The notes below the pieces were generated by a model. The model did not search any database. It saw nothing but the letters and a program-made list of their open reading frames with translations, and was not told the origin of the DNA. From Sipunculus nudus (lineage: Eukaryota; Annelida; Sipuncula; Golfingiida; Sipunculidae), in assembly GCA_026874595.1 (NCBI GenBank), contig CM049306.1, positions 91,712,642 through 91,776,641 on the forward strand: a stretch of DNA of 64,000 bases, given 5' to 3'. A program made the position numbers and the translations under genes. This document shows, one piece after another, positions 1-64,000 of the stretch; the stretch's first letter is position 1, and each line of letters begins with the position of its first letter.

Positions 1-1784
1 CTGTAACGCTTCAGTACGCTTCGAGTTTCAGAACAAAAGCTGTCCCTAATACCTACGTTCAGGCGGTTTCTACAAGAGAACAATGAACGCATCCTTTGTT
101 ATAATGGAATATTAGAAATCAAAATATATGGTGATCATGATCGCTTCCAAAATTTAATGGAGTTTTCCCATGATGTAAACCTAACGCCATAAAATCAATA
201 AAATTCAATAACAAAATGAAATCCCTTTCATAATGTTTTGCTCACGTTTGCTAATTTACAAACCAACGAACCGAGACTAATATTATATCAATGGTCATAG
301 AATGAGAAACGTTTCGCTGATTCCTCGGATATATGTGAACCTGCGTTAGTCTCGGATCGTTGCCAGTTTCTGGTCAAATTTGTTTATTCCATGACAATCA
401 ACAATGCTCCAGGACAAACATTTAATACTTTTGTAATCTGTTTATTTCTTCCTGTCTTTTCACAAGCATACTGATACGTTGCTTATACGTTGCATACATA
501 TGATGTTTCTGTTAACATGCAAAAGACTACCCTCAACTCACAGCTAAAACATTATTTTTCATGCTTTACTTTATACAATGTCTTTCATATAATTTTACTT
601 TGCTTTAGTCATTCCAATTCTTTATTGACTATTTATTGACAAAGTAGATGACCTCAATAAACAATCTTTATACCTGCTTTATTATATTGTGTCATTGAAG
701 ACCATGTTTATAGGGAGAAATGTTCTCGCTCTTTCGGCTCTATCTGATTTTTATCAAAACGAATTTCTTTGAATAATCTCTTGGGTAGCATATTTTGCCA
801 TTCTTTGCGGATTATTATTTACTTATTCATTTTTTTTTTTTTTTCAAAGGGGGTATTGGAGAATTCTAGCACATAACAGACATGTTTTTAACATATACTG
901 TACGTGAACCAGATTAAAAATAAATTCATTGCGAATATCTCCGGATTATCATGTTATACATTCAGTCACTATCAGCTCATTACAGGGCTCTTTATCTAAT
1001 AGAACCATGAATTTTCCACCGTTGCAGCTAGCACTATATAATCACATGGTTTAATAACTAATTATTATAATTATATGTTCATAAATGAATAAATAACATA
1101 CATTTATTTCTGTGTCATGGTGCACAGAATTATCCAGTACTTCTGAAGGATTTATCTCTCGTTGATTTCTGTATTGAGTTGTTATCACTGTACCCCCTAG
1201 GAGAGTTCGTGTTTATACAAATTGTTAATCTGGACAAAGGATTGAATAATCACCCAAGCATCAAAGGAAACCACATTGGTAAATATAAATTATATATTCC
1301 GAAGTGTATCGATAAATTGCAAAGCGAAAAATATCTGATCGTACAAAGAACAAATGACCCCTGAGTCATGACGCTCAGCTTATATATGACATTGATTATG
1401 TCAACTTAGATAGCTGTCAATATGATATTTTTGCAGCTGTTTTTGTGGAGTTGAAAAGAATTTATCAAACGGATTTTCTCCAAATGTTCCATGGTGTAAG
1501 ATACATATATGTGTAAATTATGTGCAATCCTATTTTCTAAGCTTGAAAATGCGTTGAAGTAAAAAGATGTACATAGGTGAAACGACTGTCCATGATCAAT
1601 AAAATTACTGAATTATTGAAAGATGCATGCAATCATTACCGAGATATTTGATCTAAAGGAAGAATTTAAAAAACGAACCGTTGAAAATGTTATCATTTAG
1701 CAATTGTCTCCTCAACAATTCTGAAGCATTGACTTCGCCAATTTTCTTCATCTTTTACAGGGTAATAAAGTTAAAAATTGAAAC

Positions 1785-1925
1785 CCCGGGCTGCGGACAC
1801 TCCTCTGGGGCGGACACCCCGCCTCACGGACACTTTTTTGGCCGACGAGCGTTGTTACTACTTTAAGAACCCCTCCTGGGCGGACACTATTCAGGACAAC
1901 GGACACTTTTGTCCGCCAGATGGCT
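1785..1925. repeat. GC-rich GGCGGACAC-type repeat cluster
   Basis: A GC-rich island in AT-rich flank, built from repeated GCGGACAC / ACGGACAC words in both orientations. A shorter version occurs at about 37458-37530 in the block of copy D. It is probably a small foldback or MITE-like element, or a fragment of one. No coding potential is supported. Confidence 0.5.
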
Positions 1926-2842
1926 AAAATCAGCACGGCTAAGGGAACCCAAGCGGCCACCCCGATCGAACTCGGGATAAATACTTTTAAATTGCAGAAA
2001 TTTTTGCTTTTGGTACGCCTTATATCACTTAAAATTTCTTATGATTTAGGCATATTGCCATGACTATAAGACCGCAGCTTGTTTTACTCAATTTACCTAA
2101 TTTTTCAGCTGGAACATTAACTTATGTATCCTTTTATCAATAGCAGTGCTCATAAAAAAATGACGGAATTCACGGAATTTCTATTGTGCCGAGCTCTCAG
2201 TGAAGCCACATATTCAATCTTAACTTGAGCCACATTTTTCTATTATAGGCCAAGAAGCGAGGATAATGACTTGTCTGTTACACAAGCGGACGATAACAGT
2301 CACGGATCATGACCTCATGTCCCCCGGGAGGGGGCTCAGCGATATCAACCAATCCCCGATCCTGTAACATTTGCATCACGGAAATTAGTCCTACCCACCA
2401 ATCATAACGTGTTATGATATAATGCATTTTTTGTCATATTACCTTACGCTCCCGAAGGATGTTAAACAAAAATTGAACGAGATGTCAGAAATTTATTTAT
2501 TCTAAAAGCGATTCATTTAATATCATGGAAAGAGTGATAAATTGAAAAATTGAACGGACCCAGTGCAGAAATGTATATGTCGAGAGTAGTAAGTCCTGTC
2601 GAAGTCAGTCAATGTTAGAATATTATATTCTCACAAGTAATGATGATAATTTTCTAGTTAATATTAAAACCCTCATTCCAAAATAAAATAAATAAAACAG
2701 AATAACCGGTAGCAATAAATTTATTCACATGTAAGATATATATAAGGTGAAATATTAGAGTAAAAATACCGGCTTTCATGGATGATAAAGTCCCATACTT
2801 AGTACTCCGGCATGTGGCCTCAGCCGGACTTCCTTGGCCCGA

Positions 2843-2912
2843 CCCCTCTGGGGCGGACATCCCGCTATAACGGGCATTTCATCCGGTATCATAACTGCCC
2901 GCCACAGAGCGG
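2843..2912. repeat. GC-rich hairpin (foldback) element
   Basis: Inverted repeat with arms related to CCTCTGGGGCGGACA and TGCCCGCCACAGAG around a loop of about 40 bases. The paralogous sites at 28966-29034 and about 38440-38520 have the same arrangement. In the 28966 copy the right arm is TGTCCGCCCCAGAGG. It is carried along in the duplicated block. Confidence 0.5.
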
Positions 2913-3833
2913 TTTCACTGAATGTCAAAATGATGCACAATGTTTAATTTTTTTCGGTTCAGTGCTAAATCTTTGTTCTACTGCCGAGAGCACTAACACA
3001 AAAAACTGATTTTCCAAATGTTAAAAACACAAAAACGCGCGCAACTCAAGGTCACACTGACCTTATTCGTCTTACACAAGAGGATTAACCGAGGACAGAC
3101 ATTAATGTTAAGTTAGATATTCCTTGGCTGAACGGTTACGATTTTGCTCCGTCAACAGATGGATGCCGAGAACGCTCGGACGGAAGGAGAGACAAGAGAC
3201 AAAGGGTGAACGCTGTAGCTCAGAAGTCCTATATGGTCAGCTAAACTAGGAACCGTGCAATATTTACAATATTTACTTTAATTATATGCGATTTTACCAT
3301 TCATTTGTTGACGCATATTATAATACTACGCTTTCATAATTTTCTTGTGATTATATTTCAACAGGCTACATACAAGTATGCTATATGTAAACAAGAAATG
3401 CCGGCATTTGTAGTACAATATTAACTTAAACAATCTTATAAGGTTACACTACCCCATACTGAAATTAAATCAGTAAATATTGCTCGTCAGAACTATTTTG
3501 CAGAATACTACACACAAGGAATTATTTACAGCTGCTAAGTATTCTTAAAGGTATTATTATTTAGGGTTGTGATTAGCTTTGACTGCCATAACTTTGCTTA
3601 GCAACAGTCTATCTGTTGTCATATTTACAGTCATTGTGTGTACATATTGCCTATAATGTTAATGTAGAAGATATCATCAAATATAAAACAGAGCTTGCAG
3701 CAGGACGTTACCAAATAGGATTTCTAATCGTCCTTATGTATAAATTATTAACTCTGTCAAACAAGATATATTAATTTAGTATTTAAAATCACCGTGTTAG
3801 TAGCAGACATAAGCTTTTTACCATCCCTATTTT

Positions 3834-5156
3834 TCAAAACAGTTTCTTACAAAACGTGTTAAACATAAGACAAGGTACAACGCTAAAAATGGATACAACA
3901 GCAACACCTTGCATATAGTACAAGTAATGTGAACTTGACACGCGTCCAAAGTTTTCCCGTGAACTATACATAGAGCATATTCTTTCTGAAATATTGTTAA
4001 GATATGTTTTATTGACGAGAATAGTTGAAGTTAGCTGACCAATCATATTCCTTGCGGTACATGTGTAATTTCCTGCCTTCTTCATCACTGCACTGACAGA
4101 GAAATACTTATCGTGTCTCCCATAATCATAAACTCTGCTATAAGGTGTTATTAACGTGACCTTTAATGCCGGAGCTCCAGATGCTGGACAAACCAAAATG
4201 GCGTCTTCCAGTATCTGTTGATGTATCACAGGAGATGAGCATTCGGGTAATGTCCCGTACATGGTTAACATTTTATTGTCAATCACACGACATGCTGTCG
4301 GTATCTCCGATCTTATTTTATGCAGAAATGCATATCGGCAACTTACATCAGCAGGAAATAAAGAGAAACCTGCAGTATCACATGCCCATTCGACCAATTT
4401 CCTTCGCTGGACATAGGAGTAAAATGAACTTCTCTTGCATTCACAGTAAATCGGATTACCAACCACAGACAAGATGAAACGAGACGACGAGAAAGTCCGT
4501 GGAACGTCAAAAGGGAGAAGAAGTCGGTTGTTCCGGAGATCTAAGAACTGAAGCTGGTTGAGGGATACATCACTGGAGAAGACACATCGGCTGATTTCAT
4601 TATTCTTCAGAATCAAATGCTTCAGCTGTGTAAGACTGCTAAAGACATCGTAAGTAAGGTTTGTTAGTTTGTTGGCTGCTAGATTTAAAGATTCTAAAAA
4701 TTTTGATCCATGGAAGGTAATATTTCTTACATGCCTTATCCCATTGTCAGTCATTATCAGTGTTTTTAAGCTCGGCAGCGAATTTATGACCATGTCCTCG
4801 TTGCTTCCCAGTAAATTATGGGATATATCCAATAAGATAACATTATGGAAATCTACTCCAAGGTTCGAGATCTCGGTAACGTTATTATTTGAAACGTTGA
4901 TGAAAATACCCATTGGAATTAATATTAAAATATCCTTCAGTGATGTAAGCATGTTATTGCTCAAAAAAACTAACGTAACATTCCTCCAAGCTGCGCTATG
5001 GGCAACAGACCGAACATCATTTAATCCGCGGTGCGTACAGTTAAATGTAGTTTCATTATATTGACATAGCTCATCCTTGAGTTTCCCGTGTAATCCCCAA
5101 TTCCCAAACATTACACTGGTATAAACTATAACTAAGGCCGTTATATATAAATACAT
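3834..5156 (-). CDS. LRR-Ig transmembrane receptor, copy A (short tail)
   Basis: Single-exon gene of 440 residues, probably a cell-surface recognition or adhesion receptor; the ligand is unknown. The first ATG in frame (5154-5156) opens a hydrophobic signal peptide (residues 1-18). Then come an LRR N-cap (Cys31, Cys39), about six leucine-rich repeats (residues 58-225), an LRR C-cap starting NPIYCECK (Cys238, 240, 259, 273), a C2-type Ig domain (Cys323 and Cys366, the latter in GNYTCTARN) and one membrane span at about 415-433. The cytoplasmic end is only about seven residues (ends FCKKLF). Many N-glycosylation sequons fit a secreted ectodomain. The ectodomain is nearly identical to copy B, but the span and tail match copies C and D. 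No clear AATAAA was seen just downstream. A 5' untranslated exon is possible but not shown. The domain reading is seen in the sequence; an immune role is inference from invertebrate LRR-Ig families. Confidence 0.85.
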   Translation of the reverse strand: MYLYITALVIVYTSVMFGNWGLHGKLKDELCQYNETTFNCTHRGLNDVRSVAHSAAWRNVTLVFLSNNMLTSLKDILILIPMGIFINVSNNNVTEISNLGVDFHNVILLDISHNLLGSNEDMVINSLPSLKTLIMTDNGIRHVRNITFHGSKFLESLNLAANKLTNLTYDVFSSLTQLKHLILKNNEISRCVFSSDVSLNQLQFLDLRNNRLLLPFDVPRTFSSSRFILSVVGNPIYCECKRSSFYSYVQRRKLVEWACDTAGFSLFPADVSCRYAFLHKIRSEIPTACRVIDNKMLTMYGTLPECSSPVIHQQILEDAILVCPASGAPALKVTLITPYSRVYDYGRHDKYFSVSAVMKKAGNYTCTARNMIGQLTSTILVNKTYLNNISERICSMYSSRENFGRVSSSHYLYYMQGVAVVSIFSVVPCLMFNTFCKKLF

Positions 5157-7100
5157 TCTCAAGTATAAATGAACTGAACAGAATCGACGGTAGCTGCTCT
5201 AGGTTCAAAAATTGTAATCTGATGTATCCGATCACTTCATACATGACAGAATACAAGGCTGTGGTTACTACATCTTTCCTACCTGTCAGTTGAGCTTGCA
5301 TTCAGTACAAAATTAAAGGACAGAAATAACCATGCGTGGAGGACAATCTGATCTTAACCAGAATCATAAAATAATAGAACAATGTTTTCTGACAATATCT
5401 TATATATGAATAACCACTATTTTCAAATATAACAGATGGTAACGACAACTCAAACAAAAAGTCAGTTTTGTATTAATTGTTAGGTTTATTACTTTATATA
5501 TGCCTTCAAAGTAAAAGCATAACAGACGTCAAACGCATGGATATGTGTAAAATAAGGTTGCACCAATGCCGTTAATGACAAATTTAATAAACTATGGTTA
5601 TGCATAATACAATCATAATGTTTGCTACCAATAAATACCATAATTTTATTCATTAGTCTGTAGCTTGTTGATTCAACCACAATTGGCCGGACTGACCTCA
5701 TATCTTTAACATCTAGGTGTAAACAAACCGTAAGCCTGTTTTTTCCACATGTAGATAATATATGGCCATACATGACGCGGCGTCCGTCCATTGTACGTTT
5801 TTCGTCCGTCTCCCGTCTTTTTAACAGCTTTTCTTACCAATTTCGGGCGTAGGCTCGAAAAGGTTGTACACATATATTTGGCCTTACTGTTAAATTTGGT
5901 GCACATTTTTTTAAAGAATTCATATGCATTTTTTTGTGTATTTATATATTACCTTAAGAAAATTGTACTTTTTCTACTAGGTTGATCTGTAATTTTTCCA
6001 TGGTGTAACAAACAAAGAATGTGTGTCAAGTGCTTTGAAGCTAGTATGATGGAGGCTTCTAATTTTTTTTTTAAGACAAAAGAAAATATTTTTTCTTAGT
6101 TCAGTTTGACCAATATATTTTATCACTAGTTGATGGGTTGATTCTGAAAACATATTTGAAATGTACTTATTTAGGTAAAAATTGATCAGTTGTATATCTC
6201 TAACGGTAATATAAACAGTCCATTTAAGTATTTTCTCTTGTACAATCTGTATATACCGCCCTACAAAAAGGGAATATCTCTATCAAATGTTGTGTCAGAG
6301 GGAGAAAGTTCGAGGTTACATATGAAGATAACTCTAAATTTGGTTTTCATATAATAAATTCCGGTTTAGAGTGTTCAAATTTATATAAACGTTAACTCAA
6401 TGTTAGTTAACAATTACAAAAGGTAGAGATTGATTTTGGGATAAAATATCAAGCTTAAAAGTGGAGGTCACATTTAGTTTTGTGTTCAAATGATTAGCTC
6501 CTGTTAGGATTGAATCATTCTTCCTTTACTTCCATTCCAGTCATTTTAATATTTAAATGTATCAGTAAAATGCAAATTCTGGTAAATTTATAAATCTGGT
6601 AAATTTATAAAACATGTTACTGTGGTAGTATTTTTAACTATTTTTTTCTGATCTACTTGATTATGGTGACACTACTTTGTTGATACATTCGTAACTGCAA
6701 AGAGATTTCCACTAGATAATTGTCTTCTTCAACAAGGGAATAGGTCAAGGAAAAGTCCAAATGGATAGGTCATGAGTTATGTTTATGAAATAATAGGTTC
6801 TATGTAAATAACCCTTTATATTTAAGCAGTCTTAAAGAATCAAATTTTAGCAATACAAAAATTACCTGCAATTTTTAAAGCAAAATCTGACGTTTTTGCA
6901 ATATGTTTATAACACATTTTTATACTCAGGAACTAATCATAAAATGTCTCACGCCCTCATGCCAAGGGACTTTAGTCTAACGCAAACAGACTTTTTGCAG
7001 CTATGTGATAACTGTTTATTGAGGCCGGGAGTTGCAGTAGAGCCGACGTTCACTTTTCCCTGACACAAGCATCTGACTTAAAACAAAGTAATAATGTATG
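5157..7100. repeat. 5' flank of duplicated block (copy A)
   Basis: Non-coding flank shared with the 5' sides of copies B (21698 on), C (31205 on), D (40732 on) and E (43683 on). A conserved proximal part lies at about 5295-5350, and a conserved distal block at about 6940-7070 recurs near 25550-25690, 34185-34310 and 50580-50700. Relative to C there is a deletion near 6600. No gene is supported. Confidence 0.75.
6025..6098 (+). repeat. 74-bp direct repeat, copy 1
   Basis: The stretch GTGCTTTGAAGCTAGTATGA and its continuation through a T-run and AAGACAAAAGAAAATATT recurs almost exactly at 7715-7788, about 1.7 kb away. The equivalent sites in the flanks of B and C lack it, so it was gained in this copy only. 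Confidence 0.7.
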
Positions 7101-7936
7101 TAGCCCTTAGTTCAAACATATTTGTTCCAGTTGAATTGTAAGAGTAGCAATATATGCTAATGGAGGTACTCTTCAACATTCATATGATATAATATATCTA
7201 AGTATGGATTAAATGAAGCATGTTAACATTGCAATATGTGACACACAGGTATATTGCAATACACACAGGACAAACACAATGAATGTCAGCGAATTACAAA
7301 CTTGGCTGTTCCATATATAAGTCATATTTCTAGTGAACAGCAATGCTCTCATTGGTCTCAATTATGCTTCAGTTAGTCTAAAACTTTATTTTGTATATAT
7401 AACTGAACCTGATAAAATATCACACTTTTTGCATCAGGATTTTATTTTATGTCTCCATATAACAATATTTTAACACGTTTACCCTGGATGCTCGTTTTCC
7501 TCTACATTCGACTATGTGCAAGTCTGAGTTGATTTAAAAAAGAACAAGTAGTCTGAACCTGGCTTCTAAGTACATAGGGCATTCAAAGAAAAATGGTAGG
7601 GATATTTATTCTCGTGACCACACAAGTATTTTGGGCTTTTTGCGAGACCATGCAAGAATAAGTCACTATTAAGAGTACTTGTACCCAAACGCAATATGCA
7701 GTGCAAAATATTTAAGTGTCGAGTGCTTTGAAGCTAGTATGATGGAGGCTTCTTATTTTTTTTTTAAGACAAAAGAAAATATTTCTTTAGATTCAATGTT
7801 TGTTGTAGTTTTTTTAAGATTATTCCAGGCAGCAATAACTGAAGGAAAATACGAATTTTTGTATCTTACAGTTTATGTTTTTGGTAATAGAAATCCCGTT
7901 AACTTCTTAAAGTTACTGACAATTCCGCTCAAATTT
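7101..7936. other. Copy-A-specific insertion sequence, no gene seen
   Basis: Sequence not found in the other blocks. The 5' flank of copy E passes from the distal conserved block into the segment matched at 10060-10740 without it. It carries the second copy of the 74-bp direct repeat (7715-7788). An open frame at 7679-7948 (+) overlaps this repeat and resembles no family, so I do not call it. Confidence 0.5.
7715..7788 (+). repeat. 74-bp direct repeat, copy 2
   Basis: Partner of 6025-6098, nearly identical including the T-run. Both copies flank sequence that is private to this block. Confidence 0.7.
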
Positions 7937-8800
7937 TTATTTGTCTAAAGTTGGATTATTTGGACGGAGACCCATCTTTATGTTTGACCGCTGTCTCCGT
8001 TCTTTAAGTGTTTCCCAGCCCCATTCTATCAGCAATTCTCTCTGTTTGTTCTTTGGATGGTACCAGTACATACCCGCGCTGCTTTCAACTGAATCGATTC
8101 CATTTCGAAGCTTCCATTTCTGTACATTTGTCAAATACCACACGTGCATATTCAAAAATCAGTCTGATAAAAGATAAACAGAGGCGCTCGAACGTGGTTC
8201 AAGTTTATAAATATATAAATTGAGTAAGCAAACCTAAACCCTTTAAGCTTTCCGCTGAATACTGGTTTTATGCTTTGACCAACTCATATCTGATGTTAAA
8301 ATAACCACTAGATATATAAGTTCTTGTACCTCTTTGACAGGAACTGAATCTAAGTAGAGTTGATTAACCCTCGGTTGTTCAAATTTATATCAAAACATCA
8401 TTGAAACAGTGTTAGAGGGATTTCACATAACATGCAATTTCTTCGCCCAAGCCGTTAGGTTGATCATATCATCATTTGAAACTGGCTGTTACTGTCTGAG
8501 CTGTGATGGCGTGTAAACGACATACGTCATCTGCGAAAGGTGCAAGTTGGATTTTATGTTATCTGTCAAGGTGAAACTAGTCTATACTTATTTTTATATC
8601 CTTACGTTCGCCTTTCTCATGAAAAAGTACTATATTTGCACTTTTCCCAGCTTTGAGAACGTCTGGCTTTGTATTGAATACTTGAATATCATACATAGTG
8701 ATTTGTAAATTCCAGATGAAGCATTCTTTAGAAGTAGATTTCTAGTAACATCTAGACCAGTTGCTTTTTCTGTCTGGAGTGTTTTAATGCCATGAATACT
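7937..8800 (-). pseudogene. Decayed non-LTR retrotransposon reverse transcriptase (jockey/CR1-like)
   Basis: Remnant of a LINE reverse transcriptase, read across several frames on the minus strand. In order: KATGLD and a following helix region (about 8790-8640, like the KATGPD of jockey/CR1 elements), a FADD catalytic motif near 8530, NLTAWAKKL (about 8480), a VPVKEVQELI stretch (about 8350), LTSDMSWSKH (about 8290), LIFEYARVVF (about 8160) and LLIEWGWETLKERRQRS (about 8010), the last being the usual C-terminal signature of these enzymes. Several frameshifts and stops, plus a deletion between the KATG region and FADD, make it non-functional. The motif order is seen; the family assignment is from the known motif layout. 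It lies in the insertion private to the copy A flank. Confidence 0.8.
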
Positions 8801-10055
8801 TTCATTTAATCAATAATAAAAGGAGAGAAAAGAACTATTATTATTAAAAGATTGGGTAAGATAAGGTTTTGTGGTTTTTTTGTGATGAGAAATAATGGTA
8901 TTTACGCTATGTTCATGGTAGAATAAAAAAATGCTGGCCATCCACATCATCACAAAGAAAAGTCCCTGCAAAACATAATTTTTTTTGGGCGCCTTAAACA
9001 AAGTGGCGAATTTTCTTTTATTCTTATATGTACTTTATTGATTAAAAGTTGGAAAGAAAAATCTCATGATTTCTGAAAAAGAAATCCCACTATGTTATTT
9101 AGTAATAGCAAAAAAAATTCACATATTTTAAAACCCAGCCCAATCCCTGGGTCAAGCTTCATTAGCCGCGAATTGTGGCCCGCCCACCTATTTCTTTCAC
9201 GGTCTAGCGCCCGGCATTTTGCATTTCCGAACCAAAATGGCAGCAATCAAAGTTTCAAAGACTTTTTAGTTCTTATAAATGATAGACTGAAATGGACAGA
9301 AATAAAACAACTATTATAAATGAATGTACACGCGACATAGCAAAGATATATAGATTTACATGACATTAATATTAACATCGATTAATATCGTGGCCCAATG
9401 GCCTAAATGGGTGTTATTACCAATTACATGATGCCATGGTTGAACTTAGTATTATATATAACTATTATTAATAACGTCACTCACCATCCTAGAAACTGAT
9501 AACCAATACACATAGTGAATCACTCACACAGAATTACTCTTCTATTTAATAATAAACGAGGTTGGAATAAATCACGCGCTCGCCAAATATAGCACAGAAG
9601 CAAATAATTGAGGAAATAATTTTTATACAAAACCGTTGGACCTTATAAAAACACATAAATGTGTGGGGGGATACATGAATAACAACGGTGACTGAATAGT
9701 ACACTAGAAGTAAATAACGGTATACGATCTGAAGAGTGGAGAGGTACTAGAATAATACTGGACTATGAACGGAAGCAGATATTGGTACCGGCTCCCGTTA
9801 AATATATATTCTGAGACAAGAAGGCTATTTTCAAAGCAAGGAAAAGGGCCCTGCATACCTCGCTTACAACCATTGCAGTGCGCGTGGCTCTCTCGGTGAC
9901 ACTTCGTAAGTTCGTACACTCCAACTTCGTCCCCATACAACATCGTATCATATAATAATGTTTGTTTGTAAGACTAAAATAAATAATCTTACATACATTA
10001 TAAAACAAAAAAATGGCAAATGCACCAGAGTGATATCTGCTGGGACACAAAGGGG
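8801..10055. other. No gene recognised
   Basis: AT-rich sequence with short, unconvincing open frames. It includes one somewhat GC-richer patch near 9125-9240. No match to the other duplicated blocks was noticed and no repeat boundary was found. Confidence 0.5.
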
Positions 10056-10059
10056 TAGG

Positions 10060-10740
10060 GGTACGAAATGATAGGGTCTAAAGTGACGGGGTACGAAATG
10101 ACTTAAATGTTTTCAAATTTGTGCTGTGATTTCGGTCTTCCCGAAGGTAGTTCGGTGGCAATCTGTACGAATCTCTTCATAACGCGTAGCCGACAACACA
10201 GACATTCCGATCATTGCCGAATGCAGTTCGGCTATTTTTGGTGGTAACCTATTCACAATTTAGAAACTAAGCAGAAATCACTCAAAATGATGTGTTCATT
10301 AAAAAGGTTTATTCTAGAATCGGCGAGGTACTGCAATACAATACAATAGAAAAGTGATCTTTAAAATGAGGTATGGCATAGTGTCATACCCAACGCCTTC
10401 AGAGATCACTAAAGGTGGACACACTTCCTTTTATAAATATCATATTTCAAAGAAACCATGCATGGTGTATCTCTGTCCTTTTTGTATCTTTAGTAACCAG
10501 ATCATCTTCGTGTTTTTCAATTATGTTAATATTACTGTACACGTAATTTCAGTTGGTGTCAGTACTTTACTTCATGCTACACTGAGCACAGCAATACAGG
10601 ATAATGCCGGTTAGTTCCTAGTCCGTATGCAGTTCCTTCTTTTGTCAATACATGTAGTTATTGCATTATAAACCGCAGGTCCGATTCTTTGTACTTGTAA
10701 TGTTCTCAACTTATATTGTCGATTAAGATTCGTTAAAATA
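10060..10740. repeat. Duplicated block shared with 51120-51780
   Basis: Starts with a GGGGTACGAAATGA-type repeated word and continues collinearly with about 51120-51780. In both places it lies beyond the distal end of the 5' flank (of copies A and E). An open frame at about 10354-10614 is partly conserved at 51405-51635, but frame and stops are not well kept, so I do not call it coding. Confidence 0.7.
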
Positions 10741-12840
10741 TGCAAAATCAAACTTAGAAATACAAAACAATTTAGACGAAACTTATACACTTTTACACGA
10801 TTTAGTCCTTGACTTTGGGTTATAAAAAAAAAATTTTTTAAATGTACTTGTATATTTCAAAGAAACCGTGCATGGCTTTTTCCGAAGGAGATTCATCACT
10901 CCTCGATTCAAAATCTTTGCGAGCATTTTCCACGAATACTTGTTTTGACCTTTCCTTGGAGGATTCATGTCAACCATAGTAGAACAAGTGACCCATGTGT
11001 CATGACGCTGAGCTGTTAGCATGACCTATGACATTATGGTCCAGAATTAACCCCTTTTTACATAACGCCTTTGCCACATTTGTAATAATGTTGCGGACAG
11101 ATATAACTGGCACGGCACATAACCTAATGATTTAACAGAAATTGGGACCTTGTACTAGCTTATACTGTGAAATTTTAGATGGTACCACTGGTGAACTACA
11201 GTGATAAACTCTACATAAGATCAACACATATAGTAAATATCAAACAGATTTCTAGGGAAAAGCCGAAAGAAGTAAGGGGAAATCGGTGCCATTGCATGCA
11301 TTTTTACGATAAGTCCGAATGCAGAAAAACTTCAATTCATATTCTTGAAGAAATACTCTGTTTAAACTGCTTAATAAATGCTTAATGTCTGATTAATGGA
11401 CGTTATTTTAATTGGATGACCAAAGGCAACAGGTGTCATTTATTTAAAAAATACCTAACTCAAGTATACTATGTTGCTTAGCAAAGAATCCCTCACGGAG
11501 ACAATCGTACGTTGCTGTAATATCGAAGTTTCAAAATAATAGCACAATTTGTTATAAATGAAAAATAGTAGGTGGTGCCACCTGTCATGTTCATGCTCAT
11601 AAAACATGTTAAACCATGTTTGATGACAATTAGATCTCGCACACAAAGGAATAAAGAAAGTTGCTTTATAGTGTGATATCAACGACGATACTAGTGTGAT
11701 CTTACATTAAACTTTTTATTGTTTTTATTCTTGTAGCTTTGCTTGGCTCCCTCAGGCGCATACACCCATCAATTGAGACGCTACGAAGTTATTTTTTTTT
11801 TTACAGCTCGCCTGCAGCACAAATATTAGTAACAATCCACTCCCAGGTTAATAAGGCTCACATTTGTATTTAGGACATTGGTTGCGTTGCCAAGTCCGGC
11901 ACCTTAAATATAGCGCCTCTGATGTTTTTCAATGTGTGATACTGGTAAGAAAAATAGTATACATTTGTGACCGACAATTAGAGCATTGGCAATTGTGTGT
12001 GTCGGGTGGGGGGGGGGGTCAATCGGACCAAATGTAATATGTCAGGGCCGAGTTTAAGGCTTTCATAGAACGGCCATATAATTATATAGCTTTCTCTTTT
12101 GATAACATAGGATTTTAGCTTTATAATCATGCAAGGATAATGTTTCTGCAGAGAGAAAATATGACATTAGATGCCTTGAGAGGTGTGCCTTTTCTACAGT
12201 TTGCGCTTGATATAAAAAGTCGGCGGTACATTTCTCTCTGGTTGCACCCATAAAATTACCAATGAAAAATGATTATCTGATAGTCTACTCTTATTAAATA
12301 ATAGGTCGTTCCACTTCCACTTTGGTACAGATTTATCAACCTCTTGTGACATTAAGACTTTTTTACATCGTAGCCATGTATCCGTTGCCAGAAAAACGGA
12401 AACAAGCCCAGTGAGAAGTGTTCAGAAGCAATGTTATTACATTTGTTTTGATTGACAGCTAACCGGCCCGGAAGCCCGCGTTCACAGGGCCCTTTGCCGG
12501 CGGGATGTTTGGATTCACTTCGTTAGCATGTGGCCTATACACGAAAACGAATGGTAACCTTGCACGGAGGTAGAACGAAGGTTTTATGGTTGATTTTTGT
12601 TCTGCAGACTCTTCTGATTATAGACCTGCCGGTTGCCAGCTAGATGAAATCGTAGATATAAAATATGTGTTTACAGTCACAATTTTCTCCGCATTTTGCA
12701 TGATAGTTGGGACCAATTCAAACAGAAGCGACAATGAGCGAGCCAATCAACGTGCTGGATACTTTACCAATACAACCGCAGGAAATCAATATTTAACCTC
12801 TTCCTGTGGGTGTTCCACGGGGACTGGTCCATCTTGTATA
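10741..12840. other. No gene recognised
   Basis: Mostly AT-rich. Around 10840-11040 there are short pieces resembling 10435-10460 and the block landmark also seen at 1345. A G-run lies near 12010. A GC-richer patch near 12450-12580 has no recognisable coding content. Confidence 0.5.
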
Positions 12841-12843
12841 TAT

Positions 12844-12892
<49 letters not shown>
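12841..12892. repeat. (TA)n microsatellite
   Basis: An uninterrupted TA dinucleotide run of about 46 bases follows a short imperfect TATA lead. An open frame that runs into it is not considered real. Confidence 0.95.
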
Positions 12893-12898
<6 letters not shown>

Positions 12899-14246
12899 AT
12901 TTTAATTGTTACTAAATATAACTTTTATAATAATCGACTGGTGATCATGGCTTGTACTGTCTAGTATTAAATCATTAAAAATATAGTAAATTCCATGAAC
13001 AGATTTCATATATTAATTTTTGGGTAATTTTAAAATTGTATCATACATTTTATTTTATTTAACCATAGATTATGTTCCTTGGTTTAAGAGAAGATGATAC
13101 TAGTGTATTGAAAACAAATACCAAAGACAGTATCGACCTTCATATCATTAATAGACTTTCAGTCTTAGTAAGAGATAAAATTTGGTCAAAGATTATATTT
13201 TACTTTACAGCCAAAAAAAAATTATCCACTGTGTTTAGATGTGTGTTTTGACAAGTGTGTCCTTCAAAATGTTAAAACATAACAAAGCTCCAAATTCTTT
13301 CAAGTTCAAGCTGTATGTAACAGCGAGATGTGAATAGTTTGTCCATGTATCGTAAAACGCCAGACGCCTTGCATTTTATGAAATAACTCTACAAATTTAT
13401 GAGAAGATATTAAAATGCCTTCGTCCCATGGTGGTCCTCACAGCAATTGGTAAATATGTTAATTATGATGTCATAAATGCAGCCGAGGTCAACTTCACGA
13501 ACGAACGTAATACTAACATGAACTTCAGTCCAAAAAACAACCATCCCTAATTATCTATTTACATCAGTGACGGGTCTATTATTCGTTAACATTGAGTATA
13601 TTTATTTTATAGATTCCATGTTTCTACCAGTACACAATAGGATACCTAGAAATGCTATTTCTAATATCAACATGAATAGTTTTATACATTTGGCTTTTAT
13701 ATGATGTTAAGGAATAAAAAAATAACACAACCCAGTAATAACAGTTCATCTACAGTATTATTCCTGGGTTATTTTCGAAGGTCTCCTCCACTTCTTTTAG
13801 TTTGATTTGTTTTATTTCAATAGTAAATAATGTTTTATATTAACACAGTGGTTATGTTTTATAATGCATTTGTAAAGGTCAGTGGTAAATAAATATAATT
13901 TACTCTCAGGAAATGTGATATCACCATGTGATAAACCGGCTTTACCCATAATTCTATATTTAATTGACTTTGAAGTGAGTAATTATGTGGCTATTTTCAT
14001 TTATATTATATAGGCAGGTAATTTATTGTTAGAGGTTACTGATAGAAATTCAACTTTACTCTCATGAAAACGTAATGTTACCATATAATCGACCTGTAAA
14101 TAAGAGAACTTAATTTATTCGTGTTTATATATTTTATATGACTTTCCTGCAATTAAATATATGGATATTTGAGTAATAATGTACATTTATAAATATGCAA
14201 CCACTACGGAGAGACAAATCTATAAACAGGCAGCTTTCACGGCAAC
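12893..14246. other. No gene recognised
   Basis: AT-rich non-coding sequence; nothing specific was seen up to the SINE target site. Confidence 0.5.
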
Positions 14247-14259
14247 TGTGTGATTACAG
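14247..14259. repeat. SINE target-site duplication, left
   Basis: TGTGTGATTACAG, identical to 14564-14576. The pair brackets the SINE exactly. Confidence 0.9.
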
Positions 14260-14563
14260 CTATTTTATTTTTTTTAATGGATAGGTCCATGGCCTGTTGG
14301 CGGCATTGGCTATTGGATGAGGAGAAAAGCATCCATAAGACAAGAATGATATGTAATTATTAAGACTTCTCCACTCATGTTTTATATGCACGGGGTAAGG
14401 AATAATCCAGAAGTCATAACCTGTCGTTAAGACATTAGAGCGAATCTCTGAAGTTCTGTAACGAAATTTCACCATTGTGCCCTTAAGGCTCAGGTGGGGT
14501 TCGAACCAGGGACCTTCAGCTCCGAAGTCCAACAACTTAAACACTAGGCTACGTCCTACCCCT
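14260..14563 (-). mobile_element. tRNA-derived SINE, complete
   Basis: A 304-bp short retroelement on the minus strand. Its tRNA-like head (from 14563 downward) has a box A form TAGCCTAGTG and a perfect box B, GGTTCGAACCC (14497-14507), the internal RNA polymerase III promoter. It ends in an A-rich tail (A-runs near 14262-14280) directly against the left target duplication. It is flanked by perfect 13-bp direct repeats, showing a single, fairly recent retroposition. The family name is not known to me. Confidence 0.88.
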
Positions 14564-14576
14564 TGTGTGATTACAG
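14564..14576. repeat. SINE target-site duplication, right
   Basis: Second copy of TGTGTGATTACAG, perfect match to 14247-14259. Confidence 0.9.
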
Positions 14577-14684
14577 TTTGCTTTGCACTTTGAAAGATGC
14601 AAATATGTGCTCGTAACCGAAGGGTTACTAATTCGTTAGCCTGAAACATTCCGGCGATTTCGATCAGTTCATATTTAGCTGAAA

Positions 14685-15919
14685 ATGCATTTATATGTAA
14701 CGGCCTTGTTATTTAATACTAGTCTACACGGGACACTTATGTATGGGTTGTGTCAATATAATGAAAATACAGTCAACTTATATACAGCGGATTACATAAT
14801 ATTCAGTTTGTCGCCAATACAGTAGGTCGAAGAAATATAACGTCAGTTTTCTTGAGCAATAATATGCTAACAACACTCGAGGATATTTTAACATTATTTC
14901 GTACGGGGAGATTCATCAACGTTTCAAACAATATCATAACCGACATCTCGATCCTTAGAGTGGATTTATTTTGGATATTTTCATAACTTAATGGAAAGCA
15001 ACTAGGAAATTGTCTTTAAGTCGTTGCCGAACTTGAAAACACTAATAATATCTGATAATATCTAATAATTTGATGAGTTGATATCTTTACAATATTTCAG
15101 CAACCAACAAACTAACAAACCTTCAGCTCGCTGTCCTTAGCAGTCTTAAACAACTGAGATATTTAATTTTGAAGAATAATAAAATCAACAAGTGTATCGT
15201 CGCTCTAGTGATATACTAAACCAGCTTCAGTTGTGGATCTCAGGAACAACCGACTTCTTCTTCCTTTCAATATTCCACGGACGTTCTCGTCGACTCGTTT
15301 CTTTCCCTCTCTGGCAGGCAATCCAATTTACTGTGAATGCAAGAGAAGTTTACTCTTTTGTCCAACAAAGGGAACTGGTCGAATGGGCATGTGACATGTC
15401 AACTGGGGTCTGTCCATTTATTGCTGATGTTGGTTGCCGATACACATTTCTTTAAGAAAAATTTCGGAGTTACCGACAACATTTCGTGTCATTGAAAGAA
15501 ACATTAACCATGTACGGGACATTACCTGAATGCTCACCCCTACAATAAATAACCAAGTGCTTGAAGACGCCATTTTCGTATGTTCAGCTTTTAGGGCCCT
15601 GCATAAAAGTTCATATTAATAATTAACAACAGTAGAGTTCATGATTATGGAGTACACAGTAATATATCTCAGCCAGCGCGGTGATGAAGAAGTCAGGAAA
15701 TTATACATGCTCCGCAAGGAAAAGGATTGGTCAAATAACGTTAATTATTCTCGTAAATAAAACATATGTTAAGAATATTTCAGAAATATTATGCTAAATG
15801 TGTAATTGACTTTGGACGTATTTCAAGCTCCCATTATTTGCTTTATATGTAAGGTGTTGCTTTTTTTCAGCGTTGTACCTTCTGATTATGTTAGTCACGT
15901 TTTGAACAAAACTGTTTTG
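14685..15919 (+). pseudogene. Decayed LRR-Ig receptor, copy F (inverted)
   Basis: The only plus-strand member of the receptor family. It starts at ATG 14685 with a signal-peptide remnant (MHLYVTALL), has a deletion just after it, then shows the N-cap (LCQYNENTV), LRRs, the C-cap region (15310-15455, with EWACD), the Ig region and the short-tail end (near 15919). Frameshifts and stops occur throughout, for example a TAG about 45 codons in. The 3' flank that follows is the inverted block flank. It groups with short-tail copies A, C and D by its end. Confidence 0.88.
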
Positions 15920-17900
15920 TAGACAGGAATTGTAAAATGTCATATTTGCTAGTTACACGATGATTATAATTAATCATGTAAAATATTTTGTTGATAGAGT
16001 TAATGATTTGTACATGAGGACAGTTAGATATCCCTATTTTGTAACTTCATTCAGCAAGCCCTGTTTTATATTTGATGATAATTAACATTACAGGTAATAT
16101 GTACACAAAACGACTGTGAATATGAAAATAGAAAAACTGGTGTTAAGCGAAGTTATGACAGCCTAAGCTAATCACAAGCTTAAATAATAATACTCTAAAG
16201 AATACAGGGCAGCTGCCAACGATAATTCCTTATGTGTAGTTTATCTGTAAAATAGTTCTGACGGGCGAAATCTACTGCTTTAACTTCAGGTCATGGTAAA
16301 GTAAGCTTATAAAATTGTTTAAGGTAAGATTGTACTACTAATACAGATATTTCTTGTTTACACATCTCGCGATTTGTATCTACCCTGATGAAATAGGATC
16401 ACAGAAAAATCATGAGCGCATAGTGCGATAATATATCTATATATATATATATAATATTTAACAAATGAATGGTTAAATCGCATATAAATAAAGTATGTTA
16501 ATATTGTACGGTTCGTACTTCATTTGACCATAGGAGAATGGGGATTCAGCGATCACCCTTTGTTTGTCGTCGGTCCGTCCGTCCGTTAAAGGGGCACAAA
16601 ACGCAACCGTTCGGACTGGAAACATATAACTAAAAATTAATGTATGTTCTAGGTAAATCCCCATGCATACCACGAATTAGATCACTGTGACCTATATATT
16701 CCGCAAGTTGCGCGCGTTTTGGAGTTTTTAGCATTAGAAAAATCAGTGTTGTGTTAGTGCTCTCGGCTGTAAAACAAAGACTTTGCACTCAACCTAAAAT
16801 TCAAACATATAACATTGTTACTCTGTAAAACATGAAGAAATTGGCCAAGTCATTTCTTCCGAATTGTTACGGACACAATTAAAAAATATTAACATTTTCG
16901 GCTGTAGATTTATCTAATTTTTACTTGAGACAAATATCTCAGTAATGATTCCATTGGTCTTTCAGTAATTCACCAAGTTTATTGATTATATAGAGTACTT
17001 TCATCTGGGGAAGAACCTACATTTTTATTTCTTTTATGCTTTTCCAGACTTAGAAAACAGCGTGAAATTATCATGAGTGTAGCCAAGAAAACAAATTCTT
17101 AACATTTGATGCACATATTAAAAAGGATGTATGATTTACACATATATGTATCATACACCATGGGAAATTTGAAGAAAACCCATTTGATAAATTATTCACA
17201 ACTCCCACAAATACAGTTGCAAAATTACTAAAATGACAGTTATCTTAGATGATAGAATTTCTCAGTGTCCTCAATCAGCTGAGCGTCATGACTCCGGGGT
17301 CACTTGTTCTATGAAGCATTGTTGTATGATCAGGAATTTCTCGCTTTGTAATTTATCTATACACTTCCGATTAAATAATTACATTTAACAATGTGGTTTT
17401 CTCTGCTGCTTCGGTGATTATACCATCCTTTCAACCAGATTAACAATTTGTATAAACAAGAACTCACCCAGGGGGTACAGTGATAACAAATAATACAGAA
17501 ATCAACGAGCGATAAATCATTCAGAAGGACCGTATAATTCTGTGGACCCTGACCCTGACCCTGACACGACACAGCAATAACATAATGTAATTTATTCATT
17601 TATGTACATATATTGATAAATAAAAAATAGCTCTTAAACCATATGATTATATAGCGCTAGCTGCACCCTTGGAAAATCCATGGTTAGATAAGATAAACAG
17701 CTCTGTAATGAGCTGGTAGTGACTAAATGTCTAACATTTTAATCCGGAGATATGAGCAGGGAATGTGTATTTCATATGGTCAACTTACAGGATATGAAAA
17801 TATCTATTGATTTCTTAGAAATCTCCAGGACTGCCCCCCCCCCCCCTTCAACATATTTACGCAAAGAATGGCAAATATACTACTCAGAAATCACACAAAT
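15920..17900. repeat. Inverted 3' flank of duplicated block (copy F)
   Basis: Runs as the reverse complement of about 3833 down to 790. For example, 16500-16570 mirrors 3180-3270, 17275-17400 mirrors 1230-1375, and 17640-17660 mirrors 1025-1050. A short (TA)n run lies at 16436-16453 and a C-run near 17836. No gene is seen. Confidence 0.8.
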
Positions 17901-19927
17901 AATTCCGTTTTGAAAATGAAGTGTACCAGGTAGAGCAATTGTTAAGCGAGGTCATTTCCTGACCTTGCATGGCGGAAAAAAAATCGGTTACTTTGGTAAA
18001 ATTTCTGTTATTTTTATTTTTATTTCAATGCAACCATTGATTTGCTCTGTCAAAACTGTCCAAAAGTATTTGTGTAAAAGTATATAAGTGAAGAACCAAT
18101 TAATATCTTATGTAACTGGTACGTGTATCATACATGATTGGCATTCGGCAGTCCATATGTAGGGGCTCCTGAGAATCAGCAACAAGGCATAGCATTTAAC
18201 TCAAAATGGATGTGTTTTAGTCGTAGTGATAAGTGTTAAATGAGTGGCCCGATATTCGTCAAATTTCTTGCAAAATATATCTGACTGAAACCTTTATATG
18301 AAGTGTCAGATTTATGAGCTTAAAAAAATAAAGGAATGCTTTGTATCATCATTAAGTATCGTGCAGTTTCACAACTTTACTAGCTTTTGCCTTTTAAGCT
18401 TAAATGTTCGGAATATACAATGTATTACTCAAGTAGGTAACATCAGTTTAACAATCATATTCATAAAGATTGACTTGTGTTACTTGTGAAAAATTGAAAG
18501 ATTACAAATAGCACCAGAAGCCGTACTCAAGGGATAAACCATATGATAAAAATACATAGCAAATTTCAGGGCAATCCATGCACTCATTACTCAGAAATTC
18601 AAGCTCATCTATGGATTTTTCCTTAAAATGGAGGTTTACAATTAATGTTCAGGACAAAATGGAGGAGCTGGTTATGCTGATTGTGTTCAAAATTTACATG
18701 ATCACCGGTATATATGTCAAAATATGGCACAGTATTGATGTTTTATTAACCTATAGATAATCATAGTACATAAAATTCGAACATTATCCAAAATACGAAA
18801 TTTTACGGTTCCTATCAACATGTTGTTTCTATTTCACGTTCAAAAGAAAACAGGTCATCTTGATCTTATTTGGAGATTTAGATTAATTTCATCTGGATCT
18901 GTCTGGATTAGATCAATCGCTTTCGAATGATTAGAACTTGTAACCTTTCTTTGGACTTGTGGATACGGACGGAATATGGTCTGTAAAAAACGAAAGCTGA
19001 ATGATTAAGACAGGATGAGCTGTTCTTATATCTTAACGTCAGTTTATGAATTCTGGATTGTTCCTAACCCTCCTGCATATTAAACCTGAAATCCAGAAGG
19101 CTTAAAAATTATATATCATTCTTATCACATGGATAACCATATCCTCACTCAATAGACCTTGTAACCAACCGGCCACGGACGTATCCATTAAAAAAAGACC
19201 AGCTGAAAATACATAAATTATTCTAAGGTTGATATTCATGGGTGAAATAGTCAGGTTTCGGTCGAAGATGATAAACTGATGAATAATTGTCATGGTTATA
19301 ACTTTCGGGATGAACAATAACCTTATCAAGTTCTATAATTGTAATGATGATTCTAACTTACTTATTAATTTAGTTATCTGGATGTTTTCTGGGGTATTTT
19401 GGGGGGTTTTTTTGGTTTTGTTTTTTTTTTTTTTTGTTCATCAATCTGTGTTAAATTCCTTTTCCTTGAGGCTATTTCATGACTCGTTTCTTTTCACATA
19501 CAACAATATAACAAAGTTGCAGACCGTGCATCTATTTTCTATGAAAAAAAAACCTTTGCCAGGATATGCCCAGGACCAACCTACACCATGCATGTGCGTC
19601 TTTTCTGAGCATGCATGTCTCCTAAGCTATTTCTTGTTTCCCACATTGCCGACAAATGATACTTTTCTTCCGTAAAACGTTAAATATGTCACGATCATTC
19701 CCTGAAGGAATAAGTGTTATATTGCTAGTTTTATACAACTTTGCAATTACTTCACCTTGGTCTGATTACACACGCCCGGCACAGAGCCAAGATTTAGACA
19801 AATGAGAGCTGGTGTTTCTGGGTAATCAAACCAACGAGAGAGGGTGTCGCATCTCCTAATTTGGAGCAGGATGTACAATGACATACAACGCTCTCATTGG
19901 TCGGTAACAATTCTGGACTGCGTGCAC
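17901..19927. other. No gene recognised
   Basis: AT-rich sequence between the inverted block and copy B. A T-rich low-complexity patch lies at 19390-19440. Short open frames at 18298-18760 and 19292-19675 have no recognisable domains. Confidence 0.5.
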
Positions 19928-20119
19928 ACCCTGGTGGTCAGAGCCAGAAAACCTTGTTAAACATGGCAGATGTAATAAACAAGGAGACCTAGGACGACGG
20001 CAGTATATATCCGTGCCATGAAGAGCATATCCCAGTGTGAGCTTTCATTATCACATCTACATAGAAAGACTTCTTCCAGAAGCGCTTTTCTCGCGCTTTT
20101 CTATTATCAAACAAATGAC
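19928..20119. repeat. Long-tail-type 3' flank, copy B
   Basis: Shared with 41940-42104 (3' of copy E) but absent from the short-tail copies A, C, D and F, which carry a different 3' flank. The AATAAA seen after E is not kept here: the equivalent site reads ATAATAGAA. Confidence 0.75.
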
Positions 20120-20392
20120 CTAAAAATCGAGTCCCAGGCAAAATAATCCCTCGGCCTTGGTCTTATCTGTGTCTGATGAGAGAACTGAATTAGGTCCATA
20201 AACACTGTCTTCATAAAGACCCTCTTCTGGGCCATGACGCTCGTCCGACTCTTGATTACCTGGGTTAATGTCTTGGTAGCCAAACGAGTCACATGACATG
20301 CGTCGTTCAACCGGGACCTGTGCACAAGACGCCATCTGACGCGTATACATGGCATTTGATACGCTTGGCGCGCTTCTTCGGCGGGTTTGCTT
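20120..20392 (-). other. Untranslated remainder of copy B tail, still open
   Basis: Directly after the TGA of copy B the same frame stays open for 90 more codons and ends at TAG 20120-20122. The encoded residues align with the cytoplasmic tail of copy E: basic start KQTRRR, then SVSNAMY, DSFGYQDI and a YEDSVY core. The C-terminal YLTL of E is not kept. A conserved open frame after one substitution suggests either a recent nonsense change, stop readthrough, or a sequencing error. Confidence 0.8.
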
Positions 20393-21697
20393 TCACTGCA
20401 CCGTTTTAGAACAACATATCCCGAAGAGGAAAAGGTTAGGAATAAAAAATAGCAGTGAGAGCATCCATGGAAGATGTGTTTTGAACCAGCTTCCCTGACA
20501 CGTGCGGGTTTCCAAATATTCCCGCTGAAAGTATTTAGAAGGATCGGTCTCATTTATGCGTATAAATGACGTCACCTGACTAATCATGTTTCTGGCGGTG
20601 CATGTGTAATTTCCTGCCTTATTCATCACTGCACTGACTGAGATAAACTTATCGTGTTGCCCATGATCATGAACTCTGCTGTAAGGTGTTATTAACGTGA
20701 CCTTTAATGCCGGAGCTCCAGAGGCTGAACATACCAAAATGGCGTCTTCCAGTATCTGTTGATGTATCACAGGAGATGAGCATTCGGGTAATCTCCCGTA
20801 CATGGTTAACATTTTATTGTCAATCACACGACATGCTGTCGGTATCTCCGATCTTATTTTATGCAGAAATGCATATCGGCAACTAACATCAGCAGGAAAT
20901 AAAGAGAAACCTGCAGTATCACATGCCCATTCGACCAATTTCCTTCGCTGGACATAGGAGTAAAATGAACTTCTCTTGCATTCACAGTAAATCGGATTAC
21001 CAACCACAGACAAGATTAAACGAATCGACGAGAAAGTCCGTGGGACATCGAAAGGGAGAAAAAGTCGGTTGTTCCTGAGATCCAAGAACTGAAGCTGGTC
21101 GAGGAATACATCACCAGAGAAGACACATCGGCTGATTTCATTATTCTTCAGAATCAAATGCTTCAGCTGTGTAAGACTGCTAAAGACATCGAAGGTAAGG
21201 TTTGTTAGTTTGTTGGCTGCTAGATTTAAAGATTCTAAAAATTTTGATCCATGGAAGGTAATATTCCTTACATGCCTTATCCCATTGTCAGTCATTAACA
21301 GTGTTTTTAAGCTCGGCAGCGAATTTATGACCATGTCCTCGTTGCTTCCCAGTAAATTATGGGATATATCCAATATGATAACATTATGGAAATCTACTCC
21401 AAGGTTCGAGATCTCGGTAACGTTATTATTTGAAACGTTGATGAAAATACCCATTGAAAATAATATTAAAATATCCTTCAGTGATGTTAGCATGTTATTG
21501 CTCAGAAAAACTGACGTAACATTCCTCCAAGCTGCGCTATGGGCAACAGACCGATCATCATTCAATCCGCGGTGCGTACAGTTAAATGTAGTTTCATTAT
21601 ATTGACATAGCTCATCCTTGAGTTTCCCGTGTAATCCCCGATTCCCAAACGTTACACTGGTATAAACTATAACTAAGGCCGTTGTATATAAATACAT
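20393..21697 (-). CDS. LRR-Ig transmembrane receptor, copy B (long-tail type, premature stop)
   Basis: A 434-residue single-exon receptor from ATG 21695-21697. Layout: signal peptide (1-18), LRR N-cap, LRRs (58-225), LRR C-cap with NPIYCECK (about 235-273), C2-type Ig (about 300-375) and a membrane span with MLSLLFFIPNLFLFGICC (about 411-428). It ends six residues later at TGA 20393-20395. Copy E has TGC (Cys) at that codon and continues, so a single base change truncates the tail here while the frame downstream remains open to 20120. The ectodomain is almost the same as copy A. The span, the juxtamembrane part (KYFQREYLE, RTCQGSWF) and the 3' flank match E. If translated as written, it is a receptor with almost no cytoplasmic part. 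Confidence 0.8.
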   Translation of the reverse strand: MYLYTTALVIVYTSVTFGNRGLHGKLKDELCQYNETTFNCTHRGLNDDRSVAHSAAWRNVTSVFLSNNMLTSLKDILILFSMGIFINVSNNNVTEISNLGVDFHNVIILDISHNLLGSNEDMVINSLPSLKTLLMTDNGIRHVRNITFHGSKFLESLNLAANKLTNLTFDVFSSLTQLKHLILKNNEISRCVFSGDVFLDQLQFLDLRNNRLFLPFDVPRTFSSIRLILSVVGNPIYCECKRSSFYSYVQRRKLVEWACDTAGFSLFPADVSCRYAFLHKIRSEIPTACRVIDNKMLTMYGRLPECSSPVIHQQILEDAILVCSASGAPALKVTLITPYSRVHDHGQHDKFISVSAVMNKAGNYTCTARNMISQVTSFIRINETDPSKYFQREYLETRTCQGSWFKTHLPWMLSLLFFIPNLFLFGICCSKTVQ

Positions 21698-23203
21698 TCT
21701 CAAGTATAAATGAACTGAACAGAATCGTCGGAAGCTGCTCTGGAATCAACAAATTGTAATCTGATGTATCCGATCACTTCATACATTACAGAATGCAAGG
21801 TTGTGACTACTACTTCTTTCCTGCCTGTCAGTTGAGCTTGCATTTCGTACAAAAATTAAAGGGCAGAAACAACCAACCATGGAGGACAATCAAAATATGT
21901 ACGTGAAACATAGCCAGAGGGGGACTCTGATCTTTCCAGATTTATCAAATAATACAACAATGTTTTCTGACAATACCTACTATATGAATAACCACTATTT
22001 TCATATATTACAGACGGTAACCACAACTCAAATAAGTCTGCTTTGTTTTAATTGTTAGGCTTATTGCTTTATATTGGCTTTCAAAGCAAAGGCATAAAAG
22101 AGGTCAAACGCATGGACATGTGTAAATTCACTATATTGCATCTATGCAGTTAATGAAAATTTTGTAAACAGTGGTTATACATAATAAAATCATAATAAGT
22201 TTGCTACCAACTAACACAATTAAGTAATTCAAATGTCTGTGGCTTGACCGCTCATCCATGTTTGTGCGGGTTCGTTAATTGGCCGGATTGACCTCGTATC
22301 TTTAGTATACCGAAGCCGGTTTTAGTTCACATGTGAGTTATATATAGCCATGTATGACGCGGCGTTCGTCCTCTGAGCGTCTGTCGTCCGGCTTTTTAAC
22401 AGCTTTTCTCAGCAATGCCGGGCGAAGTCTCGCCAAGGTTAACGCCCATATTGGGACTTCCTGTTGATTTTTTTGGCACATTTCTTAAAGAATTTATAGG
22501 CATTATTGTATATTTTATTTAAAACCTTTAGAAAATTGTACTTTTTTTCTTCTAGGATGGCTTGTTACGTTATCATAATGTAACAATCAAAGAATAAAGA
22601 AAGGTCTATCATAACCACAAATATCCCGGTCATAATGCATAATTTTGCATAAATTGATGCAACTGGGGATTCAGAACTGACACAAACAATAGTCTATCAA
22701 ATGAATGTTTGCCCATTGTTTGTGAGTTCAGTCTTATCCTATATATTTTGTCACCAGTTGTTGGGTTGATCCTTAAAAAAATTGAAATGTATTTATTTAG
22801 GTAAAGGTTGGCCAGAATGTTAATTTTTAGGACATGTAATCTAGTCCATTTAAGTATTTTCCTCTTGTAAAATCTGTATATACAGGCCTCTACTTGTCAC
22901 GGCTGCTAGTGACATGATTAATAATCCGGATATATGTGACCCAGCACGAAAGGAAAAACTCTGTGTCAGAAAGTAATAGGACAAGGTCACATATGAAGAT
23001 TATTCTCAATTTGGTTTTCATATGGTTAATTCCTGTTTAGAGTGTTTAAATTATTTTAAACTTCACCTCTATGTAAGTTACCAAGTGCTAAAGGTTAAAC
23101 ATGAATTTGGGATAAAAATATCAAGATCAAAAGTGGAGATAAACTTATGATTAGCTCCTGTTACGATTGATTTATTCGATTCAGTTTATGGATCTAATTC
23201 CTT

Positions 23204-24067
23204 TAGTAAAATACTAATATTTTACTCAACCGAATGACTGGTTGAGTTAAATATTACATCGGTGTTTCAAGACACTCTGGTCTGTTGAACATATGCAAGA
23301 ATATGGATACTTCTGAATATATAAAATATATTCCTTTATTTAAAAAACAGAAGTTGTTTGGAAGTTATGGTAGACCCCAAAATATCATTTGTAATTTTTT
23401 AACACTAATTGGATTATCTTTAAGCTGTTTTAAAGCTGTCTTTTTTATCTTTGATATTTCCTTTCTTCTTTTTAATTTGAATTTAATCTTGTTTTATTTA
23501 AAAAGATATCATTGCAACAATGGGCCTGACTTTTCAGTCAATTTTTTAAAAAGCATCTGACATCCCATGAATGGATTGTCCTAAGACATGATGTATGATC
23601 GGTTTCACAGCAAGAGACTTGTGGTGCCTCCTGCTCTTATGCCCATTTGTGTTGTTTTGCACATTTTATCTCTCCACCATTTCCTCATTTACAAAATGTA
23701 ATAACTTAATTAATTGAACTGATATTCTTAAAATTGTTCACATATGTTAATATAGGTAAGGAGGCAGAGCCCATTAAAAAGTTATCCTGAACTTAGAATG
23801 AGCGATCTTTACTTCCTGGTGGTGTATTTAGAGTAAAATCCATGTTAACATTTGTTAATATTCTTGGAAGCCCTTAATGGATCAGGATTATGAGGGGACC
23901 ACACCAAATCTATGCCAAGCTTCATGGGCCCATTCTGAGCTACCCTGGAAATAACATGGGATTTCGTTCATGATTGCGTGAGTTATGTTGTGAACAAAAA
24001 TGCACACACACGATCGGGAATGAACGCATATACCCTCCTGGCGGAGGCAATAATAAGGAATAACTAT
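23204..24067. mobile_element. Probable retroelement fragment inserted in the copy B flank
   Basis: The flanks of B and C run in parallel up to the word CTAATTCCTT (23193-23202) and resume at TTCGCCGAGAAAC (about 24069). The roughly 860 bp between is absent from C. It begins with small inverted repeats (GTAAAATA/TATTTTAC; ACTCAACC/GGTTGAGT) and ends GGCGGAGGCAATAATAA, a short-repeat end like those of some LINE or SINE 3' ends. An open frame at 23285-23560 is T-rich and not recognised. The insertion is seen; the retroelement reading is inference. Confidence 0.5.
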
Positions 24068-26889
24068 TTCTTCGCCGAGAAACGTCCCAACCCCGCTTTA
24101 TCATATATCACAAGATATGGAAACACACTGTTCGCATTTTGTTATTGAGCGGTAAATGATTAATACATTTCGTAATAATATTAATGATAGTTTATTTGAA
24201 ACACGTCCATATTTACACATCTTAAGTGTTGAGATTTTTTTTGCAACATGTTTTCACAAATATATCCGAAAAACGACTGACTGTTCTAAAATTTAAAGGA
24301 GTGTGTCATACAACCATGTGGCCGTTAATTCATACTAGTGTGTCCTTAGGATTTCATTTTAATTTAAAAGAGGATTGGTCCGTCCACAATAAAAACTACC
24401 ATTACAGGTAAACTAACCTCTTTAACGGAAGCCATGAGGTCAGGTGCTGATAGTAAACGTTGTGATTCATACTCAGTTTAAAAACTATTTCATGATTACC
24501 ATAACCATTGATTAATTTTAGTGCAGGCATTTGTTCTGTCCTACACTTACATTCCATTCATTTTAATATTTAAATGTATCAGCAAAATGCATATTCTTTG
24601 AGAAAATTAAGTACGAAGCCTACTTAAGTATTTACAGCTGCAATACGGTAATTTCTCCTGTATTTATAAATATACTGCTTTCTGTGGAAAACAGATTCGA
24701 CACAAGTGCTTAAACAGATTGTGCCTGTACAGTACACCACTGTTGTGAGGCTTGTTGAAATCTCATGCCGGTTGAGAGCCCCATACTGCCATCTAGTTTC
24801 TCAATTTGAACTAGATGGGTAAAATATTCAGCGAGTCATATTTAACAGTTATATGTGTGATTGTCAAATTATGAAGATTAAAAGTTAAAATATATGTACA
24901 TTTCTTGTTATAAGTTTGTTTACCATTGTCTTCTCATTGTATTATTATTATTTATCGTGTCATATGTTATGGTCAGTTGTCAGCGATGTTAACAAGTTGT
25001 TTGTTTGTAGCGATCGCCATCGTTAAGTGACTGCTGCAAGAGCCAGTTTTGAATATCCCGGTCCTACAGCTAAAAATTAGCGAGTCTACATGATATGACG
25101 CGAACCGAGCGTCCGAAAGGGATTTCGAGCGGGCCCGGACGCTTACCGCGAGTTATGAAAGTCTTGATATATGTACAACAAAGTTATCCCATGTTGTGCC
25201 AATATAATTATGAAATCCTTCACTATGTACCACAGACGTTTTCTTCTTGAGTATATTGACTCTACTTTGTTGATATATACGTAACTGCAAAGAGGGTTCC
25301 ACAGTTCTCTTCTTAAACAAGTGAATAGGACAGGGAAAAGTAAGAGGTATGGGTCATAAGTATGTTTATGAAATAATAATAGGTTCTATGTCAATTACCC
25401 ATTATATTTATTTTTTTATGAAGCAGTCTTAAAGATTGTTAATCGATACAAAAGACATCTGCAATTTTTGAGCAAAAGTTGCCGTTTTCGAAATATGTTT
25501 TAACAATTGTGGTATCTTCTCACTATTTATACTTTGAAAAAATTATAAAATGTCTCAACCCTTGTGCCAAGGCCAAGGGACATCAGTCCCAGGCAAACAT
25601 ACTTTTGGCAGCTATGGTCGGGTGACTTTTCATTGATGCACTTTTCATTGATGCCTTGCTGCTGCAGTAGAGCCTATATTTACTTTTGTCGGGCATACAT
25701 GCATCTGACGTGAATCATTGTTGTATGTAACAGTTCCTATATATATGTATACGCAGACCAAGATTTTCTTAAAAATAAAACAAAATGTTAGCGGTTAGGG
25801 TATTTGTTAAGGTTAAATATAATTTTGTTCTCATATTTCACCAGGTTGCACCATTTAAGATATTATATTTTAACATTGAAGTATTTTAGAGTATAAGCCT
25901 GCTAACGGACAGAATTTGGAAATTGAATCCACCTGCTTTCGGGTTCTGCCCACTTTTCATCCCTGAAGGAGGATAATTTCAGTTGAATCTAATCAAGATG
26001 TTAAAAACGAAATATCCATTAAAGTTTATTTAATCTTTTATTCAACACTAATCCAGAGGTGAGAGCCGAATTTGTTTACTGTATCTCTTTATTTACTTCT
26101 TTATGTTTAAGTGCGAGTAAACGGAAACGCTTGGATAAATTTAATTGAATTCATAATTTTTAGAAATCAAGCTGGAGGGATAGGTGTGTTGATCACTGTT
26201 TAAACGTAATAGAGAAGCTATTATAAGGTAGGTTTGTGTTTTCATAACCAATCCAATCAAGAACGGACCTCATGAAAATTTCAGGGCATTTAGGGTATGG
26301 GTGAAGGAAGAACTGGTTAGATTATTGTGTTGATCCGGCATCTGAGACGGCTTTTGGAGTGTCATCAAGGAATATTCACTTATGATGTCACTGATCTATA
26401 AATGAAATTTTCAGGGCATTTATGGAATGGGCTTATCACTAGTGTGTTTATGCTCATGCTTTGAGACCGTTCGGCGAGAATAAACATAGCTGCCATCGCG
26501 AGCAATCGACAGAGATCCTTTTTTAAACGTACTTCCACTATACTCCAATTGCAATTTACATTTTAATCAGAAATATTAACAAAGCTTATGTAAAACTTAT
26601 TATATAAACTTGTATTTCATTATAATATGATCTCGAATTTTGATATAACAACGCATGTCTACAATGCATTTCGATGGAGAACCCCCATGTCATGACCGTC
26701 GGCGGGGACCGCATGTCCCAGGGTTCACAGCGAGATTTTGACAGCAGTAGTCCTATTTCATCTGCTTTTTAATGTATGTAAATATCACCCTCCCATTTTA
26801 TATCCACGCGTCAAGGTACCTAGAAAGGCGCGCTCGTGAAGTCTGCAGAGCGCTTACCCTGGATGGAGGCCGACCGTGAAAAATCTCAA

Positions 26890-26965
26890 CGCCTCGGCGG
26901 TGATTCGAACTCACGATCTCCCGGCTTTGAGTCCCGTGCTCTACCCCAGAACCACAGAAGGCGAT
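26890..26965 (-). mobile_element. tRNA-like SINE head remnant
   Basis: On the minus strand the sequence has a tRNA-like layout: TGGTTCTGGGGTAGAGCACG (box A region), then GAGTTCGAATCACC (box B). A diverged copy is at 35389-35470 in the same position of the next block, so it was present before the duplication. It is not a functional tRNA: no matching acceptor stem was found. Confidence 0.55.
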
Positions 26966-27160
26966 AAGGAAGCCCTACTTCATAAACGCATTTTCGTGAT
27001 ATTTACCATTGATCATATTTTATTGGATCTGCAATCTCCAGGGCGTTGTTACATGAACACTTGTTACCAGTATATTCAAACTAATAGGGTTCCATATGCT
27101 TACAAGTCTCTGCCGGAATCTCTTTGTCAGACTTTCTGATGTACATGTTTCATGTGTAAT

Positions 27161-29882
27161 ACTGTAGCGCTTCAGTTCGCTTCGAGTGTCAGAACATACG
27201 CTTTCCCTAATACCTACGTTCAGGCGGCTTCTACAAGAGAACAATGAACGCATCCTCTGTTATAATTGAATATTAGAAATCAAAATATATGGTCATCATG
27301 GTCGCTTCCAAAATTTAATGGATTTTTCCCACGATGTAAGCCTAACCCAATGAAATTAATAAAATTCAATAACAAAATGAAATCCCTTTTATAATATTTT
27401 GCTCACGTTTGCTGATATACAAACCAACAAACCGAGACTAATGTTATTTCAATAGTCATAGAATGGGAAACGTTCGCTGATTCCTCGGATACATGTGAAC
27501 CTGCATTAGTCTTGGGTCGTAGTCAGTTTCTAGTAAAATTTGCTTATTCCATGACAATGAACAATGCTCCAGGACAAATATTTAATACTTTTGGAATCTG
27601 TTTATTTAATCCTGTCTTTTCACATGCGTACTGATACGTTGCCTATACGTTGCATACATATGATGCGTCTTTTAACATGCAAAAGACTACCCTCAACTGT
27701 CAGCTAAAGCATTATTTTTCATGCATCACTTAATACAGTATATCTTTCATATAGTTTCACTTTGCTCTAGTCATTCAAATTCTATAATGAATATTTTCAA
27801 TGCAGATGACCTCAATAAAAAATCTTTATACCTGCTTTATTATGTTATATCGTTGTTGATCATGTTTATAGGGGGAAATTTTCTCGCTCTATCTTCTTCA
27901 TTTGATTTTTATCAAAGCGCATTTCTTTGAGTAATCTCTTGAGTAGCATATTTTGCCATTCTTTATGGATTATTATTTATTTATAATTTTTAAGGGGGTA
28001 TTGGAGAATTCTAGCACATTTACAGACATGTTTTTAACTTATACTGTAAGTGAACTACAGGAAAAATCAATTCCCTGCGAATATCTCCGGATTAACATGT
28101 TAGACATTCAGTCACTACCAGGTCATTACAGGGCTGATTATCTAATAGAACCATGAATTTTTCACTGGTGCAGATATGCAGCTAGCACCATATAATCACA
28201 TGTTTTAATAGTTAATTATTATAAATATGTGCTCATAAATGAATAAATGACATAATTTTAGTGTTGTGTCAGGGTCCACAGAATTATCCAGTCCTTCTGA
28301 AGGATTTTTCTCTCGTTTATTTCTGTATTTGGTGGTTATCACTATGCCCCAATAGGAGAGTTCGTATATATACTAATTTTTAATCTGGACAAAGGATTGA
28401 ATAAAAACCCAAGCATCAGAGGAAACCAAACTGTAAAATATCATTATTTAATCAGAAGTGTATCGATAAACTAAAAAAGTGAGAAATTCCTGATCGTACA
28501 ACAATGCTTCATAGAACAAATGACCCCTGAATCATGACGCTCATGATATCTGACACTTTTTTACAACATTTCTTTACGCTTCCAAAGGATGTTAAACAAA
28601 ACTTGAACGAGATGTAAGAAATTAATTTATTCCATATGCGATTCTTTTAATATCACGGAAAGAGTGATCAATTGAAACATTTGACGGACCTAATGCAGAA
28701 ATGTATATGTCGAGAGTAGTAATTCCTGTCGAAGTCAGTCAATGTAAGAATATTATTTTCTCATAGGTAATGATGAAAATTTTCCAGTTAATACAAAAAC
28801 CTCATTCCAAAATAAAATAACATAACAACCGGTAGCAATATATTTTATTCACATGTAAGATATATCTAAGGTGAAATTTTAGAGTAAAAAACCGGCTTTT
28901 ATGGTTGATTAAGTCCCATACTTGCTACTCCGGTATGTGGCCACAGCCGGATTTACTGGGCCCGACCCCTCTGGGACAGACACCCCACTATAACGGATAA
29001 ATCATCCGTTCCATGACTGTCCGCCCCAGAGGGGTTTTTCTGTATGTCGATTTGATACACAATCTTTACTTTTTCGATTCAGTGCAAAATCTTTGATTTA
29101 CTGCCTAGAGCACTGACACAAAACTCATTTTCCAAATGCTAAAAACACGAAAACGCGCGCAACTTGAGGTTACACTGGCCTAATTCGTGGTAAACAAGAG
29201 GATTTAACAAGGACAGACATTGATGTTAAGATTGATGTTCCTTGGCTGAACGATTACAATCTTGCCCTGTTAAAAGATGGATGCCGAGAACGCTAGGACA
29301 GAAGAACAGACGAGAGACAAAGGATGAACGCTGTAGCTCAGAAGTCCTATGGTCAGCTGAACTAAGAACAGTGCAATATTTACATACTAATTATATGCGA
29401 TTTAACAATTAATTTGTGGAGGCATATCATAATACTACTCCTTCATGATTTTCTTGTGATCATATTTTAACAGACTACATACAAATATGCTACCTGTAAA
29501 CAAGAAATGCAAGTTAAATAAGTACATATTGCTCGTGAGAACTATTTTGCAGAAAGCTTCACACAAGGAATTCTCGTTTGCAGGTCCCCAGTATTCTTAA
29601 AAGTATTATTTAAGTTTGTGATTTGCTTTGACTGCCATAACTTTGCTTAGCAACAGTCTATCTGTTTTCATATTTACAGTCGTTTTGTGTACATATTGCC
29701 TATACTGTTAATTTAGAAGATAGCAACAAATATAAAACAGGGCTTGCAGCAGGACGTTACCAAATAAGGATTTCTAATTGTCCTAATGTATAGATTATTA
29801 ACTCCGTCACACAAGATATTTTAATTGGGTTTTATAATCACCGTGTTAGTAAGACACATGACCTTTTTACTATCCCTATTTT
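27161..29882. repeat. 3' flank of duplicated block (copy C)
   Basis: Collinear with 1-3833, including the opening words around GCTTCAGTTCGCTTCGAGTG and the hairpin at 28966-29034. Relative to the A flank it lacks the stretch about 1390-2440. No gene is seen. Confidence 0.8.
28966..29034. repeat. GC-rich hairpin (foldback) element
   Basis: Arms CCCCTCTGGGACAGACA and TGTCCGCCCCAGAGGGG with two mismatches around a loop of about 35 bases. Paralogue of 2843-2912. Confidence 0.6.
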
Positions 29883-31204
29883 TCAAAACAGTTTCGTACA
29901 AAACGTGATTAACATAAGACAAGGTACAACGCTGAAAATGGATACAACAGCAACATCTTGCATATAGAGCAAATGATGTGATCTTGAAACATGTCCACAT
30001 TTTTCCCGTAAACTACACATAGAGCATATTCTCTCTGAAATATTCTTAACATAAGATTTATCGACGATAATATTTGACGTCACCTGACCAATCATATTCC
30101 TTGCGGCGCATGTGTAATTTCCTGCCTTCTTCATCACTGCACTGACAGAGATATACTTATCGTGTTTCCCATAATCATAAACTCTGCTGTAAGGTGTTAT
30201 TAACGTGACCTTTAATGCCGGAGCTCCAGAGGCTGAACATACCAAAATCTCGTCTTCCAGAATCTGTTGATGTATCACAGGAGATGAGCATTCGGGTAAT
30301 CTCACGTACATGGTTAACATTTTATTGTCAATCACACGACATGTTGACGGTATCTCCGATCTTATTTCTTAAGAAATTTATATAGGCATTTAACATCAGC
30401 ATGAAGCGGTGAGACCCCTGTTGAATTACAACATGCCCATTCGACCAATTTCCTTTGTCTGACAAAAGAGTAAAATGATCTCTTGCATTCACAGTAAATC
30501 GGATTGCCAACCACAGACAAGATGAAACGAGTAGACGAGAAAGTCCGTGGAACATCGAAAGGGAGAAGAAGTCGGTTGTTCCTGAGATCCAAGAACTGAA
30601 GCTGATCGAGGGCAAAGTCTTCAGAAAATACACACTGGCTGATTTCATTATTCCTCAGAATTAAATACCTCAGCTGTGTAAGACTTCTAAAGACATCAGA
30701 ATGAAGATTTGTTAGTTTGTTGTTAGCTAGGTTTATAGAATTTAAAGATTTCAAACCATGAAAGGTAATATTCCTCACTTGTTTTATCCCATTTTCAGAA
30801 GCTATCAGTGTTTTCAAGCTAGGCAACGACTTAAAGACCATGTCCTCGTTGCTTCCCATTAAGTTATGGGATATATCCAGTAAGATAACATTCTGGAAAT
30901 TATTTTCAGGGTTCGAGATTTCGGTTATGTTATTATATGAAACGTTAAAGAAGCTCCCCATTGGAAACAATGTTAAAATATCCTCCAGTGATGTTAACAT
31001 ATTGTTGCTCTTGAAAACTGACGTGATATTCCTTCCCCCCACGCCGTTGGCGACAAACTGAATATCATGTAAGCCTCTGTACTTACAGTTAATTGTAGAT
31101 TCATTACATTGACACAGCTCATCCTTAAGGGTTCCGTGTAATCCCCGATTCCCAGACGTTACACTGGTATAAACTATAACTAATGCCGTTATATATAAAC
31201 ACAT
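29883..31204 (-). pseudogene. LRR-Ig receptor, copy C (one frameshift, short tail)
   Basis: From ATG 31202-31204 the frame runs through the signal peptide, N-cap (ELCQCNESTINC), LRRs and LRR C-cap (NPIYCECKRSF) to TAA at 30362-30364. There one base is missing compared with A and E, in the codons for FLQEI. The +1 frame then carries the whole Ig domain (Cys in EILVCSASG and NYTCAARN), the span and the short tail (FCTKLF) to TGA at 29883. Apart from this lesion the copy is well kept, so it is either a young pseudogene, a soluble truncated LRR protein of about 280 residues, or a sequencing error. The ectodomain is closest to E. The tail and 3' flank are closest to A and D. Confidence 0.85.
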
Positions 31205-34200
31205 TCTCAAGTATAGATGAACTGAACAGAATCGTCGGTAGCTGCTCTAGGTTAAACAAATGGCATTCTCATGTATACGATCAATTTATGCATTACATAA
31301 TGGAAGGCTGTGGCTACTACAAGTTACTTCTTTCCTGCCTTTCAGTTGGGCTTGCATCCCGTACAAAAATAAAAGGGCAGAAATAACCATATATGGAGGA
31401 CAATCAAAATATGTACGTGAATATAGCCAGAGGGAGTCTGATCTTTTCCAGATTCATCAAATAATAATAATGTTTTTTGACAATAACTTATATATGAAAA
31501 ACCACTATTTTCAAATAGACGGTAACCACAAAAAAAATAAAAAGTCAGTTTTGTTTTAATTGTTACGATGATTTTTTTTTTATATTTGCTTTCAAAGCAA
31601 AAGCATAAAAGACGTCAAACGCATGGTAACGTGTAAATTAATCATGTTGCATCCATGCAGTTAATGAAAAAATTTGTAAACAATGGTTATGCATAATACA
31701 ATGATAATAAGTTTGCTTCAAACAAATACAATAAAGTTATTCGTATGTATGTGGCTTGTTGACTCAACCACGTTTGAGGCCGGATTGGCCTCATACCTTT
31801 AGCAAATAGGTGTAAACAAACCGTATGCCTGTTTTAGCCTGTGTGAGTTATATAAAACCATGTTTGTCGCGACGTCTGTCGTCCGTCCGCCTTTTTAGCT
31901 GCTTTACTCAGCAATGCCGGGCGTAGTCTCGCAAAGTTTTAGATGTATATCGGGCCATACTGTTAATTTTTTTGGAACATTTTTTAAAAAATTTATATGC
32001 ACTTTTGTGTATTTATTTATAACCTTTAGAAAATTGTACTTTTTCTTCTAGGCTGGACTGTTACGTTATAATAGTGTAACAAACAAGGAATAAAGAAAGG
32101 TTGGTCATAACCACAAACATCCCCGTAATAATACAATGTTTGACGTAAATTGATGTAACTGTGGTTTCAGAACTGACACTAACAAAAGTCTATAATTGAA
32201 TGTTTGCCCTTCGTTTGTGAGTTCAGTCTCAAGCATAATATTTCATCGCCAGTGGTTGGGTTCATTTTCAAAACATATTATAAATATACTTATTTAGGTT
32301 AGGTGGGCCAATTGGTTATTTTTTATAACATATAGATAGGTATTTTAGCCCATTTGAGTATTTTGTTCTTGTATAATCTGTTTATACTAGGCATGTATTG
32401 CTTCATAATCCACATGAGTGTGACCCAGCATAAAAGGAAGAACTCTTTCAAGTGACAGAAGGTAAAGGTCAAGGTAACATATAAAGATTATTCTTTATTT
32501 GCTGATAATATGATAAAAATCCTGTTTAAATTTATATAAACTTCTCCTCTTTGTTAGTAACCAAGTACTTAAGGTAGCACATAATTTTTTAATAAAAATA
32601 TCAAGGTCAAAAGGCGATGTTATCTTCAGATTTGTAACCAAATGATTAGCTCCTGTTAGGATCGATTTATTCGAATTATTTTTTACATTTATGGATCTAA
32701 TTCCTTCGCAGAGAAACTTCTAACCCCGCATTATCATATATTACCAGATATGGATGCACACTGTTCGTATATGTCATTCTATTAATGATACATGGAGTTT
32801 ACATGAAACACGTCAACATTTACACTTCTTAAGTGTTCAGATTTTTTTTTGCAACGTGGTTTCACGAATATATTTGAAAAACGACTGACTATTCTACAAT
32901 TTATAGTAGTGTGTCATACAACGATATTGCCTCTTATTCTTACTAGTGTGCCAGGATTTGATTATAAGTTAAAAGAAGATTGGTCCATCGAGCGTACAAA
33001 CTACCAATACAGGTTATCTGTCCTCTTTAAAGGAACCCATGAGATCATGTTTTGATAGTAAACGTTGAGATTCATAATCAATTTAAGAACTATTTGATAT
33101 TTACCATAACCATTGATGAATTGTAGTGCAGGTATTTGTTCTGTCCTATACTTACATTCCAGTCATTTTAATACTAAAATGTATCAGTAAAATGCATATT
33201 CTTTGTGGAAATTAAGCACGAAGCCTACTAATGTCTTTACAGTTGTAATACGAAAATTACTCCTGTATTTATAAATGTACTGTTTTGTGGAAAATAAACA
33301 AGAATCAACTCAAGTTCATAAACAGATTGTGCCTGTACAGAATCCCACTGTTGTGAGGCTTCATGAAAAAAATGTTAGTGGTTTAGAGACGCATACTGCC
33401 ATCTAGTTTCTGCAATTTTAACCAGACGGGTAAAATATACCGCTGATCAGTGAGTCATATTTTATGTTTATAGAATGTTTAATTTTGAGGATTTAAAATT
33501 AAAAGAATATATATATTTCTTTTAGTTTATATACACTTTCCTTTTTTATATTTCTTATTTTTTCATCCCAAAAGGCATTTCGAGCCTCACGAACGCTTTC
33601 CTCGTGTTATGAAAGTCTTGGTGTATGTACAACACAGATATCCTATGTTTTGCCATTATGTTATTATAATCTTCCCTTTGTACAGCAGACGTTTTATTCA
33701 TCAACATTGAAATACATACGTAACTGATGTGCGTTACAAAGTTCTGACCTTTAGTTAGCAATAAAAGTGGATCTTTAAACACATCCTTCTGTAAATGTTT
33801 AAGGATGGGGAATTAATCTGGTAACTTTATAAAAATGTTTCTGCGGCAGTATTTCTGTCTATTTTTTTCTGATCTACTTAGTTATGGTCACACCACTTTG
33901 TTGATACATAAATAACCGCAAAGAGATTTCCACTTGAAAATTCTCTTCTTCAGCAAGGGAATAGGGCAGGGAAAAGTACAAATGCTTAGGTCATAAGTAT
34001 GTTTACGAAATAATGATAGGTTCTATTTTACTCACCCTTTATATTTAAATTTTTATCGTACAGTCTTAAAGATTGAAAGTTAATCGATGCAATAGATATC
34101 TGCATTTTTACGGCAAAATTTTCCATTTTTCCAATATAACAAATGGGTATTTCCTCATTATTTATACTTTGAAACAAATGATAAAATGTCTCACGCCCTC

Positions 34201-35669
34201 CAGCCAAGGGACTTCTGTCTCACGCAAACACACATTTGGCAGCTCTGTGATAGCTTTTCATTAATACCGGGAGCTGCAGTAGAGCCAATGTTAGCTTTTG
34301 TATAGCATTCATTCATATGATTGAAAACGTTGTATATAACACTTCATTAACACTTCAGATTTTTTTAAAACAACAAAATGTAAGCCGTTAGGGTATTTGT
34401 TGAACTTAAATTTAATTTAGTTCTAAATGTTTAACAAGGTTGTACCACTTAACTTATTATATTTTAACTTTAAAGTATGCCTGCTTACGGACAGAATTTG
34501 GAAATTGAAACCACCCGCTTTCGGGTTCTCCCAACTTTTCATCACTGTGGGAGGATAATTTCCGTAGATCCTAATGAAGATGTCGACCCAGAAATATCCA
34601 TCTGAATTCATTTTATACTATATTTAGCTCAAATATAGAGGTTAATGTCCAATTTTGTTTTACTGTAATTGTTTATTTTCTTCTTTATGTTTAACTGCGA
34701 GTAAACCCAAAACTTTGGACAGATTTACATGAAATCTTTTTTTCCCATAGAAATTAAGGTTGAGGGAAAGGTGTGTTGATCAACGTTTAAACATAAACTG
34801 GAAGGTATTATTAGGTGTGTTGGTGTGTGCCATCAAGGAAAAATCACAAATGTAGAGTCACATATGCATGAATGACATTTTAAGGACATTTCTGGAATGG
34901 GCGTATTACCACTATGTTTATGCTCATGCTTTGTGACCGTTCTGCGAGAAAAAAACATAGTTGCCATCGCGACCTATTGGCAGAGATCGTTTTTAAAGGT
35001 ACGTCCATTATACTTAGATTGCAATTTATACTGCAAATTAATTACTTAGATTGCGATTTATATTGCAATTTGTATTTTAATAAGAAATACCAACAATAAG
35101 ACTTATTATATTAAATTGTATTTCTTTATTATACGATCTCTTATCTTTTTATAACAACGCATGACCATAATGAATTTCGATTGGGAATCCCAGTATCATG
35201 ACCGTCGGTGGGGACCGCATGTCCCAGCGTGCACAGCGAGATTTTGACAGCAGTAGTCCTATATAATCTGCTTTGTAATGTATGTAAATATCACCCTCTC
35301 ATTTGTAATCTTGGTGTCAGGGAACATAAAAAAACGCGCACTCGTTAAGCTACAGAGCGCTCACCCTGGTTCGGGGCCGACCGTGAAAAATCTCACCGCC
35401 TCTGCGGATATTTGAACTCACGATCTCCCGGCTTTGTGTCTTGTACTCTACCCCTAAGTCACAGAAACCGATAAGGAATACCTACTTCATAAACGCATTT
35501 TCGGTGATGATAACCATTGATCAAATTTTATTGGATCCGCAATCTCCAGGACGTTGAAACATGAACACATGTAACCTGTATATTCGAACCAATATGGATT
35601 TCATAAGCATACAAACCTCTGCCGGAAGATCTTTGTCAGACTGTATGGTGTCTATGTTTCATGTGTAAC
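31205..35669. repeat. 5' flank of duplicated block (copy C)
   Basis: Parallel to the flanks of A, B, D and E and continuous with the 3' flank of copy D. It contains the conserved proximal segment (about 31365-31400) and the distal block (34185-34310). An open frame at 32849-33055 is shared with 24226-24411 but changes residues freely, so I do not call it coding. Confidence 0.75.
35389..35470 (-). mobile_element. tRNA-like SINE head remnant (duplicate)
   Basis: Diverged copy of 26890-26965, with box B decayed to GTTCAAATA. Its position in the block is the same, so it duplicated with the block. Confidence 0.5.
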
Positions 35670-38600
35670 ACTGTTACGCATCAGTACGCTTCGAGTGTAA
35701 GAACAAACGCTGCCCTAATACCTACGTCAAGGCGGCTTCTTCCAGAGAACAAAGAAAGCAACATTTGTTAAAATTTTATATATATGATCATGATAACCTC
35801 CAAAATTAAATGGATTCTTCCAACGATGTTAGCCTAACCCTCAATAAAATTTGATAACAAAATAAAATCCATTTCATAATATTTTACTTACTTTTGCTAA
35901 TATAAAAAGAAACAAACCGAGAGTCATGTTATTTAGTCATAGTACAGGAAACGTTCGCTGATTCCACGGATATATGTGAACCTGCGTTAGTATAACGCGT
36001 AGATCGTAGTCAGTTTCTGGTAAAATTTACTTACTCCATCACAATCAACAATGCTCCGGGGACAAACAATTAATACTTTTGGAAACTGTTTATTTAATTC
36101 TGTCTTTTCACATGGATACTGATACGTTGCTCATGCGTTGCATCCACGTTGCATACATATGATGTGTCTGTTAACACGCCAAAGACTACACTCAACTGAC
36201 AGTTAAAACATTATTTTTCATGCTTCACTTTATACAATATATCTTTCATATACTTTCACTTTGCTCTTAGTTCACTTCAAATTCTTTATTGGATATTTTA
36301 AATTTAGATGTCCTCAATAAACAATCTTTATACCTGCTTTATTATGTTGTACCATAGTTGATTATGTTTATAGGGGGAAATGGTCGCTCTTTCTGCTACA
36401 TTTGATTTTTAACAAAACGCATTTCTTTGAGTAATCTCTTTAGTAGCATATTTTGCCATTCTGTGCGGATTATTATTTACTTATTCATTTTTTTCAAAGG
36501 GGGTATTGGAGAATTCTATCACATTAACAGATATGTTTTTTGCAGATACTGTAAGTGAACCACATGAAAAATAAATTCCCTGTGAATATCTCTGGATTAA
36601 CATGTTAGACATTCAGTCACTATCAGCTCATTACAGGACTGTTTATCTGATAGGACCATGGATTATGCTCTGGTGCAGGTAGCACTATATAATCACATGG
36701 TTTATTAGCTAATTATTATAAATATATGTTCATTAATGAATAAATGACATACTTTTGTTGCTGTGTCAGGGTCCACAGAATTATCCAGTCCATCTGAAGG
36801 ATTTATCTCTCGTTTATTTCTGTATTGAGTAGTTATCACTGTACCCCCTAGGAGAGTTCGTGTTAATACAAATTGTTAATCTTGACAAAGGACTGAATAA
36901 TCACCAAAGCATAAAAGGAAACCACATTGTTAAACATCATTATTTATGCAGAAGTGTATTGATGAATTGCAAAGCGAGAAATATCTCATCGTACAACAAT
37001 GCTTCATAGAACAAATAACCCCTGAGTCATGACGCTCAGCTGATGTCTGACACTGAGAAGTTATGTCAACTTAGATAGCAGTCAATTTGATATTTTTTCA
37101 GCTGTTTTTGTGGGAGTTGTGAAAAATTTATCAAACGGATTTCCCCAAATGTTCCATGGTGTAAGATACATATATGTGTAAATGATACATCTTTAAATTA
37201 TGTGCAATCCTATTTTTAAGTTTGAAAATGCGTAAATGTAAAAAGATGTACACTTGACAGGACTGTCCATGATCAATTAAATTACTGAATTACTGAAAGA
37301 TCCAAGCAATCATGACCGAGATATTTGATCTAAAGGAAGAAAATCAACCGTTGAAAATGTTAACATTTAGCAATTGTGTCCTCGACAATTCTGAAGCACT
37401 GACTTCGCCAATTTTCTTCATGTTTTGCAAGATAACAAAGTCATACGGTGAAACCTTGGGCTGCGGACACCCCTCTGGGGCGGACACCCCGCTTTTCAGG
37501 ACAACGGACACTTTTGTTCGCCCGATGGCTGTAATCAATACGGCTAAGGGAAACACAAGTGGCCACCCTGATCAAACTCGGGATAAATACTTTTGCAGAA
37601 ATTTATGCTTTTTAGTACGCCTTATATCAATTGAAATTTCCAATGATTTACGCATATTGCCATGACTATAAGACCGCAGGTTGTTTAACTCAATTTACCT
37701 TATTTTTCAGCTGGAACATTTATTTTTATCAATAGCAGTGCTCATAAAAAATGACGATATTCACGGAATTTCTATTGTTCCGAGGTCTCAGTGAAGCCGC
37801 ATATTCAATCTTAATTCGAGCCACATATTTCCATCATAGGCCCAGGAGCGAGGAAAATGACGTATCTGTTACACACCCGGACGATAGCAGTCACGGGTCA
37901 TTACCTCTCGCCTCGGTCGGGGAGGGGGATCAGCAATATCAACAAAACTCCGATCCTGTAATATTTGCTTAACGGAAAGTAGTCCTACCCATCAATCATA
38001 AGGTGTTTATTATATAATGCATTTTTATCATATTTCTTAAATATCGCTCCCGAAGGATGTTAAACAACACTTGAACGAGATGTCAGATATTAATTTATTC
38101 CATAAGCGATTCTTTTGATATCACGGAAAGAGTGATCAATTGAAAAAAATTTCGGACCCAGTGCAAAAATATATATGTCGAGAGTAGTTAAGTCCTGTCG
38201 AAGTCAGTCAATGCTAGAATATTATATTCTCACAAGTAATGATGATAATGTTCCAGTTAATATTGAAAACCTCATTTCAAAATAGAATAAATAAAACACA
38301 ATAACCGGTAGCAATAAATTGTATTCACATGTAAGATATATCTATGAAGAAATATTAGAGTAAAATTACCGGCTTTCATGGTTGATTAAGTCCCATTCTT
38401 GGTACTCCGGCATGTGGCCTCAGCCGGACTTCCTTGGCCTGACCCCTCTGTGGTGGACATCCCGCTATAACGGACAAATCATCCGGTCCCATGACCGCCC
38501 CCCTCCCCCCGAGGGGTTTCATTGTATGTCCAAATGACGCACAATGTTAAATTTTTCGGTTCAGTGCAAAATCTTTATTTTACTGCCGAGAGCTCTTACA

Positions 38601-39418
38601 CAAAGCTGATTTTTCAAATGCTAAAAACACAAAAACGCGCGCAACTCAAGGTCACACTGACCTAATTCGTGGTATCCAAGAGGATTAACCGAGGACAAAC
38701 TTTGATGTTAAGTAAGATGTTCCTTGGCTGAACGGTTATGATTTTGTCCCGTTCACAGAGAACGCTCGGACGGAAGGACAGACAAGAGACAAAGGGTGAA
38801 CGCTGTAGCTCAGAAGTCCTATGGTCAGCTGAACTAGGAACCGTGCAATATTTACCTACTTTAATAATATGCGATTTTGTCTTTTGTTGAAGCATATTAT
38901 AATGCTACGCGTTCATAATTTAATTTTCTTGTGATTATATTTCAAAAGGCTACATACAAATATGCTATATGTAAACAAGAAATACCTGCATTATTTGTAC
39001 AATATTTACTAAAAACAATCTTATAAGCTTACACTACCCCGTACTGATGTTATCAGTAAATATTTCTCGGAAAACTATGTTGCAGAAAACTACACACAAG
39101 GAATTCTTGTTTGCAGCTGCCCAGTATTCATAAAAGTATTATTACTTAAGTTTGTGATTAGCTTTGACTGGCATTATTTTGCTTAGCAACAGTCTATCTG
39201 TTGTCATATTTACAGTCGTTTTGTGTACTTATTGCCTATAATGTTAATTTAGAAGATATCATCAAATAAAAAACAGGGCTCGCAGCAGGACGTTACCAAA
39301 AGGGATTTCTAATTGTCCTAATGTATAAATTATTAACTCTGTCACACAAGATATTTTAATTGAGTATTTATAATCACCGTGTTAGTACCAGACATAACCT
39401 TTTTACCATCCCTATCTT
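35670..39418. repeat. 3' flank of duplicated block (copy D)
   Basis: Collinear with 1-3833, including the segment 1390-2440 that C lacks (matched at about 37030-38010). GC-rich GGCGGACAC words lie at about 37458-37530 and a hairpin at about 38440-38520. No gene is seen. Confidence 0.8.
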
Positions 39419-40731
39419 TCAAAACAGTTTCGTTCAAAACGTGATTAACATTAGACAAGGTTCAACGCTGAAAATGGATACAACAGCAACACGTTGCATA
39501 TAGAGCAAATGATGTGGTCTTGAAACATGTCGAAAGTTTTCCCGTGAACTACACATAGAGCATATTCTCTCTGAAATATTCTTAACATATGTTTTATTGA
39601 CGAAAAAAGTTGACGTTACCTGACCAAACATATTCCTTGCGGTGCATGCACAATTTCCTGCCTTCTTTAACACTGCACTGGCTGAGATATACTTATCGGG
39701 TTGCCAATAATCATGAACTCTGCTATAAGGTGTTATTAGCGTGACATTCATGCCCAAGCGCCAAAGCCTGAACATACCAAAATGCCTTTTTTTATTATCT
39801 GCTGATGTATCATAGGAGGTAAGCATTCAGGTAATGTCCCGTACATGGTTAACATTTTATTGTCAATCATACATGTTGTCGGTATCCCCGATCTTATTTC
39901 TTGCAGAAATATGTATAAACAATTAACATTAGCAGGAAATTGAGAGAAACCTGTTGGATTATCACATGCCCATTCGACCAATTTCCTTTGCTGGACAAAA
40001 GAGTAAAATGAATTTCGCTTGCATTCACAGTTAATCGGATCGCCAACCACTTACAAGATACGACGAGAAAGTCCTTGGAACATCGAAAGGGAGAAGAAGT
40101 CGGTTGTTCCGGAGCTCCAAGAACGGAAGGTTGTCGACGAATACATCTTCAGAGAAGAAACACTGGCTGAATTTATTATTCCTAAGAATCAAATACACCA
40201 GCTTTGTGAGACTGTTAAACACGTCGATATGAAGGTTTGTTTGATCGTTGCATGCAAGGTTTAAAGAGTGCAATGATTTTAAACCATGGAAAGTTATATT
40301 CCTCACCTGTGTGATCCCATTGTCGGAAAGTATCAGTGTTTTCAAGCTCGGCAATGAATTAAAGACCATGTCCTCGTTGCTTCCTATTAAATTATGGGAT
40401 ATATCCAACAGGATTACATTACGGTTATCAACTCAAAGGTTTGAGATCTAGGTTATGTTATTATTTGAAACGTTCATGAAGATACCCATAGGAAATATTG
40501 TTAAAGTATCCTTCGGTCATGTTAGCATATTAAAGCTCAAGAAAACTGACGTGATATTTCTTCCACCTACGACGTTGGCGACAAACTGAATGTCATGTAA
40601 TCCGCTGTACGTACAGTTAACTGTAGTTTCATTATATTGACACAGGCCATACTTAAGTGTCCTGTGTGATCCTCGATTTCAAGAAATTATACTTATATAA
40701 ACTAACAAGGAAGTCACAAATATATATACAT
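39419..40731 (-). pseudogene. LRR-Ig receptor, copy D (several lesions, short tail)
   Basis: The start codon survives at 40729-40731, but the signal-peptide and N-cap region carries changes. Stops interrupt the first LRRs (near 40520 and 40448). An open part (40408-40031) carries the later LRRs, with DISHNLIGSNEDM and LELRNNRLLLPFDV. It then shifts frame before GDPINCECKRNSF (C-cap) and again before the Ig half, whose second cysteine context reads GNCACTARN. The end has TGA just before the last residues. The ectodomain is nearer to C and E than to A and B. The span and 3' flank are of the short-tail type. Confidence 0.9.
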
Positions 40732-40974
40732 TTTTAAGTATAAATGAACTGAACAAAATCTTCGGTAGCTGCGCTAGTTTTAACAAATGGTAATATGTTT
40801 TATATTCGAACACGTCCTGTGTTAAACAATGCAACGCTGTGACTTTCCCTGCTTTCATTTTAGCTTGTATCCCGTACAAAGATAAAAGGGCAGAAATAAT
40901 CATACATGGAGGACAATTAAAATAAGTACGTAAACATTCTTATCTTTTACAGACTCATCAAATAACAGAACAAT

Positions 40975-41034
<60 letters not shown>

Positions 41035-41939
41035 CTAACCACTATTTTTCAGATAAACCAGACGATAACCAAAGCTTAAATAAAAACTCATATTTGTTTT
41101 ACTTGGTGATTAATTTGTATTGGCTTTCAAAGCAAAAAGCATAAACGGTGTCAAATGCCTCGAGTTATGTCAATTCATCAAATCGTATCGATGCAGTTTA
41201 TAAAATAATATTTGAAAAGAATGGTTATGCATAATATAATCATAATGAGTTTGCTTTCAACAAATACCTGAAAGTCTCTAATGTCTGTGGCCTGTTGACC
41301 CAACTCCGTTTGTGTGGGTACGTTAATTGGCCGGATTGACCTCATCAAAACCATGGTCAATTGGTTTTTTTTATAACCATGTACAACTTGCATGGTGATT
41401 GATTAACCTGTATAGGACACCCTGCATTCACCTGCACATAAACTATTTACATCTTCCCTGTGTAAATATAAATAATTTATACCTTTAACAAATAGGTGTA
41501 AATAAGCCGTAGGTCTGTGTCCACATGTGATTTATATAAGGCCATGCATGACGCGGCGTTCGGCCGCTGAACTTCTGTCGTCCGTCATTCTTCATTTTTA
41601 ATCTTTTCTCAGCAATCCCCGGGCGTAGTCTTGCAAGGGTTTGCACGTATATTCAACCATACTAGTTAAATTTGGTGGCAAATTTGAGGTAAATTGATGA
41701 AACTGGAGTTTAAGAACTGACACAAACAATAGTCTATAAAATGAATGTTTGCCCTTTGTTGGTTAATTCAGTCTCAACCAATATATTTTATCACCAGTGG
41801 TTAGGTTGATTCTCGAAATTCAAAATATATTTATTTAGGTAAAGGTTGGCCAGTTGGTTAATGTTTATAAAAATATATACAGGTATTTTAGTCCATTCAA
41901 GTATTTTTCTCTTGTCTGATCTGTATATTCAGGCCTATA
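40732..41939. repeat. 5' flank of copy D, truncated
   Basis: Parallel to the proximal part of the other 5' flanks but cut off near 41940, where the 3' flank of copy E begins. A junction between two blocks therefore lies here. It contains the (AT)n run at 40977-41032. No gene is seen. Confidence 0.7.
40977..41032. repeat. (AT)n microsatellite
   Basis: A pure AT dinucleotide run of more than 50 bases, absent at the equivalent place in the other 5' flanks. Confidence 0.95.
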
Positions 41940-42104
41940 GACCCAGAGAACTTTGTTATACATAGCATGGGACGACGGCAGTGTATATCCGCGGCATGAA
42001 GAGCATATCCCAGTGTGAACTTTCCTTATTACATCTACATAGTAAGATTACTTCCTGTAGCGCTTTTCTCGTGTTTTTATTTTTTCAAACATCGTGCAAA
42101 TGAC
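41940..42104. repeat. Long-tail-type 3' flank, copy E
   Basis: Matches 19928-20119 behind copy B (for example, a shared GAAGAGCATATCCCAGTGTG). It forms the 3' untranslated region of E plus a short flank before the truncated D block. Confidence 0.75.
42076..42081 (-). promoter_or_regulatory. Candidate poly(A) signal of copy E
   Basis: AATAAA on the minus strand, about 24 bases after the stop codon of copy E. The spacing is plausible. The equivalent place after copy B is altered. Confidence 0.4.
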
Positions 42105-43682
42105 CTAAATCTTAAGTGTCAGGTATGATGTTCCCTCGGCCTCAGTCCTTTCTATGTCTGACGAGAGAACTGCATTAGGCCTATAAACACTGTCTTCATA
42201 GATAATTTCTTCTGGGCCATGAAACTCGCCCGACTCTTGATTACCTGGGGTAATGTCTTGGTAGCCAAACGAGTCACGTGACATGGGTCGTTCAACCGGC
42301 ACCTGTGCACAGGGCGCCATCTGATGGCCATACATGGCATTTGATACGCTTGGCGCGCTTCTTCGACGGGTTTGCTTGCACTGCATTGTTTTAGAACAAC
42401 ATATCCCAAAGAGGAAAACATTAGGGATAAAAAACAACAGTGAGAGCATCCACGGAAGATGTGTTTGGAACCAGCTTCCCTGACATGTGCGGTTTTCTAA
42501 ATATTCCCGCTCAAAGTATTTAGAAAGATCGCTTTCATTAATTTGTATAATTGACGTCATCTGACCAATCATGTTTGTGGCGGTGCATGTATAATTACCT
42601 GCCTTCTTCATCACTGCACTGACTGAGATAAACTTACTGTATTCTCCATAATTGTAAACTCTGCTATTAGGTGTTTTTAACGTGACATTTAATGCCGGAG
42701 CTCCAGAGGCTGAACATACCATAATGGCGTCTTCCAGGTTTTGGTGATGTATGACAGGAGGTGAGCATTCAGGTAATGTCCCGAACATGTTTAACGTTTT
42801 ATTGTCAATAACACGACATGTTGTCGGTATATCCGATATTATTTCTTGCAGAAATGTATATCGGCAACTTACATCACCAGGAAATGGAGAGAAACCTGCA
42901 GTAACACATGTCCATTCGACCAATTTCTTTTGCTGGACAAAAGAGTAAAATCGACTTCTTTTGCACTCACAGTAAATCGGATTGCCTGCAAGAGACAAAA
43001 TGAAACGAGACGACGAGAAAGTCAGTGGAACATCGAAAGGGAGAAGAAGTCGGTTGTTCCTGAGATCCAAGAACTGAAGCTGATCGAGGGCTACGTCTTC
43101 AGAAAATACACACTGACTGATTTCATTATTCTTCAAAATTAAATACTTCAGCTGTGTAAGACTGCTAAATACATCAGAATGAAGATTTGTTACTTTGTTG
43201 TTGGCTAGGTTTAAAGAATTTAAAAATTTCAAACCATGAAAGGTAATATTCCTCAATTGTTTTATCCCGTTGTCAGAAATTATCAGTTTTTTTAAGCTAG
43301 GCAACGACTTGAAAACCATGTCCTCGTTGCTTCCCATTGAGTTATGGGATATATCCAGGAAGATAACATTCTGGAAATTATTTTCAGGGTTCGAGATTTC
43401 GGTCATGTTATTATATGAAACGTTGAAGAAGCTCCCCATTGGAAACAATGTTAAAATATCCTCCAGTGATGTTAACATATTGTTGCTCAGGAAAACTGAC
43501 GTGATATTCCTTCCACCCACGAAATTAGCGACAAAGTCAATATCATGTAATCCTATGTATTTACAGTTAACTGTAGATTCATTATATTGACACAGCTCAT
43601 CCTTAAGTGTTCCGTGTAATCCCCGATTCCCAAACGTTACACTGGTATAAACAATAACAAAAGCCGTTATATATAAATACAT
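42105..43682 (-). CDS. LRR-Ig transmembrane receptor, copy E (intact, long tyrosine tail)
   Basis: The longest intact member: 525 residues in one exon from ATG 43680-43682. Layout: signal peptide (1-18), LRR N-cap (Cys31, Cys40), about six LRRs (58-225), LRR C-cap NPIYCECK (Cys238, 240, 259, 273), C2-type Ig (Cys323, Cys366 in GNYTCTATN), stalk with EYLENRTCQGSW, and membrane span at about 410-429 (MLSLLFFIPNVFLFGICC). The cytoplasmic tail is about 96 residues, starting CKQTRRR. The tail has tyrosines in YQDI (474), YEDSVY (495, 500) and a C-terminal TSYLTL (520), which look like SH2-binding or ITIM/ITSM-like sites. That role is inference. An AATAAA follows 24 bases after the stop. The ectodomain is closest to copy C, the tail to copy B. 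It is likely a signalling cell-surface receptor; the ligand is unknown. Confidence 0.87.
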   Translation of the reverse strand: MYLYITAFVIVYTSVTFGNRGLHGTLKDELCQYNESTVNCKYIGLHDIDFVANFVGGRNITSVFLSNNMLTSLEDILTLFPMGSFFNVSYNNMTEISNPENNFQNVIFLDISHNSMGSNEDMVFKSLPSLKKLIISDNGIKQLRNITFHGLKFLNSLNLANNKVTNLHSDVFSSLTQLKYLILKNNEISQCVFSEDVALDQLQFLDLRNNRLLLPFDVPLTFSSSRFILSLAGNPIYCECKRSRFYSFVQQKKLVEWTCVTAGFSPFPGDVSCRYTFLQEIISDIPTTCRVIDNKTLNMFGTLPECSPPVIHHQNLEDAIMVCSASGAPALNVTLKTPNSRVYNYGEYSKFISVSAVMKKAGNYTCTATNMIGQMTSIIQINESDLSKYFEREYLENRTCQGSWFQTHLPWMLSLLFFIPNVFLFGICCSKTMQCKQTRRRSAPSVSNAMYGHQMAPCAQVPVERPMSRDSFGYQDITPGNQESGEFHGPEEIIYEDSVYRPNAVLSSDIERTEAEGTSYLTLKI

Positions 43683-45224
43683 TCTCACGAATAAACGAAT
43701 TGAAGAGAATGGTCGGTAGCTGCCCTAGGTTCAACAAATGGTATTCTTATGTATCCGTTCACTTTAATCATATATTACATAATGCGAGTTTCTGGCTCCT
43801 ACAAGTTACTCCTTTCCTGCTTGTGAGTTGAGCTTGCCATCCGTACAAAAATAAAAGGGCAGAAGTAACCATACATGGAGGACAGTCTAAATATGTACGT
43901 GAAACAAAGCTGGGGGGACTCTGATCTTTTCCCGATTCATCAAATAATAAGTGTTCTCTGACAATACCTAATATATGAATAACCACTATTTTCAAATATA
44001 TCAGATGGTTACTACAACTAAAATAACGTCATTTTTGTTTTAATTGTTAGAGTGATTACTTTATTTATGTTTTCAAAGCAAATGCATAAAAGACGTCAAA
44101 CGCATGGAAACGTGTAAATTCACCATGTTGCATCAAAACAGTTAATGAAAAAACTTTGTAAACAATGGTTATGCATAAGACAATCATAATAAGTGTGCTT
44201 CAAACAAATAACAATGTTATTCGTATATCTGCGGCTTGTTGACTCAATCACATTTGTGCGGGTACGTTAATCGGCCGGATTGACCTAATTACTTTAACAT
44301 ATGGATGTAACGATATGAATCTAACTCAATTTGTATAAACTACAGCTCTATGTTAGGTACCAATTACTAAAGATAGCACTTGATTTAGGGATTAAAATAT
44401 CAAAGTTAAAAGTGAAGGTTTACTTTACATTTTATGTTCAAATTAATAGCTTCTGTTAAGATTGATTCGTTCTATCCTTACTAACATTCCATTCATTTTA
44501 ATATTTAAATATATCAATAAAATGCGAATTCTTTGTGGAAATTAGGCAAGAAGCATACTTAAGTCTTTCCAGCTGTAATACTGAAATTTCTTCTGTATTT
44601 ATAAATGTACTGTTTTTGTGTAAAATGAACAAGATTCCACGCAAGTGTAGTATGCCACTGTTGTGAGTCTTGAGGAAAAATTCATCTAGGTTGAGAGACC
44701 CATGCTGCCATCTAGTTTCTGCAATTTGAACTAGATGCGTAAAATACACCGCTTATCAGCGGTATATATATATATGTGTGTGTGTGTGTGTATGTCAAAT
44801 TAAGGAGGATTAAAAATATATATATATGTGAAATATAGTTTTTTTATACCATTTTCGTCTAATTGAATTATTAGGTTTTTTGTTATATAATGTGATCAGT
44901 AAACAGTACAAACAGTAAACAGCGATGTTTACGAGTTGTTTGTTTGTAGCAATTACCATTCATCAGTGACAGTTTTGAATCTCTTCTCAAAGCTAAAAAT
45001 TAGCGAGTCTACAAGATATGACACGAACCGGGCGTACGAAAGGGATTTCGAGCGTCACGGACGCTTACCCCGCGTTATGAAAGTCAAGAGATATGTACAA
45101 CACAGGTGTCCTCTTTTGTGCCAGTATTTAATTATGAAATCCTTAACAATGTACACCAGACGTTTTAGGCACCATAATGGAAATACATACATTACTGATG
45201 TCCGTCACAAAATTCTCACCTTGA
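43683..45224. repeat. 5' flank of duplicated block (copy E), part 1
   Basis: Parallel to the flanks of A-D and broken by the LINE at about 45225-50140, after which it resumes. Short (TA)n and (GT)n runs lie at 44762-44790. No gene is seen. Confidence 0.75.
43845..43905 (-). promoter_or_regulatory. Conserved proximal upstream segment (candidate promoter)
   Basis: About 165-220 bases upstream of the start of E there is a well-kept segment (plus-strand words AAATAAAAGGGCAGAA and CATGGAGGACA) that recurs upstream of A (about 5305-5345), B (about 21850-21895), C (about 31365-31410) and D (about 40878-40925). Read on the gene strand it includes CCCTTTTATTTTTG, a weak TATA-like stretch. Conservation is expected from the duplication alone, so a promoter role is only a guess. 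Confidence 0.25.
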
Positions 45225-45455
45225 GATGTCTTTTTTATATTGTTTGTTAACAAAATATTGCATGAAATACACATATACATAACAAAGCAATACATTATGA
45301 CCAAACATTACATGTCACCAATACATTCACAGTTAAACGATCACTGGACAGACAGTGACCATTACCAAAAAAATAAATAAACAATAAGGAATATAACATC
45401 TGTATTGGTACAACTCCCGATGTAAAATGCCCATAAATAAATAAATAAATATCTA

Positions 45456-45459
45456 TATA

Positions 45460-45500
<41 letters not shown>
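45456..45500. repeat. (TA)n microsatellite
   Basis: A TA-rich run with one interruption, near the 3' end of the LINE. Confidence 0.9.
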
Positions 45501-45510
<10 letters not shown>

Positions 45511-46462
45511 GGCATATACCTTCATATATACATATATGCATACATATACACAAACATAGACACATATGCGATACACATAATATTTCTTTCATTATTTCTA
45601 TTTTATAATTTACTACATACTGGGTTTATCAAAAAGGATTCCCATCTCCCCATATGGTACGTATATTTATTTATTATTATTATTTTTTTTTTTTTTTGCA
45701 ATAACCCTTTCAATCCTCTCATATTGATCTAACATCACACAAAATGCATCAAAGTGACCTACATCTTCCTGGTTTCTGTATGTATTTATACAACAATATA
45801 ATATGATTTATCAGACTACTCCGCGGCACAGTATGTGGAATCCATGTAAGTATATTCAATTTTGTACAACTTGGCAAGTCCACCTCTAATTTTTCAAATT
45901 TATTTTTAATTTGTAGATATAATGAAAACAAAACTTTGCATTCACAAAAAACTGTGAATATATTGTGAAATATATTGTGTAAAATCTTATATTCAAACGC
46001 CCGTAGCCTCGTTTCAAAGGTTGTACTGTAAACAGTTTTTAAACATTTTCCCAGTTAACGTCAGTGTTAACACATTTCTCTAGATAACACCTCCCAGTCA
46101 GGATTTCGTGTATATTCAATATGAGTCTACTTTATATACCTTTGGTGCTAATCTTTATATTCAACTTACTATCCTGAAGTGGTATAAATGCATGTTCCGA
46201 AGCATTCAGTATTTCCGACGACTCTAAGTATTTGTAGCCAATCTTTTTCAATTGTATGTTTTAACATGAGCCAACTGAACACCTTTGACTTGGGTACTTT
46301 AGGATCACTTAACATTTTAAATTTGCACCTTGAAACTAATTTTGTAAGATAAAAAACGTGGTATCGACTTCCATAATTTTTCTTCCTTTCAAATTCCCTT
46401 TTTTATCCAGAATATCCTCCGTGCCTTGACCATACTGGCCAATCCGTTACCCCAATCCTCTA

Positions 46463-46885
46463 TTATTTTTTCTTGAATAATAACTTATATTTAATTTTTG
46501 GGACGGCTCCATCCCATATAAAATCGGTCACGTTATCCTTCACTTTACTGATAAAAGTCTGTGGTGGAATTAACACCTTACACACACACATAGTTGTTGG
46601 TATTATGAGAGATTTCAAAATTGATATATTTCCGTATGTTAAGTTGCGATTCTCCCACATTGGTTCTGTAATATTTAATTCCATCTTTAAAAAATAATGC
46701 GGGATACCGAACTTCTTTAACACACAGTTTATGAAGTAAAAATCCAAAGAATCAAAAGCAGCTTCATAATCCGCTGCGAACAAAATGCCTTCTATTCTTT
46801 CTGTTTTTGTATATTCCAGAATATCGAGAATCAATCTTAAAGGCTCCTCTATGGTTCTCCCGTTAACAAACGCAAATGGATTCAT
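46463..46885 (-). pseudogene. LINE reverse transcriptase, catalytic core deleted
   Basis: Fragment with FVNGRTIEEPLRLI, then FAADYEAAFDSLD and the following helix (VLKKFG), typical of RT motifs before the active-site loop in L1/Tx1 elements. It passes at once into the region that normally follows the RT (YGNISILKSLIIP, then VTDFIWDG). The RQGxPL and FADD motifs that should lie between are missing, so a deletion has removed the catalytic core. More decayed RT sequence continues upstream to about 47500 (for example, RLRRVLPRI directly before FVNGR). Confidence 0.8.
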
Positions 46886-47653
46886 ACTAATAATCCTTGG
46901 TAAAACACGTCTTAATCTTACTGCTAATAGTTTACTGATAATTTTTGCATCTGTATTAATGAAGCTTATCTGTCTTCATGATTTCAACAGACGGTTATCC
47001 TTGCCAGTTTTCTTCAACAGTGATATTACAGCTTGCCGTTGAAAACATGATAAGTAACTCCTAAAAAAGCTTATTCGTATGCAATTAATTAAATGCTTGC
47101 CCAGTTTATCAAACAATTTTAGGTTAAACTCAGCTGGAAGTCCATCGTTACCAGGCGTTTTAATTTTTAGGCACTAACACTAAAGTTTTATTTCTTGCAA
47201 TGAAATGGGCTCATTAAAAATCAGTTTTTCTTCATCCGGTACCCTTTCTATGTTAATATTTTCCAAAAATTATCATAATCATTTTCCGATATCATTGTTT
47301 TGCCATGGTACTTCATTTTATAATGTTTCTTTATTCCTGGTCCCGTAATATTTTGCTTCCATTTGCGAGCAACAATCTACGAATGCAAGTTTTAGTTTTA
47401 TTTCTCTTCTCCAAATTAAAAATAATATGTATTACATTTCGTATCACTGAGCCCGAGACCTTATTATAATTCCTTCAGTCAGTTTGTTATAATGTTTTTC
47501 AAGTTTTGCTTTAGCTTTTTGAATTTTTGGTTCCTAAACCAGTTTTAATTTAAGCAATTTTCCATCTCAGAAACACGGTTTTTTAAACTTAACATTTCAC
47601 TACGAAATTCTCTTGCTTTTCTTTTTGAACACCTCATCAACTGTTTCCTGACT

Positions 47654-48107
47654 TTATATTTTATGTATTCCCATTATTTCTTGCGAGTTCTTGCTCCGAA
47701 TAAAATTATTATGTTTTATATCATCAATCAGCTGCTTTATGATTTTCACATAAACCTTATCTTCTAATAAGGATGTATTCAACTCCCAGTGAGATGGACC
47801 GGAGCCTGAACACTCCTGAAGTTATAGCTGAATGATCTGTTGACAATGCTGTTTTTATTTCTACTGCTTTCACAATCGAATTATATTTTATGTATTCCCA
47901 TTATTTCTTGCGAGTTCTTGCTCTGAATAAAATTATTATGTTTTATATCATCAATCAGCTGCTTTATGATTTTCACATAAACCTTATCTTCTAATAAGGA
48001 TGTATTCAACTCCCAGTGAGATGGACCGGAGCCTGAACACTCCTGAAGTTATAGCTGAATGATCTGTTGACAATGCTGTTTTTATTTCTACTGCTTTCAC
48101 AATCGAA
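47654..48107. repeat. 227-bp tandem duplication inside the LINE
   Basis: 47654-47880 and 47881-48107 are head-to-tail copies that differ, as far as I can see, at one base (CTCCGAAT versus CTCTGAAT). The unit covers the last part of the endonuclease region. Such near identity inside an otherwise decayed element points to a late duplication or an assembly artefact. Confidence 0.9.
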
Positions 48108-48736
48108 TCCAATTTAACAGAGACAAGAAAATAATCTAATCTTCTTTGAATCAATGGGTTCAGTGCACGCCAAGTGGATTGCTTTAAAAACCGATTCCGA
48201 ACTCTCCATATACCCACTAAACTGAAATTCTCCATTAAGCTTTCCAGTTTTTCAATTAACCTTACTTTAAGTTTCACTTTTTCGTGATCTGTTTTCATTA
48301 ACGATAGTAGTAAGTTAAAGTCACCGCCCCATATCATATAAGCACTGGATATAACATCTATGTATTGATCATTTAGTATAAATTTAAGGATTTAAGGAAA
48401 AATCAATTTGTTCAGTTTCTAAATTAGGTGCGTATGTATCAATAAAAATCAGTGACCCTTCCATCGCTATCTTTTGTTAACTTCTAAACTTTTAAATTCT
48501 ACGTCCTTCCCTATGAGTGTGGTCACACCACGACTGTTACTAGTCCCACATGGGTAACAACTTTCACCTCTCCACTGCGTTCGCCATACATTTAACACAT
48601 CATCAGAACAATGTACTTCTAGCATAAATATTACACTTTTGTATCCCCCGTGTTTTACCATCCAGTTTAAATTTTTCCGACGTTTTTCATTATTCTGTAT
48701 ACCCTTCACATTTAATGATATTACTTTTATGTCCAT
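47984..48736 (-). pseudogene. LINE AP-endonuclease domain, frameshifted
   Basis: The N-terminal part (48736-48467) starts MDIKVISLNVKGI and continues to a GTSNSRGVTTLI segment. The C-terminal part (48337-47984) has WGGDFN, a WRALNPLIQRRLDYF stretch and STDHSAI. These are the conserved apurinic/apyrimidinic-type nuclease motifs of LINE elements (GDFN and SDH catalytic residues). The two parts are in different frames. Confidence 0.85.
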
Positions 48737-49170
48737 TTACGTTCTCTTATCACTTTACTGCATTTTAGATATAAAATCACAAAAATTATATAGGAAATAA
48801 TATACCAATTCGACTATTTTTGTGCATCCAGAATAATCACATGATAAACAAAGGTTCCCGTATGTTAAAAATTTAGAAAATACCATAAATACATGAATAT
48901 ACTTACATCCTGATCATAACAATCTTGACACACTTCTCATGGCCGTATAGTCCTATGTGCACATAGACTAGATTTAATTATTATCTTAGGTGATAATTAA
49001 ACTGTTCGACAGCCAGTCTTTAAAGCCAGTCTTTACAAAGTCATATCACTAATCCTAAATGTCTTTAGCGGTTTCTTTGATCCCTTTGGCCCCTCTCGGT
49101 ATTTCAATACTTTCAGTGCTGACCATGGTATTAACGCAAACCATCCTATTTTTATTTTCTTTCTGTTTTT

Positions 49171-50010
49171 CTAGTAACCTCTTTTATTCTTCTCTGGTTT
49201 CCGGATGGACATCATCAGAAACAAATACTTGTTTTCCATTGATCCTGTTCTCGTCCCGTTGTAACACTTAAGGTCCCTTTCCCTCTGCTCACTGCTGACA
49301 CACCTGGCATGAATTGGCCGTGGATTCTTTTGTTGTTCTGTGTCTTTACTATGTGCGGGGCTCCTGTGGGCAATTTCTACTTCAACGCTTGAATCAATTT
49401 TCTTTGTCAGTTCCCTCACATATGTTGTACACATATGTCTTTGCCCTCAGCTGCTCCTGGTACATTATATAACACTATTTGTTCTAAGAATTCTGTTACT
49501 CAGTTCTATTACTTCTTTTTTAATTTTCCTCACCTCGTCTACAGGAACAATATCCTCTCTCATTTTCTGCATATTCTCTTTCTGGCTAACAAATTCTGTT
49601 TCTGTAAACTCAGTCCCCTTTCTGCAGGTCCTCATATTGGTTCTCGACAGCAGCCACATACGATTTTCATTAACCCGCGTTTCCACCATATCTACTTTTG
49701 TTGTTAACTTATCTATCGTCTGTATCATTGATCATTTCATTTCTAATAATTGTCTGTCAGAGACATCTGGTGAAAACCGCTTGTAAAAACATTGTGTCCT
49801 CGCTCAAATCTGTCACCTCTGTCTCTGTCTGTGCCACAAGTTCTTGTGAACACCCATTGTTTGACTCAACCTGCATGGTTCGGGTCCTTTCTACTCCAGT
49901 GGACTCCAAGGATATCAGGTTTGGCTATTGATTTAACAGGTATGACTGGTGGCAAATTCAGGACCGTCTTGCCACTTTTAAAAAAATCAATCACAGCTGA
50001 CTGTTAATAA
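49171..50010 (-). pseudogene. LINE ORF1 protein remnant
   Basis: Fragments of an L1-type ORF1: a heptad-rich region (49728-49465, with DKLTTKVDMVETRVNEN) that looks like a coiled coil, then 49434-49171 with EIAHRSPAHSKDTEQQKNPR and PIHARCVSSEQRER, matching the RNA-binding part of LINE ORF1 proteins. Frames are broken between them. Confidence 0.65.
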
Positions 50011-50140
50011 CTCACCGTGTCTCTTCATGTTCCATTTAGATTCACATTTAAATAAGGCTATTTTTTTTTAATTTTTACATCCGCCATGTGAAGCATGACT
50101 GTACACTGAGGCCATTACCTCTAACCCCCCCCCCCCCCCC

Positions 50141-51119
50141 AATCTTTAGTTGTCAATAAAAGTTGATCATGGTTAAACATATCCTTCTGTAAATGTTTTA
50201 GGGACGGGGAATTAATCTGGTAACTTTATCAAAAATGTTTCTCTGGTAGTATTTCTATCTATCTTTTTTCTGATCTACTTTAATGTGGTGACACCACTTT
50301 GTTGATACATACCTAAGTGCAAAAAGATTTCTACTTGACAATTCTCTTCTGCAATAAGTGAATAGGTCAGGGAAAAGTTCTAATGGATAGGTCATAAGTA
50401 TATTTATGAAAAAATGATACGTTTTACGTCAATTACCTTTTATATTAATTTTTTATGAAGCAGTCTTAAAGATTCAAAGTTAATCGATAAAAAAGATATC
50501 TGCAATTTTTCAGCAAAAGTTGCCTTTTTTGCAATATGTAATAACAGTTGTGGTATTTTCTATAATATTCTTTGAAACAAATGATAAAATGCCTCACGCC
50601 CTCATGCCTAGGGACTTTTGGCAGCTATGTGAAATCTTTTCATTGATGCCGGGAGCTCCAGTAGAGCCAACATTCAATTTTGCCTGGCATACATGCATTT
50701 GATTTAAAACGTTGTATGTTATACTTCATATATATGTGCAGGCTGAGTTTTTTAAACAACAAAATGTTAGCGGTTAGGGTATCTGTTTAGCTTAAATTTA
50801 ATTTTGTTCTTAATATTTCACCAGGTGTTACCATTAAACTGAGTATTTTTGAGTATAAGCCTGCTTACGGACAAAATTTGGAAATTGAAATCGCCTGTTT
50901 TCGGGTTCTGCCAACTTTTCATCCCTGAAAGAGGATAATTTCAGTGAGATCTGATAAAGATGTGGACCCCCTAAATATTAATTAAAATTTATTGAACCCT
51001 ATATTCTACCCAAATCCAGTGGTGAATGTCCGATTATGTTTTATTGTATTAGTTTGTTTACTTCTTTGTGTATAACTGCGAGTAAACAGAAAGGTAACTT
51101 ATTGATATCTGTTCGGATA
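50141..51119. repeat. 5' flank of duplicated block (copy E), part 2
   Basis: Continues the flank after the LINE and matches about 33735-34700 (copy C) and 25250-26060 (copy B). It includes the distal conserved block (50580-50700). No gene is supported. Confidence 0.75.
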
Positions 51120-51780
51120 TGCTTAAGGGGTACGAAATGACAGGGTACAAAGTGGCAGGGGTACGAAATGTCTTAAATTTTGTGCTGTGAATTCCGGTCT
51201 TCCTCGAAGGTAGTTCGGTCGTTTTCGGTTGTAATCTGTTCGAACCTCTTTCATAAACACACAGCCAACAACACAGGCATTCCGATCTTTCCCGAATACA
51301 ATTCGGTTGTTTTCGGTGATAAACTCCACACAATTTAGAAACCACGCAAAAATTCTTCTCATATCGGCGAACTACTGCAAGTACAATAACCTTTAAAATG
51401 AGGTATGGCACAGTATCATACCCAATTGTTTCAGAGAACACTGGAAACTATAGGTGGACCAACTTCCTTCTATAAAAATTATATTTCAAAGAAACCAAGC
51501 ATGGTGTATCTGTGTCCTTTTTGTATCTTCAGTAACCAGATTGTCTTCGTGTTTCTTAATTATGTTTATATTACTGTTCAGGTAATATCAGTTGGTTCCG
51601 GAACTTTACTTCATCCTTCACTGAGTACTAGATGATGCCTGTTAGTTCCCTTATCCTTAGGCAGTTTCCTTTCGTCAATTCTTGTAGTTATTGCATTATT
51701 ACCGGCAGGTCCGACTGTTGGTATTTGTAATGTTCTCAACTGATGTTGTCAATCAGGATTTGTTAAAATATGGAAAAGTC
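51120..51780. repeat. Duplicated block shared with 10060-10740
   Basis: Collinear match from the GGGGTACGAAATG words onward. It marks the far end of the duplicated unit in both A and E. Confidence 0.7.
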
Positions 51781-51918
51781 GTACTTGTGTTACAGTTATC
51801 TCCATAGAAATGCCAAATAATTAAGGCGAAACGAAGAGGAATAGGGTAAACTGAGTTTAATACGAGTCTATACTCCTATGCACACAGAGCTAAAACGAAA
51901 ACGGGAGTTTATCAAGGA

Positions 51919-51971
<53 letters not shown>

Positions 51972-52104
51972 TGGAAAGGGTATACACAGAAAAGTGGTTC
52001 ACTGCCAGTGGGAACCACTTTTCTGTGTATACCCTTTCTATCTATAAAACAATGAACCAGCATGGCTATTCATACATATATATATATACATATATATATA
52101 TATA

Positions 52105-52159
<55 letters not shown>

Positions 52160-52160
52160 T
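51919..52160. repeat. (TA)n microsatellites flanking a perfect-type hairpin
   Basis: Long TA runs at 51919-51968 and 52076-52156, the second interrupted. They bracket a strong inverted repeat at 51966-52046 and a short spacer. Confidence 0.9.
51966..52046. repeat. Long near-perfect inverted repeat (hairpin)
   Basis: The left arm, from TATAGATGGAAAGGGTATAC through AAAAGTGGTT, pairs with the right arm, from AACCACTTTTCTGTGTATAC through CTTTCTATCTATA. There is a single G/A difference in an arm of about 34 bases. The centre CACTGCCAGTG is itself palindromic. TA runs lie on both sides. Confidence 0.92.
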
Positions 52161-52654
52161 GAGGGATCCGACGCATAAAAAAAAAGTAGAAGGTATGTTA
52201 TATAGTCCAATGTCAGGGACATGGTCAAGTTCGTTCTACTTTACACTGCCTAAAGGGTCTGATCGGTCTCCTGGGGAGCACACAACTCAACTGATACACC
52301 CCTTAACTGTGAATTGTTACAAATAAAAAAGAAATAAATGTACTTTTATTTTAGTTTTATTTTACAAATTAATTCCCCTTTTGCATTGAACAAAGAATTC
52401 ATTACATATGTACAAAGTCATGAAAAAATATTATATGTAAACTTGCTTTCATGAAAATGATGAATCGATTTCATTGAGGCTGAGTTGGTAAATATATCAG
52501 TTGTTCCCTATTTATGACTTTGTGTTAAAAAAACACAACAATAATAAGAACCTGCCTCATCGTTTTACCAACTTATTTGACCTACGAGGAAACATTGTAC
52601 GATTTAACATAAACCTGATAAAAATGCATCATTTAACGATTTTTTATTATTATC
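52161..52654. other. No gene recognised
   Basis: AT-rich; nothing identifiable between the microsatellites and the GPCR remnant. Confidence 0.5.
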
Positions 52655-53741
52655 CTAATATTTATTAGGGTTTATGTCTTGCATCACTCTTATTTGTTTA
52701 GGTTGTAGCTTTCTACGGACTGCTTTGAAAGCTGCTGATATTTTACCGCGGAACTCCTCAACGAACACCAGTCGTATCAACAGATTCACACAACCCGCGC
52801 TGCATCGAAAAATGACCAGGACTTCAACTTAAACGCTGTACCGCCTCAGGATAGTAGAAAGGAACAAGCCAAGGGCTTCTACGGCAGTTAAGGAACAACC
52901 AACACTAGAAACAAGGCTACAGTAGCCAGCAAGCTCAGATTAATGCGTACATTAGGTTACTCTGTCGCGTTTGCACTCAGTTCTCGCCTGCTTCGATTGA
53001 CTCTGATTGATTAAACTCTGAACCTGTCTCTGACTAGAAATTTATAGAAGAAGAAAAAGGTTTATTCTGGAAGAAAGTCGACAGGCCCATAGTTTCTACA
53101 ACAAAATTTACATTTACAAGTCTTATAATACAAGTGAAAATGAGATCACAATTTAGAGATGTATTCATTAAAAGCTTCAACTTTGATTTCGACGCTTTAT
53201 TGAAACTTGTGACATACTTGATGTTCAAATAAAAGAGGCAAAGAAAAGCGAAAATGATCAAAAAAGAGCTCAAGAGTGAAAAACAGAAAAAGTGCTTCAC
53301 TTGCAGAAGGGAGAATTAGCACAAACTGGCTACACCACTGACTGTACGAAATTGCCTCCATACATAATTAAAATGCGGGCAAACACAAAACACCGAATCA
53401 AGTGAAAACAATATCCCTTACTTCGCAAAGGGTATAATATAAATAATTTTTTGTATGTAAAATAATAGAAATAATATGTCCTTACCACCAAGTTTTTCTT
53501 CCAGGTACACAATCTCTGTACTTTGAATGGAAAAACCACAGCGATAAGGCGGTTGAAGGTGATTTGGCTGTGGACCATGTCACAAAGGATTGTGCCGAAA
53601 CAGTTTAGGCAGTCAGTTACAAAGCAAGAGTGCCCCATCACTCCATGCTCTGTTAAATAGGTTCTGAGGATGATGGATGCAAAGCCAAAGATGTCTGCCA
53701 CGGATACAACGATCAGCATTGTCACTATCTTGTTTCTTGTT
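52655..53741 (-). pseudogene. Class A GPCR gene, partial and decayed
   Basis: Minus-strand remains of a rhodopsin-family receptor. The exon at 53741-53486 encodes TM2 (TMLIVVSVADIFGFASIIL), loop 1 and TM3, ending FNRLIAVVFPFK (NRL in place of the usual DRY) and CTWKKNLV. It is followed by a donor GTAAGG. After a 191-base intron with a pyrimidine-rich acceptor, the exon from 53294 continues in phase with a TM4-like stretch (HFFCFSLLSSFLIIFAFLCL) and a loop 2 region, ending at a stop near 53034. Further down, 52828-52655 has a TM7/helix-8-like segment, CVNLLIRLVFVEEFRGKISA, where NPxxY is expected. TM1 was not found, TM5 is unclear and the TM6 region is frame-broken. It is probably a pseudogene. 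The upstream side is disturbed by a (TA)n-linked duplication. Confidence 0.65.
53486..53741 (-). pseudogene. GPCR exon (TM2-TM3) with splice donor
   Basis: Begins after a TATATAG acceptor-like site in TA-rich sequence and ends before GTAAGG. It is the best-kept part of the receptor, with SVADIFGF in TM2 and Cys near the start of TM3. It joins in phase 0 to the exon at 53294. Confidence 0.65.
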
Positions 53742-53887
53742 CTATATACATATATATATATATACAAAGCAAGAGTGCCCCATCACTCCATGCTCTGTTA
53801 AATAGGTTCTGAGGATGATGGATGCAAAGCCAAAGATGTCTGCCACGGATACAACGATCAGCATTGTCACTATCTTGTTTCTTGTTC

Positions 53888-53908
<21 letters not shown>
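53619..53908. repeat. 145-bp tandem duplication of the GPCR exon 5' part with (TA)n
   Basis: 53619-53763 and 53764-53908 are head-to-tail and essentially identical, each covering the first part of the TM2 exon plus its TATA-rich upstream edge. The second copy is cut off from TM3 by the repeat junction. Confidence 0.9.

Positions 53909-53950
<42 letters not shown>
53896..53950. repeat. (TA)n microsatellite
   Basis: A pure TA run of about 55 bases directly upstream (gene sense) of the duplicated GPCR exon piece. Confidence 0.95.
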
Positions 53951-53952
<2 letters not shown>

Positions 53953-56230
53953 CTTAAAATACAGACCTTATCAAACATGACGTGTGTGTGTGGTATCATT
54001 GGTATCCACAAATAGTAGTATAATAACGCCTTTCCGCCAATCTCAGACAGGCAAACACGTGCAATCAAAGAATTTTTTTTCATTTTGTACCAATCCGTTT
54101 GAATGGTGAATACCCAGATGATTATTCATATTTGTAGCTGATAAATAGTAAATAACATGACAACAATGAAATATCTTACAGTAGGTGTTCCACTGACTCC
54201 CTATATTTCCTGTAAACGTGGTCAATTATTTCTTAACCTTTCCAGCATTTAGAATAAAAAGTATAAAAAAAATGCCGAATATATGAAAACGTCAAATAAA
54301 AAAATTCCTAGTCCTTTGGAAACATCAGCATGAAAATAATTCCATTCAATGTAGTATTCACTGAATTCCTGCAGCTCCAAGAAATCCTTGCATATAATGT
54401 TAAAGCTAAAATATTGTTATATACTGATTTATGTAAGGGAATGAGGATAGACTACTCCCGACGGCAGATTCGTTTAACAGAGGTGGTGCCATCTTAAGGT
54501 TTTAATCACATGCCCTTCATGTGATTAATATGTCTGAATACGAATAGTGTAGTGTTTCATAAGATAAAAGGTAAAAGATTATGCACAATATATGGAAAAA
54601 TGTGGATCCGGAAAGTTATGCATCACCAATATTCCAATGCCTGTGGAATCATCAGTCTGAAAAAGACATATCCGATAGAGTAATCATTTAATGCCGGTAG
54701 TCCTAACGAATCCTTGCATTCAACTTAAAGCCTCAATTGTTCTTATTTACATACTTACCTGAAGGAAAGTGGTAAAGACAACTTTGGACCGCGGAAAGTC
54801 GGTAAAAAGTGGTGGCGCCACCTACAGTTTAAAATCACATTTGTTGAGTATGTATGTAAAATTTGGTTATGAAACTGGCAGAGTTTTAGAGACATTTGGT
54901 GAAAGAATAGGGCGGGACGGAAAGACGAACAGACAAGGACCATTTTAGTTGTCCTTCCTCCTTACGGAGGGTCCTGAATGCTACATCGACATTTTACAAA
55001 CCCTATTATGCAAAAGTAGGACAGGAAACCGTGAAGAGGAAAACCCTCCGGGCCCTGTTATTAAATATGAAGCGTGTGATATTCTATTTCGCAGATCGTT
55101 AGGTGAAAAAAGGGACATTTACCCCCTCAAAATCCGCCCTTGGTGTTTCTGCATTGGAACACCAAAGACTCGAGGGATTGGTTGCAAGTTGTAACGGAGA
55201 TTCAAAGACCTAGGAGTAACATATGTTTCAAGTTTCAAACGTTCATGTTGGAAAGGTTACCATAAAGCTGTGTTTCATGCAACCGCAGGTCTTACCCACA
55301 CGCCTTCGCTTCTTTATAAGTAATCTGTCGAATCTGTTTCCATATTACTTCGTTAGCGTTTATGACAAACTTTTCACAGTTTCCAGAGTAAGAGAGGATC
55401 TGCCTATTTGCCTTGCCTCATTGCACATGCACATGTGACATAATGATATTGGAGTCAAAATATAGAAGAAAAAATATAAATTTAAAAAACAGGATGGGGA
55501 AACAGAGAGAATGGGTACATACCAAAACAAAGCAAAGGAGCTTGAAGTGGACACAGGCGGATTCCAGGGAATATATTTCCATTTTACAAAAGAATTGTCC
55601 TTATTTTTATCTAAACTCTTAAACTGCAGCCGCGTTGATCTAGCTCTGGGTTGGTGTGCTGGGAAACGTGGTCATTTTTCAAATCGCCCAACAATCCGTT
55701 TCGATTCGCCCCGTGGATGCGCATGAGGAACGCGTAGATTAAAACGGTCCTTAGACAAAAAAAAGTATGGATCTCAGGAACTACGCGCGCCAATTTTAAC
55801 ATCCCGCATCAAATATTTTTATTTTGTTTTTCAATAGAAACTTACCAATTTAGAGCTCCAGCCGCTATGACTTTTCGTTCAAGAAAATAAATAATACATT
55901 TGGTAAATTGCCTTTGTTATGTAGTGCTTTTACCTTTAAGCAAAACAATTCTGTTATTATCATGCTAATCCCTGATCATACGCGTTTTTATCTAAATAAT
56001 CAAAAAATCGCCCTCGTGCTATGATTTCTGAAAAAAAAGTGCCTGAGAACCAATCTTTTTTTTTTCAGCCTCACTGAAAAAGGAGGATGCGATTTCTTGC
56101 CCAGTACTGCGCACAGAAGTGGATATGTGTTTTTTTTTCGGACACGGGGGAGCACAGCTTAAAATTTAGGCTTGAGAGGTATGATGAGGGGAAGGCTGTG
56201 TTATTATTTAAATGCCTTTCACAAATTACT
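53951..56230. other. No gene recognised
   Basis: AT-rich with a few short open frames (54949-55194, 55511-55726) that show no known domain. Two diverged, similar stretches lie at 54277-54420 and 54585-54740. A small perfect hairpin is at 54502-54526 (TAATCACATG / CATGTGATTA). Confidence 0.5.
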
Positions 56231-56231
56231 T

Positions 56232-56890
56232 ACCAGATAAAGCTTTGGTCGACGTCAAGATAGAACTGGGAGTAGAATCTCTTTCGGCAGATGGATCGTG
56301 TGTGAGCTGCCATTCTTTTACATCTGAGACCAAGCTTACATGCCATCGTCCCCAGTCTAATGACCAACCGCAAATTTTATGGCATACTTTTTTAGCTCCT
56401 CTTCTGTCGCTAGTGATATATTTGAATAGTCCGGATGGTCAAAACCCAAAGCACATAGCTTTGTTTCCATTGGGGATTTATTAAATATTAAATCTGTTGC
56501 GGCATACATATTTGCACATATTGCTGGATTTTGTTTTTCATATTTTATGCAAGTAGATAATTGCTGCACCAATATCACACCGTTCAGATCCAGATCGAGT
56601 TTATCTATGTCATTATCTTCCAGACAATTTAAAACCGCCTTTAAGGAAGTACCGAGCGCAACACATCCCATAGACAGAGAGGATTTCTCAGATATTTTGT
56701 CAGTTGTCGTATTAGGTGTAAGACAAACGTTCATTTTGACAATTGATGAAATGAATTCAGTGAAGTTCATGATGTTAAGATGTTGATTTCGAAAAGGTGG
56801 CTTTCTATCTTCAGACAAGTCGTTTCCTCCAACTGATATTGACTTGTTGCCAACATTCAAGGAAGTTCGTCCAGGCTCGATAGTGCTCAC
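56232..56890 (-). CDS. Unrecognised exon-like ORF beside a LINE
   Basis: A long minus-strand open frame (56890-56357, about 177 codons) with balanced, protein-like composition and regularly spaced cysteines (contexts MNVCLTPN, LNCLEDND, LSTCIKYE, PAICANMY, KLCALGF). No ATG was convincing: it opens at GTG after a TAG, so it may be an internal exon with an acceptor near 56890. The frame stops at TAG 56357-56359. A single-base shift at an A6 run (about 56385-56390) would continue it in an open, Trp-rich stretch (GWSLDWGRWHVSLVSD) up to a strong donor, CTG|GTAAGT, at about 56231. It thus looks like a real exon with a homopolymer frameshift, either true or a sequencing artefact. I do not recognise the family. 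The LINE 3' end lies just upstream. Confidence 0.45.
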
Positions 56891-57122
56891 ACTCCTCTAT
56901 CATATATATATATATTTGTCAAGTATTGTAAAAATTTATGGAGCAGCTGTACAACTGCTCTTTCTAAATTTCCATGAGTTGATTCACCAGTTTTATACAA
57001 TATTATTCTCATTACAAGAAAAATTTGGTTAAATAACAAATTATCCTTATTAGCAGGTACACAACCAAACAATGCAACATGAAGTTTCCATTCCGGTAAT
57101 GTTACTCTGCTGCCAGAAAATA

Positions 57123-57341
57123 TTATAAAATTATATTATAAAGAGAAGTGGCTCTACTACATTCATAAAATAGATGTTGTACTGATTCTACAGTTTCTAC
57201 ACAATATGAACACTTATCAGTGTCCTTTAGATTCGATTTAAATAAAATTTGATTTAGAGGCAAATAATTATTTAGCAGTTTATATTGGAACACACGGGAA
57301 TACGCATCTATACTGACCCCATAAATTAGCAGTACCCCCAC
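57123..57341 (-). pseudogene. LINE C-terminal zinc-binding domain (zf-RVT type)
   Basis: Has FQYKLLNNYLPLNQILFK followed by DKCSYC...HLFYEC, the Cys-Cys-His-Cys pattern at the C-terminus of many LINE reverse transcriptases. Most 3' coding part of the element. Confidence 0.75.
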
Positions 57342-58168
57342 GGTTTTTCATCCAGTTTGTGTTTATTCTTCCATAAATAAAATGCTGAAGAGCAGCTAAT
57401 TTCTTTTCAATTATCTTTTCGTAGATAGTCTTGGTATAAAGTGAAGTAGTATCAGATATATGCTTAAGATCATTGGTAACATCAGTAAGATTATTTTCAT
57501 TTTTAATTATCCTCAGCCACGATTTTGGTAATGAGTGGTATATTTGTACCCAGTTGATATAAGTAAGGTTTGGTAATCTGTGATACTGACTTAAGACCTC
57601 TTCAACTTTAAGCATATGTCTATTATGGCTGGAAATGTCAGAAACATAGTTAATTCCACTCTCACGGAGTTCCCTGTAAAATATACGCTTCTTGTTGTAA
57701 AATATATTTGTAATTCAAGAGTAGCTCTCTCAGAACCTCTCGATAGGTTTCTGGAGTTTTACTATTAAATGAAGCCCAGTCTCTGAAACCTTCCTTATAA
57801 AACAGTGGAATTTAACCTGGTACAGCTGTTACTTTCAAATATTCCAAAAGCATTAATACCACCTATTTTTCCAAATAAAATAATTGAATAGCTTTCCACT
57901 TTTAACACTTTCCATCCAGTAACTTGTTTATCCACTTTATCATTGGTCTGAATGATTGCATTTACATCTGGTATTTTCAAACCTCCATGATTATAATTTC
58001 CTATTGCTGTAGTTAATGTTTCTTTGGGTCGTTTTCCTTTCCAAATTAACCTGTTACATACCTGTTGTATATCTTTTATACACCCATTTGGAATTGTGCA
58101 CAAATTACAAATATACAACAGTTTTGACAATGCCAGTGACTTCAATACCTGAATCCTTCCATAGACAG

Positions 58169-58900
58169 TTAATTGTATTCCTGACCAAATGTTAAGAACT
58201 GCTTTAAAATCTCTCTCAGGTTTTCGAAAGTTAAGAGTATTAAATAATTGTGTTTTGTATGTGAAATGAACTCCCAGTTATTAAGATTAACCCATTTACA
58301 GTCACCTATGTGATGTGTTCTTTCTTTCCAACTACCTATCCAGGCAATCTCTGATTTATCATAATTTATTTTAATTGAAGAATATTTGGAGATAATTTCC
58401 AATGCCTTCATCATGAGCTGAAAAGATTCTTCATTATTTAAGAAAAATGTGTAATCATCAGCAAATATACATTGCTTTATTTCTGGATCCCACACATTAA
58501 TACCATATAAATTTCTATTCTGACGTATCATACAGGCTAAAATTTCAATTACCAAAATATACAAATAGGGAGCTAATGGATCAACTTGTCTTGTACCCCG
58601 TTCTACTGTTAAATACCTAGTGGTTTTACCCTTGTTTATAATGCAACTCTCTAAGTTATGATGCATTACTTTAATCCAATTTATCAAAGATTCTTCAAAA
58701 CCAAATTTTTCGAGGACAGCAAACATAAATAAGTGATCCAGAGAGTCAAAAGCAGCTTCGATATCTGCAGCCATGATTATTACAACTTTTTTTTTCTGTG
58801 TCTGTATATTTCATCATATCCGTAATTAATCTCACTGATTCTCTTATACACCTACCAGGCACAAAAGCATTTTGGTCTTCATTTAGTAGTTATGGTGAAA
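58169..58900 (-). pseudogene. LINE reverse transcriptase core
   Basis: Open from 58774 to 58169 with ADIEAAFDSLDHLF, VERGTRQVDPLAPYLYIL (Val where Gly is usual in RQGDPL) and QCIFADDYTFFLNNEES, the FADD catalytic box. Upstream, RT sequence continues in another frame to about 58990. This open stretch of about 200 codons is the longest in the element. Confidence 0.88.
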
Positions 58901-59827
58901 CCTTTTTTTAATGTGTTACTGATTATTTTACTTAACATTTTCACATCCACATTTATCAAACTAATTGGACGCCAGTTCTTAATTAACCGGTTGTCCCTTC
59001 CAGGTTTTTCTATTAATGTAATGACTGCTTGTCTTTGGCTTGGTGTCATTGTTTCATCTCAAAGCAATAGTTATAACAATTTAGCAATTCAGTTCCAATA
59101 TCATAGAGTAAAAACACATAAAATTCTTTAGTATCCCCTTTATTCCCTTGGGTTTTATTGTTTTTCATATATTTTAATGCATCACGTGTGTCATTTATCG
59201 TTAATTCTAATTTCATAAAGTTTTTGTTTTCTGTGGTTAATCTAGGTACTTCCAATTTTGACAGAAAGGTTTCTTTATTTTTTTTAAATGTTTGTTTACT
59301 CTTTTATATTTACATTTAAAAAAGTCTCTCAGTTCTTTAAAACTATTTTGTTCATTCGTAATTTCATGTCTGTCTGCGAATAACTTTTTAATGTGAGTTT
59401 TTGCTTTGTTTCTTTTTTTGTAAATCTTTGAAGTATTTAGTATTTCTTTTCCCTTCTTCAAACCATTGGGCACGGGACCTTATTATAATTCCTTGTGTAA
59501 TGTGTTGATAGCAATCTTCAAGTTTCTGTTTTGTTACTAAATATTCTTTCATAGGTCAGACAATCATTTCATTTTTGGTTCAAGATTATTTACAAGTTTT
59601 TCCAATTCTTTGTACTCGGCCTTGAATTTCCTTGATTTAGTTTTACTGTACCTGATAGTGAATTGTTTTATTAAATACTTTAGATATTCCCACTTTTCCT
59701 TTGGATTACATTCTAATTCTAACTTCCATTTATTGATTGCTGTCTTAAGTTCATGTGTATATTCCCTATCATACAGCAGGGAATTAGTAGACTTCCATAT
59801 CCCTGAACCATATTTTTGCTCAGGCAG

Positions 59828-60350
59828 TCAACAGATTTTCATAAGTATTGCAGAGTGATCTGATTCAACTGATGTTGTTATGTCACAATGTGTTATAAAA
59901 GGTTGTAAGACAGTTGAAGTTAAAAAGAAGTCTAACCTTCTCTGTTTTAGCGGGTTATATCTTCTCCAAGAAAAACCTTTTACTATTTGGATATCTAATT
60001 CGCCATATATCATGAATATTTAAACTGTCGCATACACCATGCATGTAGGATATGATATTTTTCTTTAATTTCAAATTACCATCACCTGCATCTTCTTCTG
60101 AGAAACAGAAACTAAAGTCACCACCCCAGATTATATGAATATGATCTTTTAATGTCCGTTTTATGATTTCAACTATTTTCTTCAAACATTTCATTTGCAT
60201 CTGCTCTAAATTTGGCCCTTATATATTTATAAGTAAAAATTCATTCCCTTGAATAAGAAATGTGTTATAATATATCTTCCGTCTCTATCAATAATATTCT
60301 TTAACAGTGAAAATTCTAGTTTACTTCAAATTAAAGTTAACACTCCTTGA
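59828..60350 (-). pseudogene. LINE AP-endonuclease domain, 5' truncated and frameshifted
   Basis: Shows IIWGGDFSFCFSEE (GDF box), IHDIWRIRYPN, then after a frameshift SWRRYNPLKQRRLDFFL and ESDHSAI (SDH box). The upstream part (about 60350-60200) carries RDGRYIITHFLIQGNEFLLI. The N-terminal SLNVKGI box seen in the first LINE was not found. Confidence 0.8.
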
Positions 60351-60454
60351 GTCTCAAATATCCCTGACAATCTGTACATCACTACCTATAATAAAGATAC
60401 CGCATAACATATAAAACAAGGTATCCAAATCATGTCCATAATTAAAGTCACTAG

Positions 60455-61240
60455 TCAGGCCGGAATTTCCACCTCAAGTACTTCGTCCATGGTCTGTCCA
60501 AAACGCACCTTATGCGCTGTGCCAACGTGCCCATTCCATGTCCAGGCTTGCTGGGCCCTGAGATCTTGTTTCACTCTGTTAAACACCATTTGTAAGTCTG
60601 GACAAAGATCCTCAACAATTAACTTTCTTGAGCCTTTCAATTTGCTCCTGGCCTTGAGCACACTGGTTCTCTGGTCCCTGGATTTAAATCTGACAAGAAC
60701 GGGCCTGGGTTTGTTTTTGTTTTACCGACTCCATGACAGGCCTCAATATCATCCGTTTTCAGAGATATTCTGAAGTTGCTCTTAAACAAATTTAATACAA
60801 TTTTGCATGAGTCCTCCTCTGAATCACCAAAATTTTGTTCTTCCATTCCAAATATTTTTAATTTTGCTCTTCTCAAATATTGTTCATTTTCAACTGTTTT
60901 TATATTCACCCCTTTTGCCATATTCAGTGCTTGTTCACTTTGTTGCTTGTTTTATTTTCTTCACTTAACTTGTTAACAGTTTCTCTCAAAATTTCATTTT
61001 CTCTTTTCAAATCAATGATTGCATTTTCTATCATGCCGAATCCCTTATCAAAGTTTTCTTCTAATTGTATTACAATCTGGCACCTCAATTTATCAAGCAT
61101 TTCTTGTATATCTAATTTCGTTATTTTTTATGAAATTTTCCGTCTTCAAAACTGTCATCTGCAGAACTCATAGATAAAAGTTGTTTTGCCTTTTTATGAT
61201 CAATTTGTGAGTCAGTGGAGGAGGTGCTCGGGTTATTATT
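60455..61240 (-). pseudogene. LINE ORF1 protein remnant
   Basis: Fragments with YLRRAKLKIFGMEEQN, DDIEACHGVGKTKTNPGP, and DLQMVFNRVKQDLRAQQA, matching the RNA-binding and C-terminal parts of L1-type ORF1. A decayed N-terminal part lies at about 61180-60930. Frames shift between the pieces. Confidence 0.7.
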
Positions 61241-61265
61241 TCTGGTTCTCTTTTAGTCCATCCTC

Positions 61266-61871
61266 CCCAGCATATAATATCACACACATTATTTGCTTCA
61301 GGCCTGTTATTTCAATTTTATCAAAATGCATGCATTGGTAAATACTTTGCAGTGGGGCGTAGGTGTTCCTCAGCATCAATAGACCACTAATTTATTTCCA
61401 TGCACATATTGGTTCATGGCAGGTACATGTGTACTTAACTGTTGGTGCACATTGTCCACAGTGATATCCTTTTATAACAAGTTTATACTTGCATTATAAG
61501 CAAATACCCACTTTTCTGCTCTTTGGAGTTAATGGCTGAACTCGTTAGGTACTGTTCATCTACTTTTCAGCTCACAACATGATGAATTCCATCCCCTAAT
61601 TTTACCTCTCTATAGATATAACTAAACCTTGGTCTATAATCAAGTAAATACGTATTCAGACTTGACCAAATAGTTATTCGGTATGGTTCATTTTTTACAG
61701 AAACCTATCCAGACACAAGCATATTAAATCAAACAACAGGAAACTCAAATGCTTAAACAATGCCCTCAAATATAAAAAAAAAGAAGAAACATGATCCTAG
61801 GTCTGCTTTTAAATATGCTGTATATTAGTCCAATACACTGTTATATCAACTTCTCAGTATAGTGAGAGTCC

Positions 61872-61921
<50 letters not shown>

Positions 61922-63180
61922 ACGGTTCTTATTCATGCCGCAAATCTGACACAAGGGTTCAAACATGTATCCTTAAACATACAAAAAAAAGTGAATACGT
62001 TATAGTTGCAATAAAGATTTATAGTTCAGGCCAAGAAATCCAACCCAGTGGGCGATGTATGAGGCATTTGTGATAAACTGAACATCCTAGTTAAATAACA
62101 ATCGGAGCCTGGTCATTGTTGATGATTAGCAACATATCAAGCCCATATATTAGACATTATTACGGCAAATCAATATATTCTTTGTCGAAACTGTGATCTT
62201 TTCTAGAAGGAGTCAGTAGAAATGGCAACCCGGTGGATTTCCGGCGAACTTCTCCTTAATTGGTGGTGTAACAGATACATTCGAGGCTAGAAGCCAACGG
62301 ATTCGGCCGAGGAGTTTGAACGCCTTACCCGCTACTGAGCGGAAACTTCCGAGCCATGGACACGGCTCGTATTTATTATTATAACTAGTTGCTAAATCCA
62401 TGTAAAATAAGTAACGTTTATAAAATCTCTGGTTTATAATCAACAATGAAATCCCTTGCAGACTGATGGTGGTTACCCATACTTTAATGAGTATACCTTA
62501 AGAAGAAAATCACAGACGCTCATAGCTAGAGTCTTTTATTTTGAAACTACCATATAATTGTAGTAATCTTTTATTCAATAGTTATATAAATACAAGTTAT
62601 ATATACAGGATTAACACATCACCGAAGTTGTCCTCAATGGTCCCCGTTCTGACATCGGCTAAACATCGGGGAAATCCCGGGGTAACATTATGTAACCACG
62701 GTTTTATCCCAGTTGAAGCATGGGTGTTAAGCAAAGCTGCACGGGTCTTTTATACATTTTGTAAACTGTCACTAGATATATATTGTGAACCAGCGTTTTT
62801 ACCAGACTTTTATCTCAGATTTTAAGTGTCAATCTTCAATTTCAAAAGATTTTCTCACGTTATACCATACATGTGATTAACTATGAATTAAAACAAAAAT
62901 GCTTTTCTTCATGAAACTTTGTACGCGAAATAGAGAATATTCAGATTATACTCATAATAATGGGCCTAAATAAGACCATACAGATCACTATGAGAAGATA
63001 TATGTACACTTACGGTCCTAAATCCTGCTCGGATGTGGAGACACACAGCAGCCTTGAAGAGGAGGATGATCAGACTCCGCATCATGCATTTACTGAATCA
63101 GAACAAACGTACAAACGTGGACCCGGGTTGGATTTGCATTTGATATAGCAATTAGGACCACGTGGGCTCGTCCGTATTTA
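61266..63180. other. No gene recognised
   Basis: AT-rich flank with a TA/AG compound microsatellite (61873-61919). Short open frames at 62213-62446, 62541-62825 and 62960-63148 show no known domain. Confidence 0.5.
61873..61919. repeat. Compound (TA)n(GA)n microsatellite
   Basis: A TA run followed directly by a GA run of about 29 bases. Confidence 0.95.
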
Positions 63181-63186
63181 ACACTG

Positions 63187-63615
63187 ATGTCCAATTATTT
63201 TAACTGTTTTGTCATATACTCTTCTCAGCCATCTCACTGTAAAATAATAATACGTGAAAACTGGAGTTAAATGAGCTCACTGAAGGACTCTATGGCAAGC
63301 ATATACATTTCGTTAGCACTTTAAACAAAAACATCGAGCCCAACCGTTTGATTATTGCTTTGACTGTATTAATTATCTTATCACTGTAAAGCATGGCTTC
63401 AATCTTCTGATGTCCAATTCTGTTAACTCTTTGGTCAGATACTCATATCAGCCGCCTCGCTGTAAAATAATAACACATGTAAATTGGATTTTAATGAGCT
63501 CACTGAAGGACTCTATGGCAAGCTGTCGTTAGCACTTTAATTCAAAGCACCGCGGAAGGACTGTACCGCCCATAATAGATGTTTATCATTGCCTGGACTG
63601 TGTAAATTATCTTTG
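63187..63615. repeat. Tandem repeat of about 220 bp, two copies
   Basis: 63187-63390 and 63408-63615 share, in order, CTGATGTCCAATT, CACTGTAAAATAATAA/CGCTGTAAAATAATAA, GAGCTCACTGAAGGACTCTA and TTAGCACTTTAA. The copies have diverged by substitutions and indels. No coding is seen. Confidence 0.8.
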
Positions 63616-64000
63616 ATCATTAGAATAAAGATAAAAACAATGTTGGGTTGGTCAGTTTACGCCCATTCTGAATCATTCTTTAATGTGATGGACTGTTAAA
63701 CAGTGATTAAATAGCTTTTACGCAAAACCCGTCGTAAATATTACAAAAGAAACTACTTTAATTGATGAATGAATAAATATATTTTTAGTTCAGTTTAATG
63801 AATGATTTCCGATTGAGACAGTGTCCTTACCAGGGAAAAATTATATTTTTACTTCTAAACATTTAAAAAAAATAAAGGAATTAAGTGTATGCAATTTCAC
63901 CGATTACTACGTCAGACTGAAGTCAGAGATGTCGTTTCCTGTTTCTCGTTGTTAACTAACGGGGTATGCGATATCTTGCATGATGGCACGCCATTTCTTT
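63616..64000. other. No gene recognised
   Basis: AT-rich end of the window; nothing identifiable. Confidence 0.5.

Follow-up and report, generated by a model that had tools for sequence, protein, structure and literature searches.

Paired immune receptors in mammals exchange ectodomain pieces by gene conversion between genes with different tails. Diverse recognition gene clusters of invertebrates with recombination among copies are represented by Hydractinia Alr, sea urchin Sp185/333 and Biomphalaria FREP, and gene diversification by repeats is described for Sp185/333. Lrig proteins carry three Ig domains and more LRRs than the genes reported here.

In primates, the ectodomain-coding regions of SIGLEC11 and SIGLEC16 are described as 97-99% alike with less similarity elsewhere and repeated conversion (PMC5701461). 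The same source describes different signalling of the two partners, inhibitory versus activating, and nonfunctional alleles of one partner that are common in humans. CEACAM1 and its ITAM-bearing CEACAM relatives are presented as an expanding family, with CEACAM3 as decoy receptor (PMC2832619). LRRIG or Lrig-like surface receptors of invertebrates are reported to combine LRR and Ig domains, and crab Lrig-1 is induced by infection (PMC11999971). Among the matches listed from the open-licence literature, titles and abstract beginnings held no description of the locus presented here or of such conversion in invertebrate LRR-Ig genes.

A tandem cluster of LRR-Ig receptor genes

The window, i.e. the whole stretch of 64,000 nt that was analysed, contains six LRR-Ig transmembrane receptor gene copies (A, B, C, D, E and G):

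3834-5198 (listed feature 3834..5156), minus strand: copy A, intact LRR-Ig receptor with A/B/H-type LRRs and short C-terminus
14643-~15903 (end approximate), plus strand: copy G, inverted and decayed, with short-type 3' end and flank
20107-21745, minus strand: copy B, with A/B/H-type LRRs and long-type membrane span
20393..21697, minus strand: copy B up to a TGA, a premature stop before the long tail
20120..20392, minus strand: long-tail remnant of copy B, reading frame open past the TGA
29883-31246 (listed feature 29883..31204), minus strand: copy C, with C/E-type LRRs and short C-terminus, pseudogene as assembled
~39419-40770, minus strand: copy D, with its own (third) LRR type and short C-terminus, pseudogene
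42105-43724 (from Met 42105..43682), minus strand: copy E, intact, 525 residues, with C/E-type LRRs and long tail

Copy G is presumably the copy named F in a preceding sequence-only reading of this DNA. The seventh full-length copy, H, is intact and lies just beyond the window (C1:91704933-91706516). In total, nine copies (A-E, G, H, I and J) are detectable by DNA within about 62 kb.

Copies A (short C-terminus), E and H (both long) are intact. Since C is frameshifted by one base near 30365 and B carries a TGA (20393-20395) in place of a Cys codon found in E and H, only A and E are intact within the window. Copy D shows three frame changes between tblastn pieces together with in-frame stops, and all short-class copies other than A are broken. 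Other parts of the window contain two near-perfect tandem duplications, one of 145 bp (100%) and one of 227 bp (99%). Searches for tRNAs and Rfam families gave no hits, and one scan of viral contigs found no relatives.

The coding part lies in one exon. It comprises a predicted signal peptide, LRRs that a count by eye puts at about seven, an LRRCT, a single Ig domain and one predicted membrane span. Pfam LRR_8 was detected in copies A, B and E (E 3.8e-21, 3.7e-19 and 1.7e-15, respectively) and Ig_2 in B and E (E 2.4e-6 and 1.1e-6); Ig_2 of copy A scored 25 bits, slightly below the cut-off of 27. An LRR array with an Ig domain after it in a single chain is the arrangement of LRR-Ig receptors. 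Signal peptide and span are predicted from hydropathy, which shows one hydrophobic stretch at the N-terminus and another at the C-terminus. The chain of A ends 4 residues past its best hydrophobic stretch, and the short form may carry a GPI signal instead of a membrane span.

Reassortment of ectodomains and C-termini

The LRRs fall into the groups A+B+H and C+E, with D as a third type that, over 120-700, lies nearer C+E than A+B (tract and tree positions are given in A-coordinates). The C-termini group differently, namely A, C, D and the inverted G and I versus B, E and H. Sliding identity between A and B over 25-1021 was 95-100% in nine of ten windows and 88% in the tenth (625-724). From -799 to 24 it was 74-91%, and 55% in the outermost window. 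C and E were 88-96% identical over 125-724, dropping to 80-87% from 725 to 1121. The tree ((A,B),D,(C,E)) was obtained for 125-725 with AU 1, and the remaining 14 topologies were rejected, which bears out the ectodomain groups of the sequence-only reading.

Permutation and tree tests with six copies were performed on A-E and H, omitting G, I and J as decayed or partial. The LRR region rejected the tail clade B+E+H (AU 1.8e-7) and, conversely, 1081-1177 rejected the LRR clades A+B+H (AU 0.005) and C+E (AU 0.013). Separate trees of the regions, proposed beforehand as a check, were incongruent: B+H was supported by 100% in the 5' flank, C+E by 100% in 120-700, C+H by 100% in 709-930 and B+E+H by 98% in 1081-1177. 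Shared-fragment permutations (counts out of 2000 each in brackets) identified A/B 13-1003 (0), A/C 913-1159 (2), B/C 913-1140 (1), A/H 236-635 (0), B/H 340-624 (0), C/E 241-364 (6) and C/H 643-915 (0); seven of 15 pairs were below 0.05/15. The raised-identity tracts comprise A/B, C/E up to about 700, C/H 643-915, and A/C and B/C 913-1159, where C is close to both A and B. Several of them span the two tail classes.

4196..5242, minus strand: A/B tract, A side (A-coordinates about -43 to 1003)
20737..21783, minus strand: A/B tract, B side; 5' end approximate owing to gaps
30554..31158, minus strand: C/E tract, C side (A-coordinates 89-693, C as recombinant; left end uncertain)
43032..43636, minus strand: C/E tract, E side; left end uncertain

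The A/B and C/H tracts are bounded on both sides. The C/E tract is firm at its right end only, and its left end varies with the copy assumed to be recombinant: with C it falls at 89 or 114, with E (against C/B) at -481.

Identity windows, topology tests, permutations and copy H outside the window confirm the mosaic. Chimeric joins or collapsed haplotypes in the assembly are a highly improbable source of it. The two tandem duplications (145 and 227 bp) would suit such an artefact, but the tracts hold their own scattered differences and several distinct ends, the locus lies within a contig of about 111 Mb, and the same kind of mosaic occurs in H.

The reassortment is less tidy than an exchange of a recognition half for a signalling half, as the sequence-only reading had put it, as there are several tracts with different ends. 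The switch, placed in the Ig domain, is found there for B, but the C/E affinity already ends at ~700-785 in the LRR/LRRCT part. All four combinations of ectodomain and tail exist as DNA but not as intact genes, given the frameshift in C and the TGA in B. In the A/B tract a near-identical ectodomain is joined to different C-terminal classes. A and H likewise share the LRR type (95-99% alike over 259-633) on opposite tails; H carries a C-like LRRCT, so that the two differ in this part.

Silent divergence in the LRRs was 0.09 for A/B, 0.13 for C/E and 0.46-0.52 for the four between-type pairs. Among A, B, C and E, 5' flank divergence is 0.15-0.21. On these figures the LRR types appear to predate the flanks of their carrier copies; slower flank evolution could account for part of the excess. 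Differences between types were not enriched on the concave LRR face (A/E: 9 of 35 exposed strand sites versus 27 of 118 others, p 0.82), and none of six pairs was significant.

Two C-terminal classes under different constraint

3462..4025, minus strand: short-type C-terminus of A and the proximal part of its 3' flank, common to C, D and G
41970..42551, minus strand: long-type C-terminus of E and its short shared 3' flank, with counterparts at B and H

The tail classes with their 3' flanks were found as anticipated from the sequence. The Ig domain reads DKFISVS in B and SKFISVS in E versus DKYFSVS in A, DKYISVS in C and DKYISAS in D. Past the shared TS codons in the last Ig strand, the short and long C-termini are without clear similarity (DNA local alignment p 0.026-0.82; in-register p 0.015-0.13; protein p 0.024-0.64). 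Deep homology of both tails was considered, their first residues being faintly alike, yet shuffles gave no firm support. The 3' flank common to A, C, D and G extends over several kb with gaps; the sequence shared by B and E past the stop region measures only about 140 bp.

The two tails could be alternative terminal exons open to every copy. Copies B, C and D have a donor-like CAGGT at the junction. The next same-strand downstream gene bears the other tail (A then H, C then B, E then D), and splicing into that tail may occur. However, CAGGT is missing in the intact copies A and E, and the frames of A, B, E and H stay open across the junction. Each tail is continuous with its own gene, the long tail being found only at B, E and H and the short tail above noise only at A, C, D and I. 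As no free-standing tail exon was found, we regard alternative exons as very improbable.

The membrane part of the long class is constrained (dN/dS 0.17-0.21, p 0.0016-0.01). The long tail proper gave dN/dS 0.37-0.66, not significant in two of three pairs. No constraint was detected in the short C-terminus of A, C and D (dN/dS 0.84-1.97, few sites), so that constraint was detected at the long end only. In the LRRs, pairwise dN/dS gave no sign of positive selection (0.29-0.44 over 124-723, ten pairs among A-E); in shorter LRR segments, values of 1.0-1.4 occur in some pairs that involve D, a broken copy. For the LRRs of the A branch, weak purifying selection was detected (dN/dS 0.37, p 0.048), contrary to what a dead copy would show.

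The tail of E contains YQDI and, 17 residues further on, YEDS (in YEDSVY). E alone terminates in TSYLTLKI, a near-miss to ITIM/ITSM that is missing from B and H. A by-eye reading against the consensus found no canonical ITAM (two YxxL/I 6-12 apart) or ITIM. The pattern Yx[DE][VILM], picked after inspecting the tails, occurs in 10 of 13 distant tails, two of them (L028 and L030) nearly alike, versus 1.09 expected from shuffles. We infer that the long tail is ancestral and signals via its tyrosines. Of the two presumed signalling halves, the long tail is plausible and the short one unsupported; copy A, the sole intact short copy, would be no more than a binder or decoy lacking a tail.

The two classes could form a working signalling/decoy pair. 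As in mammalian paired receptors, selection might keep one ectodomain both on a long receptor that signals and on a short one that does not signal or is coupled to an adaptor, consistent with the intact and similar copies A and H, the purifying selection in the LRRs of A, and two of 15 distant frame-intact relatives that likewise end 2-3 residues past the best hydrophobic stretch (one frame has only 363 residues). We consider this unlikely: the short C-terminus is without constraint, short copies except A are broken, the long tail of B is truncated, and A and H differ in the LRRCT. Moreover, adaptor coupling is not evident, since the span of A, C and I is uncharged and that of D has Glu.

Proposed mechanism and comparison with known systems

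The sequence-only reading had left gene conversion and unequal crossing-over side by side. The 5' flank rejects sisterhood of A+B and of C+H (AU 0.001 each) but neither A+B+H nor B+E+H. Conversion is the better fit, because the A/B and C/H tracts each have two ends and neither pair forms sisters in the 5' flank; we infer that non-crossover conversion was the main process. Unequal crossing-over in the Ig domain that swapped whole 3' ends (tail and flank), followed by secondary conversion, would explain the several kb of flank that A, C, D and G share along with the tail, the compatibility of the 5' flank with A+B+H and the abrupt emergence of the tail clade at 1081-1177. It is rather unlikely as the principal event, since it predicts one breakpoint per recombinant. 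Older crossing-over may nevertheless underlie part of the pattern, as A+B+H and B+E+H both withstood the 5' flank test.

We consider it likely that this is a tandem receptor cluster with two C-terminal classes, in which LRR/LRRCT patches of the ectodomain, probably the ligand-binding half, moved across tail classes by interlocus gene conversion. The long class (B, E, H) would have kept what appears to be the original signalling tail of a wider LRR-Ig family, with its constrained span, YxDI-type tyrosine motif and second tyrosine cluster. In the short class (A, C, D, G, I), which is broken except for A, the C-terminus is hydrophobic, unrelated to the long one and without detectable constraint. 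Since homology covers the ectodomains but not the C-termini, conversion would repeatedly copy LRR and LRRCT patches between copies and reach no further than the point in the Ig domain where homology ends. A bolder extension, quite unlikely in our estimation, is that conversion shuttles a pool of LRR types older than their carrier copies (dS about 0.5 between types versus 0.15-0.21 in 5' flanks) between a tyrosine-motif tail and a tail-less decoy chassis, with selection keeping a recognition/decoy pair outside vertebrates.

The locus suggests that, beyond the well-studied vertebrate receptor families, recognition domains and signalling ends of a tandem array can be uncoupled by conversion. With nine copies in so compact a space, length, boundary and direction of conversion tracts are measurable. 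LRR divergence above flank divergence points, in a way that can be tested, to recognition variants that were imported or kept for long.

Alr, Sp185/333 and FREP differ from this cluster in belonging to other protein families. What Lrig-like receptors share with this cluster is the LRR plus Ig architecture. By analogy, the pattern resembles the conversion described for SIGLEC11/16 and CEACAM. The CEACAM binding domain is an Ig-V domain and the motifs are named ITIM and ITAM, whereas this locus offers only a YxDI-type motif of putative function. SIGLEC11/16 are multi-exon Ig lectins, in contrast to LRR-Ig genes read from sequence with tails lacking clear similarity; what both have in common is a near-identical ectodomain region on two receptors with different ends.

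Receptor copies and their two C-termini

Six copies of the receptor gene are present in the window (C1:91712642-91776641): A, B, C, D and E on the minus strand, and G, inverted and decayed, on the plus strand. The encoded protein combines a hydrophobic leader and LRRs (Pfam LRR_8) with a cysteine cluster resembling an LRRCT, a single Ig domain (Ig_2, over the Pfam cut-off in B and E, slightly under it in A) and a single hydrophobic stretch at the C-terminus. Searching the whole genome (1.43 Gb, 153 contigs) with the LRRs of C as DNA query revealed nine sites, all inside C1:91.694-91.756 Mb. These are the six window copies, the long-tailed, intact copy H and the inverted I and J, the last three outside the window. 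Distant relatives of about 25–37% identity gave at least 82 matches, with the copies themselves and fragments counted; scoring covered 80 of 705 candidates, so the true number may be higher. Many are on C1 and C9. A large LRR-Ig-like family was seen at C1 90.88-91.76 Mb, C9 13.3-13.9 and 56.5-57.9 Mb, and on C3, C13, C14 and C17, many fetched members being long open frames with tyrosine-bearing tails.

The divergence after the TS codons reported in the sequence-only reading was seen between the two C-terminal classes, long (B, E, H) and short (A, C, D, G, I), which part at this junction:

4026, minus strand, junction after the TS codons of A
20567, minus strand, junction after the TS codons of B
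30075, minus strand, junction after the TS codons of C
39611, minus strand, junction after the TS codons of D
42552, minus strand, junction after the TS codons of E
20393-20395, minus strand, TGA in B at the site of a Cys codon in E and H

Genome-wide, sequence search alone found no relative of the long C-terminus besides B, E and H, and the short one matched at A, C, D and I only; remaining matches were noise (E 0.14 or worse). Several kb of 3′ flank are common to the short copies, and about 140 bp to B and E. The flank common to B and H is longer, as the tail-to-tail inverted pairs B-G and H-I (window 14643-21745; C1 ~91.699-91.707 Mb) look like duplicates of one block. The shared end of E (41970) nearly touches the duplicated 5′ flank of D (~41939), making E and D a tight tandem long-short pair.

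Frames are open and undamaged in A, E and H. The TGA in the tail of B leaves four residues past the hydrophobic stretch, like A; this truncation looks recent, since 90 more codons are open in frame beyond it. C has lost one base, D carries three frame changes plus stops, G and I are broken and J is a fragment.

The upstream flank of E is interrupted by about 5 kb (45200-50200) containing a reverse transcriptase fragment (46463-46975), and its far part (50.2-51.1 kb) matches the flanks of other copies. A second such fragment, from a LINE-like element, lies at 58169-58810 on the minus strand (RVT_1, E 5.6e-19). ORFs at 53330-54125 (minus strand) resemble a GPCR fragment with a weak Pfam match (7TM_GPCR_Srsx, E 0.12). 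Two tandem duplications, one of 145 bp (100% identity) at 53618-53909 and one of 227 bp (99%) at 47654-48108, are either recent or assembly-born.

Mosaic structure of the array

Positions below count down from window base 5198 in A (position 1). In sliding windows, A and B were 95–100% identical over 25-1021 with one exception (88% at 625-724), and 74–91% identical from -799 to 24. C and E shared 88–96% over 125-724 and 80–87% over 725-1121. H resembled A and B over 259-708 (91–99%) and C over 709-930 (96–99%); in the final two windows, which lead up to and span the junction, its identity was 91 and 97% to B, and 93 and 73% to E. Clustered A/B differences at window 4476-4575 (624-723), many private to A, are possibly a patch received from a donor outside the sample.

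Shared-fragment permutation tests were significant (threshold 0.05/15) for seven of 15 pairs (A/B, A/C, A/H, B/C, B/H, C/E, C/H), five of which join a short-tail to a long-tail copy, the exceptions being A/C and B/H. Eight of the 10 triplets scanned by maximum chi-squared reached significance (0 of 2000 permutations for each); the remaining two, in which D was taken as recombinant, fell short of it (773 and 1008 of 2000). When B was treated as recombinant, the A/B tract extended from -43 to 1003; at its widest, with A as recombinant against B/E, it reached from -127 to 1148. Taking C as recombinant placed the C/E tract at 89-693 or 114-696. When E was the recombinant instead, the stretch resembling C ran from -481 to 785, so that only the right end of this tract is firm.

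Trees changed along the gene. With five copies, ((A,B),D,(C,E)) was the sole survivor of 15 topologies for 125-725. For 725-925, where three topologies escaped rejection, ((A,B),E,(C,D)) scored best. Resolution was weak in the 5′ flank and in 925-1177, each of which left 10 of the 15 topologies standing. Six copies gave B+H in the 5′ flank, C+E in the LRRs and C+H in the LRRCT region (100% support each), B+C in 931-1080 (82%) and B+E+H in 1081-1177 (98%). LRR and LRRCT data rejected the tail grouping, and 1081-1177 rejected the LRR groupings. For A, C, D and G, the short-class tail and proximal 3′ flank rejected none of three topologies.

Identity tracts, permutation tests and topology tests thus bear out, with corrections, the proposed mosaic of ectodomains and tails. 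The interpretation is supported in part: of the two processes invoked for the mosaic, conversion fits better, and a conversion-driven mosaic is the most likely reading of the array. The conversion boundary requires no special device, as homology ends where the tails begin. An older crossing-over may have come before the conversions: the 5′ flank rejects C+H, and A+B as sisters, and rejects neither A+B+H nor B+E+H.

Between A/B-type and C/E-type copies, silent divergence of the LRRs was 0.46–0.52 (bootstrap ranges 0.33–0.74), that of the 5′ flank 0.17–0.21 (0.13–0.26) and that of the Ig part 0.06–0.21. The LRR types therefore appear to predate the copies now carrying them, the most unusual element of the finding. 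Either conversion brought them in from remoter relatives, or they have been retained from a time before today's flanks spread; a weaker alternative is that the flanks evolve more slowly, which could account for part of the excess.

Constraint, tyrosine motifs and related systems

In the long class, dN/dS was 0.17–0.21 over the 57 membrane-proximal codons (one-sided p 0.0016, 0.0099, 0.0035) and 0.37–0.66 in the tail (p 0.03 for B/H; 0.20 and 0.27 for the other pairs). E and H tails contain YQDI followed by YEDSVY, a spacing too wide for a canonical ITAM. Among 24 loci (L007-L030), L014 is a piece of copy C, five gave no long frame, three (L009, L012, L023) have an internal stop and 15 have none. 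Thirteen of these 15 extend at least 25 residues past the best hydrophobic stretch. Yx[DE][VILM] occurred in 10 of the 13 tails (1.09 expected by shuffling; 0 of 2000 shuffles) and the looser Yxx[VILM] in 11 (6.95 expected; p 0.013); the p value is optimistic because the pattern was spotted in the same tails before counting and L028 and L030 are almost alike. The long tail is likely the ancestral one.

A and H may be a working decoy/signalling pair. In favour, A is intact and its LRRs are weakly constrained (branch dN/dS 0.37, p 0.048); for the LRRs of the B and H branches the values were 0.36 (p 0.12) and 0.47 (p 0.08). Against it, the short C-terminus is unconstrained (A/C 0.93, A/D 0.84, C/D 1.97; few sites) and the other short copies have decayed.

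The array is very like SIGLEC11/16, where a region of 97–99% identity takes in the binding-domain exon and the rest of the genes is more diverged (PMC5701461). It also resembles the CEACAM families, for which gene conversion and reciprocal recombination are credited (PMC2832619).
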